A DNA stretch of 64,000 nt from Lachnospiraceae bacterium (GTDB lineage: Bacteria > Bacillota > Clostridia > Lachnospirales > Lachnospiraceae): positions 1 to 64,000 of the forward strand of contig JAFYCS010000003.1 in NCBI GenBank assembly GCA_017539565.1, given 5' to 3'. Positions within the stretch are counted from its first letter, which is position 1. The number at the start of each line of letters is the position of its first letter. This document shows positions 1 through 64,000 of this stretch, piece by piece. A model generated the notes under the pieces. It was not told the DNA's origin. It did not search any database and saw only the letters and a list, made by a program, of their open reading frames with translations. A program made the translations under genes and the position numbers.

Positions 1-1678
1 TCTCTTCTTCGGCCTTCTTGACCGCGGTATCCAGATCGGGATAGAAATTCTCGATAACCGTGCGCCAGTTCACCTGGCCTTCTCCAATGTTATCAAGGAG
101 GCTCTCCATGGTCGCGGTAAAGTTTACGTCAACGATAGCAGGGAACTCATCCTTCATAACCTTGTTGACTATCTCACCCAGTTCGGATACGAAGAGATTC
201 TTGTTTTCCTTGAGTATATAACGTCTTGCCAGGATCGTAGATATGGTAGGCGCATATGTTGAAGGCCTTCCTATACCCAGTTCCTCGAGGGCACGTACCA
301 GCGAAGCCTCGGTAAAATGTGCGGGAGGCTGGGTGAAGTGCTGCTTCTTCTCGATCTCATTAACCTTTATCTCGGGATGCTTGTCCTTATCAGCGAATTC
401 CTTTAAAAGGAAGCTGTTCTGTGCCTTTTCATCATCGGTATCGGTATACACCTTCATAAAGCCGTCGAATTTGATTCCGCTGGCCGCTGTGGTAAAGATC
501 ATCCCTCCTGCGCTCAGCTTGATCGAAAGAGTATCATATACGGCTGCAGACATCTGGCTGGCTGCAAAACGCTTCCAGATAAGCTGGTAAAGCCTGTACT
601 GCTCCCTGGGCAGCTTAGCCTTTAATGAATCCGGCGTAGCACTTATGTCAGTAGGACGGATGGCTTCATGCGCATCCTGGATCTTCTTATCATCCTTCTT
701 AGCGGGGGTGCTGCCGTTATGGTAGTCGGCGCCGTAAGTTTTGGTTATATACTCCTTGGATGATGCCAGTGCCTCATCCGATACACGGGTGGAATCGGTA
801 CGCAGGTATGAGATGTAACCGTCTTCATATAAAGACTGCGCGGTACGCATGGTCTTTAAGGTTGAATAATTGAGTGCCTTGGAGGCCTCCTGCTGGAGCG
901 TGGAAGTCGTAAAGGGCAGGGGAGCCTTTCGTGTACGCTCACCGTGCTTAACTTCCTTTATCTCAAACTTTGCACCTTTAAGTTTCTTTTCTATAGCCTC
1001 TGCTTCCGCACGGCTGTCTATGGTCTTCTTGCCGTTCTCATCGCTGTAGAAGGATGCGGTAAAGCTCTTCTTGCTGCCGGCAGTGCCAAACTGTGCTTCT
1101 ATGGTCCAGTATTCCTTGGGAATAAAGGCTGCTATCTCCTCTTCGCGGTCACAGATGATACGGAGCGCAACGCTCTGTACACGTCCCGCCGATAAGCCGC
1201 GCTTTATCTTACCCCACAGGAGCGGGGAGATCTTATAGCCCACCATACGGTCCAGTATGCGCCGCGCCTGCTGCGCATCCACCAGATCCATATCTATATC
1301 CCTGGGGTGCTTTAAGGAATCCTTGACCGCATTCTTGGTTATCTCATTAAAGGAGATACGGTGTACCTTCTTCTCTCCCAGCTTAAGGGATTCAAAGAGA
1401 TGCCAGCTTATAGCCTCACCTTCGCGGTCGGGGTCGGTTGCGAGATAGATATTATCGGCTTTCTTAACTTCCTTACGAAGCTTTGCAAGCACCTCACCCT
1501 TTCCCCTTATAGTTATGTATTTAGGCTCGAAGTTATGCTCCACGTCGACACCCAGCGTGCTCTTGGGCAGATCACGCACATGTCCCTGGCTGGCGCACAC
1601 TTCATAATTGCTGCCCAGAAATTTTTTAATGGTCTTAACCTTTGCGGGCGACTCCACTATTACAAGATTCTTAGCCAT
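1..1678 (-). CDS. topA: DNA topoisomerase I, N-terminal 559 residues (3' end outside window)
   Basis: Type IA topoisomerase that relaxes negatively supercoiled DNA by a transient 5'-phosphotyrosine strand break. The frame opens at ATG 1678 (MAKNLVIVESPAKVKTIKKF), which is the classical TOPRIM start, and stays open to base 1, so the C-terminal zinc or strand-binding region lies outside. The TOPRIM acidic motif reads ATDPDREGEAISWH, the CAP-like segment reads GLSAGRVQSVALR, and the catalytic tyrosine is Tyr291 in GYISYLRTDS. The start has a GAGG ribosome site 8 bases upstream. It is transcribed away from the pilus genes and separated from them by tandem terminators, so it is an independent unit. 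Assignment is certain at family level. Confidence 0.98.
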   Translation of the reverse strand, partial: MAKNLVIVESPAKVKTIKKFLGSNYEVCASQGHVRDLPKSTLGVDVEHNFEPKYITIRGKGEVLAKLRKEVKKADNIYLATDPDREGEAISWHLFESLKLGEKKVHRISFNEITKNAVKDSLKHPRDIDMDLVDAQQARRILDRMVGYKISPLLWGKIKRGLSAGRVQSVALRIICDREEEIAAFIPKEYWTIEAQFGTAGSKKSFTASFYSDENGKKTIDSRAEAEAIEKKLKGAKFEIKEVKHGERTRKAPLPFTTSTLQQEASKALNYSTLKTMRTAQSLYEDGYISYLRTDSTRVSDEALASSKEYITKTYGADYHNGSTPAKKDDKKIQDAHEAIRPTDISATPDSLKAKLPREQYRLYQLIWKRFAASQMSAAVYDTLSIKLSAGGMIFTTAASGIKFDGFMKVYTDTDDEKAQNSFLLKEFADKDKHPEIKVNEIEKKQHFTQPPAHFTEASLVRALEELGIGRPSTYAPTISTILARRYILKENKNLFVSELGEIVNKVMKDEFPAIVDVNFTATMESLLDNIGEGQVNWRTVIENFYPDLDTAVKKAEEE

Positions 1679-1701
1679 TGCATCTTCCTCATAAATATAA
1701 A

Positions 1702-1758
1702 TTGCGTGTACAATTTGCACACGCAAGATAATATACTATAAAAGTTTTTTAATTGCAA
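1702..1758 (-). promoter_or_regulatory. topA promoter with palindrome across the start site
   Basis: On the minus strand a -35 TTGCAA (1753-1758) lies 17 bases from a -10 TATATT (1730-1735). An 8-base perfect inverted repeat TTGCGTGT/ACACGCAA (1702-1709 and 1719-1726, 9-base centre) covers the predicted start near 1723. It could act as an operator or fold at the 5' end of the mRNA. Confidence 0.6.
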
Positions 1759-1761
1759 GAG

Positions 1762-1795
1762 TAAAAAAATCCCCCGTTCGATGAACGGAGGATTT
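1762..1795 (-). terminator. second (distal) terminator of the minor-pilin operon
   Basis: Stem CCGTTC/GAACGG (1774-1779 with 1783-1788), extended by further pairs to about 1767/1795. Bases 1773/1789 mismatch on the plus strand but form a G-U pair in minus-strand RNA. The minus strand continues into a run of seven T (1763-1769), so the direction is leftward. Confidence 0.75.
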
Positions 1796-1813
1796 GAGCA
1801 GATCATTTGATCC

Positions 1814-1841
1814 AATAAAAACCCCCGCCTGCCGGCGGGGG
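1814..1841 (-). terminator. first terminator of the minor-pilin operon
   Basis: Eight-pair perfect GC stem (1822-1829 with 1834-1841) with a 4-base loop, followed on the minus strand by TTTTTATT. It sits 12 bases after the stop of the PilW-like gene and is backed up by a second terminator, giving a tandem stop before topA. Confidence 0.9.
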
Positions 1842-1853
1842 AAAAAATGTTGC

Positions 1854-3626
1854 TTAATAAGTAGGAGTGTGATCGTAATATGCACCGTAAGGATCGGTAT
1901 GACTGGGATTCTCAGGATCGGGCTCCATTGTTAACAGCTCATCCAGCAGATTTCCGTGCTGACCATCACTACCGGTCATCTGGGGATACATATAAGCATA
2001 TGTATCATATATCATAGAGTCCGGAACACCACCGCCGGGGGCAAATGTACACCACAGATGTACACGCACATAACCTGTGCCGCCGCCGAAGCCATGAGCA
2101 ACTATATTATCCCAGTAACTCTGTGAATCCGTAGTATGTGTTGTGGTCGTAAGGGCAAAGCCGTTTGTAACATCTGTATGTATGCTTGTACGTTTGTACT
2201 TACCGCCCCAGTTTCCGCTCTCTGCAGGCCACTTAAGATACTCAGTACACTTATCATAACATAACTCATAAACATACTGGCTTGTGGATCCCGGCACGAA
2301 TGAAAACGGATCAAGTCCTTCGTATGTAGTTCCTCTATACATATCCTTCAGATAACGAGGCTGCCATTCAAACACGCAGTTTGTCAGATCTATCTCATCT
2401 GTTCTGGATCTCTGGAAGATTTCATTATCCCATATGCCGACCTTGGTCATCATGGTAGGAAGTCCTGAACCCATATCATGCTCACCGGGCTCCGGTTCAT
2501 GTGTCTTTACATTAAAGTTACCGCTGTTGCTGTTTCTGTTCAAGGGCAGCTCAACGGGATGCCCATTTACATCCATTCCCTCTACATTAACGGTAATCTC
2601 ACCATCCATAACAACTTCATCTACGCAGTCATCACATGTACAGATACCTGTAACAGGAAGTACGCTCAAGCAATCTGCTGTTTCGTTTGACCATACATAA
2701 AGAGGCATCTTGTTACCGTCGTTAACAGCATCGGTATGGATACGTATCTCAAGTGTATCGCTTCCGTATGATCCGTCTCTGGAAGCTAGAATGGTACCGG
2801 TACAAGTAGCATCCCACATAGTTGCTAATGATGAGCACTGCAGCTCGTCTCCGCTCAGGTTATACTTTGTACTGAGTGTAGCAGCTTCTGAATCTTTGAA
2901 TTTGAAATAAGCATAACCTGCGGGAACATAATCCGTTAAATAATACTTATGTACACGAAGGACCGTAAGATCAACATCCGCACCGCTGGTTACGGAAGAT
3001 ATAGGCATCGTAGGTCCGCCTGTTCCTATCTGGTTTCTAAGATATACTTCACTCTTAGCCGAATAGCTGTACTCTTTGTTCTGCATCTCAAGCTCTATGG
3101 TTACCATATCGGATTTATCATAATGGAACTTATCAAGATGCATTGCACGAACACCTTCTGCAACAGGGATCGGATTATCAGTATCACCATTCTTTATCAA
3201 ATAGAGAGTACAATACTCTTTACCCGGATGCTGGCCGTCATCATTTTTCATAGCAGTGGCCAGTCCCAGATCAACATCACGGCCAACTACATAAGTAACC
3301 GGCGTATATCCGGTCGGCTTACCCGTACCTGCATCATAAGTACGCTCTACAGTTTCGATCGTAAGCTTATCCGATACGATACTGGGACCGGTTACAGGTA
3401 CATATGTATACATATCAAAATCTACCTCAACCGCCGCATCCATCAGCATATCCTGCACCTGAGATATGATCTGCTGCGCATTCTCCTGCAGGCTCACTTC
3501 ATAGAAACCGTTCGTATAAAGCTTCTGACTGTTTACCATGAGCGAACCGACTTCCGCCATGACCAGGATCAACACTGCTACAGCCACTATAAGCTCTACC
3601 AGGGTATATCCTTTGTTCCTTTTCAT
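1854..3626 (-). CDS. large PilW/GspJ-like minor prepilin, possible tip protein
   Basis: Minor pilin expected to be cleaved by the prepilin peptidase and built into the pilus or its initiating tip complex. The N-terminus is MKRNKG followed by YTLVELIVAVAVLIL: Gly at -1, Glu at +5 and one hydrophobic helix, the class III prepilin signature. At 590 residues it is about three times longer than usual PilW/GspJ proteins. The part after residue ~210 is rich in Tyr, Gly, Asp and Asn and contains cysteines, including a CTCDDC cluster near residue 327, and has no family I recognise; it resembles an added exported domain. ATG 3626 has GGAGA upstream. It is the last gene of the leftward operon and follows the GspH-like gene by 35 bases. 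The tip-adhesin role is inference. Confidence 0.85.
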   Translation of the reverse strand: MKRNKGYTLVELIVAVAVLILVMAEVGSLMVNSQKLYTNGFYEVSLQENAQQIISQVQDMLMDAAVEVDFDMYTYVPVTGPSIVSDKLTIETVERTYDAGTGKPTGYTPVTYVVGRDVDLGLATAMKNDDGQHPGKEYCTLYLIKNGDTDNPIPVAEGVRAMHLDKFHYDKSDMVTIELEMQNKEYSYSAKSEVYLRNQIGTGGPTMPISSVTSGADVDLTVLRVHKYYLTDYVPAGYAYFKFKDSEAATLSTKYNLSGDELQCSSLATMWDATCTGTILASRDGSYGSDTLEIRIHTDAVNDGNKMPLYVWSNETADCLSVLPVTGICTCDDCVDEVVMDGEITVNVEGMDVNGHPVELPLNRNSNSGNFNVKTHEPEPGEHDMGSGLPTMMTKVGIWDNEIFQRSRTDEIDLTNCVFEWQPRYLKDMYRGTTYEGLDPFSFVPGSTSQYVYELCYDKCTEYLKWPAESGNWGGKYKRTSIHTDVTNGFALTTTTHTTDSQSYWDNIVAHGFGGGTGYVRVHLWCTFAPGGGVPDSMIYDTYAYMYPQMTGSDGQHGNLLDELLTMEPDPENPSHTDPYGAYYDHTPTY

Positions 3627-3661
3627 AGTGCCTTCTCCTTTCTTCTCCTCTTAAATGTCAA

Positions 3662-4201
3662 TTACTGCTGCTCTTTAACCACTACTGCACCTGTTTCCTT
3701 ATATACGGTTACAGAAAATACCTTCTCACCTTTTTTAAATGAAAATATGTTATGTGTTGTACCATTGTCAGCACCGGTGTCATCAACACCGCTCATTCGC
3801 ATGATACCGTTGGTCTCAAACGTTATCTTTCCGCCGCCAAACTCTTCACCGGGTCCGGGAACATACGAGTAATCATCAGTTTTTTCAACCGCATATACCG
3901 TTACTCCGCCGCCAGTGATAAGATCTCTCGAACCTGCTCCGTCGATCACAGCATACATATTACCGCCATCAAATACCAGATCAAGCGTACCTGCTTTTGT
4001 GCCCTTACTCATAGTGGTAACACGGGCTGTCTTGATAGCACTTTCCAATCTTCTTGCCGACTTTTTCACATCTGCCCTGTTGATAAGATTATACGATATA
4101 AGGACCATGGAAAGGAGCAGTACCGTTATCGCCATAACAAGGAGCAACTCAAGTACACTTAAACCCTTATTATTATTTTTTAATCTTTTAAACACGCTCA
4201 T
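3662..4201 (-). CDS. GspH/FimT-like minor prepilin
   Basis: Prepilin of 179 residues with a short basic leader ending in Gly (MSVFKRLKNNNKG), then LSVLELLLVMAITVLLLSM with Glu at +5. Behind the helix is an Ala/Arg/Lys-rich amphipathic stretch (SARRLESAIKTARVTTMSKG), typical of GspH/FimT pseudopilins, and a small beta-rich globular part. Processed by the peptidase at 9747 and assembled with the other minor pilins to start or cap the fibre. AGGAGG lies five bases before ATG 4201. Eighteen bases separate it from the PilX-like gene upstream. Good confidence in the prepilin class, moderate in GspH rather than FimU/FimT naming. Confidence 0.88.
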   Translation of the reverse strand: MSVFKRLKNNNKGLSVLELLLVMAITVLLLSMVLISYNLINRADVKKSARRLESAIKTARVTTMSKGTKAGTLDLVFDGGNMYAVIDGAGSRDLITGGGVTVYAVEKTDDYSYVPGPGEEFGGGKITFETNGIMRMSGVDDTGADNGTTHNIFSFKKGEKVFSVTVYKETGAVVVKEQQ

Positions 4202-4219
4202 AAGAACCTCCTCTCCATA

Positions 4220-5854
4220 TCAATCCTTGGTCCAGTTGCTTATGAACACGGTAGGCTGTGCACTGCTTCCGGAAGGATCGGGATCACTTCCGCCCTTGAA
4301 CGCTCCCAGTATATCTGCAGCTGAATCAGAAAGGAACTTTGAATAAGGGAAGAAGTTCTGTCTGTCATTAGACATGTTGTAATAATACCCGTCATGATAA
4401 GGCAGTACATTAAGTCCGGATAACACCTTCATCTGAGGATAAAGCGGATTTGGTGTAGCAGGATCCAGTATCATATCATTGGTCCAACCGTGACTAGCAA
4501 AGCTTACTGTGCTGCCGCCCAGATTTGACATAGGCCAGTCAGCCTCAAATAAAAGCTTCTTAGCTGCTTCATAATGAACATCATCCATAGTTCCCCATGA
4601 ACAGGAGATAGGCTGGGTACCGCCACCTTCACCCATGTTTATCATACCATCGGCGCAGGTATTTAAGTACAGACTATTGGTAACCGGTCCATGGAATCTT
4701 AAACAGGTTACAGGTGAAAGTATCAGGGTATTCTCAAAACCATGACTTACATTGTTGGTCAGATAGATTGCCTGAACATCAACGCCGCCAACGTTTCCTG
4801 CCTGAAGATGTCCGGTATCATTGGAACCTGCCTGCATACCATCCCTGAATTCTTCCTGGGTAAGCTCATAATCCATACCTGCACCGCTTCCTGCATAATG
4901 CAGATACATATGCTCAGCAATAAGCTTATTAGCAAGACCGTTGGGGAAGTTTGTATCATAATAATCCCAATCTATGCCGCCATATCCCTGATGTACTTCA
5001 CCGCCGCTGGATACTCGTATCCTGGTCGCACCGTTTATAGCATGTCTTGCATATACTTTTCCGCCTACGATAAGCTGTGCCTGGTCTTCAATATTAATAG
5101 TACCGTCAACTATACATGTTCCCGCAACATAAACGCATCCGTTACTCTTTATCGTCAGGTCACCCTGAAGGAAGCAGTAACGGCTCATTATGGTAACAAC
5201 ACCCTTTTCACCGACTCTGAGTGCATCACCGTCAAGCGATCCGTTTGCAAACAGATACAAGTCACCGCCTATATACTGGCTGCTGGCCTCACAGTTCATA
5301 GGAGAGTCAGAAAGGATACTGAAATCATTAAGCTTTCCTTTGTTACCGGATGTTCCGGGGAAACCAAAAGCAAGATCGGCTGTAACACTGCTCTCATAAT
5401 TTCCATGTGCATCATCAAGGGTTGAGGTTACGGTAAGGCCGTAGATCTTGATATAATTACCGTCTTCCTCATAAGTTACCTTTGATGTTCCATCATAGAT
5501 ACTATGTATCTTTATATCTACCAGACCTTCGACCAGCGTATCGTCGATATTGTTTATAAGGCCGTTCAGAGCGGTCTCATTAAACTTGCCGCTGCCACCG
5601 TTCAGCAGAGTCTTTAATGCCTCCTGGGGATCACTCTGTGTCATGCAATACTGCTTGATCTGTGAAAGCATCTCGCTCATACCAAATTCGGCAGTATAGA
5701 AATTGCTGGATGAAAACTGTCTCATACTTTTCATCTTGTAATTCATTGTAGACATATAGAGCAATGAACTGGCAAGGATCGCTATAAAAAGAACCCCTAT
5801 CAGTACCGCAACTAATGCCGCACCTTTGTTACTTCCTCTTTTCTTCATCTTCAT
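4220..5854 (-). CDS. PilX-like minor prepilin with beta-helix-like body
   Basis: The leader MKMKKRGSNKG precedes AALVAVLIGVLFIAILASSL. Residue +5 is Ala rather than Glu, as in the PilX_N class of minor pilins. The protein has 544 residues. Residues ~190-300 are short strands rich in Gly, Val and Ile around phrases such as GGDLYLFANG, GDLTIKSNG and VDGTINIEDQA, which read like turns of a right-handed beta-helix or bactofilin-type repeat. The rest is unassigned. Two ATGs are possible: 5854 (AGGAGG only 3 bases away) and 5848 (9 bases away); the second may be the real start and does not change the leader motif. It lies between the PilV-like and GspH-like genes in the minor-pilin operon. Confidence 0.85.
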   Translation of the reverse strand: MKMKKRGSNKGAALVAVLIGVLFIAILASSLLYMSTMNYKMKSMRQFSSSNFYTAEFGMSEMLSQIKQYCMTQSDPQEALKTLLNGGSGKFNETALNGLINNIDDTLVEGLVDIKIHSIYDGTSKVTYEEDGNYIKIYGLTVTSTLDDAHGNYESSVTADLAFGFPGTSGNKGKLNDFSILSDSPMNCEASSQYIGGDLYLFANGSLDGDALRVGEKGVVTIMSRYCFLQGDLTIKSNGCVYVAGTCIVDGTINIEDQAQLIVGGKVYARHAINGATRIRVSSGGEVHQGYGGIDWDYYDTNFPNGLANKLIAEHMYLHYAGSGAGMDYELTQEEFRDGMQAGSNDTGHLQAGNVGGVDVQAIYLTNNVSHGFENTLILSPVTCLRFHGPVTNSLYLNTCADGMINMGEGGGTQPISCSWGTMDDVHYEAAKKLLFEADWPMSNLGGSTVSFASHGWTNDMILDPATPNPLYPQMKVLSGLNVLPYHDGYYYNMSNDRQNFFPYSKFLSDSAADILGAFKGGSDPDPSGSSAQPTVFISNWTKD

Positions 5855-5869
5855 AGTCCTCCTTAACCT

Positions 5870-6778
5870 TTACTCCGTTGCCTGTATGCTCTTATTCATG
5901 ATACCACCCTTTAATATAGCACAGGGCGCATCGTCAAACATATAAGTAGAATTGAACCTGTTTTTCATCTCACCGCTTACCTTATCAAACTCAAAACTGT
6001 AAACGATGACCGTTACTTCATAAGCAAAATAATCCTGAGCGGTCTTTCCTGAAGCGGTATCGATATTGATATTATTTGCCCTGGGTATAAATGTAACTAT
6101 GGCGTCAAAACACATATTGTCTTTTCTGATATCCGAATACATCATATATGTAAGCTTGGGAATGCCTTTATTGGCAGCCCCAGGTACATCTGCATATCTG
6201 TCATTATAACTGAATCCGAAATACAGCCTCTTATCAGGCGAAGCATCTTCTCTACTGGGAGTATTACCAGCAACTACGGTATCCGTATACAGATGCAGTA
6301 TGGCACGCTTCGCCATCTCCTGACCATAGAGCATACTGTCACCGGTCACTATATTGGTGTCGGGAACGGTTACACCGTCTATATAATAATCACCTTCATA
6401 CTTTTCGGGATCTGAATCCGGTCCGAAACATCCCGTTGCTGTATTTCCGAGATTGTACCAATCATCATTGATACTTGAAAACTTATTCTGTGTGGGATCA
6501 AGAAGATCAAAACCACCTACCGTATCAGCCTGACCAAGCCAGCTGACAACCTCTTCGTAAGTCTTTCCGCTGATCCCTTCCATGATGCTGTTAGCCACAT
6601 CTGTGGCGATCATGGTCTCACGCGAATTCTTATTTACCGACATAGCGGTAACAAACGAACGCATGATGGGTGTGACGATAACGGCGAAAAGGGCCAAAGC
6701 TATCATCACCTCGAAGATAGTTACACCTCCGGATCCAAACATTAATTTCTTAAACCACTTCTGCTTTCCCCTTCTCAT
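5870..6778 (-). CDS. PilV-like minor prepilin
   Basis: Prepilin with leader ending FGSGG and helix VTIFEVMIALALFAVIV (Glu at +5). I place the start at ATG 6778 (302 residues) because GGAGGAG stands six bases in front. The longer frame to 6817 would put its start inside a strong hairpin with no ribosome site. The body is a 250-residue beta-rich domain without a family I recognise, larger than usual PilV/GspI. It follows the PilO-like gene after a 73-base gap holding that hairpin, and precedes the PilX-like gene by 15 bases. Role: minor pilin in the initiation complex, inferred from class and position. Confidence 0.87.
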   Translation of the reverse strand: MRRGKQKWFKKLMFGSGGVTIFEVMIALALFAVIVTPIMRSFVTAMSVNKNSRETMIATDVANSIMEGISGKTYEEVVSWLGQADTVGGFDLLDPTQNKFSSINDDWYNLGNTATGCFGPDSDPEKYEGDYYIDGVTVPDTNIVTGDSMLYGQEMAKRAILHLYTDTVVAGNTPSREDASPDKRLYFGFSYNDRYADVPGAANKGIPKLTYMMYSDIRKDNMCFDAIVTFIPRANNINIDTASGKTAQDYFAYEVTVIVYSFEFDKVSGEMKNRFNSTYMFDDAPCAILKGGIMNKSIQATE

Positions 6779-6802
6779 TCGATTCTCCTCCGTTTTGCAA
6801 CC

Positions 6803-6829
6803 ATACCCTCCCCTCATCGGGGAGGGTAT
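6803..6829 (-). promoter_or_regulatory. intergenic 11-pair hairpin between PilO- and PilV-like genes
   Basis: Perfect inverted repeat ATACCCTCCCC/GGGGAGGGTAT with a 5-base loop. There is no T-run on either side, so it is not a standard terminator. Its place between the assembly genes and the minor prepilins suggests an mRNA processing or stability element, or partial attenuation. Confidence 0.7.
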
Positions 6830-6851
6830 ATCAATCCTACCTTACCTTGCC

Positions 6852-7730
6852 TTACTCTAATCCTAATCCGTTTCCGTTTTCTTCTTCCTCTTCTTCAGCC
6901 TGTCTTGCAAGCTCCTCAAGATATGCTTCAAACATCTGTCTCAAGTACAGCGTATCATCAGACAGCGGTCCGAAAAGTCCTTCCTCAACAATACCGCGAA
7001 GTTTCTCTTCATCGATATCGGGCCAGGGATCAACAGGCTGAAGTGTTCTGCCCTGTCCTGCGATGGCATACTGCTCCACCAGCATGTTACCTTCAAGCTG
7101 TCCGGTCTCCTCATCAAATTCAAGAGTTACGCTCTTGTAGATCATAGGATCCGCATAGTTGAGGATGTAATCCAGAATGTACTTAGCACCTTCCTGGTAA
7201 CAAGTAAATACCAGCGTTGAGTCATTGATAACACCCGTAAGTCCGTCAGCCGCACCTTCATCAGAGATCGGTATGTAATCATTCTCACCATAACCTACGG
7301 TCTTGATCAAAACGGTAGTATTACCATCGATGCCGCTGTAACCGAAGCGGGGAGTCTCATCACCTTCAACCTCATCATCCTCTTCATCCTCGAGCAAAGC
7401 AGCCATCTGCTCTTCTGCCTTGATGATAGAATTGTACTCCAGGTACTGAAGGAACATTGTGTAGTTTTCCTGATTAACTTCAGCAGGGAAAGATGCTATA
7501 AGTTCGTCTCTTTCCTTCTTCATACGCTCCGTCTCAGCCACATAGAAATCACGGTTCTTATTCATTTCCTGTAATTCTTCCAATCTTGCCTGTAATGCAA
7601 GATTATCGCCTTTTATAACCTCAGTATCTTCTCTTAAGCCCTTAGTGTAAAGAACATAAGGTAACGCGATTATGGCAACTATCAAAAGTACCAAGATTAT
7701 CTTCGAGTCTCTATCCGAAAGTCCCAGCAT
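6852..7730 (-). CDS. pilO: PilO-like inner-membrane pilus alignment protein
   Basis: Bitopic membrane protein of 292 residues: a short cytoplasmic start, one helix (residues ~10-30, IILVLLIVAIIALPYVLY), a coiled coil (~35-80, LQARLEELQEMNKNRDFYVAETERM broken into heptads), then an extracytoplasmic alpha/beta domain and a Glu-rich tail. This is the PilO plan, the partner of PilN in the platform linking PilM to the fibre. The start ATG 7730 overlaps the PilMN stop by one base (TAATG), so translation is probably coupled. An acidic insert (DEEDDEVEGDE) near residue 115 is unusual. Sequence similarity to PilO is weak, so the call rests on architecture and gene order. Confidence 0.8.
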   Translation of the reverse strand: MLGLSDRDSKIILVLLIVAIIALPYVLYTKGLREDTEVIKGDNLALQARLEELQEMNKNRDFYVAETERMKKERDELIASFPAEVNQENYTMFLQYLEYNSIIKAEEQMAALLEDEEDDEVEGDETPRFGYSGIDGNTTVLIKTVGYGENDYIPISDEGAADGLTGVINDSTLVFTCYQEGAKYILDYILNYADPMIYKSVTLEFDEETGQLEGNMLVEQYAIAGQGRTLQPVDPWPDIDEEKLRGIVEEGLFGPLSDDTLYLRQMFEAYLEELARQAEEEEEENGNGLGLE

Positions 7731-9637
7731 TACTCTTCACCTCCTTCAGTATTACTCTCCTCGGCAGCTTCAGGTGCCCCGCCATTCTCCATCTCTTCGT
7801 TGATTATCTCCTCAATGCTGAGCATAGCAGCTCCACGAAGTCCGATATGGCAGTGTGCCGTATATACAACCTGACGCTGTCTTACTACTTCAATGGCAGT
7901 AATACCATCGGGAAGGATCATACCCACCTCATATTCGACAAGTTTTTCAGGTTCATCGGGATAACGGATATCTTCCAGGCCCTCAAGATCTTCCGCACCT
8001 ATCAGGTCTGCAGCATCTTCCTCTTCTTCGCCTTCTCCCTCTTCATCTTCTGCTTCATAATGATCAGTAAGATAGATGGGCTCGCCTGTCTCCTCATCAT
8101 ATCCGATAACGATGACATAGCGCCAATCATCTTCGATGCTGGGGATGTAGAAGCCGGATACATAATCAAGGCCTCCGATCTTTAACAACGTATCGGCAAC
8201 TTCGTTCTTCACTGTGTTATGCCATCCGCTCTCAAGCTCGAATTCAACATCACCGCTTTCAAAGTTTATCATCTTGACCCTTGAGCCCGTAGGCAATAAC
8301 GCTTCCAGATCATCGATGAATTGCAGTATGTATTCGTTATCATCATGAGTACTGTCCTCAAATACCTTAACGAGATTATACTCACGCTCTGCAGCTTCGT
8401 ATGCTTCTTTGATAGCCTCGATATCTTTGATCTTATCGATCTCAGCCTGCAGGCGGGTATTCTCATCAACCACTTTCTTGTGCTGATACCATGAGATACC
8501 GGTAAATACAGCACTTCCTACAAAAGCTACTGCGAAAGCATATTTCAAGTATTTGATAAGGTCCGAAGACTCAATAAGTGTCTGCTTCTGTCCTGCACCT
8601 ATATTAAGGTTCATAGGATCGATGATAGCACCTATGTTGGGCAGATAACGAAGGACTTCCTCAGCTGTAAGAGCAGCCTGTCCTTTTATCGATACGCCTG
8701 CAAGCGTTTCGAAATGTTCAACCGGTGCCCCCAGCTCACGCTGAAGGATCTTCTCGATACCTGCTATAGCAGAACCTTCACCGAAGATCTTGATACCCTG
8801 GAGAAGTTCACCGGGATTCTTTGTTCTGTGATACTCAACCGCACGGCCGATACCGTTTACCAGGTATGAAACCGTCTGTGCATATTCGTCTGCAGTTACG
8901 TGTTGGTCGAGCAGTGACTCGTTGGAAAGCAGTGTCTTGGCATCCTTTTCGGATATCTTCTTGACATCCATCAGGGCGTTGATAACTGCTGTCTTACCGT
9001 AGTTAACACTACGCTGAAGGACAAGCACATGGCCACGCATAACGTTTACGTATGTTGCGTCCTTCTCTATCTGGAGGACCAGATCGGTACGTCCTTCCTG
9101 CATCTGCAATGCAAGCAGCTGTATAACGGAATTACCGAAGTAATCGATACTCTTTACATTAACCTTAAGTTCTTCAGCTATCTCATAATAGCCGCGAACC
9201 AGGTCCATGGGAGCCGCAACCGCGGATACTCTGTATTTTCTACCATCCTCTGACATATAATCTTCGAGAATGGAATAAGCGAAAAGGTAATCTCCCGATC
9301 CGCTCATAGGGAAATACTCCCCTGAATTTGCCTGCAGAACCTGTCCCAGCCTCTTTGTGTTCTTGAAGTAGTTGATATCTACTTCCTTGCTGGCTATCTT
9401 CTTACTGGATATGGTAAAGATAACTTCCTTCGCCGTAAATCCCCTTCCGAAGATTGCTGTTCTGATGGCTTCTGCAATTGCAGTCACGTCAACGATATAA
9501 CCATCATTGAATGCCCCCGCCGGGGTCGTGATCTCTGCGGCGTTGCTCAGCACCACAGTTTTGTTGTTGTTCTTCTGCATCTCGGCTATACGTATAACAT
9601 CACCCGAGATGTAGATAGTCAATGCCTTGTTGGCCAT
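7730..9637 (-). CDS. PilM-PilN fusion protein
   Basis: Residues 1-340 are an actin-like PilM ATPase-fold domain (MANKALTIYISGDVIRIAEM at the start, later KSIDYFGNSVIQLLAL and YLVNGIGRAVEYHRT). A single helix at ~366-388 (YLKYAFAVAFVGSAVFTGIS) follows, then a coiled coil (~392-425) and a PilN-like periplasmic-type domain. In most bacteria PilM is a cytoplasmic protein that binds the tail of the separate protein PilN; here the two are one 635-residue chain. A Glu/Asp-rich linker near residues 540-570 and a second acidic tail are extra. ATG 9637 has an AAAGGGGAG site upstream. Followed directly by the PilO-like gene. Confidence 0.85.
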   Translation of the reverse strand: MANKALTIYISGDVIRIAEMQKNNNKTVVLSNAAEITTPAGAFNDGYIVDVTAIAEAIRTAIFGRGFTAKEVIFTISSKKIASKEVDINYFKNTKRLGQVLQANSGEYFPMSGSGDYLFAYSILEDYMSEDGRKYRVSAVAAPMDLVRGYYEIAEELKVNVKSIDYFGNSVIQLLALQMQEGRTDLVLQIEKDATYVNVMRGHVLVLQRSVNYGKTAVINALMDVKKISEKDAKTLLSNESLLDQHVTADEYAQTVSYLVNGIGRAVEYHRTKNPGELLQGIKIFGEGSAIAGIEKILQRELGAPVEHFETLAGVSIKGQAALTAEEVLRYLPNIGAIIDPMNLNIGAGQKQTLIESSDLIKYLKYAFAVAFVGSAVFTGISWYQHKKVVDENTRLQAEIDKIKDIEAIKEAYEAAEREYNLVKVFEDSTHDDNEYILQFIDDLEALLPTGSRVKMINFESGDVEFELESGWHNTVKNEVADTLLKIGGLDYVSGFYIPSIEDDWRYVIVIGYDEETGEPIYLTDHYEAEDEEGEGEEEEDAADLIGAEDLEGLEDIRYPDEPEKLVEYEVGMILPDGITAIEVVRQRQVVYTAHCHIGLRGAAMLSIEEIINEEMENGGAPEAAEESNTEGGEE

Positions 9638-9693
9638 CCTTGCTGCTCCCCTTTCATATAGTTGTATACGGCTTTACAGCCTGTATCATAGCA

Positions 9694-9745
9694 ACGGCCG
9701 ATGGCCGTGATATGCATTATGGTATAAAGATCACCACTCTGTCAA
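9694..9745 (-). promoter_or_regulatory. promoter and 5' hairpin upstream of pilMN
   Basis: A -35 TTGACA (9740-9745) directly after the peptidase stop codon and a -10 CATAAT (9716-9721) are spaced by 18 bases. The expected transcript begins near 9709 at a GC hairpin ACGGCC/GGCCGT (9694-9699 with 9703-9708). The minor-pilin operon can thus be transcribed separately from the peptidase gene. Confidence 0.65.
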
Positions 9746-9746
9746 C

Positions 9747-10448
9747 TCATTTGATAAACATACCAAGATAAGCCATGATAAGTTTATCTCCGCACAACAT
9801 CGCAACTACCGCTCCCGCAGCAAGATACGGTCCGAATGCCAACGTGTGCCCGTCTTTATATATGATCATCCTGACGCCGTGTATCAAGGCTCCGGAGATC
9901 GCTCCCAGCAATAATACAAGTATTATCTTCTGCCATCCGAGCAATAATCCCAAGGCCGCCATAAGCTTCACGTCACCGCCGCCCATTGCCCTGCCTTTAC
10001 TTAAAAGCCCTATAAGCAGCAATGTCCCGCTCACACACAGTGCCCCGATGATATATACATACCAATGTCCGATGTCCATCGCCATCCTTATCGCTCCAAG
10101 TACGGCTATCAATGCGTTAAGAAGCGGTGGCAATTCATTTATTCTTATATCAACATAGGACAGCCCCAGTAAAAGGCTTATGCATAAACCATACAGCAGA
10201 AACAGCCAGCCGGCATCAAGCACATACAGTGTCAGCGTCCACAAGCACACAGCCAGTATACGTATGATCCAGGCAGCTTTATCTTCTGCCCTGCACAGTG
10301 CCATCCCATCAATAGTCTTCAGGCTTGAAAGATATCTGTCCGGCTCCTCTTCCGGTCCGATATCCGCTTTTAGTTTCGCATACCGGTATACAAACGAAGC
10401 CGTCAAGCCTCCAGCACAAATTGCAATAAAATAAAAAAATGCTCTCAC
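9747..10448 (-). CDS. pilD: prepilin peptidase (A24 family), short form
   Basis: Integral membrane aspartic protease that cuts the Gly-(hydrophobic) site of prepilins on the cytoplasmic face. The two catalytic Asp lie in YVDIRINELP and GRAMGGGDVKLMAALG, the standard A24 pair. It has 233 residues and about six or seven helices. The cytoplasmic domain that in PilD/GspO carries paired CxxC motifs for N-methylation lacks those motifs here, so methylation of pilins by this protein is doubtful. The start is GTG at 10448 with no Shine-Dalgarno site, and the promoter -10 ends nine bases upstream, so the mRNA may be leaderless. It serves all five prepilins of the window. Confidence 0.93.
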   Translation of the reverse strand: MRAFFYFIAICAGGLTASFVYRYAKLKADIGPEEEPDRYLSSLKTIDGMALCRAEDKAAWIIRILAVCLWTLTLYVLDAGWLFLLYGLCISLLLGLSYVDIRINELPPLLNALIAVLGAIRMAMDIGHWYVYIIGALCVSGTLLLIGLLSKGRAMGGGDVKLMAALGLLLGWQKIILVLLLGAISGALIHGVRMIIYKDGHTLAFGPYLAAGAVVAMLCGDKLIMAYLGMFIK

Positions 10449-10457
10449 TCGTCAAAA

Positions 10458-10486
10458 ATTATATCAAACAAAGCATTATACGTCAA
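10458..10486 (-). promoter_or_regulatory. prepilin peptidase promoter
   Basis: Minus-strand TTGACG (10481-10486), 17-base spacer, perfect TATAAT (10458-10463). The -10 ends nine bases before the GTG start, leaving a leader of roughly 1-4 bases. Confidence 0.8.
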
Positions 10487-10583
10487 TTTATTAAATACAA
10501 CAAAATTCCCAAAATCAACGCAGGAAATTTAACTAATATAATACTAATACATATAGCTAACCACCCGCGTATGCATAAACTTA

Positions 10584-10612
10584 TAGACAAACCTTTGTGC
10601 TTACACTATAAT
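10584..10612 (+). promoter_or_regulatory. promoter of the rightward YfhO-like pair
   Basis: TAGACA (10584-10589), 17-base spacer, TATAAT (10607-10612). The transcript would start near 10619, 46 bases before the ATG. It stands back to back with the peptidase promoter in a 216-base AT-rich intergenic region. Confidence 0.75.
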
Positions 10613-10664
10613 ACAGAAGTAGTTTTTTTTCAATAGTTTATACACGACTTGAAAGGCTTAGGTA

Positions 10665-13292
10665 ATGAACAAAGAATCGATCCCCTTCAAATTCAAAGAA
10701 AAACATTCACCATTATATGCCGCTTTTTTCACCGCCCTTATCTACATATTGATACTGCTTTTTTCCGGGATAGCCGGCTACGGGAACAATACCATTCTTT
10801 CCGGCGATCTTTATTCACAATATACAGCTTTTATACAGCTTTTTCTTGATACTATCAAACACGGCGGAAACTTTTATTACTCTTTTTCCCTGTTCCTTGG
10901 CAATCCGGCAGTTTCTACATATGCATATTATTGCTTAAGTCCTCTTAACCTGCTTTATCTTATTCCCTTTATATCAGTATCTTCAATGACCATAATAATC
11001 ATAATGTTAAAACTCTCTCTTGCTTCTGCCGCTTTCTGTTTATTCCAAAAGAGAGTCCTTAAACAGACCGGCCTGTTCCCGGTCCTTTTTGCAGTATGCT
11101 ATTCCCTTTGCAGCTTTACCATAACGATGCAGATCCATATCATGTGGCTCGATTCTTTATACATCTTACCGATCCTCATGATACTCATATACGGTTTCGT
11201 TAAAGGCGGCAGTTTTCTCCCTCTTGTCGCTGCCTACGCTTATCTCTTTATAAGCAATTTCTATATGGGATATATACTGGGCATTTTTTCCGGCTTGTGT
11301 TTCATCGTATTACTTATAATGAACATGGATGCCGTCAGCAAAACCGCCATCAGCCATCTTATAAAACGCGGTCTGCTTTTTATCCTGTCCGTCATACTTG
11401 CTGCAGGCTGCTGTGCGGCTGTTCTTATGCCCGCCGCATATGAACTTTTACAGCAGCGCGGATCCGGAGGTTCCGGTTTTTCTCTTGTTGATATCACACT
11501 TTTAGATGTGTTCAACAATATGTTCCTTGGGGAAATGCAGGGCATGGGCAGCCCCATCCCGCTTATCTACTGCGGACTCCCGGTCCTCCTCTTACTCCCG
11601 CTCTATGTTACATCAGCCGGGATAAAGACAAAAGAAAAACTGTGTGCGCTTTTCCTGCTTTTATTCTATCTGGCGGGATCACAGTTTCTTCCTATATATA
11701 GTTTTCTCCACGCAATGGAAGCTCCCAACTGGTATGCACACCGCTATGCTCCTTGTATCGTATTCATATTACTCTACATCGCTTCCCGCTCAGTTAAAGA
11801 GCTTGAGGGCTTTCCGTTAAAAAAACTCATAATATATTCTATATGTCTTTTGGGCTTTTACGCAGTCATGATCCCTTTGCAAAGCCTTATTTACAGTAAC
11901 TACGAAACAAACAGCCATGGTTTCTTTATTCTTACGGCATGCTTCTTTACAGCTTATATCTTATTACTTTACCTTCACAAAAAGGGCTGTGATAAAAAGC
12001 TTCTCAGCGCCGGCCTGAGCTTTATCCTTATGGCCGAACTGGTCATAAACGGTTTTACATGCATGCTGCGCAACAATTTCGGCTACGAACCCGAAGAAAC
12101 GGTTTCCGCGTGGGAAACCCCGCAAAAAAGCTTGATCCCCGAATTAAAAAATGCTGATACCGGCTTTTACCGTATAAGGACCGATAACGAAAGATGCTTC
12201 AATTCGCCCTCATATTTCGGCTATGCCGGTATAAACAGTTTTGCAAATGTCGACAATGTCAGATTACGGCAGGTTCTTTCATCACTCGGGATAGGCACAT
12301 CGTTTATGTGTATCTATGATCAGGGTTATACGGATATCACCGATATGCTCCTGGGTGTGAAATATTCGATCGATCTAAATACATCGGAAATAGCCGGTTC
12401 ACCGCTGGCTCTGCCCGTAGGATTTATGTGTCATCCGGCATTACTGAACTATGCCTCCACCGACAATGTATTTGATAACCAGCAGGCACTTATAAATGCC
12501 ATGACAGGTGAAACGCATAGCTTTTACACCCCGGTACCCGATTATGATATCGCAGAAAAGAATATGGAGGTAATGAGCTTCGATGACAGCATACTCTTTA
12601 AGCACATAAGCGACACGGTCATCAACGGAAAGCTCGATATTACCTTCCCCAATTACAAGGGTGCGCAGATCCTTGGATACTTTGCCCCGCTCTCCGAGCC
12701 CGTTATCAACTTAAGTGCTCCTGTGATAGAATGCACTAAAAGAGGCTATTACAAAAACGCCTCTTTAGCCGACGGATCGATAGTATGCGCATACACTAAC
12801 GATGACGGAGTACCTGAATTAGACCTGCTCTTTTCATCGGGAGCATACTACGACTATGCGATAAAAAATGCCAGATTCTGCTTATATGACAATTCACAAG
12901 TGGCTGATTCCGCTAAGGCCCTTGCTTCGCATCCGTTAGTGCTTTCGTCATGGACGGACGGCGAACTCAGCGGAACTGTTGAATCAACGGAAGAATCCCC
13001 TATACTGTTTACTTCCATCCCTTATGCAGAGGGCTGGACGGCTTATATAGACGGCAATCCGACACCGATCATTACAACCGTCGACGATGCATTTCTTTCA
13101 TTGTATATTGCTCCGGGAGTACATGATATACGTCTGGTCTACAACCATCCTTACGGATCTGCTTCGATCATTATCAGTTGCATATGCATTTGCGCATTTT
13201 TGCTTCTGATCCTGGTATCTAAGCGCAAGAAAAGCTCAGCAGCTCCGGAGGCCGGATCTTCCGATAAGGAGGATGGCAATGAAGAAGCATAA
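10665..13292 (+). CDS. YfhO-like GT-C membrane glycosyltransferase
   Basis: Polytopic protein of 875 residues: a dozen or so helices to about residue 465, an extracytoplasmic domain (~470-840), one last helix (SIIISCICICAFLLLILV) and a basic tail. The first outer loop holds GDLYSQY (residues 47-53), matching the acidic DLxxQY motif of the YfhO family. In Bacillus subtilis and Listeria, YfhO-type proteins move a sugar from undecaprenyl phosphate to lipoteichoic acid outside the membrane. Here the acceptor is unknown; the pilus genes on both sides make pilins or wall polymers candidates. AGG ribosome site; the last 14 bases overlap the next gene. Confidence 0.85.
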   Translation: MNKESIPFKFKEKHSPLYAAFFTALIYILILLFSGIAGYGNNTILSGDLYSQYTAFIQLFLDTIKHGGNFYYSFSLFLGNPAVSTYAYYCLSPLNLLYLIPFISVSSMTIIIIMLKLSLASAAFCLFQKRVLKQTGLFPVLFAVCYSLCSFTITMQIHIMWLDSLYILPILMILIYGFVKGGSFLPLVAAYAYLFISNFYMGYILGIFSGLCFIVLLIMNMDAVSKTAISHLIKRGLLFILSVILAAGCCAAVLMPAAYELLQQRGSGGSGFSLVDITLLDVFNNMFLGEMQGMGSPIPLIYCGLPVLLLLPLYVTSAGIKTKEKLCALFLLLFYLAGSQFLPIYSFLHAMEAPNWYAHRYAPCIVFILLYIASRSVKELEGFPLKKLIIYSICLLGFYAVMIPLQSLIYSNYETNSHGFFILTACFFTAYILLLYLHKKGCDKKLLSAGLSFILMAELVINGFTCMLRNNFGYEPEETVSAWETPQKSLIPELKNADTGFYRIRTDNERCFNSPSYFGYAGINSFANVDNVRLRQVLSSLGIGTSFMCIYDQGYTDITDMLLGVKYSIDLNTSEIAGSPLALPVGFMCHPALLNYASTDNVFDNQQALINAMTGETHSFYTPVPDYDIAEKNMEVMSFDDSILFKHISDTVINGKLDITFPNYKGAQILGYFAPLSEPVINLSAPVIECTKRGYYKNASLADGSIVCAYTNDDGVPELDLLFSSGAYYDYAIKNARFCLYDNSQVADSAKALASHPLVLSSWTDGELSGTVESTEESPILFTSIPYAEGWTAYIDGNPTPIITTVDDAFLSLYIAPGVHDIRLVYNHPYGSASIIISCICICAFLLLILVSKRKKSSAAPEAGSSDKEDGNEEA

Positions 13293-15882
13293 GATCCTGC
13301 CTTTTATCTCATTTATCCTGGCTCTGGCAGCGTTTCTGCTGTTCCTTGCTCTTTATAATGTACTTGGCTATGGTAACTATACTATATTGAGAGGGGATCT
13401 TTATGTTCAATACGTAGATTTTATAAAAATGTTTCTCCGCGTGCTGAAGGGAGAAGAGGATTTCTGGTACTCTTTTTCTATTTATTTAGGCTCGGGTACG
13501 ATACTGACCTATGCTTATTATGCGTTCAGCCCTTTTAATCTTCTTTATCTTATAGGATCTGTTTCGATCCCCGCTATGACAACTGTAATAATATGCCTCA
13601 AGGTTGCTTTATCCGCATTTACTTTTACGGTGTTTGCAAACAGGATCCTTAAGTGCAGCGATCACAAAGCAGTCTTTTTTTCATTGTGTTATGCTTTGAA
13701 CAGTTTCGCCATCACGCTGCATTTTAACCTCATCTGGCTGGATGCCGTCTATATGCTCCCGATCGTGATAATGCTGGTATTCATACTTATAGATGAAGGT
13801 GATTTCCTGCCGCTGGTCCCTGCCTGGGCTTACATGTTCATTACAAACTTTTATATGGCATATATCTGCGGTATATTTACAGCCATTGTTTTCTTCTTCC
13901 TGCTTATAGCGCGCAAGCAAACTTTCAGACAGAATTGTATGCATTTTATCAAATTTGCCGCAGGAGTATTCCTCGCCGTCTGCTGCAGCGCTGCGATACT
14001 GCTCCCCTGCGCATATTTTCTGATCTCACATATGGCGGCCGATAATGTTGAATTCACGCCTCTTCCCACAAATATTTTTGATCTGTTAAACAGCTTATTT
14101 ATCGGCAGCATGCCTAATATAGATAACCGCACACCTTTAATGTACTGCTCCATCCCTGTTCTGCTGCTGATACCTTATTACTTCACAAATAAGCTTATCC
14201 CGGCTAAGGAAAGGGTATTGACCGCACTTTTATTATTCATTTATATGCTGGCTATGGTATTTCTCCCTCTGTTCATAGTCATGCACGCTTTCGATTATCC
14301 GAATTATTATTTCTTCAGATACAGTTTCTGCGTAAGCTTCATACTTTGCTGTATGGCTTGCAGGAGCACATCCGTTTACGAAGAAAAACAGATCCCCAAA
14401 TGGATATGGTTATACGGCGGAGCGCTTATGGTATTTTATTCTTTTATGATAGTCTTCGCTCCTTTGTACACCCGCGCGGGGGATGTCACCAATTCCAAAG
14501 GACTGTTTGCACTAAACATCGCCGCTATAGTCATCTGGCTCACTCTGTTTCGTCTGAATACGCAGCTTGCAAAAAATATCCGCATTAAACGGATATCCGT
14601 CATAATATCCTTTATACTCATTATCACAGAGCTTGCCCTGAACGGGAAAATAAGCATGGATCACACAGGCCTGCTTCCTATAAGCGAAGAGGATTACAAT
14701 AACTGGTATACAGCTCAAAGCAGCGTTCTTTCAGAAATACCGGATGATGACAGAGATTTTTACCGCGTATCCATGTATGGTGATAATAATTATAATGCGC
14801 CATCTTTCTTTGGGTATGCGGGCTTCAATACTTTTTCTTCTTCCGATGACTACAACCTGCGTTCTGCCCTCTACGGCCTGGGCATTTCAGGTGCTAACCG
14901 CAGCATCACCGAAAACGGTTTTACAGACATAACCCGTATGCTCCTTGCTACCGGTTATATCGGGCGTATCAATTCAGTAAGTGATGAATCCACTGAAAGA
15001 AGTTCCTCACTCACTCCTTTCGCTTACCGTCTGCCGATCGCATATATGGTTTCCCCGTCTGTAAGAAGCTACACCCCGGACGACAGTCCTTTCGATAACC
15101 AGGAAAAACTGTGTGAACTCATGACCGGAACGCACCGCAGCTTTTTCGACCGGCTTAAGCTGTCGGATGTAAACTTAAGCAGTTATAATGCAACCATGTA
15201 CGAAATAGGCAACAATAACATCTTCCACAAGGGAACAGAATTTAAGGAAACCGGCGGGCTGTATTATACTATGCCCAAAGAAGAAAACAAAGAATTCATG
15301 ATCTGTTTCCGCCAATATACATCGACAGCCGATGTAAATGCCCCTTATGTATTGTGCGGAGAAGACTGCTTTGCTGTCACTCCGACCCTTTCAGAGGGCT
15401 GCATATTTACCGGCGGTTACCAAAACGGTTCTTTCGGAGAAAACACAGAGACTGTAGTTGTATATTTTAATGACGACAGGACAAATGATTATCCCTGTAC
15501 CAATATTTATCCCGCTTACTATAATAATGCGCAGACAGCCGATCTGTATAATGATCTGGATCAATATCCGTTTATTACCGATGATTGGCACGGCGGATAT
15601 ATCAGCGGTTCTGTAAAGGTTCCCGACAACAGAAGCGTATTATTTACTTCGATCCCTTATGATAAAGACTGGACGGCTACCGTCGACGGAAAAAATACAG
15701 AAATATCTCCGGTATTGGATAATGCTTTTATCGCGCTCGATCTTGATCCCGGCGAACACCATATCATTCTGGAATACCGGGCTCCCGGCAAAAAAACAGG
15801 TATGATAATAAGTGCCGGCGGCGCTGTGATCTTCATAGTTCTCTTACTCTTATATTTGAATAAGCGTAAAAAACATAATTAA
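13279..15882 (+). CDS. YfhO-like GT-C membrane glycosyltransferase, second copy
   Basis: Paralogue of the preceding protein with the same plan: helices to ~residue 455, GDLYVQY in the first outer loop (residues ~40-46), an extracytoplasmic domain with shared phrases (PSFFGYAGFNTFSS, DITRMLLA, LFTSIPY...DWTATVDG), and a C-terminal helix with a KRKK tail. ATG 13279 is chosen because AAGGAGG ends six bases before it; the earlier in-frame ATG 13273 touches the ribosome site. The gene begins inside the end of the first copy, so the two are translationally coupled and may form a pair. No terminator follows at once; a long structured 3' region does. Confidence 0.85.
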   Translation: MKKHKILPFISFILALAAFLLFLALYNVLGYGNYTILRGDLYVQYVDFIKMFLRVLKGEEDFWYSFSIYLGSGTILTYAYYAFSPFNLLYLIGSVSIPAMTTVIICLKVALSAFTFTVFANRILKCSDHKAVFFSLCYALNSFAITLHFNLIWLDAVYMLPIVIMLVFILIDEGDFLPLVPAWAYMFITNFYMAYICGIFTAIVFFFLLIARKQTFRQNCMHFIKFAAGVFLAVCCSAAILLPCAYFLISHMAADNVEFTPLPTNIFDLLNSLFIGSMPNIDNRTPLMYCSIPVLLLIPYYFTNKLIPAKERVLTALLLFIYMLAMVFLPLFIVMHAFDYPNYYFFRYSFCVSFILCCMACRSTSVYEEKQIPKWIWLYGGALMVFYSFMIVFAPLYTRAGDVTNSKGLFALNIAAIVIWLTLFRLNTQLAKNIRIKRISVIISFILIITELALNGKISMDHTGLLPISEEDYNNWYTAQSSVLSEIPDDDRDFYRVSMYGDNNYNAPSFFGYAGFNTFSSSDDYNLRSALYGLGISGANRSITENGFTDITRMLLATGYIGRINSVSDESTERSSSLTPFAYRLPIAYMVSPSVRSYTPDDSPFDNQEKLCELMTGTHRSFFDRLKLSDVNLSSYNATMYEIGNNNIFHKGTEFKETGGLYYTMPKEENKEFMICFRQYTSTADVNAPYVLCGEDCFAVTPTLSEGCIFTGGYQNGSFGENTETVVVYFNDDRTNDYPCTNIYPAYYNNAQTADLYNDLDQYPFITDDWHGGYISGSVKVPDNRSVLFTSIPYDKDWTATVDGKNTEISPVLDNAFIALDLDPGEHHIILEYRAPGKKTGMIISAGGAVIFIVLLLLYLNKRKKHN

Positions 15883-16106
15883 GATCTCATTCTGATGTAT
15901 CTTTCAGATGCAGTAATCTTGTGCCATCATGTTCCGATACCGTCTGGTGTCGGCCGGCACATATCGTATAACCCCCAGCTTATCCCTCAATATCCCCCCG
16001 CTATACGAATAATATTCGTTAGGGTACAACCATGATCCTGCGAATGATCACAGACATTCACAGACATAACCCGGCTATCATTGATCCATGGCAAGAGGAT
16101 TATCTG

Positions 16107-16150
16107 CAGCCGGCGTAAAACAGCTGTCTGTTCCTATGATGCAAAGGATT
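16107..16150. repeat. imperfect direct repeat, copy 1
   Basis: 44 bases beginning CAGCCGGCGTAAAACAG and ending TGCAAAGGATT. It matches copy 2 (16178-16219) over its full length with a few substitutions and two small deletions. Confidence 0.75.
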
Positions 16151-16177
16151 TCTCACGTAAGCGTATTTCTATACTTA

Positions 16178-16219
16178 CAGCCAGCGTAAAACACTGTCTG
16201 TTCCTTCAATGCAAGGATT
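16178..16219. repeat. imperfect direct repeat, copy 2
   Basis: 42 bases beginning CAGCCAGCGTAAAACAC and ending TGCAAGGATT; second copy of the repeat starting 71 bases upstream. The shared core is CTGTCTGTTCCT. Confidence 0.75.
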
Positions 16220-16297
16220 AATTCCTCGCGCATCGAGCTTAAAAGCAGGCTGTCGATTGCCTTCAGGCAACATATTCCTTTCGGCAGCCCTGTACAT

Positions 16298-16325
16298 AAA
16301 AAAAACCCGGCGCTTTCGCGCCGGG
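16298..16325 (-). terminator. major pilin terminator
   Basis: Stem CCCGGCGC/GCGCCGGG (16306-16313 with 16318-16325) closed by a TTTC (GAAA on the transcribed strand) tetraloop and followed on the minus strand by eight T. Textbook rho-independent terminator 20 bases after the pilin stop. Confidence 0.95.
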
Positions 16326-16345
16326 CCTCTTTAATTCGTTTTTAA

Positions 16346-16810
16346 TTACTGTACTACGATTGCGTAACCGCTGGGGCTCTTTGATCCTCTTGAGTCAGAA
16401 CCTGCTACCCAAACAGATACCTTGTTGTTACCAACGATCTGGAAAGAGATGTTAGTAGCGTTGGTGCTCTTAAGACGTGCATCTACTGCTGAACCAGCGG
16501 TCTCACCAAGGATCTCAAGTGCTGCAGAAGCGATGGGAGTAGAAGCGGTGTTAGTCAGAGTAGAAACGCCCTTAGCGCCTGACTGCAGAGTAGTGAACTC
16601 AGTGTTGTAAGCGCTGTTGTTAACAACTTCGGGATCCATCATAGCGGTAAGGATTGCTGTGTGAACACTGTCAGCTGCCTGGGTGTCTGCGGAAACCTTG
16701 CTCTTCTCAATGTACTTGATCAGCTGGGGTGCCATAACACCTACCAGGATTGCCATGATGGCAATAACGATGATCAGCTCAACCAGTGAAAAACCTTTGT
16801 TACTCTTCAT
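16346..16810 (-). CDS. pilA: major type IV pilin
   Basis: Structural subunit of the pilus. ATG 16810 is chosen: GGAGG is eight bases upstream and the product then begins MKSNKG/FSLVELIIVIAIMAILVGVMAPQL, a standard class III leader with Phe at +1 and Glu at +5. The mature protein is about 148 residues, the size of a compact Gram-positive type IVa pilin, with an Ala/Ser/Thr/Asn-rich globular part ending SPSGYAIVVQ. There are no cysteines. Ser/Thr-rich surface stretches (NTASTPIASAA, KSTNATN) could accept O-linked modification, but that is inference. It has its own promoter and terminator, as expected for the most abundant pilin, and lies after pilT-pilB-pilC and two membrane-enzyme genes. Confidence 0.95.
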   Translation of the reverse strand: MKSNKGFSLVELIIVIAIMAILVGVMAPQLIKYIEKSKVSADTQAADSVHTAILTAMMDPEVVNNSAYNTEFTTLQSGAKGVSTLTNTASTPIASAALEILGETAGSAVDARLKSTNATNISFQIVGNNKVSVWVAGSDSRGSKSPSGYAIVVQ

Positions 16811-16882
16811 TTCTTTTTCCTCCTTTTGGAATTTGATTTGTTTTTTCCGGAGCTCTTTTGCTCCCTGTTTGATTGTAAGCTC

Positions 16883-16910
16883 ATTATACACCGCTCATGT
16901 TTTATTACAA
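16883..16910 (-). promoter_or_regulatory. major pilin promoter
   Basis: Minus-strand TTGTAA (16905-16910), 16-base spacer, TATAAT (16883-16888). The leader of about 66 bases holds a GGAGC/GCTCC hairpin before the ribosome site. It separates pilin expression from the upstream operon. Confidence 0.75.
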
Positions 16911-16923
16911 GTCCGTTGATAAC

Positions 16924-19548
16924 CTATTTTTCATGGTTCATGTTTTTTTTGATCACCACATAAAATGACATAAAAATCATCAATATTATTCCTGCTGCAG
17001 ACAGTATCATTCCCCATTTCCGGCCGGGAACCACGTATTTCAGGCTTATCTCATGTTCCCCCGGAGCTAATCGCAAGGCCATGAAACAACTGTCGATCAC
17101 AGGTATAACCTCAAGAGGATCGCCGTCTGCATAGACTTTCCAGCCTTTATCATAGGGTATGCTCATAAACAAAAGCGGTCTTTCCTGTGTTGCACTTACC
17201 GATGCTTTTATATATGTTTCATCCCACTCTGCGGTACTCCACGCCCCCTGCGACAGTGTTTTATAAGCTTTTTCAATCGCATCTTCCTCCTGATAATAAA
17301 AGTATTGATCCATATAATCAAAGCTCTTATCAGGATCTTCATAATCTGCAAGGCTTATAACAAAAGCGTTTCCGTCCCGGCTCATCTCCATGATGGAATT
17401 ATCTATGACCGCATTAAAATGGCTTGTATCGCCCTTTCTGTCATCCACGGAAAACAGCGCTATCTCCGTTGCCATCTTCAGTCCCGTGATAGTTTCTGTT
17501 TTATCTCCCATATACGGAAATACATTAAAAAACGCGTATGCATGGCGGTATCCGGCTTCAGGAATGCCAAAAAGCAGATCTCCGCTCTGTCCGGGATAAA
17601 GATTACGTATACTGTATCCGTTGTCATACTGCTGATATGTCAGCATATTCTCCTCATATCCGAACACATCGGCTCTTGTATACGCTCTTACTTCTTCGCC
17701 GCACATGGCACTTACCACAGCGTTCTGATATTCAAACGGATCACCGTTATACGCTATATCCTCAAGCAGATCCTCCGAACACATATATCCCAAAGGCAGC
17801 GCATATTCATAGCTTTCAAACACGCCCCCATCATCTCCCTGCGTATCATTAAGCTGTCCCCTGTAGCGCACCCCCAGCAGCATATCGCTCAGATCGGTCG
17901 CTCCGGCCTGGGAATAAAGCACTTCATCGGCACGATCCCCCATTTTCTTCATAAACCTGTTTACCGCAGAATAATTTGATGAGGCAAACTGTCCGATGCC
18001 CATATATCCATACCTGGCATTCTGATTATTCCCGGGATATGCTGCCGCAAAAGCCCTGTACACTTCTTTATCGGAACGCCTTGCCTCATCACAGCGGGCT
18101 TTAAAGAGCTCCATCTGGCTTTCCATTTTCCTGATCCACGCTCCTTCCAAAAGCCCCTGTTCTTTAACATTTAAATACGCCTGTCCGCCCAGTTCTATAA
18201 ATATCAGGGCATAAGCCAGAAGCGTTGCGTTTTTGTCATTAGCGGCAGCAAAGATCATATAAAATACTGCCCCCCACAGAGGGATCAGGATCAGATTAGA
18301 AAGCAGTGCGATCCCCACACCTTTGCCGTCTGCATATTCTCCCATATTATCATGAAAAAGTATAACGGATAAGGCTGTAAGCAGTACTATAACGATCAAC
18401 AGGATAAACCTGGATCTGTTCTCTTTTTTTATCTCTATCCGGCAGCTTATCAGACATCTTGCCGAAATGACCAACATCAGAAAAACATACAAAAACGCAT
18501 ATCTTACAGTAAAACCGTCAGGTCTGTTAAATGCATGCAGAAAGAAATATACGGGATCAGCATACAGACTGACAAACAATCCGGCCAACGCCGCCCCCAT
18601 TATGATACGTTCCTTTTTTCCAGCTTTAGGCGTCATGAAATACAGCGGAAGAAGGATAAGCACCGGCAATCCGCAATAAAGAAACGGGATGTCCGTCTTC
18701 AGTGAAGTAGGCCGCGCATGACACATACTGTAAAACACTTCAAAAAGATGTATCTTTTCATGTACCATAACCGTATCGTATCCCAGCGAATCCCTGAAAA
18801 AAGCGAGCGCCGGCAGCAATACACACATACTCATCAACACCGCACACACCACACTCAAAAAATAGCTGACTATCAGTTTTACATTCGCCGAAATAAATCT
18901 TTTTCCGTCTCTTAAATACAGGATGACAAGCAATGATACCGCCGAAAACAAACCTATAAGGAAACCGCAGTAGAACTGTATGATAAAGCTAAGCGCATAT
19001 GCTATGGCCAGTCCGGTAAAGCGTCCTTTTTTGATAAAGATCATCAGAAAAGTCATTACTAACGGCAGCAGATAAAGCCCATCCATAAGATTTGATGAAA
19101 GCATATATTCCAGCTGGAAACCGCAGAATGCGTAACAAAGCGAAAAAAGACAGGTCCATTTACTCTTCCATTCCATCCCGCACAGGATAAACATATGGAA
19201 CAGAGCTGCCGTAAGCCCTATCCTCAGCACTATCCCGACCATTGTTGCCGTATAAACATCCGGAATGATGATATATAAAAGAGTCATGGGACTGTATGCA
19301 CAGAATGCGAATAACAGCGCCGTATTCTGCCCCAGAGAAGTATCCCAGGAATAAAAGATGTTTTTACCGTTCCTGATCTTATCCGCTAAAAGCGCAGATA
19401 TTGATGCCATCTGATCCATTGTATCAGTGTTCCAGGCAACAGCTCCGCCGCCAAGAAGACCGCAAAGAGCGAAGGCCGTCAGGGCGAGAAATACCGCAAA
19501 AATAAAACTCAGCGCTATCCCCCACTTACCCTCTAACGCCCGGGTCAT
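16924..19548 (-). CDS. YfhO-like GT-C membrane glycosyltransferase, third copy
   Basis: Third YfhO-type protein, 874 residues from ATG 19548, whose ATGA overlaps the stop of the fusion gene upstream; an in-frame ATG at 19575 with GGAG nearby is possible. It has the same layout as the two rightward copies: helices to ~residue 460, an acidic motif in the first loop (TDTMDQM, ~residue 47), the phrases YGYMGIGQFASSNY and DLSDMLLGVRYRG, then PLLFMSIPYDKGWKVYADG and a final helix. It is more diverged than the other two are from each other. It is coupled to the YidC-like/sulfatase gene and sits immediately before the pilin, so pilin or envelope glycosylation is a fair guess. Confidence 0.84.
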   Translation of the reverse strand: MTRALEGKWGIALSFIFAVFLALTAFALCGLLGGGAVAWNTDTMDQMASISALLADKIRNGKNIFYSWDTSLGQNTALLFAFCAYSPMTLLYIIIPDVYTATMVGIVLRIGLTAALFHMFILCGMEWKSKWTCLFSLCYAFCGFQLEYMLSSNLMDGLYLLPLVMTFLMIFIKKGRFTGLAIAYALSFIIQFYCGFLIGLFSAVSLLVILYLRDGKRFISANVKLIVSYFLSVVCAVLMSMCVLLPALAFFRDSLGYDTVMVHEKIHLFEVFYSMCHARPTSLKTDIPFLYCGLPVLILLPLYFMTPKAGKKERIIMGAALAGLFVSLYADPVYFFLHAFNRPDGFTVRYAFLYVFLMLVISARCLISCRIEIKKENRSRFILLIVIVLLTALSVILFHDNMGEYADGKGVGIALLSNLILIPLWGAVFYMIFAAANDKNATLLAYALIFIELGGQAYLNVKEQGLLEGAWIRKMESQMELFKARCDEARRSDKEVYRAFAAAYPGNNQNARYGYMGIGQFASSNYSAVNRFMKKMGDRADEVLYSQAGATDLSDMLLGVRYRGQLNDTQGDDGGVFESYEYALPLGYMCSEDLLEDIAYNGDPFEYQNAVVSAMCGEEVRAYTRADVFGYEENMLTYQQYDNGYSIRNLYPGQSGDLLFGIPEAGYRHAYAFFNVFPYMGDKTETITGLKMATEIALFSVDDRKGDTSHFNAVIDNSIMEMSRDGNAFVISLADYEDPDKSFDYMDQYFYYQEEDAIEKAYKTLSQGAWSTAEWDETYIKASVSATQERPLLFMSIPYDKGWKVYADGDPLEVIPVIDSCFMALRLAPGEHEISLKYVVPGRKWGMILSAAGIILMIFMSFYVVIKKNMNHEK

Positions 19549-22289
19549 CTGCTCGTTTCGCCTCTTTCCTTCCATATGCTCCAATTATCCTCATCAAAAA
19601 TACTGTCATGCACCGAATACCACGGAGCATCGGATGTATCAAATACATGCTTATCCATAGGGATATAATCTACTCCGTCATGTCCGAAGGTTGCCGTAAC
19701 ATGCAATACGCCCTGTTTTTCGCTGTTTTCTATCACCTTACCGGTAAACGGGTTGACCGGCTCATCAACCACGCCTTCCAGCGCAAGTATCGGAACATCC
19801 GCATCCGTCATAAACTCGTCGCTTACACTCCATCCCGTCGCCCCAAAATCTTTTACCATCAGCAACGGGTTAAATAATGTCAGATCAAGGCTTCCGTTAA
19901 ACATCTGAAAATCCTCAAACTGTTTCAGATCCGCTCCGTGGTCGGAAACCAGTATTATCCTGGTATTATCATATACTCCCTGATCCCTGAGGTAATCAAA
20001 ATAATCAGCCAGCTTAAGCATTGCCGCCATATCGATCTTATAATGCATTTCCTGATAAGTCGTTGTAAATACCAGGCTTTCACCTTTATCGTTTATGCGC
20101 GACATTCCCATGTACTCTGAATTATCCACTACTGCAACCGGAACATAATCCGGAAGCTGCAGATCCGCCAGTTCGTGTGTGGTATTGTTCGCCATAATGA
20201 TTGCTTTTCCGCGTCCGTCATCCGTGATCTGTGTTATCTCGGGCATCTTTTCGAGCACTTTATACGGCGCTGTAAATGAAGGATATACATCATGTTCCCT
20301 GCCCATAACCGACTGATAGTTTCCTCTGTCATAAAGCTGTCTTGAAAAGCATGACGGCATAACATCAAAAACACTGTAAAGAACGAACATCCTGCCCTGC
20401 AGGACCTGTCTTATCTTTTCGTTTATGTCATCATTTCCGAAACGTCCTTCCAGATATATTCCCTGAACATTTTCATATCTGTCAAAAATACTCATATCTG
20501 AGGGAATGGTATATCCGGCAAATGGCAGATCGGCCACGACAACATCCATATCATTCCGGCCAAAAAGAACCGGCATGACTGACAATGCTTCATTTTGTTT
20601 ATCGACCAGCAATTCATCATCCCTCTCGTTTATATGCTCCGGTATATATTCATACCCTCCGAATAAAGGTCCGGATGCATACAGCGTTTTAAATGCAAAT
20701 GAAAGACAGTCCGGATAATAGGTAAAGCCGTCAAATGCCTGTTTCAGTTCCGGCTTTTCCTCAAAGATCCAGGGCATATATGAGGATATCGCACGATCGA
20801 GCATGATCACGATAACATTTTTCTCATTTCTATCAAGTGAAAGAAGCTTATCGTCTTCTTCCGGATCTGTCCGCTTCTCTTCCGCCAGTTTATTTTCAGC
20901 CGAATCAAATTCCGCTCTGATCCTGACAAAATTATACACAGACATTACAAGTGCTGCCACCAGTACGATATTTACACAGCCTCTCATAATACCCGGCAGA
21001 TACTTTAAAAGCATTAATACCACAGCCGCGACTACCGCCACTATAGCCAGGTTTAAGATAACCGCCTGCGCCGAAGGCATGGGCTCGATATCAAATACCA
21101 GATATTTGTTGATCATTCCGTATCTGCCGGAATTCAAGAAATGGTCGGCCACAAAGATAAAAAGGATCATCGTTCCCAGTGCATAGATGCTTTTTCTTTT
21201 TTCTCCGGCAAAGGCAAATATCACACTTCCCCAGAATATAAATAAACCGGAATAAATAAGTATGCATTGTACACAATAACCCAGGGCATCTGTATCCTCA
21301 AAGACACTGACAAAATCCCAGGGGGCTGCCCCGATCACTCCCAGCGGAATGAACATTCCCATAAATACGGCAAGTGCCGCCAAAAGAGGCAGGATCTGCT
21401 TCATCCCCGGCTGCTGTTTTACAAAAAGATCACCAAAACTGAAATCTGTCTTTTTGATAAGAAGGCTGCCAAGATATATGATCAGCGGAGAACATACCAG
21501 CAGCAGATAATTATTATATCCGGTCAGCCAGTCGCTCTTCTCCAGCGCTATTGCGTCATGGTAGATATATAATATCGGCAGCATGCTGAGACATGCCGTT
21601 ATAAACAGTTTTTTATTCTGGATATGATTTTTATACAAGTTCTTACCCAGAGAGAACAGATTGTTAAGTATCCAGTATAATACCAGGCCCGACGGGCTGT
21701 GATAAAGCAGGATCAGGAAAACTATGGCAACTGCATACGGCTGGATAAGTTTTTTAAACTTTCCGGGTCCCTTTTCATACGCAAAAGCCGAAATGAAATT
21801 AATAAGCGTCATCAGTATAGGCAAAAGATTGATCCTTGCGTTTCCTATCGCCAAAAGGCCATCCTCCGTGGCCAGATCGCTTATCATCCACGCTCCCACT
21901 CGCTGCAGTATACGCAGGGATGAGATATAATTATATGCCGCCATAAAAAAGGGGATCTGCAGGAGCAGTGACAAAGAACCTCTTAATGCCATGATCGGAT
22001 GATAGTTTTTCAAGCGGTAATAACGCTGAAGTATCATGCTCCTCTCATCACCGGTAAAGCTCTTTTGGATATGCTGCTTCCAGGCAGCCATTTCATCCTG
22101 CCTTTTTTTCTCCTCGGCTGCCTGTTTTTCGGCAACATTATATAAAGGCAGTGTAAGCACATTAACAGCAGCACTTAAAACGACAAGTGTTATAACTGCC
22201 TCACTGAACACCTCATATGTACGATATGTGATAATGTCCATCAGATACTCGATGGGCATTATTATCAGATTATAAAGAAATGAACCCAT
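19545..22289 (-). CDS. YidC/Oxa1-like domain fused to a sulfatase/LtaS-like domain
   Basis: A 914-residue membrane protein. Residues ~25-220 match the YidC/Oxa1 fold (FSEAVITLVVLSAAVNVLTL, later LLQIPFFMAAYNYI and SPSGLVLYWILNNLFSL). The groove Arg that precedes the PL motif in insertases is Asn here, so insertase activity is doubtful. Residues ~230-470 add further helices. From ~488 an alkaline-phosphatase-superfamily domain runs outside the membrane: NVIVIMLDRA (first metal Asp) and LVSDHGADL (~781, Asp-His metal site). A Thr in AFKTLYASG could be the nucleophile, as in LtaS and phosphoethanolamine transferases. Likely a phospho-group transferase or hydrolase acting on a surface polymer or protein; the substrate is unknown. 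It lies between pilC and a YfhO-like gene. Confidence 0.82.
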   Translation of the reverse strand: MGSFLYNLIIMPIEYLMDIITYRTYEVFSEAVITLVVLSAAVNVLTLPLYNVAEKQAAEEKKRQDEMAAWKQHIQKSFTGDERSMILQRYYRLKNYHPIMALRGSLSLLLQIPFFMAAYNYISSLRILQRVGAWMISDLATEDGLLAIGNARINLLPILMTLINFISAFAYEKGPGKFKKLIQPYAVAIVFLILLYHSPSGLVLYWILNNLFSLGKNLYKNHIQNKKLFITACLSMLPILYIYHDAIALEKSDWLTGYNNYLLLVCSPLIIYLGSLLIKKTDFSFGDLFVKQQPGMKQILPLLAALAVFMGMFIPLGVIGAAPWDFVSVFEDTDALGYCVQCILIYSGLFIFWGSVIFAFAGEKRKSIYALGTMILFIFVADHFLNSGRYGMINKYLVFDIEPMPSAQAVILNLAIVAVVAAVVLMLLKYLPGIMRGCVNIVLVAALVMSVYNFVRIRAEFDSAENKLAEEKRTDPEEDDKLLSLDRNEKNVIVIMLDRAISSYMPWIFEEKPELKQAFDGFTYYPDCLSFAFKTLYASGPLFGGYEYIPEHINERDDELLVDKQNEALSVMPVLFGRNDMDVVVADLPFAGYTIPSDMSIFDRYENVQGIYLEGRFGNDDINEKIRQVLQGRMFVLYSVFDVMPSCFSRQLYDRGNYQSVMGREHDVYPSFTAPYKVLEKMPEITQITDDGRGKAIIMANNTTHELADLQLPDYVPVAVVDNSEYMGMSRINDKGESLVFTTTYQEMHYKIDMAAMLKLADYFDYLRDQGVYDNTRIILVSDHGADLKQFEDFQMFNGSLDLTLFNPLLMVKDFGATGWSVSDEFMTDADVPILALEGVVDEPVNPFTGKVIENSEKQGVLHVTATFGHDGVDYIPMDKHVFDTSDAPWYSVHDSIFDEDNWSIWKERGETSR

Positions 22290-22311
22290 TATTACCCTGC
22301 GTAAATCTTAA

Positions 22312-22343
22312 GAGGACGACCCCGGCAAAGCAGGATCGTCCTC
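22312..22343 (-). promoter_or_regulatory. intergenic 11-pair hairpin after pilC
   Basis: Arms 22312-22322 and 22333-22343 pair over 11 positions on the minus strand (one G-U) around a 10-base loop. It is followed only by TTAAGATTT, so termination would be partial. It could set the ratio between pilus-machine and downstream membrane-enzyme expression. Confidence 0.65.
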
Positions 22344-22366
22344 ATAATCATCCTTCTGTGTATTGT

Positions 22367-23578
22367 TTATGACAATGCATCGTACAGTGTGAACATAGGG
22401 CTTAATATTGCCAATACCAGGAAACCGACTACAACTGCCATAACAACTATGATAGCAGGTTCCAGAATTGTCATCATCTGCTCTGTTGCCAGCTGAACAT
22501 CGTCCTCATAATAGTTTGCAACGTTCTCGAGCATCGCCTCGATATTACCTGTTTCCTCACCGATTGCCACCATATGAACGACCATGGCCGGGAACAGACC
22601 GCAGCTCTGAAGAGGTCTTGACAGAGGCACACCACGGAGCACCTGATCCTTTGCTTCCTTCATTGCTCTCTTATAAAGCATATTCTCCATGGAACGTCCT
22701 GTGATCTCAATAGCATCGACCATGGGAACACCGGCTCCAAGAAGTGTACAAAGTGTACGGCCCAGTCTTGCACAGGCACTCTTGGTCTTAACGGGTCCCA
22801 GAACAGGAATCTTAAGTGCAAGTGCTGAGGTAACTTCTTTTCCTGCATCCGTTGAAGCATAGGCTTTAAAGCCGAATATCAGACCGACTATCAATATAAG
22901 CAACAGCCACCACCAGGCGACGAAGAAGTCGGAAATATGTATGACCGCCATCGTGAGAGCAGGCATTTCAACATCCAGATCGGCAAACATGTTCATGAAT
23001 GAAGGTATAACCTTTACCATGACGATAAAGATAACACCGATCATAACAACTATCAGTATGATAGGATAGGTAACAGCCTTCTTAACAGCCTGTTCCAGAG
23101 CCGCTTCCTTTTCGAACTGTATAGCCATACGTTCGAAGGATTTTTCAAGCGAACCTGAAGCTTCACCGGCTTCAACCATGTTGTTAAGCATTTCAGGGAA
23201 AACACCGCCCTGCTTTCTCATGGAGTTTGCCAGAGTCTCACCTTTTGATATATCCTGATGAACCGCCTTTATAGCAGCACACAGTGCAGGGTTTTCTGTC
23301 TGATCCCCCAGCATCTCAAAGCTGTCAACAACAGGCACACCGGCCGCATTGATCGAATGGAACTGATGACAGAACAATGCAAAATCTCGGGGTGATATTT
23401 TCTTACCCTTGCTGAGGAAATCTATCGGAGTATGAACACCGATCGCTTCCTCACAGCTTACAACCACATTCTTATCCTGTTTGAGCATGGTCATAGCGGC
23501 ATCTCTGGTCTTTGCCTCCAGTATGCCCTTCTTTTCTTTTCCTGCCGGGGTTATGACCCGGTATGCAAATTGCGCCAT
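22367..23578 (-). CDS. pilC: type IV pilus platform protein PilC
   Basis: Polytopic inner-membrane protein of the T2SF family that couples the PilB and PilT motors to pilin insertion and removal. 403 residues with the two repeated cytoplasmic four-helix domains: the first around DFALFCHQFHSINAAGVPVVDSFEM (residues ~65-90), the second around ACARLGRTLCTLLGAGVPMVDAIEI (~265-290), each followed by a GEETGN/GEASGS-type turn and membrane helices. Full length with no missing part. ATG 23578 has AAGGGAG upstream. It follows pilB by 55 bases and belongs to the pilT-pilB-pilC operon. Confidence 0.97.
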   Translation of the reverse strand: MAQFAYRVITPAGKEKKGILEAKTRDAAMTMLKQDKNVVVSCEEAIGVHTPIDFLSKGKKISPRDFALFCHQFHSINAAGVPVVDSFEMLGDQTENPALCAAIKAVHQDISKGETLANSMRKQGGVFPEMLNNMVEAGEASGSLEKSFERMAIQFEKEAALEQAVKKAVTYPIILIVVMIGVIFIVMVKVIPSFMNMFADLDVEMPALTMAVIHISDFFVAWWWLLLILIVGLIFGFKAYASTDAGKEVTSALALKIPVLGPVKTKSACARLGRTLCTLLGAGVPMVDAIEITGRSMENMLYKRAMKEAKDQVLRGVPLSRPLQSCGLFPAMVVHMVAIGEETGNIEAMLENVANYYEDDVQLATEQMMTILEPAIIVVMAVVVGFLVLAILSPMFTLYDALS

Positions 23579-23633
23579 ATTCTCCCTTTCCTTTCTTTAA
23601 TCTAAATCCGTTGACCGCAACGGAAATATCTCA

Positions 23634-25394
23634 TTATGCATAAATAGATGAGGCATCTTCTTCCTCAAGGGTACTGGTATTTGCGGCAGTCTGGGCATCC
23701 ATATCATAAGCCACACGTACCATCTCTGCTATTGATGTAATGCCCTCCACCACATTTCTGGCGCCTGCCATACGCAGGGTATTCATACCTTCAGCAACCG
23801 CAGCCTCCTCTATCTTCTCGGCTGTAACGGTTTCGTGAAGCACACGTCGGATAGACGCGCTTATAGGCATTATCTCATAGATAGCTTTTCGTCCTTTATA
23901 GCCGTTACCGCACTTCTCACATCCTCCGGGTTCATATACCGTAAGGGGCTGCTCCTGCGGCCAGTCAAGAAGGATCTTCTCCTGCTTCGTTGCCTCATGT
24001 CCCACCTTGCATTCCGGGCAAAGACGGCGGACAAGACGCTGAGCTATGATACCTACGACTGCATCACCTATCATGTAAGGCTCAACGCCCATATCTATAA
24101 GACGGGTAACTGATGCGGATGTAGAGTTGGTATGCAATGTACTGATAACCAGGTGACCGGTGATAGACGCCTGGACAGCTATCTGCGCGGTCTCACCGTC
24201 ACGGATCTCACCTATCATGATAATATCGGGGTCCTGACGCAGAATAGAACGCAGTGCAGATGCAAAGGTAAGTCCCGCTTTGACATTTACCTGCACCTGA
24301 TTGATGCCGGCGATATTTGCCTCCACAGGGTCCTCAACAGTTATTATATTAACATCCGGCTTATTAAGCTCATTCAGAACGGTATAACAGGTTGTTGACT
24401 TACCGGAACCGGTAGGTCCGGTAACAAGGATTATACCGTGAGGGTTATTCATGATACCATCCAGACGCGCCTCATCATCAGGATAAAGACCAAGGAATTT
24501 CTTCTCCTGGGTAAGTCCCTGCTTCTTTGTGAGTCGCATGACGGTCTTCTCTCCGTATACGGTAGGAAGGATAGAAACACGGACGTCGAACTCCACGCCA
24601 TCAACGATGTATGTGAGTCGGCCGTCCTGAGGCTTTCTTTTTTCGGAAATATCCAGACCGGATATGATCTTGATACGTGCGGTCATAGCTGCCAGCATGG
24701 CAGGTGCATATTCTGCATCCAGCTGAAGCATACCATCCACACGGCTTCTGATACGAAGACTCTTCTCCATCGGCTCGATATGGATATCGGATGCCCCCTC
24801 ACGAACGCTCTGCTGTATCATACTGCGCACGATCTTAACGATAGGTGCTTCACCAACGCTATCTTCCTCATCCTTATCGTCCTCTTCACCGAATTCGGCT
24901 TTGTGCTGCTCAAGGAATTCATCGGCAGCCTCCATGGTACTGCGCTTACCATATATCTTATCCAGCTGTATCGCAAGTTCCGTCTGAGGTGAATAATGAG
25001 GGATAACTTCCATGCCGGATGCCATCTCGATATCGTCTATGATACTGAGGTTATTAGGCTCCGCCATAGCCACATGGATCGCATTTATATTATCGGGATC
25101 AAAGGCATAAGGCAGTATCTGATGCTTACGTACCAGATCATCGCCTACTACTTCGACAGCTTTGGGATCAAAATGCTTAAGGTCCTCCGCACTGGCGGTG
25201 GGGATTCCCATCGTATTACTAAAGAAATTACTGAAGCTCTCGGATGTCATCAACCCCATAGATATGAGGGTCTCACCTAGCCTTGCCTTTGTGTTCTGCT
25301 GTTCAACCAGAGCAAGTTCCAGCTTATCCTGAGTCAGCAGTCCCGCTTCGACAAGCTGCTCACCTAATCTTTTTTTAGCACCAAATAATGCCAT
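23634..25394 (-). CDS. pilB: pilus extension ATPase PilB
   Basis: Hexameric secretion-superfamily ATPase that powers pilin addition. 586 residues: an N-terminal GspE/PilB domain (RLGEQLVEAGLLTQDKLELA), then the motor core with Walker A GPTGSGKSTT (Lys332), the Asp box and Walker B DIIMIGEIRDGETA, the His box TGHLVISTLHTN, and a tetracysteine zinc site (CPEC and CEKC). Everything expected of an active PilB is present. AGGAGG stands eight bases before ATG 25394. An acidic insert (GEEDDKDEEDS) joins the two domains. Placed between pilT and pilC with short gaps. Confidence 0.97.
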   Translation of the reverse strand: MALFGAKKRLGEQLVEAGLLTQDKLELALVEQQNTKARLGETLISMGLMTSESFSNFFSNTMGIPTASAEDLKHFDPKAVEVVGDDLVRKHQILPYAFDPDNINAIHVAMAEPNNLSIIDDIEMASGMEVIPHYSPQTELAIQLDKIYGKRSTMEAADEFLEQHKAEFGEEDDKDEEDSVGEAPIVKIVRSMIQQSVREGASDIHIEPMEKSLRIRSRVDGMLQLDAEYAPAMLAAMTARIKIISGLDISEKRKPQDGRLTYIVDGVEFDVRVSILPTVYGEKTVMRLTKKQGLTQEKKFLGLYPDDEARLDGIMNNPHGIILVTGPTGSGKSTTCYTVLNELNKPDVNIITVEDPVEANIAGINQVQVNVKAGLTFASALRSILRQDPDIIMIGEIRDGETAQIAVQASITGHLVISTLHTNSTSASVTRLIDMGVEPYMIGDAVVGIIAQRLVRRLCPECKVGHEATKQEKILLDWPQEQPLTVYEPGGCEKCGNGYKGRKAIYEIMPISASIRRVLHETVTAEKIEEAAVAEGMNTLRMAGARNVVEGITSIAEMVRVAYDMDAQTAANTSTLEEEDASSIYA

Positions 25395-25445
25395 TCAACC
25401 GTCCTCCTGCACCATTAGCCTGTTTAGATCGAATAAAAAGACCGT

Positions 25446-26507
25446 TTACTTTAACTTCTGTGCCATACCGTCGGGATCGACCGCATACTGTACTGCCATA
25501 TCCCTGGTGATCTTTCCTTCCTGGAAGAGCTGCGTCAGTGACGCATCCATACTGATCATACCCAGTTTAGCATTGGTCTGCATAACGGAAAGCAGCTGAT
25601 GTGACTTACCTTCACGGATAAGCGCACGTACTGCAGAGTTTGCGATCATAACTTCGAAAGCGGCGCAACGTCCCATACCGTCTGCAGTAGGGATCAGCTG
25701 CTGGGAGATAACGGCTTCAAGCACGTTAGCCAGCTGTACACGGATCTGCTGCTGCTGATGGGGCGGGAATACGTCGATGATACGGTCGACGGTAGATGCC
25801 GCACCGATGGTATGCAGTGTGGAAAGCACCAAGTGACCGGTTTCTGCTGCGGTTACCGCAACTGATATTGTCTCAAAGTCACGCATCTCACCGACGAGGA
25901 TAACATCGGGATCCTCACGGAGGGCTGCACGAAGTGCATTTGCATATGTCATGGAATCAAAACCTATCTCACGCTGATTGACCATTGAAGTCTTGTGAAG
26001 ATGCAGATACTCGATAGGGTCCTCAAGTGTAATGATATGAGCATCTCTGTGCTCATTGATCATGTTGATGATAGATGCAAGAGAGGTTGACTTACCGGAA
26101 CCGGTAGGTCCTGTAACCAATATAAGTCCTCTCTTTCTGGTATATAATTCAACGAATGCCTCAGGCAGACCCAGCTGTTCGGGGTTAGGCACCACGGTAT
26201 TAACGGTTCGCATAGCCATGGCAACCGATCCACGCTGGCGGAATGCATTAACACGGTAACGTCCGATAGGATCCACTGCAAAGGACATATCCAGCTCACC
26301 CTTGCTGTTGAAGATCTCACGCTGATGGTCAGTCGTAATAGACAAAAGAATCTCAAGAGTATCATCCGCGGTCATGACCGGGAACTGTTCCATACGCACC
26401 AAGTGGCCGTTCACACGCATCATGGGCGGAAGCGAAACGGTCAGATGGATATCGGAGGCTTTCGCCTGCTGCGCCACCAAAAGTACATCGTTGATTCTGA
26501 TAGACAT
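25446..26507 (-). CDS. pilT: pilus retraction ATPase PilT
   Basis: Hexameric motor that disassembles the pilus and drives twitching motility and DNA or surface pull-in. 353 residues, the typical PilT length. It starts in PilT fashion (LVAQQAKASDIHLTV) and has Walker A GPTGSGKSTS (Lys139), Walker B DVILVGEMRDFETI, the His box ETGHLVLSTLHT and the PilT-specific C-terminal region with a MISMDASL helix in place of AIRNLIRE-type tails. No zinc motif, which separates it from PilB. It leads the operon, so a retractable, probably motile pilus is expected. Confidence 0.97.
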   Translation of the reverse strand: MSIRINDVLLVAQQAKASDIHLTVSLPPMMRVNGHLVRMEQFPVMTADDTLEILLSITTDHQREIFNSKGELDMSFAVDPIGRYRVNAFRQRGSVAMAMRTVNTVVPNPEQLGLPEAFVELYTRKRGLILVTGPTGSGKSTSLASIINMINEHRDAHIITLEDPIEYLHLHKTSMVNQREIGFDSMTYANALRAALREDPDVILVGEMRDFETISVAVTAAETGHLVLSTLHTIGAASTVDRIIDVFPPHQQQQIRVQLANVLEAVISQQLIPTADGMGRCAAFEVMIANSAVRALIREGKSHQLLSVMQTNAKLGMISMDASLTQLFQEGKITRDMAVQYAVDPDGMAQKLK

Positions 26508-26584
26508 TATTATACCCTCTCTTTGGATTATTTGCTAAATCTCCCCGCGCGTAAGCTAAACGCGTGCCGATACTCAACAGAGCT

Positions 26585-26614
26585 ATTATATCAAACTACG
26601 CCCCAAAGTGTAAA
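26585..26614 (-). promoter_or_regulatory. promoter of the pilT-pilB-pilC operon
   Basis: Minus-strand TTTACA (26609-26614), 18-base spacer, extended -10 TGATATAAT (TATAAT at 26585-26590). It begins directly after the stop of the BCCT gene, with no terminator between. The leader of about 70 bases contains a CGCGT/ACGCG hairpin. Confidence 0.75.
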
Positions 26615-26622
26615 GATAAAAA

Positions 26623-28173
26623 TCAAAAATTCTTCCGTCCCTTCTCTTTCATATATTCCCCTGCATCCTTGATAAAGCTCCAGATCATCAGGATCATGAT
26701 GATCCCTATGGGGAATGCGCTGATTATACTGACGGACTGGATGTTGTTCATGCTGCTCTCGCTGAATACCAAAGCCACCGGCAGAACGATGAGCAGGATG
26801 CACCACAGCAGTGCGATCATCGTATGCGGCTTTTCATCCGGTCCCAGTTTCTTATAGCTGTAGCAGGCCGCCGTATATGCGATAGAATCAAAACTCGTGG
26901 CATAGAACGCTATCATGCAGACCATTATCCATACCATAAACACTCTGCTTCCCGGCATTGTCCGGATGATGTCGATGATCAGCGCATACAGATCTCCCCC
27001 TTCTTCATAACGAGCGATAAAGTCTGCGGCACCGGCTGCCTGCAGGCCCAGGCTGTGATTACCCAGGACTATAAAAGAGCTGATCGTCGATCCCACCCCA
27101 AAGATATATCCGCCCAGTATCGTCTGCTTAACAGTCCTTCCTCTGCTTATATTCCCGATAAAGAAAGGTGCTGCGATACACCAGACCATCCAGTATGCCC
27201 AGTAATATATGGTCCAGTCCTGCGGAAAGCTGTTTGTCCTGGCCGGATCCATATAAGTGGCAAGCCCTACAAAGTTCTGGATCATCCTGCCAAGGGATTC
27301 CACTCCGTTTTCAACGATAAATCTGCCCTGTCCCCCGATGAGCAGGAAAGCGATCTGTACGCCAAAGAACAGATAGATACACAATTTGGCAAGAAAACTG
27401 ATCCCCTTAAATCCGTGCAGGACCGCATAAGTATATACCGCGCAGGTAATAAGAAGGATGATGATCGTAACGGCAGTACGTGAGATCTCAATCCCAAACA
27501 GCGTAACGATGATCTCCGCCATCAGCGGCGTTGCAACCGAGAAGGTGGTTGCCGTACCTGCGAGCAGTGCAAACAGTGCAAAAAGATCTATCACACGCCC
27601 GGCAAGCCCATGTGCATTCTTCTCCCCTATAACAGGAAGGCATGCTTCACTGTATCTCTGCTTGTCCCTTTTCCTGCAATGCACCATAAAGCCGAATGCA
27701 ACAGCCAGGACAAGATAAAATGACCACGGGATAAAACTCCAGTGAAACAAAGGAAATACTCCTGCCCATTCGGTAATATTACCTCCCATCCGGGCAATAT
27801 GAGGATTGGTGGCATACATCACCCACTCAGCAAAACTGTAGAAAAGGATATCCGCCGCCAGACCGCAGGTAAACATCATCGCTCCCCAGGTAAAGAAATT
27901 ATATTTCGGCTTTTCATCCGGCTCTCCTAAAACAATATTACCGTACTTTGAAAATGACAGGAAAACGGATATTGCCAGGAAACCGATCCCTATAATGATA
28001 TAGTAACTGCCGATAGTATCTCCGAAGAAAAACCGTATCTGCGATATCACTTCATTTGCCTGATCCGGAAAAATAAACAGATACACCGCCAGGGACATAA
28101 TGAGGATAAACGGCACCAGAGTGATCATCCAGTCGATCCTGCTTTTGTCGGCAACTTTTTGTTTTTCTTTCAT
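26623..28173 (-). CDS. BCCT-family choline/betaine-type transporter
   Basis: Secondary transporter for quaternary-amine compounds in the cytoplasmic membrane. 516 residues and about 12 helices. BCCT signatures: the Trp-rich helix WTIYYWAYWMVWCIAAPFF, followed by IGNISRGRTVKQ (~residue 340), and early FFTWGAMMFTCGLAADIL. Because it follows a cytidylyltransferase and a choline-kinase-type fusion in one operon, choline is the best guess for its substrate; here it would do the work of LicB, which belongs to a different family in Haemophilus and pneumococcus. AGGGG site eight bases before ATG 28173. Last gene of the lepA-hemW string. Confidence 0.92.
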   Translation of the reverse strand: MKEKQKVADKSRIDWMITLVPFILIMSLAVYLFIFPDQANEVISQIRFFFGDTIGSYYIIIGIGFLAISVFLSFSKYGNIVLGEPDEKPKYNFFTWGAMMFTCGLAADILFYSFAEWVMYATNPHIARMGGNITEWAGVFPLFHWSFIPWSFYLVLAVAFGFMVHCRKRDKQRYSEACLPVIGEKNAHGLAGRVIDLFALFALLAGTATTFSVATPLMAEIIVTLFGIEISRTAVTIIILLITCAVYTYAVLHGFKGISFLAKLCIYLFFGVQIAFLLIGGQGRFIVENGVESLGRMIQNFVGLATYMDPARTNSFPQDWTIYYWAYWMVWCIAAPFFIGNISRGRTVKQTILGGYIFGVGSTISSFIVLGNHSLGLQAAGAADFIARYEEGGDLYALIIDIIRTMPGSRVFMVWIMVCMIAFYATSFDSIAYTAACYSYKKLGPDEKPHTMIALLWCILLIVLPVALVFSESSMNNIQSVSIISAFPIGIIMILMIWSFIKDAGEYMKEKGRKNF

Positions 28174-28190
28174 AGAACATCCCCTCTCTT

Positions 28191-28913
28191 TTATTTTCTG
28201 TATTTTCCGTATGCATCATCTACCCTTATAAGTTCATCCAGATCGTCTATCTCAACGATATCATCTTTCTTCATCGGTCTTATCCCAAGCTTATACTCCT
28301 TAAAATGACGGAACATAACGACATCATCCCAGTATATATCACGGTTTCCCGCTTCAAATTCGTACTCCACATGCTCCCGCAGCTTTTTTCCGTCCCCGGC
28401 GCTCCAGCGCGAAACCGAATACAGCTGCCAGCCGCGCGCCCCACCGGTGCGCGAACAGCTTATGACGCGCCCGTTTTCTACCTCCATAAGCCATTCATCC
28501 GTTCTGCCCTCACACCAGACCGCATTATACCCCGACATTTCAAATAAAGGATCAAGGGCTGAAGTGTTATAGATCATCTGATCGCCATCCAGGATGATGC
28601 AGTCTTCAAGATGTCCGCGCGCCATATACAGGGAACTTATATTATTGCAGCTGTCATAATACGGATTATCTATTATCGTTATGCCGGGCTTTGTGCACGC
28701 CCACTCATAGAACTGTTCTTTCAGATGCCCGACAACCACATATATCTCTTCTATCCCGTTTATGCGCAGTCCTTCGACGACCGTATCGATCATCCGTCTT
28801 CCCCCGACCTTAACAAGCGGTTTGGGGATCTCAAATGTCAGCGGCTGCATACGCGTACCTTTTCCCGCAGCCATTATGACCGCGCGTTTTACCATATGTA
28901 CCTGCTCCGTCAC
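28191..28913 (-). CDS. LicC-like CTP:phosphocholine cytidylyltransferase
   Basis: Nucleotidyltransferase of 240 residues that would turn phosphocholine and CTP into CDP-choline. The signature is AVIMAAGKGTRMQPLTFEIPK (given here in parts: AAGKGTRM and PKPLVKVGG), with the metal-binding ILDGDQMIY and a LicC-like NNISSLYMA stretch. The GTG at 28913 overlaps the previous stop (GTGA) and has AGGAGG eight bases away; ATG 28895 (MVKRAVIMAAG) with GGAG is a possible alternative. The fold and the NNISSLYM phrase agree with LicC; other nucleotidyl substrates cannot be ruled out from sequence alone. Confidence 0.87.
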   Translation of the reverse strand: MTEQVHMVKRAVIMAAGKGTRMQPLTFEIPKPLVKVGGRRMIDTVVEGLRINGIEEIYVVVGHLKEQFYEWACTKPGITIIDNPYYDSCNNISSLYMARGHLEDCIILDGDQMIYNTSALDPLFEMSGYNAVWCEGRTDEWLMEVENGRVISCSRTGGARGWQLYSVSRWSAGDGKKLREHVEYEFEAGNRDIYWDDVVMFRHFKEYKLGIRPMKKDDIVEIDDLDELIRVDDAYGKYRK

Positions 28914-30682
28914 TCCTTACTCCTCCTGTCAAGCTCCATCTCTTCCCGGGCATAAGCATAAAAATCCTTTGCATAACGGTATTGTTTAAGCCCGTATTCC
29001 CCGAATTCGACACCCAGGGTACTCTTATATTCCGTCCAGTTAGACCACAGAAGTCCGCAGGCTGCCACATAACAATAGATCTTTGCCCTGATCATATGAG
29101 GCGGCTCGCAGCCGAAGTATATATCCATGAGCCTGTCGATCTGTTTTTTATCGAAATAGCTGTATATCGAAAACATGGCCAGATCCACATGCGGATCCTG
29201 CATTCCGGAATACTCCCAGTCCGTAAGCTGCAGTTTCTCCCCGCCTTCAGTCTGATAAAACAGGAAATTATCCGGAACGGCATCTATATGTGTCAGGCAC
29301 CGGTCTTTAGGCTGTTCTTCGACATAACCCTTCAGACTGAATACATTTTGCTTTGTTTTATCATAATCCCTGTATGCCGAAGGGACACCGTTCCATAACT
29401 TCTCATAAAAAAGTATCTGGCCAAAGATATCAAACTCATGCCCAACCTGCAGTTTCCGCGAATGCATCTCCTTTAGTTTTTCCATACACCGGCACAGATC
29501 TTCTTCGGATGCTGCATCGCATACTCTCACTCCCTCCAGATATTCTGTGATCTTATATCCGTTTACGGGATCGATATATACGGGATCATCACAAAAGCCA
29601 TAGCCTTTTATGGCTTTATATACTTCTGCCTCCTGCCGGCGGTTTATAAGCCTGTCCGTTCCTTCTCCCGGTATCCTCATGATATATTTCCGGTCCCTTA
29701 ACGTAAACAGGAACGATCTGTTAGTCATACCCTTTTTCAGGACCGTGATGTCTCTGATCTCTTTTGTAGTGCATGATAATACTCCGGCTATAGTATCCAG
29801 AGCATCCGATCTGAGATGATCCGAATCCCCATCCAGTTTACGCAGCTGTTCATAAGTATCGATCTCCGACACATCGGAAGCCTGCACGACTTTTGCCGCA
29901 AGAGACATCTTCCCTCCGCTGTATAGTGCAGCCTCCCAGAAATCATCATCATGTCCGGCGCCGGATGCCATTTCTTTGATCTTATCCCTTATCTCCTGCG
30001 CGTCCCCCGCCAAAATATATGCTATCCCTATCATTGCATTGCCGCTGCTGTTCTCCGGTATCGAAACCAGCTCCATCTTCCGGTTCACACGGACATCCGA
30101 TCTGATGTCAGCAGCATCACTCACCATGTACCATGAGTACATCTCCGTCAGGGAAAAGGGATTATGAGCAGCCCATACATCGCACGGAACGATATATGTA
30201 TTCGATATCCCGCCGGCGGCAAGAGCCAGCGAATGCAGATTGTTTTTGTCGGCATAATCCGTATTGACAACGAGTTTAACACCATACTTATCTATGAGAT
30301 GATCGAACCTTTCTTTCATAAAACCGACGACTATGGTAATATCTGTCACATTAACCTCATGAAGCTGTCTGATCAGCCTTTCAACCAGCGGCTCACCTTT
30401 TACCGCCAGCAGTCCTTTGGGTGTCATGGCATTTATAGGCACCATTCTCATTCCCACACCGGCTGCCAGTATTATCGCATTCGCAGGTCTGTTCTTCTCT
30501 ATCTCTTCAATACCTTTTGAAGTCAGTCTCATATCGTTGCTTATATAGCCCTGACCGGTCAGATACTTTAAGGATCTGTTCACCACCCCCAGAGAATGAC
30601 CGGAAGACTCAGCCAGAATGCGCTGACTGACAAAAGGTTCTTTATATATCGTTTTTAATATGTCAGATTCTTGTATGTTCAC
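28910..30682 (-). CDS. winged-helix / nucleotidyltransferase / choline-kinase three-domain fusion
   Basis: About 590 residues in three parts. Residues 1-65 are a winged helix (SQRILAESSGHSLGVVNRSL, then RLTSKGIEEIE). Residues ~70-290 form a nucleotidyltransferase (AIILAAGVGMRMVPINAM, TPKGLLAVKGEPL). Residues ~310-585 are a LicA/APH-type kinase with HIDAVPDN as catalytic loop (~465) and LTDWEYSG as metal site. It would phosphorylate choline and possibly also activate it. I put the start at GTG 30682, seven bases from AAGGAGG; ATG 30688 is only one base from that site. The two enzymatic parts match lic1 functions; the DNA-binding-type head is unexplained. It follows the CDP-glycerol-type gene after a 50-base gap and overlaps the LicC-like gene. 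Confidence 0.85.
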   Translation of the reverse strand: MNIQESDILKTIYKEPFVSQRILAESSGHSLGVVNRSLKYLTGQGYISNDMRLTSKGIEEIEKNRPANAIILAAGVGMRMVPINAMTPKGLLAVKGEPLVERLIRQLHEVNVTDITIVVGFMKERFDHLIDKYGVKLVVNTDYADKNNLHSLALAAGGISNTYIVPCDVWAAHNPFSLTEMYSWYMVSDAADIRSDVRVNRKMELVSIPENSSGNAMIGIAYILAGDAQEIRDKIKEMASGAGHDDDFWEAALYSGGKMSLAAKVVQASDVSEIDTYEQLRKLDGDSDHLRSDALDTIAGVLSCTTKEIRDITVLKKGMTNRSFLFTLRDRKYIMRIPGEGTDRLINRRQEAEVYKAIKGYGFCDDPVYIDPVNGYKITEYLEGVRVCDAASEEDLCRCMEKLKEMHSRKLQVGHEFDIFGQILFYEKLWNGVPSAYRDYDKTKQNVFSLKGYVEEQPKDRCLTHIDAVPDNFLFYQTEGGEKLQLTDWEYSGMQDPHVDLAMFSIYSYFDKKQIDRLMDIYFGCEPPHMIRAKIYCYVAACGLLWSNWTEYKSTLGVEFGEYGLKQYRYAKDFYAYAREEMELDRRSKE

Positions 30683-30733
30683 GAACATTCCTCCTTTTTA
30701 TTCTCGTGAACCGGTGTACAAAAAAACAACAGC

Positions 30734-31957
30734 CTATACAGATAAGCGCTCATATGTTTTCATCATATAATCGGCTATCATCTCTGCACTCTTTCCCTCA
30801 TTGGCCCAGGCAGTCTTTTTCATCTTTGCCCTCTCATCTGCGATCTCTTTTGATGAAACAAGGTTATCTATCATACTTTTCAATTCCGGAAGATCTTCCT
30901 CCCTTAACTTGACACCTGTTTTCTTCAGTGCCCCCACTTCCCAGCGTTCCTCGCCGGTCCATGCTATATCATATTGTGAATTATCAAACTCCACATCCGC
31001 ATATATCACCGGTCTGTCAAACACCAGCATATAGTCCCAGATGATCGATGAAAAATCCGAGATCATTATATCCGAACGGTTAAGCGCATCAAAATTGTCA
31101 TTGTCTAAGTTCCAATGCAGTTTATCATTTTCCTGATATTTGTTCATCAGCGCATCCATCATTGCCTTCTCCGAAGTTATTGACTGCGGATGCGGGCGTA
31201 TGATCACATTATACCCTGTAGCTGTCAGCGCATCAATGATCTTTTCTCCGAATCTGCTCAGGATCGCATTTTTCCCCCATGAAGGAGCGAGCAGAATGGT
31301 GAATTCCCCGTCATCATCTCTTTTTTCATTCCGGCTTCTGGCTAAAAGATTATCGATATGCGGCTCTCCCACCACCACGATCTCCTTTGCGGCTTCATTC
31401 CATATCTTTTCCATCTGCCTTAACTCGCCGACCTGGCGCTCCCCTGCCGTCAGCACCGCGTCAAAAGAGTTAAGCCCGAACATCTTATATCCTCTGGCAT
31501 CTCCCGCGCCATGAATAAGATGCACGTACCATCCGGTATCCCGGGATCTTTTCCACTGATAAACATCCAGGCCGGGAGTGGTCGCTATACAGATTCCCGC
31601 GTTCATCCGGTTAAGACGTACGGAGGCAGCGTTGATATTCCCTATATACTCAGTTTTGACATATTTATAATCCATGTCCAGAGCCGGATCATCTTTAGAA
31701 CAGGTCCAATATACTATCTCCGTTTCCCTGCTTTCAAATAAATCACATACGGATCTGAACATTTCCCAGTATCTTTTATCATCCGAAAAGATAACATAAG
31801 GTATCCTTTTCTTTTCCACGACCCCGCTTTTCCCTCCGGAGAGCCAGATCTTAAGCCAGATAAGCAGTTTCTGGGCAAAGAAATAAACGGTGGTGACCAG
31901 CCCCATCGCCACAGCAAACATCATGCTTCCCGTTCCGGGATCAATATACAAAAGCAT
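30734..31957 (-). CDS. CDP-glycerol glycerophosphotransferase-like (TagB/TagF family)
   Basis: Enzyme of teichoic-acid type that adds glycerol phosphate (or a related polyol or choline phosphate) from a CDP donor to a polymer. 407 residues: an N-terminal membrane helix (SMMFAVAMGLVTTVYFFAQ), then a GT-B fold with the family motifs HLIHGAGDARGY, LLAPSWGKNA, VIIRPHPQS and SDIMISDFSSIIWDYM. The His in HGAGD and the HPQ segment match the catalytic and phosphate-binding sites of TagF. Six bases after the membrane-protein stop; GGAGG is part of that stop region. A polymerase, priming or decorating role cannot be told apart here. Confidence 0.88.
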   Translation of the reverse strand: MLLYIDPGTGSMMFAVAMGLVTTVYFFAQKLLIWLKIWLSGGKSGVVEKKRIPYVIFSDDKRYWEMFRSVCDLFESRETEIVYWTCSKDDPALDMDYKYVKTEYIGNINAASVRLNRMNAGICIATTPGLDVYQWKRSRDTGWYVHLIHGAGDARGYKMFGLNSFDAVLTAGERQVGELRQMEKIWNEAAKEIVVVGEPHIDNLLARSRNEKRDDDGEFTILLAPSWGKNAILSRFGEKIIDALTATGYNVIIRPHPQSITSEKAMMDALMNKYQENDKLHWNLDNDNFDALNRSDIMISDFSSIIWDYMLVFDRPVIYADVEFDNSQYDIAWTGEERWEVGALKKTGVKLREEDLPELKSMIDNLVSSKEIADERAKMKKTAWANEGKSAEMIADYMMKTYERLSV

Positions 31958-31963
31958 TTATAT

Positions 31964-34072
31964 TTACCTCCAGAACTCTATCGCTTTAGCTATATCCATA
32001 TATGCTTCAGGATTAACATCCTTAAGATAGTTCAGCCCCTCCGTGCCATAAGTCAGGCCGCTCACCACTGCCGCCAGCACGACCAGCACGATCAATACTA
32101 TCCTCCGGATCCGTACAGACGGCTTCTTTATCTCCGATGATGCAAAACATAATATCCCGCATACCAGAGCCAGAGCGGCAAAAGGCGCTATATCCATACG
32201 GTATCTGTCCATCAGGCCGCCCATCGCCGCCGTTATTGCCGCCAATACCGGTACGAGTACGATAGCCGTGATCCCGGTCCATTTAAGCTCTGTTGTTTTT
32301 CCTTTTTGGGTTTTGACAAAACATGCAAATGCAAGGAACAATACAGGATAGAGCATATATATACCGCCGGTCGAAGGATGACTCGCCAGCAGATTGGGAT
32401 TGCTCCATTCCAAAGAGCTTCTGTCAAGATAAGGATAGAAGCCGGTAAGATGAGGCAGTCTGAACAGATAGTAAAAGATCCCGGCTCCTGCTGCCGTCAG
32501 ATTAAACCCGGCATTTGACAGGAATGCAAAAGTCAGATTCTTCATTGCACCGAAATCAAAGGGCGATCCGAACCTGAGCGCGTTATAAAGCATCAGGCCC
32601 GCCGCGACTATGATATAAGGTATGGCAAAAACAACACAGTTTGCTATATTTAATCTGTACTTCCCGTCACGCTTCTCAAATAACAGATGCAAAATGAACG
32701 GCAGGGTGCAGGCCGCCCCCAGGACGAGCTGGGGTCTGCATCCCGCAATAAATGCCATTAAAAGACTGCTGAAGCAAAGCAGTATCCTGCCCTTTTTTGT
32801 ATTCTCCGCATCCAGTGCATCCGCAGCCGACAGGCCAAGTGCCATTCCGAAAAGAAAACAGTCTATCGCAGCCAGCATAGGCGCATAATAATTACTTGCA
32901 TCTCCCATAGCCGCCGGTAATGAAAGCAGTGATGCCGCTCCCAGCCATATCAGCACTGCCGGTCCCAGCGCTACAGTGCTTCGATATCTCCTGATAAGGT
33001 TCTTTATTACCAGCCATAAGCCCATATAGCACAACAGCAGCATGACCGTCATAGCCACCCATCCCGGTATATCGCTGCCGGTGATGAGGTACCACGGCAG
33101 GTAAAGGAGCAGGCAGGGGATAACGCCGAAATAAATATAATACTTTCCTTCATAGAAGGCATAATCCAGCTGAAAAGGCGCCTCTGCTTCTTCCCTTGCA
33201 ACAGGATCATAAGGATCTTCCAATGCCAGAAGCTCTACAGACGGTTCGATATCCAGATACAGCTGTCCTTTAGCCAGCGCCCTGGCAAGATCCGTATACG
33301 GATGAAATGCATTTTCGCTCTGAATGAACACACTGCTCTTACTGAGCATTACAGGCGTAAATACGGCAAGTGCCAGCAGCACGGCAAGTGATAAAGCTAT
33401 ATATACGCGTTTCATCTTCCCTTTATCATCAAGCAGGCTGTCGGTCCATACAAAAGATTTTTCCCTCATATGGTACAAAAACGCCAGAAACATAAATACC
33501 GCAACAGCTCTCAAGGATATGAAGTGCATCGGTACTCTGGTATTTAAGCTCAACCCCTCTAAGTGAAGCGTACTTCCTTTTACTCCCGAAAGCTGTATAG
33601 TCAGCATCTGCGTATCTTTTTTATACGGAAGATTTATGATATCCCATCTTCCTTCCTTTCCGTACAGCATGCGCTCACGCAAGATGGTATTATCCGCCTC
33701 TCCGCTTAACATGACCGTAGCCTTCACGGAAGTGGAATTGATAAAAGCATACGGAGTCCGCATATACCCCCACCAGGTTTCATTGCCGTCAGTACAGCTC
33801 ACCTTTAAAGCGATGTTTTTAAGCTTTATGCCGCTGTCCTTGATCGAAAACTGCAAAAAAGCTCCGTTTTCACCGCTGTCCAGTATCACACTGCCGTCTT
33901 CGAGTTGTTCCTTCACCCCTTCATAACTGCAGTAATCGAGCGGTACCACCACTTCATTTTCATTCACGGTGGTGAAACACTGATAATTGAATATGAACAG
34001 CTCCGCCATTACAGCCAGAAGTATGAACATTATCATATTCACTATGATCTTATTGAGAAAATTATCTTTCAT
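31964..34072 (-). CDS. large polytopic membrane protein, GT-C type, paralogue of the next gene
   Basis: 702 residues from ATG 34072, which has AGGA just upstream and follows the preceding stop by ten bases; a longer frame to 34135 would overlap that gene by 53 bases. One N-terminal helix, a ~140-residue beta-rich outer domain (NEVVVPLDYCSYEGVKEQL), then about ten to twelve helices with outer-loop phrases PYTDLARALAKGQLYLDIEPS, YYIYFGVIPCLLLYLP and LMAFIAGCRPQL. These phrases recur in the upstream paralogue. No named family is certain; the layout suggests a lipid-linked glycosyl- or glycerolphosphate-type transferase of the GT-C class. Confidence 0.75.
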   Translation of the reverse strand: MKDNFLNKIIVNMIMFILLAVMAELFIFNYQCFTTVNENEVVVPLDYCSYEGVKEQLEDGSVILDSGENGAFLQFSIKDSGIKLKNIALKVSCTDGNETWWGYMRTPYAFINSTSVKATVMLSGEADNTILRERMLYGKEGRWDIINLPYKKDTQMLTIQLSGVKGSTLHLEGLSLNTRVPMHFISLRAVAVFMFLAFLYHMREKSFVWTDSLLDDKGKMKRVYIALSLAVLLALAVFTPVMLSKSSVFIQSENAFHPYTDLARALAKGQLYLDIEPSVELLALEDPYDPVAREEAEAPFQLDYAFYEGKYYIYFGVIPCLLLYLPWYLITGSDIPGWVAMTVMLLLCYMGLWLVIKNLIRRYRSTVALGPAVLIWLGAASLLSLPAAMGDASNYYAPMLAAIDCFLFGMALGLSAADALDAENTKKGRILLCFSSLLMAFIAGCRPQLVLGAACTLPFILHLLFEKRDGKYRLNIANCVVFAIPYIIVAAGLMLYNALRFGSPFDFGAMKNLTFAFLSNAGFNLTAAGAGIFYYLFRLPHLTGFYPYLDRSSLEWSNPNLLASHPSTGGIYMLYPVLFLAFACFVKTQKGKTTELKWTGITAIVLVPVLAAITAAMGGLMDRYRMDIAPFAALALVCGILCFASSEIKKPSVRIRRIVLIVLVVLAAVVSGLTYGTEGLNYLKDVNPEAYMDIAKAIEFWR

Positions 34073-34082
34073 GATATCCTGA

Positions 34083-36122
34083 TCACCCCAGCCATCCGTA
34101 TAATAGTCTGTAATACAATCCCGTATCCGTTGCACTCAGATTGCCCGTATAATAGAAACAGCTATGATATAATAGCGATAAAACAAACGCCGCTATAACA
34201 AAGCCTCTTAATAATCCTTCAGCTTCCTTTCCCACCCTGCTGCGGATCCGCATCACGCCTATCGCTCCGACCGCCAGTATCGCCGCCGCAAAATCAAGCC
34301 TGTAATGATAAGCCACACCTGCAACACATATATTGATGAGCATGTTAAGTCCCGATATGCCCAAAAGCCATGCAGCAGTCTTATCAGTGCTCTTTTTTCC
34401 GAATATCCCGAAAGCAGCCCAGGCTAAAAGGCCTGTGGCCAGTATCCCGCCATATCCCCAGGTGTAATAAAAACTCCCGTGGCCAAACATGTTCTCCTGG
34501 ACAAAGCTTCCTTCTTCCATAAACGGGAAGCGGTAAGTCATACGCGGCATCCTGAAAAGATACTCGTAAAGTCCTATGACTATCCTGTCCGAAAGTATAT
34601 TCTTCTTTGAATAATCCAAAACCGTCAGCTGATAATCATACCCAAAATCCGTCACCGATCCGAAACGCAATGCATTATAAGCCATCAACGCGGCTGCTAC
34701 GGGTATGTACGGAGTCAGAAGGGCGGCTATTGCCTTGTTCCTGTCTCCTTTCTCAAACCCTTCTCCCGTTTTAATGAAAGGCATAAAAAGCGGTATGGCC
34801 ATAAATGAATAAAGAAGCTGATTGGGTCTGCACCCTACTGCCAGAGCCATACAGACACTGCCTCCGGCCAGGCTCCCAAGATACAGCCCCCGCTTGTCGG
34901 TTCTTACCGAATGCTGCCACAGGTAAAATCCCCATGCCAAAAACGCCAGTCCTGCAGCCCTTGGGATATCATGTGCATCCGGCGCCGATATATCCGCCAT
35001 CATGCCGCTTCCCATAAATATCATCCCCGTAAAGAGCAGGAGATATGCAAAAGGCGCGGAAGCAGCATGTTTCTTCATCCACTCCCGTACTGCCATATAG
35101 ATGCCTGCATATATAAAAACCGCAAGCAGCATCATCAGCACACCGTCGCTCAGGTGTGAACCGGTGATCAGGTATACCGGCAGGTAAAAAAGAACACAGG
35201 GCACAACACCGAAATAGCAGTAATACCTGCCATTATAATATGCCATATCCCAGAGGTAATCCACATCCGCTTCGATCCCCTCTGCTTCCCTTACCGTTGT
35301 ATCAAAAGGATTCTCAAGTGCGGCAAGCTTTTCCGACGGCACATCCAGCAGGCTGAGCTGTCCGGCCGCAAAGGCCTCCGCAAGACGCTGATAGGGTCTG
35401 AATTCCCCGATGCTGTCCAGGCCGTGGTCGGATATATTGATCACCAGTGCCGGCATTATAAGACATACCCCAAGTGCCGCCGCTATGAGCTCATTGCGTA
35501 CGCCCTTTTCTTCTTTCCAGAGCTTTGATGAGCCCCTCAACATAAAGAGCATATATGCCACAAGGGTCAGCACCAATAAGCGTACAGGTGACAGGGCAAG
35601 ACTTCTCTTTGCATTTATAGTGATATCCCTTATCTGAAAAATACTGCCTTCACTCAATGAGATATTAAGCGCAACAGTCTTTACATCTCCTGCCGGTGTA
35701 AGATACAGGTATTTAGACTCCTCTATATCCTGCCGGTACACGTGTTCGGCTAAGATATCATAACGATCGTGCCCTCCGTCCCTTACATAGGGTGTGATAT
35801 ACATACAGCCGCTTTCCTGCCAGCCCACATCCACAGCTTCGGGCAGGAATATATCGAGCCGCACATTATTCAGCCTGCTGCCCTGCATAAGGTCAGAGAG
35901 TCCCTTTAGATATATAGCCGCATTACCGTTTTCATCGGTGATACGGTATACTCTGTCGCCAAATCCCTCTGCCCCCTGAACATCCAGGTTTTCCGGCATG
36001 ACTGCCGTCTCCTTATTGAACATGGAACCAAGACTTCTGAAATTGAAGACGGATATTTCAAGTATAAGCGCTAAAAGAAAAGGCAAAAAACAGATATACC
36101 TGATCTTCTTATCCTTTTCCAT
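34083..36122 (-). CDS. large polytopic membrane protein, GT-C type
   Basis: 679 residues. Same construction as the downstream gene: helix (ICFLPFLLALILEISVFNF), a short outer beta domain, further helices, and shared motifs PYQRLAEAFAAGQLSLLDVPS, YYCYFGVVPCVLFYLP and ALAVGCRPNQL. The Glu/Asp pair around QLSLLDVPSEKLAALENPFD faces outward and may be catalytic. ATG 36122 abuts the hemW stop (TGAATG), so it is in the lepA-hemW transcription unit. The tandem pair probably arose by duplication and may work as two transferases on one polymer. No substrate can be given. Confidence 0.75.
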   Translation of the reverse strand: MEKDKKIRYICFLPFLLALILEISVFNFRSLGSMFNKETAVMPENLDVQGAEGFGDRVYRITDENGNAAIYLKGLSDLMQGSRLNNVRLDIFLPEAVDVGWQESGCMYITPYVRDGGHDRYDILAEHVYRQDIEESKYLYLTPAGDVKTVALNISLSEGSIFQIRDITINAKRSLALSPVRLLVLTLVAYMLFMLRGSSKLWKEEKGVRNELIAAALGVCLIMPALVINISDHGLDSIGEFRPYQRLAEAFAAGQLSLLDVPSEKLAALENPFDTTVREAEGIEADVDYLWDMAYYNGRYYCYFGVVPCVLFYLPVYLITGSHLSDGVLMMLLAVFIYAGIYMAVREWMKKHAASAPFAYLLLFTGMIFMGSGMMADISAPDAHDIPRAAGLAFLAWGFYLWQHSVRTDKRGLYLGSLAGGSVCMALAVGCRPNQLLYSFMAIPLFMPFIKTGEGFEKGDRNKAIAALLTPYIPVAAALMAYNALRFGSVTDFGYDYQLTVLDYSKKNILSDRIVIGLYEYLFRMPRMTYRFPFMEEGSFVQENMFGHGSFYYTWGYGGILATGLLAWAAFGIFGKKSTDKTAAWLLGISGLNMLINICVAGVAYHYRLDFAAAILAVGAIGVMRIRSRVGKEAEGLLRGFVIAAFVLSLLYHSCFYYTGNLSATDTGLYYRLLYGWLG

Positions 36123-37283
36123 TCAGACAAATCCTCCCCATACGTAATTGGCCAGATCCTGCCCCCTTTGAGTCAGCGTCAGCCTGCCGTCTGCCGACTC
36201 CATAAGTCTTTCGGACATCATCCTGTCTATCCATTCCCTGTACAGGCATGAGGGCTCAATACCATATCTTCCGGCAAACTCCGCTTCATCAACTCCCCGC
36301 ATGAGCCTTAGTCCCAGAAACATGGCTTCACTGCACTGCTGTGTGATATCAAGCTTCTGTATATCCTGTTTTAACTCATCTGCCCCGGCAGAAAGATATT
36401 CATCCGGATCCTCTGTATTCTTCCATCTGCACTCATCCACACAGGAAGAAGCTCCCAGTCCGAAACCGGCGTAATCGCCGCGCTGCCAATAAACCTTATT
36501 ATGCCTGCACTCGTATCCCGTCAATGCATAATTCGATATCTCATATTGGTGATATCCGGCATCTTTAAGGATATCGCGTCCCAGATACAGCATCCTGCGC
36601 TCTTCATCCTCATCGGGAAGGTACCTGGGCCTGCCGCCCTTATCCCTGATGAGCGCATCCTCCTGATAACGCTCAAAAAATGGCGTCCCCTCCTCTATGA
36701 TAAGACTGTAAGCACTGATATGTTCAGGCTTAAGGCATAACAGCTTTTTAAGACTGCTCTCATAATCCGCTGCCGTTTGACCGGGCAGCGCACTCATCAT
36801 ATCAACGTTGATATTGTCAAAGCCTGCATCGCGCGCAGCTTGGAAAGTTCTGTAAAAATCCTCTTGTCTGTGTATCCTGCCAAGCACTTCCAGTTCCTTA
36901 TCATTCAGTGACTGGCAGCCAATGCTTATGCGGTTGATCCCCGCTCTTTTATAGATCTCAAACTTTTCTTTATCCGCTGTTTTCGGATTAACTTCTATGC
37001 TTATTTCCGCATTGGCAGAGATATTAAAACTGCTGCCTATCAGTTCCATGATACGTCCGGTCTGCTCCGCGCGGAGTACAGAAGGTGTCCCTCCGCCGAA
37101 AAAAACGCTTATCACGTATCTGTCTTTATAACGTGCCGCTTCATTAAGGATCTCTTTACAAAGCCTGTCTATATACCGCTCCTTTAAGCTATCCTCTGCA
37201 GAGAATGAAAGGAAATCACAGTACGCGCACTTTCTTACGCAAAAAGGTATATGGATGTAGAGCGAAAGATCCTTACTCCTCAT
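36123..37283 (-). CDS. hemW: HemW-type radical SAM heme chaperone
   Basis: Radical SAM protein related to HemN that binds and inserts heme; it is not a true coproporphyrinogen oxidase. 386 residues with [20 protein letters not shown], giving the CxxxCxxC cluster without the extra Cys of HemN, then [17 protein letters not shown] and [10 protein letters not shown]. The ATG overlaps the end of lepA by 11 bases, the usual lepA-hemW pairing in Firmicutes. In most relatives hrcA-grpE-dnaK follow; here surface-polymer genes do. Confidence 0.95.
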
Positions 37284-39081
37284 CCAGCTTAAGCACGCTC
37301 ATAAATGCGCTCTGAGGTATCTCTACATTACCTACCTGCCTCATGCGCTTCTTTCCTTCCTTCTGCTTCTCCAACAGCTTCTTCTTACGGGTGATATCAC
37401 CGCCGTAACACTTGGCCAGCACATCCTTACGAACGGCTTTTACGGTTTCCCTGGCTATTACCTTACCGCCGACAGCTGCCTGTATAGGGATCTCAAACAG
37501 GTGTCTGGGAATCTCATCCTTGAGCCTTTCACACATGCGCCTGCCTCTCTCATATGCGCTGTCTGCATGCACTATGAAGGAAAGAGCATCGACCTCTTCC
37601 TTATTGATCAGGATATCCAGTTTCACCAGTTTTGACTCTTCATATGCCTTCATCTCATAATCAAAGGAAGCATAGCCTTTTGAACGGGATTTAAGCGCAT
37701 CAAAAAAGTCATAGATTATCTCATTAAGAGGCAGCTCATATTTGAGCAGAGCCCTGTTCGCCTCTATGTATTCCATTGAAAGGTATCGTCCGCGCCTCTC
37801 CTGGCACAGCTCCATGATAGGACCGATAAAGTCCTTGGTCACCATTATCTCCGCAGAAACAATGGGCTCCTCCATATGATCTATCTCCGAGGGATCCGGA
37901 AGGTTTGAAGGGTTGGTCAGTTCGATCATCTCACCGTTTGTCTTATACACCTTATATACAACACCGGGAGCCGTTGTTACCAGATCCAGGTCATATTCCC
38001 GCTCAAGACGCTCCTGTATCACTTCAAGATGAAGAAGGCCTAAGAATCCGCAGCGGAAACCAAAGCCCAGGGCTATCGATGTCTCCGGCTCGTAGAATAA
38101 TGAAGCGTCATTTAAAGTCAGCTTTTCAAGCGCATCCTTAAGATCCGGATACTTGGCCCCGTCAGCGGGATAGATGCCGCAATATACCATGCTGAGTACC
38201 TTTTTATATCCAGGAAGGGCCTCTGTACAGGGCCTGTCGGCCTCTGTTACCGTATCGCCCACGGCAGTATCCTTTACATTCTTTATCGAAGCAGTCAGAT
38301 AACCTACCATTCCTGCAGAAAGCTCATCACAGGGCAGGAACTGTCCGGCTCCGAAGAAGCCCACCTCCACCACCTCTGCGGTGGCACCGGTAGCTATCAT
38401 CTTTACCTTAGTTCCTTTCTTTACACGACCGTCCATTATACGCATAAAGACTATAACACCCTTATAAGAATCATAAAGCGAGTCAAATATAAGAGCTTTG
38501 AGCGGGGCATCGGGATCACCCTTGGGTGCCGGCACCTTTTCAACTATGGCCTCAAGCACATCTTCTATGCCTATGCCGTTCTTGGCACTTATAAGAGGTG
38601 CGTCCTGTGCCTCTATGCCTATAACATCCTCTATCTCATCCTTTACGCGCTCAGGTTCCGCACTGGGAAGGTCGATCTTATTGATGACCGGGAATACCTC
38701 CAGGTCATGATCCAGCGCCAGATATACGTTTGCCAGAGTCTGTGCCTCTATACCCTGGGCGGCATCCACCACCAGCACTGCTCCGTCGCAGGCTGCCAGG
38801 GCACGGCTGACCTCATAATTAAAGTCCACATGTCCAGGTGTATCGATAAGATTCAGTACATACTCTTTACCGTCTTTTGCCTTATATATGGTCCTGACCG
38901 CCTGAGCCTTTATGGTTATGCCTCTCTCTCGCTCAAGATCCATGTTATCAAGGACCTGCTCCTGCATCTCACGCTCGGTGAGAAGCCCTGTCTTTTCGAT
39001 TATCCTGTCTGCAAGGGTTGATTTGCCATGGTCTATATGTGCCACTATGCAGAAATTTCTTATATTCTCCTGTGAGGTCAT
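37273..39081 (-). CDS. lepA: elongation factor 4 (LepA)
   Basis: Ribosome-associated GTPase of 602 residues. G motifs [17 protein letters not shown] and NKIDLP are intact, followed by EF-G-like domains and the LepA-specific C-terminal part ([19 protein letters not shown]). The start ATG 39081 has AGGAG upstream. First gene of a leftward string that reaches the BCCT transporter. Confidence 0.98.
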
Positions 39082-39120
39082 TTATATGCTCCTATCATTC
39101 TCTTTACCTATAACTTATTG

Positions 39121-39149
39121 ATGTTAACATATCCCCCCTTTATTTTCAA
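39121..39149 (-). promoter_or_regulatory. probable lepA operon promoter
   Basis: Minus-strand TTGAAA (39144-39149), 17-base spacer, TAACAT (39121-39126). The -10 is weak, but the position between the upstream terminator and lepA fits. Confidence 0.5.
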
Positions 39150-39165
39150 GATACGCATCCCCCGC

Positions 39166-39195
39166 AAAAAAGGCTGCCGTTTATTCACGGCAGCC
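39166..39195 (-). terminator. terminator of the LRR protein gene
   Basis: Nine-pair perfect stem GGCTGCCGT/ACGGCAGCC (39172-39180 with 39187-39195), 6-base loop, then six T on the minus strand. It lies 50 bases past the LRR gene stop. Confidence 0.93.
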
Positions 39196-39246
39196 CTTCA
39201 GGCTCAGATATCATCCGCTGGTTTTATCTGAGATAATTCCTTTTGA

Positions 39247-42200
39247 TCATTCAGAAACTATTACTGTTACAGTAACCTTCTTTCCGTTGATCTTAGTAGT
39301 AAGATTACTTGTTCCGGCGCTTCTTGCAAACACATGACCATTTTCATCAACAAATGCGATGTCAGCCTTGCTGCTCTTAAATACCACATCCTGCTCTAAG
39401 GAATCGCTGAATACAAGGTCAGTGCTTTCGCCTGCTTTAAGGTTTACGGTGTACTTATTAGCCTTAGTCTTTTCAACTTTTTCACCGCTTATAGTAATAT
39501 CCTCAGAATAAAGAGTGATCGAGTACCCGGTTCCGTTGGAAGTGGTAGTAAGAACAGCCTCACCGGGAGCCACTGCTTTGACCTTCTTACCCTTCTTATC
39601 GGTAATTACAGCCACTTCAGTTGCTTCGCTGGTCCATGCCGTCTTTACGCCCTTAACGCTGATCTTCTTTGATGCCTCAACATTAAGATGCATGGTACGT
39701 TTCGATAATGCAACGTTTTCCTTAACGGTAACAGTACATGTGAAAGCACAGCCGTTAACATATGCGGTAACCTTAGCAGTACCCTTACCGATCGCAGTAA
39801 CAGTACCATCCTGTTCTACGGTTGCAACATCAGGTGATGCGCTGTACCAGAGTACATTCTCAATATTTGCATCCTTTGTAAGACTGATCTTACCGGTCTT
39901 AACCTGATCAGCACTGTCAACAACAAGCTTAAGCTTCTTATCGATGACCGGCTTGCATACATGAACAGTGATATCAGTTCTGCCCGCATGACTGAGCTTT
40001 ACAACAATACCGGCAGGTGTTTCTTTTTTAGCTGTAAGTACACCCTTCTTGCTGATGCTTACGTATTTCTTGACAGACTTATCAACACTCCAGCCGTCAC
40101 CTATGGTAAACTTCTGTCCCTTTACGAGCCACAGTTCATTGGTGCTGACTGATATTTCAGGCGTAGGATCCAGTGCGGACTTTCCGCCTTTAAGTTCCTG
40201 TGCCCTCTTATCCCATTTTGCATAAATCGTGATGTCCTTTGTTACCGGCTTCTCAAAATCATATGCTGTCTTGCATGATTTCTCTTCAAACCAGCCACCA
40301 AAATCATAACCGTCCTCTTCGGGATCTGCAGGCCTCTGAACCATTTCTCCTTCAACTACCATGACCTCACGATCCTCGCCATGTCCCTGAAGATCAAATG
40401 TCACCGTATACTTTACCTTTCTGGCGGTAGAACCTGCAATACACTCGCTGAATCCGTTTTCGATCAGCCATTCTTCCGCATAGGAACCGGACACAACATA
40501 AAACTCAAGATTATCGATATAAGGTTTTGTATTATTAAATGCATCATCTCCTATAGCAGTCAGGGTATCCGGCAGATATACCTGTGTCTTTTCGTTTTTG
40601 CCGGCATTATAAAATGCTCCAGCTCCGATCACAGTAGTATTTTCCGGTATCTCGATCAGCCTGCCTATCGGGCATCCCATAAATGCTTCATCTTCTATAA
40701 CATTCAGTGATCCGTTGATATCGAAGTTGACAGTAGACACTTTGCATCCACTGAACGCACTTATACCGATAGACTCTACGCTCTTAGGAATTGTTATACT
40801 CTCAATCTTTTCACAGCCTTCAAAAGCACCATTACCTATAGCTGAAATAACAGCGCCTCCTGCAAACTCAACCTTTTCCAGATTCTTACAATTATAGAAG
40901 GTATCATTCATGATTTCAGACAGTTTAGCACCAATCTTAACATTTTTGATGCCTAAACAGCTTTCAAACGCCGATGCTCCAAGGTCTTCCAGCCCTGCAG
41001 GAAGTTCTATATCAGTAAGCTTTTCATCCTCAAGAAATGCACCTGTTCCGATACTTTTAACGGTAGCGGGTATAGGGCATGACACAAGATTCTTACACTG
41101 CTGGAAAGCATAATCTCCGATTTCCGTAAGAGCAGATCCTGCGGCAAATTCCACTTTCTGAAGATTATTGATATTAGGTAACGCATATGAACCTATTCTT
41201 TCTGTGGAAGCCGGAACCTTGATAGTTACCCAGACAGGATCTTCCGTTCCGGTAACCTGAGCAAACTGAGCTCCCTTGAACAGATTATCGGGGAATAATC
41301 TTACCTTTGAACCTATCGTTATGTTCTTAACATTACATGCTGCAAAAATATTTTCATTAGATGATTCTACCGCAATAGCATTATACGTAATGTTTGACAG
41401 TATACTGCAATCCGCAAAAGCTGCTCTTCCGATTTCTGTTACACTCTCCGGTATCAATATACTCTCAAGTTTATCACATCCTTCAAATGCAGAGGCTCCG
41501 ATGTAAGTCACGGTATCAGGAATATCAAAGGCCTTTATCGCTCTGCTGTAGCAGAACGCCGCATCGCCTATCTCCTTTATGTTGTAACCGCCACCGTCTT
41601 TCTCCTCAAACTTTATCTCAAAGAAATTGGAAGTTCTTGGATCGTTAGGGCTGCCCATAAATGCGCCAGCTCCGATATACTCAACGGTATTGGGAATAAT
41701 TATGGTCCTGTCAGTAACCCAGGTGGTCTGATTAAACAGATTATCCGGTATCTTATTAACGCCTTCAGGGAAATTGATCTTTCTTACCAGATCAAGATAG
41801 AATATCCTGGGGCCACATTCGCTTATCTTTTTTGACTTGATCGTAACTTCATCTACAGGACAATTTTCAAATGCACTTGTACCAATATATTCAACGTTCT
41901 CAGGTATCGTAACTGCTTTGATGCTAAGACATTTGTGGAAAGCAAAACCACCTATGCTGACAAGTGTAGTAGGAAAATCTACAGATGAGAAATAAGGGCA
42001 TTCCTCGAATGCATTAGCCCCTATTTCGGTTATCCCTTCACGGAATCCCAATTCATCATCAGAAATCCTAACAGCAATCAGGCAGTCACACCCTTTAAAA
42101 CACCTATCGGGAATTACTGTAAACGCCTTGTTTGAAGGTAATGTGATATCAAACAGGAAATCACAATCTTCAAAAGCTCCAACATCTATTGTAGTCACCG

Positions 42201-43545
42201 TATTACTGAATGTAACTGTAGATAAGCCGTCACAATCTTTAAACATATCCACGCCAACATATTTCCAGGGAGAAGGGATCACAACCTCATGGAGTCCTTC
42301 ACATAATTCAAATATGCCTATTCCGAGGCAATTTTCATCTTTCGTGCCCTGTCCAAGTGTAAGTTCGCGTACCTCCGAGCAACCTTTAAACGCATGATCA
42401 CCAATCCATATAACAGTATCAGGTATCACTAAAGCCTTAAGAGATGAACATCCTATAAAGGCTTCTGCTTCAATCCTATGAACGTTCTTAAGATCTATAG
42501 CCTTAAGCTCATCGCAGCCGCTAAACGCTCTTTCCGAAATAGTAGTCAGGTCATTGGGAAGGATTATGTTTTGCAGATTTGAACCTGCAAAAGCATTTGC
42601 ACCTATTTCTTTAACAGTAGAAGGTATCTCTATTACCGCACCTTCCGCAAATCCGGCCCCACTAAAAAGATTTTCGGGGATTATCTCATTATTATCGGCA
42701 ACCTCTGATTCAAGTTCGAATTTTTTAATATTACACCCTTCGAATATTCCCGCATCAACTGTGAGATTTGTTGCCTCGATCCTGATACTCTCCAGATTCT
42801 CACATCCGCTGAAACACCGTGTTCCAAGACTAACGATATTCTTCTTTATAACTATGGAATTCAGGCTCACGCATCCTGCAAACGCAGTATCTTCAATATA
42901 TTGTGTCTTGATATTGAAATTTACTTTTTTTAGATTCTCGCATCCGTTAAATGCAGAAGTATCTATTATAGTCAACTCATTTGCATTCGAAAAATCCACT
43001 TCCTCCAGATCGGGGCAGCCCTGAAAAGCGCCGACATGAGTGACATCATCACAGTGTATCACGGTTGCCTTTGAACCGCTTTCAAATTCAATCTTTTTCA
43101 GTCCTTCCCAATCATAAAAATACGGCACTACCCTGTCAACACTTTTGCTGATCGTAAAAGTACCGTTCTTATACACACCGTATGTTTTTGAACCTATCTT
43201 AACTGTGCCGTCTTCCCCGATGGTAACAACATTATTAAGTGTCTCTCCATCTGTATCGCCCGCAGGGAGATCAACGTCCTCTGCATCTTCTTCCTTTTCA
43301 GCTGCTGCGTCGTCTTTGGATGCAGTCTCATCCTTAGCCCCCTTATCGGACGCTTTCTCCTCCTTTTCAGAAGCATCGTTCTCTCCGTCAGATACTTCTT
43401 CCGCATCGTTCTCCGATGCCACCTCAATAACAGGTGCATTTTCCCCTGCAGCTGCATACAGCACAAATCCGCTGTCCCATATACCCTGGGTCAGCATCAT
43501 GGATGTACACAATCCCGCAAGGAACCTTCTGAACTTGTTCTTCAC
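39247..43545 (-). CDS. BspA-like leucine-rich repeat surface protein
   Basis: Secreted protein of 1432 residues. A signal peptide (FLAGLCTSMMLTQGIW, ending near AAA at ~32-34) leads to an acidic, Lys/Glu-rich linker (~40-100). About 30 LRR_5 (BspA) repeats of ~23-46 residues follow, of the form AFxGCxxLxxIxIPxxVxxIG. Residues ~1042-1108 are one InlB-type beta-repeat (FDLQGHGEDREV ... GGWFEE ... ITIYAKW), and two or three Ig-like Big_2-type domains (~1125-1432) end the chain. I find no LPXTG motif, no SLH domain and no C-terminal helix, so anchoring is unclear. GTG start at 43545 with AGGAGG eight bases upstream. BspA-like proteins elsewhere bind host or microbial surfaces; the ligand here is unknown. 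Monocistronic, with strong promoter and terminator. Confidence 0.92.
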   Translation of the reverse strand: MKNKFRRFLAGLCTSMMLTQGIWDSGFVLYAAAGENAPVIEVASENDAEEVSDGENDASEKEEKASDKGAKDETASKDDAAAEKEEDAEDVDLPAGDTDGETLNNVVTIGEDGTVKIGSKTYGVYKNGTFTISKSVDRVVPYFYDWEGLKKIEFESGSKATVIHCDDVTHVGAFQGCPDLEEVDFSNANELTIIDTSAFNGCENLKKVNFNIKTQYIEDTAFAGCVSLNSIVIKKNIVSLGTRCFSGCENLESIRIEATNLTVDAGIFEGCNIKKFELESEVADNNEIIPENLFSGAGFAEGAVIEIPSTVKEIGANAFAGSNLQNIILPNDLTTISERAFSGCDELKAIDLKNVHRIEAEAFIGCSSLKALVIPDTVIWIGDHAFKGCSEVRELTLGQGTKDENCLGIGIFELCEGLHEVVIPSPWKYVGVDMFKDCDGLSTVTFSNTVTTIDVGAFEDCDFLFDITLPSNKAFTVIPDRCFKGCDCLIAVRISDDELGFREGITEIGANAFEECPYFSSVDFPTTLVSIGGFAFHKCLSIKAVTIPENVEYIGTSAFENCPVDEVTIKSKKISECGPRIFYLDLVRKINFPEGVNKIPDNLFNQTTWVTDRTIIIPNTVEYIGAGAFMGSPNDPRTSNFFEIKFEEKDGGGYNIKEIGDAAFCYSRAIKAFDIPDTVTYIGASAFEGCDKLESILIPESVTEIGRAAFADCSILSNITYNAIAVESSNENIFAACNVKNITIGSKVRLFPDNLFKGAQFAQVTGTEDPVWVTIKVPASTERIGSYALPNINNLQKVEFAAGSALTEIGDYAFQQCKNLVSCPIPATVKSIGTGAFLEDEKLTDIELPAGLEDLGASAFESCLGIKNVKIGAKLSEIMNDTFYNCKNLEKVEFAGGAVISAIGNGAFEGCEKIESITIPKSVESIGISAFSGCKVSTVNFDINGSLNVIEDEAFMGCPIGRLIEIPENTTVIGAGAFYNAGKNEKTQVYLPDTLTAIGDDAFNNTKPYIDNLEFYVVSGSYAEEWLIENGFSECIAGSTARKVKYTVTFDLQGHGEDREVMVVEGEMVQRPADPEEDGYDFGGWFEEKSCKTAYDFEKPVTKDITIYAKWDKRAQELKGGKSALDPTPEISVSTNELWLVKGQKFTIGDGWSVDKSVKKYVSISKKGVLTAKKETPAGIVVKLSHAGRTDITVHVCKPVIDKKLKLVVDSADQVKTGKISLTKDANIENVLWYSASPDVATVEQDGTVTAIGKGTAKVTAYVNGCAFTCTVTVKENVALSKRTMHLNVEASKKISVKGVKTAWTSEATEVAVITDKKGKKVKAVAPGEAVLTTTSNGTGYSITLYSEDITISGEKVEKTKANKYTVNLKAGESTDLVFSDSLEQDVVFKSSKADIAFVDENGHVFARSAGTSNLTTKINGKKVTVTVIVSE

Positions 43546-43608
43546 TTGATCTTCCTCCTATCTGTTTTTATAACGCACTGCCGTGAGTGCACAAACACGT
43601 TACGATAA

Positions 43609-43637
43609 AGTATACCCAAAGCGTTATTTACTGTCAA
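43609..43637 (-). promoter_or_regulatory. LRR protein promoter
   Basis: Minus-strand consensus TTGACA (43632-43637), 17-base spacer, TATACT (43609-43614). The ~55-base leader holds a GCACT/AGTGC hairpin. Confidence 0.85.
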
Positions 43638-43657
43638 CGAATCCCGCTTTAAATTTG

Positions 43658-43687
43658 TTGAATAATTCAGAAAAAATATGCTATAAT
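43658..43687 (+). promoter_or_regulatory. promoter of the divergent membrane-protein gene
   Basis: TTGAAT (43658-43663), 18-base spacer, TATAAT (43682-43687). The predicted transcript start near 43694 excludes the upstream in-frame ATG at 43583 and supports the 43736 start. Confidence 0.8.
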
Positions 43688-43735
43688 CTCTGTTATGTAA
43701 ACAAGAAAACACCTCTTGGTGAAAAAAGGGTGATT

Positions 43736-45559
43736 ATGAGCACAGAAAACACCGGATCATCAACCGCATCCGATATCAGACAGGAAATCGATCTTCTCAG
43801 CACTCGCAGAAAGCGCTGTTTATTTGCATTCTTTTTGATGCTGATCCTTTTCCTGCCGTACGCTTTTATGGAGCCCTTTACCTCCGACACAAATGACGAT
43901 ACCGCCATGAACCTGATCGCTGCCGGAGCCTTTGGAGAGGACAGCCAGTTTCTGGTCTATTCCAATATAGTATATGGTTATTTTCTAAAAGCCCTGTTCT
44001 TTCTTTTTCCCGGGATCAACTGGTATCTCACCATGCAGCTTTGTTTTAACGCCCTTGCTGCCGGGTTCATCGGAATGTGCCTGGCCTATTTTATCGATAA
44101 CGGCATGCTCATTCCCATCCTGCTGCTTTTACACTTCCGTATAGCTATTGATAACTACCGTTTGGTACAATTCACACGTAATGCTTACCTGTATGCATTA
44201 TGCGGGATAGTCCTTTTATCCCTGGCCTGTGTCTCAAAGACTCACCGCATCAAGTTATGTATCGCTGGCGGATTCTTCCTGCTGCTCTCCTTTGTCACCC
44301 GGGCAGAATGCTTTTACCTGATGGTCCCCTTTCTGCTCCTCATGTTTACCGGTCCTTTTCTGCGCGACAAAAAACGGACACTCCTGCCCCTGGCTTCATT
44401 CCTTATCACAGGCATTACCTGCCTGGCACTTGGTATCACGGACAACATAGCCAGCCGCCGTCCCGCGGAATGGGCAGCTTATTTTGATTATCATTTTAAC
44501 GGTACTTTTCCCGTCCTGGACAACGACATAAACCGCTGGTTCAGTTTTGATGATGAAGACTCAGACAACCTGGACATGATAGACCTGTTGCTCCTTAACG
44601 AGTATCATTATGCCGATCCCGAATATTACTCCGTTGAGAGGCTGAAAAAGCTGCAGGAGGATAAGCCTGATATCCCTATCGGTGACAGGTTCGGCTCATT
44701 TGTTCAGGCCCTTGGCGTAAACTACAGTTTTCCCGCAGAAAACGATTACCTGGTATTATCCGGAGGTTTACATAACATACTTGATATCGCCGAACGCTCA
44801 ATCGGCTGGAATGTCGTGAGCGAAGCCGTCATTCTTCTGTTTATTACCATATATCTGATAAAAAAACAGCTCAAAAAGACGGATATACTGCTCATACTAT
44901 CCCTTGTGGTCCTGATGCTCTGTGAGATATTCGTGACGGTATATATGACCGCCCACGCTCCCAAACGCGCCACCATAGGACCTCTTACCGCAGCCGAATT
45001 ACTGACCGTATTCACTATGCTGTCTTCGGATAAACGCACCACCGGCGATAGCGGCCGGCATCATGCCGTTATACCCGTGATATGCCTGATCTGCGCAGGG
45101 ATACTGATCTTCCCTCTCCGCTTCATGAATCATGCTGCATTACCTGAAAATACGGAAACCGGGCTGGTCCTGGACGAATTAAGACAGCTTGAAGGTGAGC
45201 ACTATCTGCTCGATTCAATGATACTGTGGGGAGAACGTATGGGTGTTTCCGATATCAGAAAGATAAGCAGGAGCAGGTATGAAGATTTCTTCAGCCACTA
45301 TACCTTAAGCGGAGGCTGGCTTGCCGAAACTCCGCTTGCTACGCATTACACACTCCGGGCCGGTATATCCGCTCCCATGACGCAATTGGCTGTGGATCCC
45401 CACTTCCATTATGTGGTACGCAGCTGGAAGGCTGAATATCTCGTTCCCCTGCTTAATGATTACCTTAGCCGCAGGACCGGAAAGGATCTCGTTCCCGCCG
45501 TGGTTTATGCCGGTAACGATCTGTATGTTATCGATTTCATATCATCTGACGCCCAATAG
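43736..45559 (+). CDS. polytopic membrane protein, probable GT-C glycosyltransferase
   Basis: 607 residues from ATG 43736, which has AAGGGTG upstream and lies after the promoter; the frame itself is open from 43583. About ten to eleven helices follow a 35-residue polar start. The first outer loop reads EPFTSDTNDDTAMNLIAAG, and an acidic pair in that position is usual for GT-C enzymes that take a sugar from a lipid carrier. A large outer loop lies at ~240-330 and a ~120-residue domain at the C-terminus. No family name I can give with certainty. Single gene, divergent from the LRR gene; no clear terminator follows. Confidence 0.75.
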   Translation: MSTENTGSSTASDIRQEIDLLSTRRKRCLFAFFLMLILFLPYAFMEPFTSDTNDDTAMNLIAAGAFGEDSQFLVYSNIVYGYFLKALFFLFPGINWYLTMQLCFNALAAGFIGMCLAYFIDNGMLIPILLLLHFRIAIDNYRLVQFTRNAYLYALCGIVLLSLACVSKTHRIKLCIAGGFFLLLSFVTRAECFYLMVPFLLLMFTGPFLRDKKRTLLPLASFLITGITCLALGITDNIASRRPAEWAAYFDYHFNGTFPVLDNDINRWFSFDDEDSDNLDMIDLLLLNEYHYADPEYYSVERLKKLQEDKPDIPIGDRFGSFVQALGVNYSFPAENDYLVLSGGLHNILDIAERSIGWNVVSEAVILLFITIYLIKKQLKKTDILLILSLVVLMLCEIFVTVYMTAHAPKRATIGPLTAAELLTVFTMLSSDKRTTGDSGRHHAVIPVICLICAGILIFPLRFMNHAALPENTETGLVLDELRQLEGEHYLLDSMILWGERMGVSDIRKISRSRYEDFFSHYTLSGGWLAETPLATHYTLRAGISAPMTQLAVDPHFHYVVRSWKAEYLVPLLNDYLSRRTGKDLVPAVVYAGNDLYVIDFISSDAQ

Positions 45560-45578
45560 GGCATCCTGCCCCCATAAT

Positions 45579-45607
45579 TTGAATATCCTTCCCCGATATG
45601 TTATAAT
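45579..45607 (+). promoter_or_regulatory. promoter of the M23-like protein gene
   Basis: TTGAAT (45579-45584), 17-base spacer, TATAAT (45602-45607); start near 45614, with GGAG seven bases before ATG 45644. Confidence 0.8.
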
Positions 45608-45643
45608 CACGCAATAATGTTTTAAAAGTAGTCGGAGATAGAT

Positions 45644-46603
45644 ATGTCCAAAAAGAAGAAAAAGAACAATAGCAAGGCTTCTTACGCCAATAAACAGCGC
45701 AAGAATGCCGCTCCCGGGAAAGAAGCAGCTTCTATAGCGCTGCAGAGCGAAAGTATCAAAGAAACCGAAAAGGCAGCCGTCAAAGAAAACGCTTCCTTAA
45801 AAGAAGACGCTTCCGTAAAAGAAGACGCTTCCGCAAAAGATACTTCTGCAAAAGCTGCTCCCGTAAAGGAAGCCCCTAAAAAAGCCGCTCCTAAAAAGAG
45901 TCCCGGAAAATCAAAGGCTGCTGCCGATCGCGGCATCGACAGCCACCATATTATGCACCCTGTGGTGAGCTATATATACATTCTGGTGCTTTTTGTACTG
46001 CTGATAGCCGTATTCTTGCTTAAATTAAAGGCCGACAGAGATCTTAAAGAGGCCAACAGTTTAAATGAACAGTTAAAAACGGCGATACTTACCGCCAGCG
46101 AAAATATCGCCCAGCTAAGCCAGGAGAATACCGAGCAGAAAAAACAGCTTGAGGCAATGAGCCTGGCTCTCAACGCACGTACGGAGATTGACGAAACCCA
46201 GAAAAAGGAAGAGGAGGAATCCTCTGTCCCCGAACTCTATCCTGTAAAGGGCGATGCGATAGTCGTTACCCCCACCGGTACCGCCGGTAACGAGGATCCT
46301 GAAGAGGAGAACCTGCTTAAGTTTAACATGTATGACGGCAGTTACGCTATCGCTACCGGAAACGGTGTAATAGAGATAATGAGTGACGGCGGCGACGGCT
46401 TCATCAATATAGTTATAGATCACGGAAACGGCTACAAGACCAGCTATACCGGAGAAGGAATATCGCTTAAAGAAGCCGGGGATGAGATAAAACGCGGTGA
46501 TGCCGTAATGACCTTTTCCGGAGGCAATAATGAATTTACTTACTCCATAAGCCTAAACGGAAAGACCGTGGATCCCTTGAGCGTTATGGTCATCGACGGC
46601 TGA
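45644..46603 (+). CDS. membrane-anchored coiled-coil protein with degenerate M23-like domain
   Basis: 319 residues. Residues 1-105 are a Lys/Ala/Glu-rich low-complexity cytoplasmic region with short repeats (KEDAS, AAPKK). One helix follows at ~112-130 (YIYILVLFVLLIAVFLL), then a coiled coil (~131-175) and a C-terminal LytM/M23-like module (~220-319). The phrase IVIDHGNGYKTSYTGEG is that of the M23 core, but the two zinc-binding histidine motifs (HxxxD and HxH) are missing, so it should not cleave peptidoglycan. It could act like EnvC or FtsEX-type activators. Followed after 51 bases by the DUF1836 gene, probably in the same transcript. Confidence 0.75.
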   Translation: MSKKKKKNNSKASYANKQRKNAAPGKEAASIALQSESIKETEKAAVKENASLKEDASVKEDASAKDTSAKAAPVKEAPKKAAPKKSPGKSKAAADRGIDSHHIMHPVVSYIYILVLFVLLIAVFLLKLKADRDLKEANSLNEQLKTAILTASENIAQLSQENTEQKKQLEAMSLALNARTEIDETQKKEEEESSVPELYPVKGDAIVVTPTGTAGNEDPEEENLLKFNMYDGSYAIATGNGVIEIMSDGGDGFINIVIDHGNGYKTSYTGEGISLKEAGDEIKRGDAVMTFSGGNNEFTYSISLNGKTVDPLSVMVIDG

Positions 46604-46609
46604 CAGCAT

Positions 46610-46636
46610 TGTCATACTGAGCGTAGCGAAGGATCT
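46610..46636. repeat. single copy resembling a widespread bacterial intergenic repeat
   Basis: 27 bases with the core GAGCGTAGCGAAGGATC. It is close to a short dispersed sequence (CTGAGCGAAGCGAAGAATC type) that I recall from intergenic regions of many unrelated bacteria. Only one copy is visible here. Confidence 0.45.
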
Positions 46637-46654
46637 TATAAGGAGAACTCAATC

Positions 46655-47245
46655 ATGACACTTGATACAGGCGATCTTATCAATTCCATAATGCAGAGTC
46701 TTGGGCGTATCAGCTTTATCAAGCCCGAAGATATACCTAATATCGATCTGTATATGGATCAGGTCACGTCCTTCATGGACAGCCGCCTGAAGAACACTGC
46801 CCGCTTTCAGGACAAGGATAAGATCCTTACCAAGACCATGATCAATAATTACGCTAAAAACGATCTGCTGCCACCGCCGGTCAAGAAAAAATACAACAAA
46901 GAACACGTATTACTTCTTATTTTTATATATTACTTTAAAAACGTACTTTCCATCAATGATATACAAAGACTGCTGAACCCTTTGGTAGAGAAATACTATG
47001 GAAAAGACGAAAGCACCGACATCGCTTCTATCTATACAGAAGCCCTTAATCTGGGTGAAGACCAGATTGAAGCCTTAAAAAAAGATGTCATGGAAAAATA
47101 TGCAAGATCAAAGGAAACCTTTTCCGAACATGAAGAAGGAGAAGAAAAAGATTTTCTCCAGCTCTTCTCCTTCCTTTGTATGCTTATTTTAGACGTTTAT
47201 GTAAAAAAACTGCTTATAGAAAAGATCATTGACGAATGCGTTTGA
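46655..47245 (+). CDS. DUF1836-family protein
   Basis: Soluble 196-residue alpha-helical protein. The start MTLDTGDLINSIMQSLG, the conserved ILTKTMINNYAKNDLLPPPVKKKY (seen as MINNYAKNDLLPPP) and HVLLLIFIYYFKNVLSINDI are hallmarks of DUF1836, whose N-terminal half resembles a MerR-type helix-turn-helix. Function unknown; a regulatory role is often assumed. AAGGAGA site, ATG 46655. Its last 20 bases overlap the convergent gene. Confidence 0.85.
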   Translation: MTLDTGDLINSIMQSLGRISFIKPEDIPNIDLYMDQVTSFMDSRLKNTARFQDKDKILTKTMINNYAKNDLLPPPVKKKYNKEHVLLLIFIYYFKNVLSINDIQRLLNPLVEKYYGKDESTDIASIYTEALNLGEDQIEALKKDVMEKYARSKETFSEHEEGEEKDFLQLFSFLCMLILDVYVKKLLIEKIIDECV

Positions 47246-47669
47246 GCAATTCATCATACTGTTTATACATCTTCTGTACACTGTTCTCCAAAAGATAATA
47301 GTGCATCACATACGGTACCTCAAGTACTACCAGGAGCAGGAATAAAATAAGCAATCCCCAAGAGAATCCTTCAGACAGTCCGGACTGTGTGATCCCTCCT
47401 ATCTGAATATACAGCAATACAAACACTGCAAAGGTGAGGGCCGAAAACAGTATCGTTACCATCAGATGTACCAGCCTCTCATGCTGAAAAAAAGATATCT
47501 GGGATAAATGTGTTTCCGCAAGCTTTTCATAATCCTTACGGGTAGGTGCCTCATCCTTAGCTGCCTTTTCCACATATTTCCCGTCCGCATCAAACGATGC
47601 CGTCACCGGTAATTCATGTGCCAGTATCTTATCAATATAAGCCAGATAATTATTAACCCTTTTACGCAT
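47226..47669 (-). CDS. small two-helix membrane protein, unknown function
   Basis: 147 residues. Cytoplasmic start (KRVNNYLAYIDKILAHEL), helices at ~72-92 (LMVTILFSALTFAVFVLLYI) and ~103-123 (FSWGLLILFLLLVVLEVPYV), and a short C-terminal coiled region. GGGGGAG lies upstream of ATG 47669. A perfect -10 TATAAT sits at 47696-47701 but no good -35 is present, so it may depend on read-through from rpsT. It converges on, and overlaps, the DUF1836 gene. I do not recognise a family. Confidence 0.8.
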   Translation of the reverse strand: MRKRVNNYLAYIDKILAHELPVTASFDADGKYVEKAAKDEAPTRKDYEKLAETHLSQISFFQHERLVHLMVTILFSALTFAVFVLLYIQIGGITQSGLSEGFSWGLLILFLLLVVLEVPYVMHYYLLENSVQKMYKQYDELLKRIRQ

Positions 47670-47701
47670 CTTTCACTCCCCCCTTTCTTTTCCCCATTAT
47701 A

Positions 47702-47731
47702 CAACAAAACCCGGGCATGACGGTACCCGGG
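47702..47731 (-). terminator. rpsT terminator
   Basis: Stem CCCGGG/CCCGGG plus two inner pairs (47710-47717 with 47724-47731), 6-base loop, followed on the minus strand by TTTTGTTG. Confidence 0.85.
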
Positions 47732-47756
47732 AATGTTATGATTATTTAAAATGAAT

Positions 47757-48020
47757 TTACGCTAACTTGTTTACGGCAAGATTAAGGCGTGAGATCTTGC
47801 GGGAAGCATAGTTCTTATGATATACACCCTTGCCCGTAGCTTTATCTATGGTGCTGGTTGCCTTTAAGAGCGCTTCCTGAGCGGCTTTCTTATCACCGGC
47901 TTCTATAGCTGTATATACCTTCTTTACAGCAGTCTTAACGCCGGAACGGATAGCCTTGTTTCTCTCTTCCCTGGTCCTGCTGACAAGTATCCTCTTCTTT
48001 GCTGATTTGATATTTGCCAA
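47757..48020 (-). CDS. rpsT: 30S ribosomal protein S20
   Basis: 87-residue primary 16S rRNA-binding protein: MANIKSAKKRILVSRTREER, later KAAQEALLKATSTIDKATGKG and KNYASRKISRLNLAVNKL. The start is TTG at 48020 with TCAGGAGG nine bases upstream; the open frame continues further 5' but that part carries no S20 sequence. The same rare start codon is used by Escherichia coli rpsT, where it matters for autoregulation. Confidence 0.97.
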   Translation of the reverse strand: MANIKSAKKRILVSRTREERNKAIRSGVKTAVKKVYTAIEAGDKKAAQEALLKATSTIDKATGKGVYHKNYASRKISRLNLAVNKLA

Positions 48021-48087
48021 GTCCCTGTACCTCCTGACTATGATGCTATTTATTAGCTCCTGCATCTGCCAGCGCCGGACACGGACA

Positions 48088-48137
48088 GTCTGTACAGACA
48101 CAACAAAGATTTTATGATAAGAACAATGCATTGTCAA
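48088..48137 (-). promoter_or_regulatory. rpsT promoter and 5' palindrome
   Basis: Minus-strand TTGACA (48132-48137), 17-base spacer, TAAAAT (48109-48114). The transcript would start near 48102 and open with the 12-base palindrome GTCTGTACAGAC (48088-48099). The ~82-base leader also has a GCTA/TAGC hairpin before the ribosome site. Confidence 0.8.
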
Positions 48138-48159
48138 GGGTAATTTTTCATATTTTTTC

Positions 48160-48188
48160 TTTACTTTTCGCCCTGTATATGATATATT
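48160..48188 (+). promoter_or_regulatory. csp promoter
   Basis: TTTACT (48160-48165), 17-base spacer, extended -10 TGATATATT (TATATT at 48183-48188). Divergent from the rpsT promoter; the leader is only about 40 bases, short for a cold-shock gene. Confidence 0.65.
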
Positions 48189-48236
48189 ATTCATGTCGTT
48201 TTTTGACGCAGCATATATTTTTGGAGGTACTAAAAG

Positions 48237-48437
48237 ATGCAGGGTAAAGTAAAGTGGTTCAACGCACAGAAGGGTTATGGCTTCCTTTCTACAGATGAGG
48301 GCAAGGATGTATTCGTACATTTCTCAGCTATCCAGAACGTAGAAGGCTATAAGACCTTAGACGAAGGTCAGGCTGTAGAGTTTGACATCGTTGACGGTGC
48401 AAAGGGTCCCCAGGCAGCTAACGTTATCAAGCTTTGA
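48237..48437 (+). CDS. cold-shock protein, CspA family
   Basis: 66-residue single-stranded nucleic-acid-binding OB fold. RNP motifs are intact: [15 protein letters not shown] and [15 protein letters not shown] lies nine bases before ATG 48237. RNA chaperone, probably highly expressed. Its long 3' region ends in a terminator 120 bases downstream. Confidence 0.97.
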
Positions 48438-48558
48438 TCAAGGGATCACCACAGTTTTAATCAGTTGCTTACCGATGTGCGTTTTCTATAGATTAAGTTC
48501 TGGTAACCAGGAATAGTTTACGGAATAGGCAATACCGTATGGAACGATTAAAAGAATG

Positions 48559-48586
48559 AGCAGCGTGAAAGCGCTGCTTTTCTTTT
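48559..48586 (+). terminator. csp terminator
   Basis: Stem AGCAGCG/CGCTGCT (48559-48565 with 48572-48578), loop of six, then TTTTCTTTT. Between the csp stop and this stem (48438-48558) lie small hairpins, for example TGATC/GATCA at the stop and CTGG/CCAG. Confidence 0.9.
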
Positions 48587-48611
48587 CACTAATAAGTTTA
48601 AACATTGAATT

Positions 48612-50165
48612 ATGGAAGATAACACAGAAGATATCAAAGAAAATAACAAACAACCCGGGATCAACCCCGTTTTAACTGTTTTTATACTGCTATGGGGTGC
48701 AGTATTATTTTGGCGTTGCTTTATATTATACAAACATGTTGTCAACTATGTAGATGACGATCAGGCCCTGATGTGGTACGGAACCGTTTTATTCGCTCAC
48801 GGTTCTTTCCCCCAGCCGGCATTTTTCGGTCAAAGCTACGGTTCAATGTTTGAATCCCTTCTTACGGTGCCTTTATATCTGTGCGGCTGGCCTCTGCATG
48901 TTGCCCAACCGGTTGTAACAACATTTATGGGTATAATAGCCTTTCTTTTTGCAAGTATCTCTTGTTACAGAAAAAACAATAAGGCAGCCGCTTTTTTATG
49001 CGTACTCCTGTTGGCAATGACCGGATGGCAATGGGACGTTGTCACATCTTTAAGATGCTATTTTACGGGTCTTCCTGTCACTACAATAGGATGCATCCTT
49101 ATAAATGATCCCAAAATGTCCCGGCTTAAAATATATATCGGAAGCTTCCTTTCAATAATCGGCGTTATATGGTCAGCATCTGCTATCGCTGTACTTGGAA
49201 TCGGTTTTCTCTGGTTTGTTACAGACCGTGAACGGCTCAAAAAATCGTGGGGTGCTTTGATCCCCGGCAGCATATGCGGATTATTGATATGGTTATACCG
49301 TATCATATTCTTTAAAAATCACGGTGATTATATTTCTTTCAAGATGACCTCATCCATCAACCTTCAGACTTTTCTGCGTAACATAAAACTGTTCCCCCAA
49401 AGGATCGCAGAGAATTTTGCGATCAGCTGGGCAGGTCTTGTGATCATTCCTGCTTTGATCATATTTTCATGTATAATATGTATAAAAAGGAAAATGTGGA
49501 GACGTTTGGCCGTCATTATCATTTCGGTATCAGGCTCACTGGCAATGCTCTCTTCCACACAGTTAAACTCTTTTGATGAATACGCCATCAATTATTGCCA
49601 GCTGCGTATGCTTCTGTTCATGACTTTTATCGGACTTCTCCTGATCGTTTTATTTTCATATGACGGGCATCCCCATGCTGAAATAGATTTAAAAAAAGCT
49701 GTTATACTCTTTACAATAGCGATGATCTCAATAATAATAAAAGGCGGGTTATTTATACGGGCATGCGCAGATCCCGACAGCGCTTTGTATGGACAAAACA
49801 GTGTTAATTATATGTCAATTGATGAATTAAACAGAGTCGGTAATACCGTAACCGGGATCGCTGATGAATACCGTGCCACCGTACTGACCAGCCTTGACCT
49901 CAATCTTATATATACCTATGGTTTTGCCGCATTATACTACGATAAGCCCTATGAATTTTATCTGCCGACATGCGACCGCCGCGCCTGGGTCTATTATAAA
50001 CTTCTGAATTCCGATAATGAAACCCTTATGCTCTACGGTCATGATGAAAACGGAGATATCATATACTCAGTAGAAGATACCGGCGGATCATCTGTTATTG
50101 ATTATCTTGATCAGAATTACGGTGTCAGAAGAGTTATGGCTTTGATCGAAACCCAAAACAGATAG
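48612..50165 (+). CDS. polytopic membrane protein, probable GT-C glycosyltransferase
   Basis: 517 residues with about eleven helices after a polar start. The first outer loop reads YVDDDQALMWYGTVLFAHG, with an acidic cluster usual for GT-C enzymes; GQSYGSMFESLL follows. The last ~110 residues form an outer domain (DLNLIYTYGFAALYYDKPYEF). There is no Shine-Dalgarno site before ATG 48612 and no better start nearby, so expression may be weak or start by another route. Followed after 18 bases by a methyltransferase gene. Likely part of surface polysaccharide synthesis; acceptor unknown. Confidence 0.78.
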   Translation: MEDNTEDIKENNKQPGINPVLTVFILLWGAVLFWRCFILYKHVVNYVDDDQALMWYGTVLFAHGSFPQPAFFGQSYGSMFESLLTVPLYLCGWPLHVAQPVVTTFMGIIAFLFASISCYRKNNKAAAFLCVLLLAMTGWQWDVVTSLRCYFTGLPVTTIGCILINDPKMSRLKIYIGSFLSIIGVIWSASAIAVLGIGFLWFVTDRERLKKSWGALIPGSICGLLIWLYRIIFFKNHGDYISFKMTSSINLQTFLRNIKLFPQRIAENFAISWAGLVIIPALIIFSCIICIKRKMWRRLAVIIISVSGSLAMLSSTQLNSFDEYAINYCQLRMLLFMTFIGLLLIVLFSYDGHPHAEIDLKKAVILFTIAMISIIIKGGLFIRACADPDSALYGQNSVNYMSIDELNRVGNTVTGIADEYRATVLTSLDLNLIYTYGFAALYYDKPYEFYLPTCDRRAWVYYKLLNSDNETLMLYGHDENGDIIYSVEDTGGSSVIDYLDQNYGVRRVMALIETQNR

Positions 50166-50183
50166 AAATAGGAGGACAATACA

Positions 50184-50810
50184 ATGAATGAACCAAACGA
50201 AGCTGAAATCCTGGATGAAAACAGTTTAACTAAATTTGAAGATGACTGGCCTTTATTTGAGAAATTCCTTGGTTATCTCAGATATCTGCAGATAAAACCG
50301 TATATCATGTCTACCCCTAAACCCATATGTGTAGATATAGGCTGCGGCTTCTATGGCAGGTTTTTAAAGAGCATCTCTCATCTGATCAAAAGGGGATATG
50401 GCTTTGATATACGTGGTAATGACGAAAAATATGCCAATATCTGCATAGTTAATAACAGTAAATGCTTAGGCCGCATTCCTCTTAAGGATAACAGAGTAGA
50501 CAGGGTTTTTATGCTCGCGGTACTGGAACACCTGCCTCTGAATGACAGATTACTTGAAGAAGGCGTAAGAGTCTTAAAACCCGGCGGACTTTTGATACTG
50601 ACAACCCCGACCCCCCTGGCCAAACCGGTCCTGGAGTTTCTGTCATACAAATTACATCTTATCAGTGAAGCTTCCATCCGTGAACATAAGCACTACTATA
50701 ACAGACAGGAATTGGGATATCGTGTTATAAAAAGCGGATGTGCCGTATTGGCATATCAGACATTCCAATTAGGCTTTAATCAGCTTATCGTCGGAATAAA
50801 ACAGGGTTAA
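50184..50810 (+). CDS. SAM-dependent methyltransferase (class I)
   Basis: 208 residues. The SAM site reads CVDIGCGFYGRFLKSI, the second acidic strand GYGFDIRGND, and motif IV/V FMLAVLEHLPLNDRLLEEGVRVLKPGGLLIL, as in Methyltransf_11 enzymes. AGGAGG eight bases before ATG 50184. Probably modifies a surface glycan or its lipid precursor, judging only from its neighbours. The stop codon overlaps the stop of the convergent polymerase gene, with no terminator between. Confidence 0.88.
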   Translation: MNEPNEAEILDENSLTKFEDDWPLFEKFLGYLRYLQIKPYIMSTPKPICVDIGCGFYGRFLKSISHLIKRGYGFDIRGNDEKYANICIVNNSKCLGRIPLKDNRVDRVFMLAVLEHLPLNDRLLEEGVRVLKPGGLLILTTPTPLAKPVLEFLSYKLHLISEASIREHKHYYNRQELGYRVIKSGCAVLAYQTFQLGFNQLIVGIKQG

Positions 50811-52120
50811 CCCCCCTGCCGCTCTGCTTCTGCTGTTTTTTCGTTTTCTTTTGCTGCCTTGTGATCACAGTTATCAATACACACAAATGGCAGCAAGAGA
50901 AACATATTATATGCAAGATCTATCATACGATGCTCCAACAGGCAGTTCAATGCCACTATCGCCATTATAAACATCTTCATGGTCTGCTTCTTTTTCATCA
51001 GCCTGCACTGTATTCCGGTATATATTGCCAGAAATACGATCAATGCTACCACTCCATACATCACATAGATCCTTATATATGAACAATCCAGGAATGTATA
51101 AAAGCCTGTATTCACAGCAGCATCAAAGCCGTCTCCGATCTGATTAAAATACTTTCCAAACCATGAAAAAGGCAGCACTTTGGTTACACGGTAAGATGTT
51201 TCCAATCGCCATCCAAGATTCTCCAATGCATGGATACGATGATAAAATGCATTGGGATCATAGGTAAAAGTCCAATTTAATATCATGTAAAAGGCTGCAA
51301 GGATCACGTATGAAGCCGCCAGTCCCCATCTCCATACCATAAGGAGCTTCTCTGGCAGCTTCCATCCCTTTTTCACATATAAGGTATATATGATGCTTCC
51401 CGCGGCTGCCAGCCCCACACACAGATAGGATAAGCGGCCGTCTACCAGCCAGATATTTAAAACAGTAAGGATAAGCATTATCAGATATGCCGGCCATTTC
51501 ATATTACCGTCTTTGATAAACACATACAGCAGTATCACAAAACACCAGTGTGCCGCCAGATCCGTACAATAAATGATACCGAATGAATGCCTTACCGCAT
51601 CAGCGTGCCTGTCATTTATAAAATCAGGCAATATCCCCATAAGGCTTAACACAAAGGTTATCACCAGTAGAGACGTCATCACGGCTATTGCTATGCGTGC
51701 GATCTTTTTAAAATCACGTTCTGCAGAAGCCGCTATCATCAGCAGCACTTCAAACACTGCCGTATCGTTGTGCTGTCTCCAATAAAAGGCATAAAACCAT
51801 CCGATCACCAGCAGCACTGTGATCAATATCCTCTTTTTGTTATTCTTTACTTCAAAAACCAATGTATATATTGCAGGTATCATTATCAGAAAGCGCAGAT
51901 TAAAGATATTCTCTACCATCATCTCCGCCAGGTCATACGGCATACCGCCGGCGAAAGCTTCCGTCATATAATACTTTACATTTCCCAATATCACGGTGGT
52001 ACCAAGGAAATGATAGACAAGTATGACCGTCAGGAAAATATAATACATTTTTTCCATGGGCTTCTGATACTTGATGAACTGTTCCCGTATAGATACCGAT
52101 TGTTTTTCCTGCTTTTCCAT
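50807..52120 (-). CDS. Wzy-like polysaccharide polymerase, copy 1
   Basis: 437 residues and about ten to eleven helices with one large outer loop. Shared phrases with its neighbour (NLRFLIMIPAIYTL, VIGWFYAFYWRQ-NDT, RHSFG, KWPAYLIMLILTVLNIW, LLEHRMIDLAYNMFLLLPF) show tandem duplication. The topology and the RHSFG...AAH region fit O-antigen-polymerase-type proteins that join lipid-linked repeat units. AGGAGA upstream of ATG 52120. Last gene of the capsule-type operon visible here. Confidence 0.8.
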   Translation of the reverse strand: MEKQEKQSVSIREQFIKYQKPMEKMYYIFLTVILVYHFLGTTVILGNVKYYMTEAFAGGMPYDLAEMMVENIFNLRFLIMIPAIYTLVFEVKNNKKRILITVLLVIGWFYAFYWRQHNDTAVFEVLLMIAASAERDFKKIARIAIAVMTSLLVITFVLSLMGILPDFINDRHADAVRHSFGIIYCTDLAAHWCFVILLYVFIKDGNMKWPAYLIMLILTVLNIWLVDGRLSYLCVGLAAAGSIIYTLYVKKGWKLPEKLLMVWRWGLAASYVILAAFYMILNWTFTYDPNAFYHRIHALENLGWRLETSYRVTKVLPFSWFGKYFNQIGDGFDAAVNTGFYTFLDCSYIRIYVMYGVVALIVFLAIYTGIQCRLMKKKQTMKMFIMAIVALNCLLEHRMIDLAYNMFLLLPFVCIDNCDHKAAKENEKTAEAERQGG

Positions 52121-52134
52121 GACCGTTTATTCTC

Positions 52135-53448
52135 CTATTGTTCCTTGTTCTCTGCCTTCTTTGTCTTTTTCTTTTTATCTTTATCTGCTGCGGCTTTTAC
52201 AGGATCAGTCTGCAGATTATCCAATGAGGCAAATGGTAACAGCAGAAAGATATTATAAGCCGGCTCCAGCAGATGATGCTCCATCATAAAATGCAGCGAT
52301 AATACAGCTAAAACATACATTCTGAATGTATGCTTGTTCTTAAACAGGCGGTACTGTGTCCACAGGAGGAGTAAAACGATCAGTATAAAAGCCACCAGGC
52401 CATACATGATCAGTACACGCGCGTATGAAGAATCAAGAAATTCATATTCGCCTGTATTCTTAAACACATTTCCACTAAGCCAGTAATGATCATAGTACTT
52501 TCCGAACAACGTAAGGCCTGTGACCCCCAGAATACGATTGGGATTCTGGATACGTCCCGCTAATGAATACAATACATGATATTTATTATAAAAAACCTCC
52601 GGATCCTCACTATATGTCGCTACCCATATCATAAATACAGCGATCACTATCAGATAGGATGCAAGCAAAAGATATCTCCACGGTTTTAAAAGCTTTTCGG
52701 GAACAGTCCATCCCTTTTTTCTGAACAAAGTATATATCAGGGCTCCCGCACATACCAGGAATACGGAAAGGAATGCTGTACGTCCATCCACATAGATAAG
52801 GTTAAGCACAGTCAATGCAAGGATGATCAGGTATGCCGGCCACTTAAGATCGCCGTTTTTCACAAACACATAGGTTACGATCACAAAGCAGACATGCCCC
52901 GCCAGATTGGTCGGTCCCAGAGTTCCGAATGAATGTCTTATCACTCCGTCCCTCTCAAGGTTATATTCAGGAATAACTCCGACCAGGTTCATGAATACAG
53001 TAAAAGCCATAACACCACCGGCCAGCCACATACTGTATTTGGCGATCTTGCGGTAATCCTTACCATATGATGCCACGATCATCGCCATATCGCGGAATAT
53101 ATAGGTATCGTTCTGTTCCCGCATATAAAAAGCATAAAACCATCCCAGCAGGAGCATAGCGCTTAGTATTATCCGCTCTCTGTTATTTTTTGTCTCAACC
53201 GCTATATTATATATTGCAGGGATGATGATCAGAAAACGCAGATTCATCAGGCTCTGATATATCAGTCCTGCCAGCTCGGGTGATATATTTCCCATACCAC
53301 CGGACATCCAGGATGCAAAATAAGCCAAAAACGGCGTTGATCCCAAAAGCTCATACAGTAATATCAGCACCAGAAATATCCAATACATCCTGTCTACGGC
53401 TTTTGAGTATTTTTGAAGTTCTTCTTTTATTCCGGTCTTTTTATCCAT
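52135..53448 (-). CDS. Wzy-like polysaccharide polymerase, copy 2
   Basis: 437 residues from ATG 53448, which overlaps the acyltransferase stop by eight bases and has GAGG upstream; an extended frame to 53481 is less likely. Same helices and motifs as copy 1 (NLRFLIIIPAIYNI, LLGWFYAFYMREQNDT, RHSFGTLGPTNLAGH, KWPAYLIILALTVLNL, MMEHHLLEPAYNIFLLLPF), followed by a Lys-rich tail. Two polymerases in one locus may make two linkages, or one may be a ligase. Confidence 0.8.
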   Translation of the reverse strand: MDKKTGIKEELQKYSKAVDRMYWIFLVLILLYELLGSTPFLAYFASWMSGGMGNISPELAGLIYQSLMNLRFLIIIPAIYNIAVETKNNRERIILSAMLLLGWFYAFYMREQNDTYIFRDMAMIVASYGKDYRKIAKYSMWLAGGVMAFTVFMNLVGVIPEYNLERDGVIRHSFGTLGPTNLAGHVCFVIVTYVFVKNGDLKWPAYLIILALTVLNLIYVDGRTAFLSVFLVCAGALIYTLFRKKGWTVPEKLLKPWRYLLLASYLIVIAVFMIWVATYSEDPEVFYNKYHVLYSLAGRIQNPNRILGVTGLTLFGKYYDHYWLSGNVFKNTGEYEFLDSSYARVLIMYGLVAFILIVLLLLWTQYRLFKNKHTFRMYVLAVLSLHFMMEHHLLEPAYNIFLLLPFASLDNLQTDPVKAAADKDKKKKTKKAENKEQ

Positions 53449-54466
53449 TTTTATCCTCATCCTCTGCCCATTCACCGACAAACAGTATCCTTAACAGGCG
53501 GCTCTTCGGCAATATCCTGACAGAAAAATACAATGTTAATATCAAACCCAGTACTGCCTCCAGAAAGACCACAGGCAGGTATTCCCATCCCATATAGCGG
53601 TAACAGAATACACGTACGAATTGCTGAACATAATAACTCAGTATATATATGGCATATGAATTATCTCCGCAGCAGGCAAATGCGCGGCATAATACGCCTT
53701 CTTTTTTCTCTATCGCTATCGCCGCTGACAGTACAACATAGATCCCCGCCACTGCAGTGATAATATACGGACATTTCCACACAATAAACGGACAACTCAA
53801 TATGGCGGTCAATACTAACAAACAAAGCGCTGCCCCGGAATGAAAGATATATTTTATCCTTTGATATAAAAGAAGAATAACGATACCAAGCACAAAATAG
53901 ATATAATATCCGAATAAACGCTCTATCGTAGTCTCTGTGTCAAAGCGCAAGAAAAATCCTATAAAATAGAATACCACAGCTATAATCGATAAGCAAATGC
54001 TTTTTCCCTTTGGTCCTAACCTGTTGATAAAATGATGAACGATCTCCGTAAACAGGCAATATATGAACAGAACATACAGATACCATAAGCTTCCGTCCGG
54101 ACTCCGCCCCAAAAGGATCCTCCAGGCACTGTAAGCATCTACAGGATTCCTGGCATATGCATTAAGTAATATCTTAGGGATCAGCGAAGCATAGGATAAA
54201 AACAGATACGGGATCATAAGACGTTTGAATTTCTTTATCAGAACAGAAAAAACATCGCTCTTTTCCGCTAAAAAGTATTTTGCGTTTACAAATCCCGAAA
54301 TGCAGAAAAAGGCTGCCATATGAAATGAATAACAGAAATCGTATATCCATTTATAACCGAGCGCAGGGAAGAAGCCTTCCTCGGCATCCGGAAAGGAGTG
54401 TCCAAGAAGGACTATGAGCACTGCGATCCCACGCGCGATATTGATCTCTTTATAATACTTTTTCAT
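53441..54466 (-). CDS. acyltransferase 3 family membrane protein
   Basis: 341 residues and about ten helices. The N-terminus EINIARGIAVLIVLLGHSFP has the Arg and the His of the family's active site, followed by FHMAAFFCISGFVNAKYF. Such enzymes O-acetylate or O-succinylate sugars of capsules and peptidoglycan. ATG 54466 overlaps the upstream stop by one base (TGATG). Probably acetylates the repeat unit made by this operon. Confidence 0.9.
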   Translation of the reverse strand: MKKYYKEINIARGIAVLIVLLGHSFPDAEEGFFPALGYKWIYDFCYSFHMAAFFCISGFVNAKYFLAEKSDVFSVLIKKFKRLMIPYLFLSYASLIPKILLNAYARNPVDAYSAWRILLGRSPDGSLWYLYVLFIYCLFTEIVHHFINRLGPKGKSICLSIIAVVFYFIGFFLRFDTETTIERLFGYYIYFVLGIVILLLYQRIKYIFHSGAALCLLVLTAILSCPFIVWKCPYIITAVAGIYVVLSAAIAIEKKEGVLCRAFACCGDNSYAIYILSYYVQQFVRVFCYRYMGWEYLPVVFLEAVLGLILTLYFSVRILPKSRLLRILFVGEWAEDEDKNG

Positions 54467-56166
54467 CAAAAATACACTTCAGAATACCTGATCCACATTT
54501 CCCCGTCGATAAAGTAATAATACACCCCGGGATCCTCTGACAAACCGTTACGTTCAAGCCATGCTCTTGCGTTTTCAAGATATACCGATATATCCGTCTG
54601 TATCAGATCCCAGCCTTCAGGTGCATTTCCCGAATAGCCGTTTATTGTGTTCAGATCATATTTATCCGCCAGCAGCCAGCCTTTCATATTCATATTAAAT
54701 GCGTCATCCCCTGCTCCTTCCGAAAGCGACGGGAAGATCACTACCGCACTGCAGTCATCCGGAGGCGCCGGGACACTGTCCACCCATGCTTTTATACTCT
54801 GAGTATCCTCATTTGTGACGTGAGGTGCCTGAGAGGGGATGATCAGCAGAACCAGCAAACAGATAAACAGCCCGTTTACGAGCACCGGCTTCTCTTTGCC
54901 CACTCCCGATGATACAACTGATAAACAATAACAGATGATAACCGCCACCGGTATGGTAAATATCGCAAACGCCCTGCCTGTAGCCCTTATCGCCGATGCT
55001 CCGGGAATAAACTTTCCCAAAGCCACCCAGAGGGAAGTATTCCCAAAACGGCATACAGATACATAGATCAACAATATTGTCAGGATAACATCCGCGACAA
55101 GAAAAGCGCTCCATTCACTATGCTTCTTTTTTATCATCAGGCTCATAGGTATACATGATAAAAAGAGTAAAAATACGATCAACGGCCATCCGTAAGACGT
55201 TTCCATGATTATATTGGGCTTTAAGCTTTCAAACCCTTCTATAACGGAAAACGGAAGCTTATCGCGCAGAAATGTCTCTACAGGTGCATAAGAAAGTGTT
55301 CTGACAATATCCGTTAAGACCGGAGAATGCGACAGTGTAAAATATTCACTGTAGCCGCCGTTATTAAGATAGATCGGCAGATATATCAAAAATAAGGGTA
55401 TCATCCATATCAACTGGAGCAGGCCATAGAATAAGAGCTCCTTGATATGTACCTTAAGGAAATCCAATGCATATTTAAAACCCTTTTTCAGGATCGTATA
55501 AATGCATAAGAAGAAGAAAAGCATAAACAGCATAAGACTGCAGAAATATGCCACATAAAACGCAGATAGGCAGATCAGCCCGAATGCGCAAGTGGCAAGG
55601 ATCCCCCAGAGTAAGCGTGCTTTTGCCCCCTTCCCCCTGTTTTTTATCATCCGTATCATCAGATAGGTAAAAACAGGAACATAAGCCAGTGAGAAAAACT
55701 GCGAATGATAACTCAGCTGGGTAAAAGAACACGACCAGAGCGATATGAACAATCCGGCATATGCAAGGATACGGTTCACTCCTATCTCACGCAATGTCAG
55801 ATACATAAATATCACACCTGCAAAATGAATTATGATAAAGCTGATATTATACGATACGAACATATCCAGGTCGAAAACTCTGAGCAGGCTGTAGATGATC
55901 CCCGGTCCCAGCATCGTTTCGCTGTAACCCAGAGTATTAAGCTGCGGCCAGAACGCACGCAGGGTGAGTATCGGTGAATGAGACGTAAAAACATCATACC
56001 AATGTTCCAGAAACATTGAAACCAGCAGTGAGTCCGCATCACGGCCGAAGATCTGTGTCGACACATTCGTATTGCAGAAATATACAATCTCCCCCAGCAC
56101 CACTGCAATAATAACACAGATGACAGCTGCAGGCTTGATCAGTTTATCCTTGTCCAGTTTCTCCAT
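54466..56166 (-). CDS. polytopic membrane protein, probable GT-C glycosyltransferase
   Basis: 566 residues, about eleven helices and an outer C-terminal domain (~440-566). The first outer loop reads QIFGRDADSLLVSMFLEHWY, with Asp residues in the usual GT-C place, followed by FWPQLNTLGYSETMLGPG. Might add a side-branch sugar outside the membrane. Only a weak AGGG site stands upstream. Located between the small methyltransferase and the acyltransferase in the capsule-type operon. Confidence 0.75.
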   Translation of the reverse strand: MEKLDKDKLIKPAAVICVIIAVVLGEIVYFCNTNVSTQIFGRDADSLLVSMFLEHWYDVFTSHSPILTLRAFWPQLNTLGYSETMLGPGIIYSLLRVFDLDMFVSYNISFIIIHFAGVIFMYLTLREIGVNRILAYAGLFISLWSCSFTQLSYHSQFFSLAYVPVFTYLMIRMIKNRGKGAKARLLWGILATCAFGLICLSAFYVAYFCSLMLFMLFFFLCIYTILKKGFKYALDFLKVHIKELLFYGLLQLIWMIPLFLIYLPIYLNNGGYSEYFTLSHSPVLTDIVRTLSYAPVETFLRDKLPFSVIEGFESLKPNIIMETSYGWPLIVFLLFLSCIPMSLMIKKKHSEWSAFLVADVILTILLIYVSVCRFGNTSLWVALGKFIPGASAIRATGRAFAIFTIPVAVIICYCLSVVSSGVGKEKPVLVNGLFICLLVLLIIPSQAPHVTNEDTQSIKAWVDSVPAPPDDCSAVVIFPSLSEGAGDDAFNMNMKGWLLADKYDLNTINGYSGNAPEGWDLIQTDISVYLENARAWLERNGLSEDPGVYYYFIDGEMWIRYSEVYF

Positions 56167-56182
56167 TAATAAATAACCCTAT

Positions 56183-56932
56183 TTATAATGCCCTTGCGGC
56201 AAAATAAGCAGTCCAGGATCCGAAATCCGGCTCTTTCAGAGTATTGCAGTCGATCACTTCCAGCAATTCAAATCCTGCTTCCTTAAGATACATCTCTATC
56301 TCTGGCTTAAAGAAATAGCGCATATGATGACTCTCAGTGATGGTTTTTAAAGTATGCGTATCCTTGTCTTCCACCAGCAGCTCATAATTAACATCAACAA
56401 TATCCGTATTTGCATGAACTACGGGTCTGGCTATCCTGCGGATCCTGAAATCTTTTTCTTCCACATCTTTTACTCTCAGCGCAGGCGGATCCGAAAGCAC
56501 CCCGGGGCCATACCATGCATCAAAAAGAAATATCCCGTCCTTGTCCAGTGCTTTTCTTGCAGCAACAAACGCATTACATATGTCTTCATTGCTGTTCTGA
56601 TAGCTCATTACATGGAACATCGAAACAACTACATCGTATTTCTCTTTAGGCTCATACGTACGGATATCCGCAACCTCATATGTGATGGAAGAAGACGCCT
56701 TCTGCGCTTCCTCGACCATCTCCCGGCTCATATCGATACCATGCAGCCGGTATCCCAGTTTTTCAAAGCATACATCATGCTTACCGGTCCCGCATCCGTA
56801 TACTATCATAGTCTTTGCAGCCGGATCCCATTTCTTTATTATGCTGTCTGCCTCTTTGGCTTCTTTTGAATAATCCTTTTCCTTATACAGTGCATTATAA
56901 AAACGAGCGTAATCCTGAAAAACATCCATCAT
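56183..56932 (-). CDS. SAM-dependent methyltransferase
   Basis: 249 residues from ATG 56932 (GAGG six bases upstream). The frame up to 56944 starts with GTG inside the aminotransferase gene and is less likely. SAM motif I MIVYGCGTGKHDVCFEKLG, post-I GIDMSREMVEEAQKA, and DVVVSMFHVMSYQNSNEDI. Resembles methyltransferases acting on amino or deoxy sugars; coming directly after a sugar aminotransferase, N-methylation of an amino sugar is possible. Confidence 0.88.
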   Translation of the reverse strand: MMDVFQDYARFYNALYKEKDYSKEAKEADSIIKKWDPAAKTMIVYGCGTGKHDVCFEKLGYRLHGIDMSREMVEEAQKASSSITYEVADIRTYEPKEKYDVVVSMFHVMSYQNSNEDICNAFVAARKALDKDGIFLFDAWYGPGVLSDPPALRVKDVEEKDFRIRRIARPVVHANTDIVDVNYELLVEDKDTHTLKTITESHHMRYFFKPEIEMYLKEAGFELLEVIDCNTLKEPDFGSWTAYFAARAL

Positions 56933-56933
56933 C

Positions 56934-58058
56934 TCATACCTCACTCATAACTTCTTTTACTGCTTTGACAACCGTACTCATCTGCTCTTTCGTCAGTGCC
57001 AGTCCGCTGGGTATATAAAAGCCCCTTCTGGCCAGCTTTTCCGCAACCGGGTAACTCTCACCTTTGAACAGGCCCATCTCCTGAAAGACCGGCTGTTCAT
57101 GCATACACCAGAAAAACGTCCTGGTCCCTATGCCCTTAGCCGCAAGCCTCTTTTGCATCTCCTCATTATCTATACCTACGCTGTCTTTAAGCACTATACC
57201 GTAAACCCAGTATATGTTCTTTGCATATTCCGTTTCTGTTATGGGAAGCTGCAGGCCCTTAACATCCTTTAATCCCTCAGTATAGAATGCTCCCATCTCG
57301 CGTTTTCTGTTTATGAACTCATCAAGACGTTCAAGCTGCGCCAGACCGACTGCTGCCTGAAGATTGGTAAAGCGGAAATTGCCGCTGAGCTCTTCATGTA
57401 CATATCTTTTTTTCTTCTGAAAACAGAGATTTCTTATGCTCCTGCATCGCTCTGCCAGCTCCTCGTCATCAGTCACCACCATCCCGCCTTCGCCGGTCGT
57501 TACGTGCTTATTGGGATAGAAACTGAAAATGCTTATATCGCCAAAACTTCCGCAGTGCCTGCCCTTATACGTCTGTCCATGCATCTCGGCAGCATCTTCT
57601 ATGATCTTCAGGCCATGCTCCTGTGCCAGCTTAAGTATCGGATCCATATCCACGGGAAGACCATACAGATGCACCACCATCAGCGCTTTTGTTCTTGATG
57701 TTATCTTTTTTTCCACATCTTCAGCGCAGATATTATATGTATAAGGATCACAGTCCACCAGAACCGGCTTTGCCCCGCATCGCACTATTGCCTCGGCACA
57801 TGAGATTATCGTAAAAGCCGGAAGGATCACTTCATCTCCTTCCTTAAGCTTAAGCGCCTGCACAGCTACCTCCAGCGCCGCGGTCCCGTTAGTTACGGCA
57901 ATACCGTATTTTCTTCCGACCGTAGCGCTCATCTTCTCCTCAAACTCCTTTACAAAAGGTCCTTCCGAAGAGATCCATCCCGTATCGATGCACTCACAAA
58001 GATATTTTTTTTCATTTCCGTTCAATAACGGCTCATTTACCGGTATAAAATCACTCAT
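56934..58058 (-). CDS. DegT/DnrJ/EryC1/StrS sugar aminotransferase
   Basis: PLP enzyme of 374 residues that aminates a nucleotide-linked keto sugar. Lys184 in FSFYPNKHVTTGEGG is the cofactor lysine; AVTNGTAALEVAVQAL and EDAAEMHG bind PLP. The nearest known type by motif is perosamine synthetase (4-keto sugars), but the exact substrate is not decided. ATG 58058 overlaps the cupin stop (TGATG). No nucleotide-sugar dehydratase lies in the window; it may be upstream outside. Confidence 0.93.
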   Translation of the reverse strand: MSDFIPVNEPLLNGNEKKYLCECIDTGWISSEGPFVKEFEEKMSATVGRKYGIAVTNGTAALEVAVQALKLKEGDEVILPAFTIISCAEAIVRCGAKPVLVDCDPYTYNICAEDVEKKITSRTKALMVVHLYGLPVDMDPILKLAQEHGLKIIEDAAEMHGQTYKGRHCGSFGDISIFSFYPNKHVTTGEGGMVVTDDEELAERCRSIRNLCFQKKKRYVHEELSGNFRFTNLQAAVGLAQLERLDEFINRKREMGAFYTEGLKDVKGLQLPITETEYAKNIYWVYGIVLKDSVGIDNEEMQKRLAAKGIGTRTFFWCMHEQPVFQEMGLFKGESYPVAEKLARRGFYIPSGLALTKEQMSTVVKAVKEVMSEV

Positions 58059-58495
58059 CAATCTTTCCTCTCCATAACTATCTTATCTTCATCAACGCCC
58101 GTAAAGCGGGTCTTATCATTGTCTCCCGCATAAGGTCCCTGCTTAACCTCGACCATCTCAAGCTCTTCAAGTGCCTTAAAGCCATGGCCTCCGGAGACCA
58201 GTAGGAGAACATCTCCTCCGTTTAAAACACGGCTTTCCAGATAATCTTCATATTCATCATAAAAATCCACACGGAGCTTTCCCTTTTTGATAAACAGGAC
58301 TTCCTGGGTGAACATCACAGAACGGTGTACGGGGTTATGCACGTGTGCATCTATAACCTTTCCCGCAGGATGATGCATATAAGCCACCTGCTGTGAATAC
58401 TCATTAGGCGTGATAAAATCCACACCCTGGCATTCATGTCCGTCACGTATGATAAATGCAAGAGTTTTATTTTTTTTCTTAATGATCTCTACCAT
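58058..58495 (-). CDS. small cupin-like protein of the polysaccharide operon
   Basis: 145 residues with a single double-stranded beta-helix: AHVHNPVHRSV, EVLFIKKGKLRVDFYD and GGDVLLLVSGGHGFKAL. The His-x-His and the later His-Gly-Phe fit a metal site. Not clearly of the FdtA/WxcM isomerase sequence type; a sugar isomerase or epimerase role is only suggested by its coupling to the aminotransferase. GGAGGG upstream of ATG 58495. Confidence 0.75.
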   Translation of the reverse strand: MVEIIKKKNKTLAFIIRDGHECQGVDFITPNEYSQQVAYMHHPAGKVIDAHVHNPVHRSVMFTQEVLFIKKGKLRVDFYDEYEDYLESRVLNGGDVLLLVSGGHGFKALEELEMVEVKQGPYAGDNDKTRFTGVDEDKIVMERKD

Positions 58496-58541
58496 ATTTC
58501 CACCCTCCGTTTCATCCTTTATATGATTTATATTTCATAAA

Positions 58542-60071
58542 CTATGCTTTTCTGATCAGTTTTTTCAAAAATCCCGACACATCCTTCCACAGAGGCAAGC
58601 GGCTGTAGAAAATAAGGATGATCACATTAGGTAGGACAGCACATACCATCAGTTTAAGTATCAATCCCGCAAATCCCGGTATCTGTATCGCGGAAGTGGC
58701 AAAATAACATATACTGCCTGCGATCACATATATCACAAAATATAATAAATGATCCGCAAAATACCGCCCCGGGGTATTCTTGTAATAATGTTTGAACAGC
58801 ACATTAGTCCTGCAGAACATCGTAAATACCGCAACAGTAAACAGCGTTGCCGCCAGAACACCTGTGATCCCGAAAAAGTATCCTAATGTAATGTTTAATA
58901 TAACATTCGCTGCCGCTTCTATCGCAAGCCATAAGCGTCCTTCATAGAACAAGCCTTTTGCATCAAAAAACATGTTTCCTATATATGTCATATTAAGGAT
59001 ATAAAAGTATAAGCCAAACATTACAACCTGAGGCATACTAAGGAGCATTTCTTCATCGTTTTTCATCCATATAGTCATAAACGGCTGATATATGCAAATG
59101 AGGCAGATGGAACACCAGGAAATTATCCACATAAAAAGCATATTCAGCTTACGCATGTTCTTATAGTTACTTTCCAGATCCTGCGTAGCTATGGAATTTC
59201 CGACACTGGCTTTAGCTCCAAGTATGATCATGCCTATTACAGCATATAGTGCATTAAATATATACATGTAATTATCATACATAGCTACCGCTGTCAGACC
59301 GCCTGCCGCAGATATTATGATACCGTCAAACCCGTTTCGTGCTATATCTCCGATCTTCCCCAGATATACGGAACCTATCTGCTCATCGAACTTCTTCTTA
59401 CTATCCGCATCCATGGTCCCTCCGGGTTTGTATTGAGGAAAGTATCTGTCAAAACTCCGGTGCTGTAAATAATTACCCGCCAGAGTACCTAAAGGAAGCA
59501 AAACAATGTAATAATAATAATTCTTAAATATCAAAAGCATGATGATCTGCAGGATCCTGACTGTTATCATCACAAATATATGTATCCTGTTTTCGATATC
59601 CTTTCTCTGGGCCGCGATTAGAAACACGCCCTTATATGCGAAAAACATATACGTCAGTGCCGCATTGGCAACAAACACAAAATACAGAATGTATATGTTT
59701 ATATCAGCCGGTCTTTCATCAGGAACAAAGAATTCCAGAAACGGCGTAAGCAGGATACCTGCCCCCATAATGATCAGCCCGACTCTGAAGTATATCTTCT
59801 TTAAGGTATTTAAAATAGCGCATACCTTTTCAGTATCCTGCTCCGCAACCGGTTTATACAGAAGGATCAGAAAGATAGTCGCAAAATCAAAATCAGCAAG
59901 ATTAAGTATCTGGATTATATAAGTAAACAGGCCATCAAGTCCAAGATAGTCTTTCCCTAAAGAATATAGAACTGCCGTTCTTGTAACAAAAGAAAGACAT
60001 ACTACCGTTATCTGTCTTAATATGCCGCTCGCAATATTACGTTTGGAATTACTTACTCTCGTGTTTTCCAT
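58542..60071 (-). CDS. Wzx-type polysaccharide flippase
   Basis: 509 residues and about 12-14 helices of the MOP/MATE-like fold. The N-terminus SNSKRNIASGILRQITVVCL is typical of Wzx and polysaccharide transport proteins, with VRNGFDG/NGFDGIIISAAGG in the middle. Moves lipid-linked repeat units across the membrane to the Wzy polymerases. Ribosome site weak. Full length. Confidence 0.92.
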   Translation of the reverse strand: MENTRVSNSKRNIASGILRQITVVCLSFVTRTAVLYSLGKDYLGLDGLFTYIIQILNLADFDFATIFLILLYKPVAEQDTEKVCAILNTLKKIYFRVGLIIMGAGILLTPFLEFFVPDERPADINIYILYFVFVANAALTYMFFAYKGVFLIAAQRKDIENRIHIFVMITVRILQIIMLLIFKNYYYYIVLLPLGTLAGNYLQHRSFDRYFPQYKPGGTMDADSKKKFDEQIGSVYLGKIGDIARNGFDGIIISAAGGLTAVAMYDNYMYIFNALYAVIGMIILGAKASVGNSIATQDLESNYKNMRKLNMLFMWIISWCSICLICIYQPFMTIWMKNDEEMLLSMPQVVMFGLYFYILNMTYIGNMFFDAKGLFYEGRLWLAIEAAANVILNITLGYFFGITGVLAATLFTVAVFTMFCRTNVLFKHYYKNTPGRYFADHLLYFVIYVIAGSICYFATSAIQIPGFAGLILKLMVCAVLPNVIILIFYSRLPLWKDVSGFLKKLIRKA

Positions 60072-60129
60072 TGCTGTATGTTACCACTCAGCAGGTGCAT
60101 TGATAACAGCAGGAATTTGTAAATAAATA

Positions 60130-61329
60130 TCAATCATACATTTCTGCATAGGATTGAAACTCCTTGAAAATCTCATCCATTTTTTCCATAAGATCATACT
60201 TTTCTATCTCTGATCTTATCAAAGCAGCACTCTTCTTCATGCTTTCTGCTTTTTTCCCGCTTTCATGTTCCATGACCGCCTGTGCCAGCGAACGTTCATC
60301 CAGAGGATCAAAGTATATCGCAGCATCCTTCATCTGCTCCCTGTGTCCGGGGATACCGGATATTATAACGGGACATCCAAGATATACAGCCTCATAAGGC
60401 GGCATATTATTGGGTCCGAGAACAGATGCATACAGCAGTGCCTTTGCATGTTTGTAAAGATATTTCAATTCAGGATATGAAACCAGGCCAAGAAAACTGA
60501 TCTGATCATCTATCCCGTACTCAGCTGCCTTCTTTTTAATATAATCGCAGTTACCTTTATCCGAACCGGTAAATACCACATTGATCCGGATACCGTTCTC
60601 CTCCTTAAGTAATCTCAGTGCCTTAAGTATGCGGATGTGATTCTTATGCGGCCAGAACTGTGCCGGATAGAAATAGTATTCTTCCGGAAGCTTTGCCTCA
60701 GGAGCTGCTTCCTCCCCCCTGCAAAACTCCGTTAACGGAAACGGAACAATACGTATCTTATCCGCTGATACATAATAGTTTTCAACTATTTCCCTTTTAC
60801 CGCTTTCGTTAGCCGTCAGAATATAACTGGCTCTGTATACCATTTCCCTGTATATGTTTTCGCGTTCCTTCCACTCCATTACGGGTCTGCCTACCTCGGG
60901 AAGCATTGAGAGCCCCCTGTGAGCAAGATCCCATATCGTAAAGATATACGGAACGGAAGTCCTCTCCTGGATCGCTGAAGTAAACCAGATAAGGTCAACA
61001 CCTTCCTTATCACAGAACAGATCCCAATACGAATCCGTCGCACCTGCAGGCTTTCTGTCAACCAGACGGTAAAGAAGCTTTCTGGGGAAAGTTTTTATAT
61101 CACTCAGCTTAGACGCAGCCGCCAAAACAGTCCTCATATAAAACAGATTGTAATACTCCATTCCGTTTATGATGCTTTTATAAGCCTGTTTGGGACCTCC
61201 CTCATAGACGACCACAAATTCGTAATCAGCATTTTTAATATGCTTCATTCCCTTCTTTATCGTATCCAGAAGTGAAGCTGCCCCGCCTTTATCGGGCTTG
61301 AAATCTCTGATGACTACCGCTATCTTCAT
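60130..61329 (-). CDS. GT4-family glycosyltransferase
   Basis: Cytoplasmic GT-B enzyme of 399 residues. The donor-side motif is YPAQFWPHKNHIRILKAL; the EX7E region reads LGPNNMPPYEAVYLGCPVI, keeping the second Glu while the first is Gly. DKGGAASLLDTI is the start of the acceptor domain. Adds one sugar to the growing lipid-linked unit. Start ATG 61329 abuts the previous stop (TAAATG). Confidence 0.92.
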   Translation of the reverse strand: MKIAVVIRDFKPDKGGAASLLDTIKKGMKHIKNADYEFVVVYEGGPKQAYKSIINGMEYYNLFYMRTVLAAASKLSDIKTFPRKLLYRLVDRKPAGATDSYWDLFCDKEGVDLIWFTSAIQERTSVPYIFTIWDLAHRGLSMLPEVGRPVMEWKERENIYREMVYRASYILTANESGKREIVENYYVSADKIRIVPFPLTEFCRGEEAAPEAKLPEEYYFYPAQFWPHKNHIRILKALRLLKEENGIRINVVFTGSDKGNCDYIKKKAAEYGIDDQISFLGLVSYPELKYLYKHAKALLYASVLGPNNMPPYEAVYLGCPVIISGIPGHREQMKDAAIYFDPLDERSLAQAVMEHESGKKAESMKKSAALIRSEIEKYDLMEKMDEIFKEFQSYAEMYD

Positions 61330-62118
61330 TTAAGAATTTCCCCTTGCATATAAATAATAGATCAGCTTGTTTTCCTTTACGACCGGGATGATACGGTTTC
61401 TGATAAAGCGCTTAAGCTTATATTCCGATGTAAGGCCATATTCCTTCTGTATACCCAATGCTTCTTCCGTATATTCTTTAAACCTTTTTCCGGTAGTTCC
61501 GGATGCATCGAATACAACTATGTCCCTGTCGATACGTTTAAACCTGCAACCTTCTTTAAAAAGCCTGACCCACTGATCATAATCCGCAGCCAGCTTTCTG
61601 CCGGTATCAAACTTATGTGTACGAAGCAGATCCGTTCTGACAAACAATGCCTGATGCACAAAAGGCAGCTTATACTTGATGGTGTCGATCTCCGAAGCCT
61701 TCTTACGGTATTTTTGCCCGTTCTCTCTGCGGATTATCGTATCCCCATATATGCAATCGGCATCCGAAATATCTGTTTTCAAAAAAACATCTTCAAGAAC
61801 CGACACATCACGGTAACAGTCATCTGCATTGAGAAAATTGATCCAGCCGGAATCCTCAGACGCCAGCCTGATCCCTTTATTCATTGCATCATATATCCCG
61901 TTATCCTTTTCAGAGATATACTTAAATGTAATACCTTTCTTCTCAAATAACTGCCGGCAACGTTCGATTATCCCGATAGTCCCGTCTGTCGAGCCTCCGT
62001 CAATGATCAGATATTCATAGTCCGTATAAGTCTGCTTTAAAACGGACCTGATAGTACGTTTGAGACTCTTTTCGGCATTAAATGTGACAGTAACTATCGT
62101 AAGCTTCTTATTCTCCAT
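61330..62118 (-). CDS. GT2-family glycosyltransferase
   Basis: Cytoplasmic GT-A enzyme of 262 residues. VTVTFNAEKSLKRTIRSVL and IIDGGSTDGTIGII form the nucleotide site, NFLNADDCYRD the metal-binding acidic motif, and KLAADYDQWVRLF a later conserved block. Similar to colanic-acid-type transferases. ATG 62118 overlaps the upstream stop by one base. Confidence 0.94.
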   Translation of the reverse strand: MENKKLTIVTVTFNAEKSLKRTIRSVLKQTYTDYEYLIIDGGSTDGTIGIIERCRQLFEKKGITFKYISEKDNGIYDAMNKGIRLASEDSGWINFLNADDCYRDVSVLEDVFLKTDISDADCIYGDTIIRRENGQKYRKKASEIDTIKYKLPFVHQALFVRTDLLRTHKFDTGRKLAADYDQWVRLFKEGCRFKRIDRDIVVFDASGTTGKRFKEYTEEALGIQKEYGLTSEYKLKRFIRNRIIPVVKENKLIYYLYARGNS

Positions 62119-63401
62119 CAGTCGTCACCATTCCCTGCCTGATCATACGACTCTTCCCATTTTCTTATCGATCCGATAAAATCATCATACTCATCGGAAT
62201 ATCTTGATGTCGCACTTACAACGATTGTGTTGCGATATCTGTGGTAATCGACCTTAACTCTCTTTTTACTGATGTCAATAACACAATAGCAGGCGGTCCT
62301 CACTTCACTCTCAGGCGCTGAAGCCTTTATTGCATTCTGCGCCGCGATCAGACTGAATCCGGTATCCGCCGAATCATCTACCAAAAGGATCTTTTTATAT
62401 TTACTCCAGTCCAGGCGCTGATATCTCTCGCTTATCTTCACCTCCCGTTCGGAGTTTGTCTCCTGATAGCCATAAGTCGCTTTGGAACTCAGCAACGCAA
62501 AAAGAAGCTTCTGCGGCATCCTGGGTATCAGTTTTCTTATCGTATCCTTTCCGTCATTCCCCGGCCTGCTTACGGATATATCCACCATCGGACATCCGAA
62601 GTGATCGGCCATAGGTTCCGCAAACAGGAAACCGCTCTTAGCAATGAAAACTATAAGATCCGGCCTGTACTCAAGCCCGATCTTTTCAGCCCATTTTTGG
62701 CAGTCTCTGTCTATCTCTGATCGTGTCCTTGAGAAAACACGTATTTTATTCATAGGAGAAAAAAGAAATGCCTTTATACCCGAACGTAAGGGCATTATAT
62801 AATCAGAGCGGAAATGATCCCCTATATGCACTATATTGTTCGTCCCCAGCTCCGATATGAGCCTTTCATATAAGTGCCCGGTCCTCTTTGCCACCCCGTC
62901 ATCACCGGATACATAAAGCTTTTCATAGCCTTTGAACCCATTCTTACTAAGTATCTGCGCGATCACCGTTTTGGGCAGATACATATCAGATGTTATGACT
63001 ATACGTTTTCCTTTTTCCCTGAGATATTTAAAAAAACGTAATGCATCCGGATTGGCATATGATACTTCCAGTTCTTTTTCTATTTCCTGCTTTTTCAGTA
63101 TTTCAGTCTTTTCATTTCCATACTTTACAGCCAGCCTGGCATAAATCTCATCAAGCGTAATATCCTCTGCCTTTGTATTGGCTCTGACATATTTTTCCGC
63201 TTCTATCCTGTCATCTTTATACTGTGGATTTTCTGTATCGATAAGCGAAAAAACATCTTCCGGAGCTTTCACACTCCGAAAAATAAGTGTATCAAAGACA
63301 TCAAAGGAAATTATCCTTGCATCGCAGACAGCAGTACAGTATTTAAAACTCTTTCCCAGCATGCTGCCAAGAACTTTTTTAATCTTCTTTTTAACTGACA
63401 T
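62118..63401 (-). CDS. HAD-superfamily domain fused to a phosphoribosyltransferase-like domain
   Basis: 427 residues. Residues ~28-235 are a HAD fold of the COG5610 kind: motif I SFDVFDTLIFR (~31-41), motif II VITSDMYLP, a Lys in GVAKRTGHLY, and motif IV IGDHFRSDY. Residues ~255-400 look like a type I PRTase, with ILLVDDSADTGFSLIAA (~337-353) as the PRPP loop. HAD proteins of this type occur in capsule loci with unknown roles; joining one to a PRTase is uncommon. It could make or remove a phosphate or ribosyl group on a precursor. Located between the priming transferase and the GT2 gene. Confidence 0.82.
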   Translation of the reverse strand: MSVKKKIKKVLGSMLGKSFKYCTAVCDARIISFDVFDTLIFRSVKAPEDVFSLIDTENPQYKDDRIEAEKYVRANTKAEDITLDEIYARLAVKYGNEKTEILKKQEIEKELEVSYANPDALRFFKYLREKGKRIVITSDMYLPKTVIAQILSKNGFKGYEKLYVSGDDGVAKRTGHLYERLISELGTNNIVHIGDHFRSDYIMPLRSGIKAFLFSPMNKIRVFSRTRSEIDRDCQKWAEKIGLEYRPDLIVFIAKSGFLFAEPMADHFGCPMVDISVSRPGNDGKDTIRKLIPRMPQKLLFALLSSKATYGYQETNSEREVKISERYQRLDWSKYKKILLVDDSADTGFSLIAAQNAIKASAPESEVRTACYCVIDISKKRVKVDYHRYRNTIVVSATSRYSDEYDDFIGSIRKWEESYDQAGNGDD

Positions 63402-63450
63402 ACCCAGATTCCCTGTATCTTTCAGGCAGCATAAAACGTTATCTGCCGTT

Positions 63451-64000
63451 CTACATGGCTCCGTTCTTCTTAAGAATGGCGCTCACCGTGATGAACATGA
63501 GCTTTATATCAGTCCAAAGGCTCATTTCCATTATATATTTCAGATCCATCTCTACCCATTCATCCCAGGGCACCTCTGCACGTCCGCAGACCTGCCATAT
63601 AGCAGTGATACCGGGCTTTACCACCCAGCGCTGCTTTTCATAGGCCTCTATCTCTTTATCGGTAGTCTGTATAGGGCGGGGTCCGACAAGGCTCATCTGT
63701 CCTTTAAAGACATTCCAGAACTGGGGCAGCTCATCTATACTGGTTTTCCTGATAAACTTCCCAACCTTGGTTATTCGGGGATCATCCTTTATCTTGAATG
63801 CCAGACCGTTTTTATCGGCATCGCTTAATACCGACTTGGTCTTCTTTTCGGCATCAATGCACATTGAGCGGAATTTATGCATGGGAAAGTATTTCATATC
63901 CTTTCCGTAACGCTGGCCGCTGTAAAATACAGGGCCCCCATCCTCAAGTTTAATGGCTATAGCTGTTCCCAGAAAAACAGGTGAAAACAGGATCATCGCT
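63451..64000 (-). CDS. priming sugar-phosphate transferase, C-terminal part (5' end outside window)
   Basis: Undecaprenyl-phosphate sugar-1-phosphate transferase (WbaP/EpsL-type bacterial sugar transferase) that begins repeat-unit synthesis. The last 183 residues are visible: GGPVFYSGQRYGKD, MHKFRSMCIDAE, KITKVGKFIRKTSIDELPQFW (seen as RKTSIDELPQFWNV), MSLVGPRP and PGITAIWQVCGR. The frame is open to the right edge, so the true start is upstream. Whether it has a long N-terminal membrane part (CpsE/WbaP) is not visible. Confidence 0.95.
   Translation of the reverse strand, partial: AMILFSPVFLGTAIAIKLEDGGPVFYSGQRYGKDMKYFPMHKFRSMCIDAEKKTKSVLSDADKNGLAFKIKDDPRITKVGKFIRKTSIDELPQFWNVFKGQMSLVGPRPIQTTDKEIEAYEKQRWVVKPGITAIWQVCGRAEVPWDEWVEMDLKYIMEMSLWTDIKLMFITVSAILKKNGAM

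Follow-up and report, generated by a model that had tools for sequence, protein, structure and literature searches.

Why should a type IV pilus (T4P) locus hold, among its pil genes, three intact YfhO genes (PF09586) and one gene for a YidC-like/sulfatase-fold fusion? We addressed this question in a stretch of 64,000 nucleotides from a Lachnospiraceae bacterium (contig JAFYCS010000003.1, positions 1 to 64,000; hereafter the window) and in related genomes. The initial annotation of the locus had suggested that the four large membrane enzymes form one dedicated pathway, modifying pilins or the polymer through which the pilus passes. The coordinates that it gave for their genes were confirmed as open reading frames, which head the following list.

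10665..13292, plus strand: YfhO-A, predicted GT-C glycosyltransferase (875 aa; PF09586, 442 bits)
13273..15882, plus strand: YfhO-B, predicted GT-C glycosyltransferase (869 aa; PF09586, 434 bits)
16924..19584, minus strand: YfhO-C, predicted GT-C glycosyltransferase (886 aa, TTG start; PF09586, 332 bits)
19545..22289, minus strand: YidC-like/sulfatase-fold membrane fusion (914 aa; PF02096, structure model, fold search)
16346..16810, minus strand: major type IV pilin of 154 aa (the longer ORF scores 33.6 bits with PF07963)
16298..16325, minus strand: terminator-like hairpin with T run, 3' of the pilin gene (listed hairpin and sequence reading)
22367..23578, minus strand: pilC (T2SSF; profile match)
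23634..25394, minus strand: pilB (T2SSE, MshEN; profile match)
25446..26507, minus strand: pilT (T2SSE; profile match)
9747..10448, minus strand: pilD prepilin peptidase (PF01478)
7730..9637, minus strand: pilM (PF11104; TIGR01175 under cut-off)
1854..7730, minus strand: rest of the pilus operon, in which 1854-3626, 3662-4201 and 5870-6817 encode prepilin-like proteins
26623..28173, minus strand: BCCT transporter of the betaine/carnitine/choline family (PF02028)
28191..28913, minus strand: nucleotidyltransferase, LicC-like by context only (PF12804, PF00483)
28910..30688, minus strand: fusion of wHTH, nucleotidyltransferase and choline-kinase-like parts, LicA-like (PF13412, PF12804, PF01633, PF01636)
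30734..31957, minus strand: CDP-glycerol:glycerophosphotransferase-like protein (PF04464), of the kind that usually accompanies the fusion family
31964..34135, minus strand: membrane protein of GT-C fold whose N-terminal domain resembles a carbohydrate-binding module (CBM-like; predicted model)
34083..36122, minus strand: paralogue of the preceding GT-C protein (24% identity; common invariant columns of A3)
36123..39081, minus strand: hemW-like gene (36123-37283) and lepA (37273-39081), which adjoin pilT in many loci of other genera

The minus-strand genes run from pilT (26507) through pilB, pilC, the fusion and YfhO-C, whose gene overlaps that of the fusion and lies upstream of the pilin gene, to the pilin and a hairpin with a T run; the hairpin program lists 16306-16325 on the plus strand, and the T run on the minus strand was read from the sequence. 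The two plus-strand genes, YfhO-A and YfhO-B, overlap by 20 nt and are flanked by the pilin and by pilD-pilM-prepilins. The pilin was read to start at 16810, with the N-terminus MKSNKGFSLVELI... and a class III leader. Among the prepilin-like proteins, PF07963 matched that at 1854-3626 and, under the cut-off, that at 3662-4201, and the protein at 5870-6817 gave ComGE/GspI-like matches, also under the cut-off. The database copy of YfhO-C has 883 aa, compared with 886 aa for the ORF in the window. No Rfam match was returned for positions 1-40000 at gathering scores. Promoter-like sites numbered 55 against 39.5 expected, and were given no evidential weight. As for the neighbours beyond pilT, no LicC model was among the 25 NCBIfam matches listed for the 28191..28913 protein. 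The GT-C fold of the 31964-34135 protein comes from a predicted model and no Pfam family matched it at E 0.001; that it might be a YfhO relative was considered and rejected, the profile comparison giving a probability of only 16.5.

The three YfhO proteins cover nearly the whole PF09586 profile, with scores far above the cut-off of 28.5 bits. YfhO-A keeps the first-loop Asp in the motif SGDLYSQY, and the corresponding Asp54 of YfhO-C, in the first outer loop, is invariant in 24/24 aligned YfhO, all three window proteins included; this Asp is absent from a few members of the clade described below, among the sequences listed, and the stricter D-x3-Q pattern was found in 72 of its 90 members and in 42 of 50 other YfhO. 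In NCBIfam, the best matches of all three were PgfM1/PgfM2 (for YfhO-C, PgfM2 first and PgfM1 second), below the equivalog cut-offs, with best scores of 185.7 against 1400 for PgfM1 and 155.4 against 1500 for PgfM2. A sequence search of solved structures with YfhO gave no match at E 1.

The link between YfhO and the pilus in this genus is real and goes beyond chance. The genome itself has six YfhO genes (nine matches, since some genes are matched in pieces); the window contains three, and 0.06 would be expected by chance within 20 kb of pilT (five of the six genes counted). Across the 31 genus genomes with this pilT, 71 of the 125 YfhO genes among the matches listed, with fragments merged, lie within 20 kb of it (1.62 expected), and 25 of these genomes have at least one such gene. 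Among the six exceptions, G007, G010 and G032 have a YfhO adjoining the pilin on a different contig. In G027, four YfhO genes lie on the pilT contig about 40-55 kb away; G025, where pilT-pilB-pilC sit on a 3.8 kb contig, gave no YfhO at E 1e-20 in its assembly, and none was found in the 67% complete assembly of G033. YfhO was present on 24 of 30 pilT-centred congener stretches vs 0 of 10 comparison stretches, although congeners are not independent samples. Order and strand of the locus vary widely among congeners, and the pil stretches often include comM (17/32 genomes) and dprA (16/32), two genes with a role in competence.

Despite these varied arrangements, YfhO keeps adjoining the pilin. 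It is the immediate neighbour of all 12 complete major-pilin genes in the window and on stretches retrieved by pilT position alone; this count and the 24 of 30 stretches are free of selection for YfhO. In the full set, YfhO adjoins 23 of 24 major-pilin genes and occurs on pil stretches of 29/32 genus genomes, both counts being inflated because several stretches were chosen for holding YfhO or the fusion. The 23/24 count omits two edge-cut pilin-like genes, whose complete forms (180 aa; G004, G028) close the prepilin operon and are not adjoined by YfhO. Weak support for pilin glycosylation also comes from the pilins themselves: their Ser+Thr content is 25.9% in 22 genus pilins vs 19.4% in 11 from other genera (p 0.0024, phylogeny ignored), and the distances of YfhO-B correlate with those of the pilin beyond PilC (partial r 0.47, p 0.0005, n 17); for YfhO-A the correlation is borderline (p 0.054), and YfhO-C shows none (p 0.37).

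The initial annotation would have been contradicted by YfhO homologues lying mostly away from pilus genes; they cluster there instead, and those linked to the pilus group in a single clade. In a tree of 140 proteins (YfhO of at least 750 aa from the retrieved stretches), all 68 pilus-linked YfhO of the genus fall in one 90-member clade with support 1.0, which contains genus members only (0 of the 37 proteins from other genera), and none of the 13 genus YfhO outside it is pilus-linked. Within it, the YfhO-A clade has 16 sequences from 15 genomes and the YfhO-B clade 22 from 20; for 22 of the 90 members the stretches examined show no adjoining pil genes, and several of these 22 are at lepA or GT-C loci.

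Outside the genus, a link is suggestive. YfhO was absent from 12 of 12 pilT stretches of other genera (taken from the 17 that ranked nearest in pilT score), and in an order-wide search one of 28 short loci had a pil gene (L256). Of the 37 YfhO from other genera in the tree, six have a pil gene no more than 15 kb away, several having been retrieved for that reason. Judged by eye among the matches listed, the distance between a YfhO and a pilT is less than 20 kb in G488, G484, G426 and G379, and somewhat above 20 kb in G435; GT2 genes are also found in G426, upstream of pilB, and in G484, where pilT stands alone. In G057 a YfhO adjoins a PilC-like gene, and its two pilT stretches are without YfhO. 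The backbone in other genera is lepA-hemW-pilT and pilT-comM-dprA, the remaining genes being variable.

The fusion tells a different story. Its YidC part (PF02096, residues 33-220, 78.9 bits vs a cut-off of 35; TIGR03592 not reached, 71 vs 84.3 bits) rests on profiles, the structural matches listed being to the sulfatase domain. The predicted model (mean pLDDT 81.9) and a fold search assign residues ~488-914 a sulfatase/alkaline-phosphatase-type fold, an assignment resting on the second fold search, since whole-chain Foldseek against the PDB gave low TM-scores. PF00884 was not reported for the window fusion at E 0.001; for many of its relatives it is precomputed. D498, T535, H705, D783 and H784 are kept in 20/20 aligned fusion proteins; by LtaS, we take T535 to be the nucleophile and the other four to be metal ligands. 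The groove Arg of YidC is a positively charged functional residue; the fusion family has a profile consensus Asn at this position, and residue 43 is N, S or Q in all 20 aligned proteins, none with a positive charge.

Homologues of the fusion lie mostly away from pilus genes, contrary to what was proposed. In the genus, 13 of 92 listed pieces have pilT no more than 20 kb away, against 1.17 expected, and 6 of the 13 come from one genome; the list omits second fragments of split matches and covers genomes with the pilT. Pil stretches carry the fusion in 5/32 genomes, and its family is near pili in few species. Among 77 loci, the best-scoring of 584 in a wider collection, a pil gene is nearby in 5 and a YfhO in 1; a CDP-glycerol-phosphotransferase-like gene (PF04464) is present in 59 and directly beside the fusion in 57. 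The dedicated pathway of four enzymes is therefore not supported, the fusion being usually partnered with a PF04464-type gene and rarely with pil genes or YfhO. Moreover, no fusion match at E 1e-60 came from six congeners that carry YfhO in the pilus locus (G005, G011, G015, G017, G019, G020); because of this and of the different usual partner, we rejected the fusion as the core of the pilus system. It probably stands outside the YfhO line of pilin glycosylation and, judging from its gene neighbours, more likely serves an envelope phospho-polymer together with the CDP-glycerol-phosphotransferase-like protein.

A YfhO pathway would need an enzyme that charges the lipid carrier. That no CsbB-like enzyme lies in the window, as had been noted, agrees with our genome search: a congener pil-operon GT2 found five near-full-length matches in the genome, all outside 1-64000. 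Congeners do have this type of enzyme on their pil stretches, where GT2 of the Und-P-sugar-synthase/ArnC or Dpm1 type occur in 12/32 genomes. Small SMR-type transporters are found on pil stretches of five of these 12 (SMR2 in 5/32 genomes, SMR1 in 4/32), and are paired in four. The ArnC-type GT2s of G008 and G013 matched PgfS best, then ArnC, below the curated cut-offs (best PgfS score 219.7 vs 500), and the SMR pair of G008 matched ArnE best, weakly (30.6 and 23.7 bits vs 92). In G013 the SMR pair, GT2, an epimerase, an ATP-grasp protein, the pilin and two YfhO are consecutive.

Taken as sequence evidence, these data make it probable (about 0.6) that the genus-specific, pilus-associated YfhO branch performs the last step of a three-component pilin glycosylation outside the membrane. 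Since the pilus-locus YfhO, predicted extracytoplasmic sugar transferases, mostly adjoin the pilin gene, the pili are likely sugar-decorated, and we infer that the pilin would be the acceptor. By analogy, the best reading is that this pilus-dedicated system would resemble the CsbB/YfhO or PgfS/PgfM type. A GtrB/ArnC/PgfS-like GT2 would load one sugar onto undecaprenyl phosphate on the inner side, the candidates being those outside the window in this genome and, in congeners, also smaller Dpm1-like enzymes on pil stretches. A small flippase would then turn the lipid-sugar outward, for which congeners offer SMR-type candidates (ArnE-like in the one operon tested). Finally YfhO, as a GT-C enzyme with its first-outer-loop Asp, would transfer the sugar to pilin held in the membrane, or to a minor pilin, either ahead of pilus assembly or in the course of it, and each YfhO paralogue and neighbouring GT-C protein might add one residue.

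The pilus-locus YfhO might instead glycosylate a teichoic-acid-like polymer of the wall or membrane that the pilus traverses, a reading that we find unlikely. The acceptors of characterised YfhO proteins are LTA or WTA, as described in PMC5836110 and PMC8035078; in the window and G031 the PF04464 protein, the LicC-like gene and the GT-C protein with CBM-like domain form an uninterrupted run with pilT; a PF04464-type gene and the fusion come after the prepilin operon in G004 and G028; and 18/32 genomes have on their pil stretches GT-C proteins of the family (o3196) to which the window protein with the CBM-like domain belongs. However, the six congeners without a fusion match keep the YfhO-pilus link, only 2/32 genomes have a PF04464-type gene on pil stretches, and 2/32 a LicC-like gene (the stretches of G004 and G028 with a PF04464-type gene left out), and elsewhere the fusion/PF04464 loci, but for one of the 77, are without YfhO. 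That the hemW-pilT interval and the pilin surroundings are simply an insertion-tolerant spot, with enzymes functionally unconnected to the pilus, would explain the shifting order and strand among congeners and the variable genes around the backbone in other genera; we regard it as very improbable, given that a single clade takes in every pilus-linked YfhO of the genus in the tree, with all 13 outsiders unlinked, and that pilin-YfhO adjacency survives the rearrangements.

A role for the fusion as a PptA-like pilin phospho-form transferase, its YidC-like part holding the membrane-bound pilin, seems quite improbable: most loci of its family examined adjoin the PF04464-type gene rather than pili, and few genus genomes have it on their pil stretches. 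The order pilC-fusion-YfhO-pilin common to the window and G031, the position of the fusion directly upstream of the pilin in G029, the kept Thr nucleophile and metal-ligand positions in a sulfatase-type fold, and the choline-type genes that precede pilT in the window speak for it. A doubtful, wider reading makes the pilus a glycan scaffold, on which the GT-C set (three YfhO and two CBM-bearing GT-C proteins) would build a pilin chain sugar by sugar and, in some species including this one, the fusion, its YidC-like part holding the pilin, would add phosphocholine or phosphoglycerol from the choline-type neighbour genes. If so, Lic-type donor genes would be combined with a PptA-type transferase, for which the extracts of PMC10434233 report no evidence in the species surveyed.

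Among known systems, the Pgf system of S. mutans (PgfS, PgfM1, PgfE, PgfM2) shares with the proposed pilin glycosylation PgfM1/PgfM2 as best NCBIfam matches of the window YfhO, PgfS as best match of both ArnC-type GT2s tested, the epimerase in G013, and a surface-protein gene beside the system (cnm there, PMC5856776). PgfS and PgfM1/PgfM2 are needed for surface-protein modification in S. mutans, where cnm and pgfS are co-transcribed (PMC5856776). Here, however, all scores are far under the equivalog cut-offs, the neighbouring gene encodes a type IV pilin, some congeners add an SMR pair and the YfhO paralogues are multiplied. CsbB-GtcA-YfhO of Bacillus, Listeria and Staphylococcus has a GT-C of the same Pfam family and the GT-A charging class (PMC8035078); it differs in its LTA/WTA acceptors, in a GtrA-type flippase instead of the SMR/ArnE-like proteins of some congeners, and in the pilus link, the excerpts of PMC8035078 describing none. 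In the TfpO/TfpW cassettes of Pseudomonas a glycosyltransferase gene also adjoins the major pilin gene, with a terminator after the pilin (PMC11841053), and TfpW is a GT-C enzyme (PMC5836110); the host there is diderm, however, and YfhO-C in the window precedes the pilin instead of following its terminator. GP25 of Ruminococcus albus, a different species, is a monoderm rumen type IV pilin called a 25 kDa glycoprotein, the extracts of PMC3796261 naming no glycosylating enzyme. The fusion shares with LtaS/EptA/PptA the sulfatase-type fold, the Thr at the nucleophile position and the metal-ligand positions, and differs in having a YidC-like domain at the N-terminus, where Asn/Ser/Gln stands in place of the groove Arg, and in its usual PF04464-type partner.

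Pilin glycosylation in Gram-negative bacteria is well worked out (PMC11841053); for monoderm type IV pili, the excerpts of the open-licence literature searched gave no pilin-glycosylating enzyme. The pilus-linked YfhO branch supplies concrete candidate genes for monoderm pilin glycosylation and, if this reading is true, a teichoic-acid-associated family would have been co-opted for a type IV filament, in a genus with comM and dprA on its pil stretches.

Rechecking the gene order and the open reading frames confirmed the coordinates of the initial annotation. On the minus strand, the window reads lepA, a hemW-like gene, two GT-C-type membrane proteins, a PF04464 protein, a LicA-like and a LicC-like gene, a BCCT transporter, pilT, pilB, pilC, the YidC-like/sulfatase fusion, YfhO-C and the major pilin, with a terminator-like hairpin after it. 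YfhO-A and YfhO-B are on the opposite (plus) strand and, beyond them, pilD, pilM and the prepilins are on the minus strand. Other features of the window are:

31964-36122, minus strand: tandem GT-C-type membrane proteins without Pfam match, one of them modelled
28910-30688, minus strand: three-part fusion of winged helix, nucleotidyltransferase and choline-kinase-like domains (LicA-like)
39247-43545: BspA-type leucine-rich-repeat protein of 1432 aa with List_Bact_rpt and Big_2 domains

The modelled member of the tandem is predicted to combine a GT-C fold and, at its N terminus, a CBM-like domain; its family was found again beside pilT and lepA in the genus. The genomes searched were that of the window (G000, 3.37 Mb, 99.75% complete), 34 congeners (G001-G034) and 25 more distant ones.

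Among the 31 genomes with an orthologous pilT, that of the window included, 71 of the 125 YfhO genes listed lie within 20 kb of pilT, versus 1.62 expected, and 25 genomes have at least one such gene. YfhO was present on 24 of the 30 congener stretches centred on pilT; the exceptions were G007, G010, G025, G027, G032 and G033, the stretches of G025 and G033 being shorter than 6 kb each, while G007, G010 and G032 carry the pilin on a contig other than that of pilT, and there a YfhO adjoins it. YfhO was found on none of the 10 comparison stretches (eight from other families and two with other pilT types within the genus) and at none of 12 pilT loci of other genera (12 of the 17 nearest by pilT score), most of which have in common the backbone lepA-hemW-pilT and/or pilT-comM-dprA. 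Within the genus, comM and dprA are at the pil loci of 17 and 16 of 32 genomes, respectively, in many congeners between pilT and pilB; in G000 they lie at about 65.6-68.3 kb of C63, the contig that also carries pilT, at a distance of ~40 kb from it, and in G007 (stretch L147, 2867-8077) two proteins that look by eye like recombinases lie between DprA-like and ComM-like pieces after pilT.

The association extends to the pilin itself. A YfhO is the immediate neighbour of 23 of 24 major-pilin genes (23 genomes), a count that includes stretches chosen for carrying YfhO or the fusion; the sole exception, in G001, is at a contig end. In the unselected set, composed of the window and of stretches fetched by pilT alone (G000, G002, G011, G013, G014, G015, G017, G019, G020, G023, G029 and G031), YfhO adjoins the pilin in 12/12. 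In G004 and G028 the prepilin operon ends in a pilin-like gene that has no YfhO neighbour; these two genes were left out of the major-pilin counts. The arrangement varies: YfhO is upstream of the pilin after pilC, or follows pilC-pilin, or forms with the pilin a separate cassette.

As for the fusion, profile comparison matches its residues 7-218 to structures of YidC (the five best hits have E-values from 2.7e-11 to 9.7e-10), and where YidC has its groove Arg the consensus of the profile is Asn. Residues 488-914 are predicted to adopt a sulfatase-type fold; the Thr and metal-ligand positions are invariant in 20/20 aligned sequences. Relatives number 2276 proteins at E 0.001, with PF02096 in 120/120 of the matches listed. 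In a neighbourhood survey, which kept 77 loci of 584, a PF04464-type gene was found at 59, at 57 of them on the same strand and within 300 bp of the fusion; LicA/LicC-type genes were present at 18 loci, two or more fusions at 30, a pil gene at five and YfhO at one. Across the genus there are 0 to 15 fusion matches per genome, and 13 of the 92 pieces listed are near pilT (1.17 would be expected), G031 alone accounting for six of the 13. A few species thus show the fusion overrepresented near pili; the locus survey, with its PF04464 partner and few pil genes, and the genus counts indicate that its core role lies elsewhere, most likely with a phospho-polymer. In G031 (stretch L149, 14400-15476), the place of the window's LicA-like and BCCT genes is taken by a gene for a class V aminotransferase, which has the orientation of the pil genes and adjoins the LicC-like gene; this suggests a different head group. 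Four fetched stretches (L016, L044, L075 and L078) carry a PilT-like gene adjoining a PF04464-type gene or the fusion, and show no match to pilB or pilC.

The PF02096 search of G000 matched the fusion alone; a separate housekeeping YidC was not found there, by assembly gap or real absence. Of the 22 genomes of the genus that were searched (G000 included), 11 list a YidC in a frame of 439-501 aa, and in G003, G006, G009, G010 and G018 YidC also occurs in a second architecture, with open frames ~1200-1400 aa long.

The initial annotation saw no CsbB-like gene in the window; in congeners, candidate donor-charging enzymes are located on pil stretches, with GT2 genes (ArnC-type or shorter) in 12/32 genomes. 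For the ArnC-type GT2s tested from G008 and G013 the best match was PgfS, followed by ArnC; for the shorter G018 GT2 it was a dolichyl-phosphate hexose transferase, and for the paired small transporters of G008 it was ArnE, every score lying below the curated cut-off. In G013, an SMR pair (candidate flippase), a GT2, an NAD-dependent epimerase, an ATP-grasp protein, the pilin and two YfhO are consecutive, a row paralleling the cnm-pgfS-pgfM1-pgfE-pgfM2 layout of S. mutans Pgf, as described in PMC5856776. In G000 the top GT2 match (46% identical) is on contig C117, away from pili, and one on C2 is near a YfhO belonging to another clade.

In PMC5836110 and PMC8035078, YfhO proteins are regarded as members of the GT-C class that use C55-P-borne sugars on the outer side of the membrane. 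From the gene position, and from the YfhO-pilus link persisting in six congeners that gave no fusion match, we infer that the acceptor would be the pilin; the Ser/Thr content of the pilin and a distance correlation, the latter for YfhO-B only, point weakly the same way. Instead of the major pilin, YfhO may act on minor pilins or on a wall polymer. Among the open-licence papers searched, a single one dealt with both YfhO and type IV pili, and it contains a GtlB-TfpW comparison; the pilin-adjacent glycosyltransferases TfpO/TfpW, as presented in PMC11841053, are the nearest functional parallel to the pilin-adjacent YfhO.

When 140 YfhO proteins were placed in a midpoint-rooted tree, 90 of them formed a single clade (support 1.0) drawn solely from the genus, which takes in every one of its 68 pilus-linked copies and 22 that are unlinked. 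The 50 proteins outside this clade are the 37 from other genera, six of which are linked to pili, and 13 from the genus, none of which is. Within the 90-member clade, YfhO-A belongs to a group of 16 and YfhO-B to its sister group of 22, while YfhO-C falls elsewhere. Such a pattern would be expected of a family that had expanded to serve the pilus locus.
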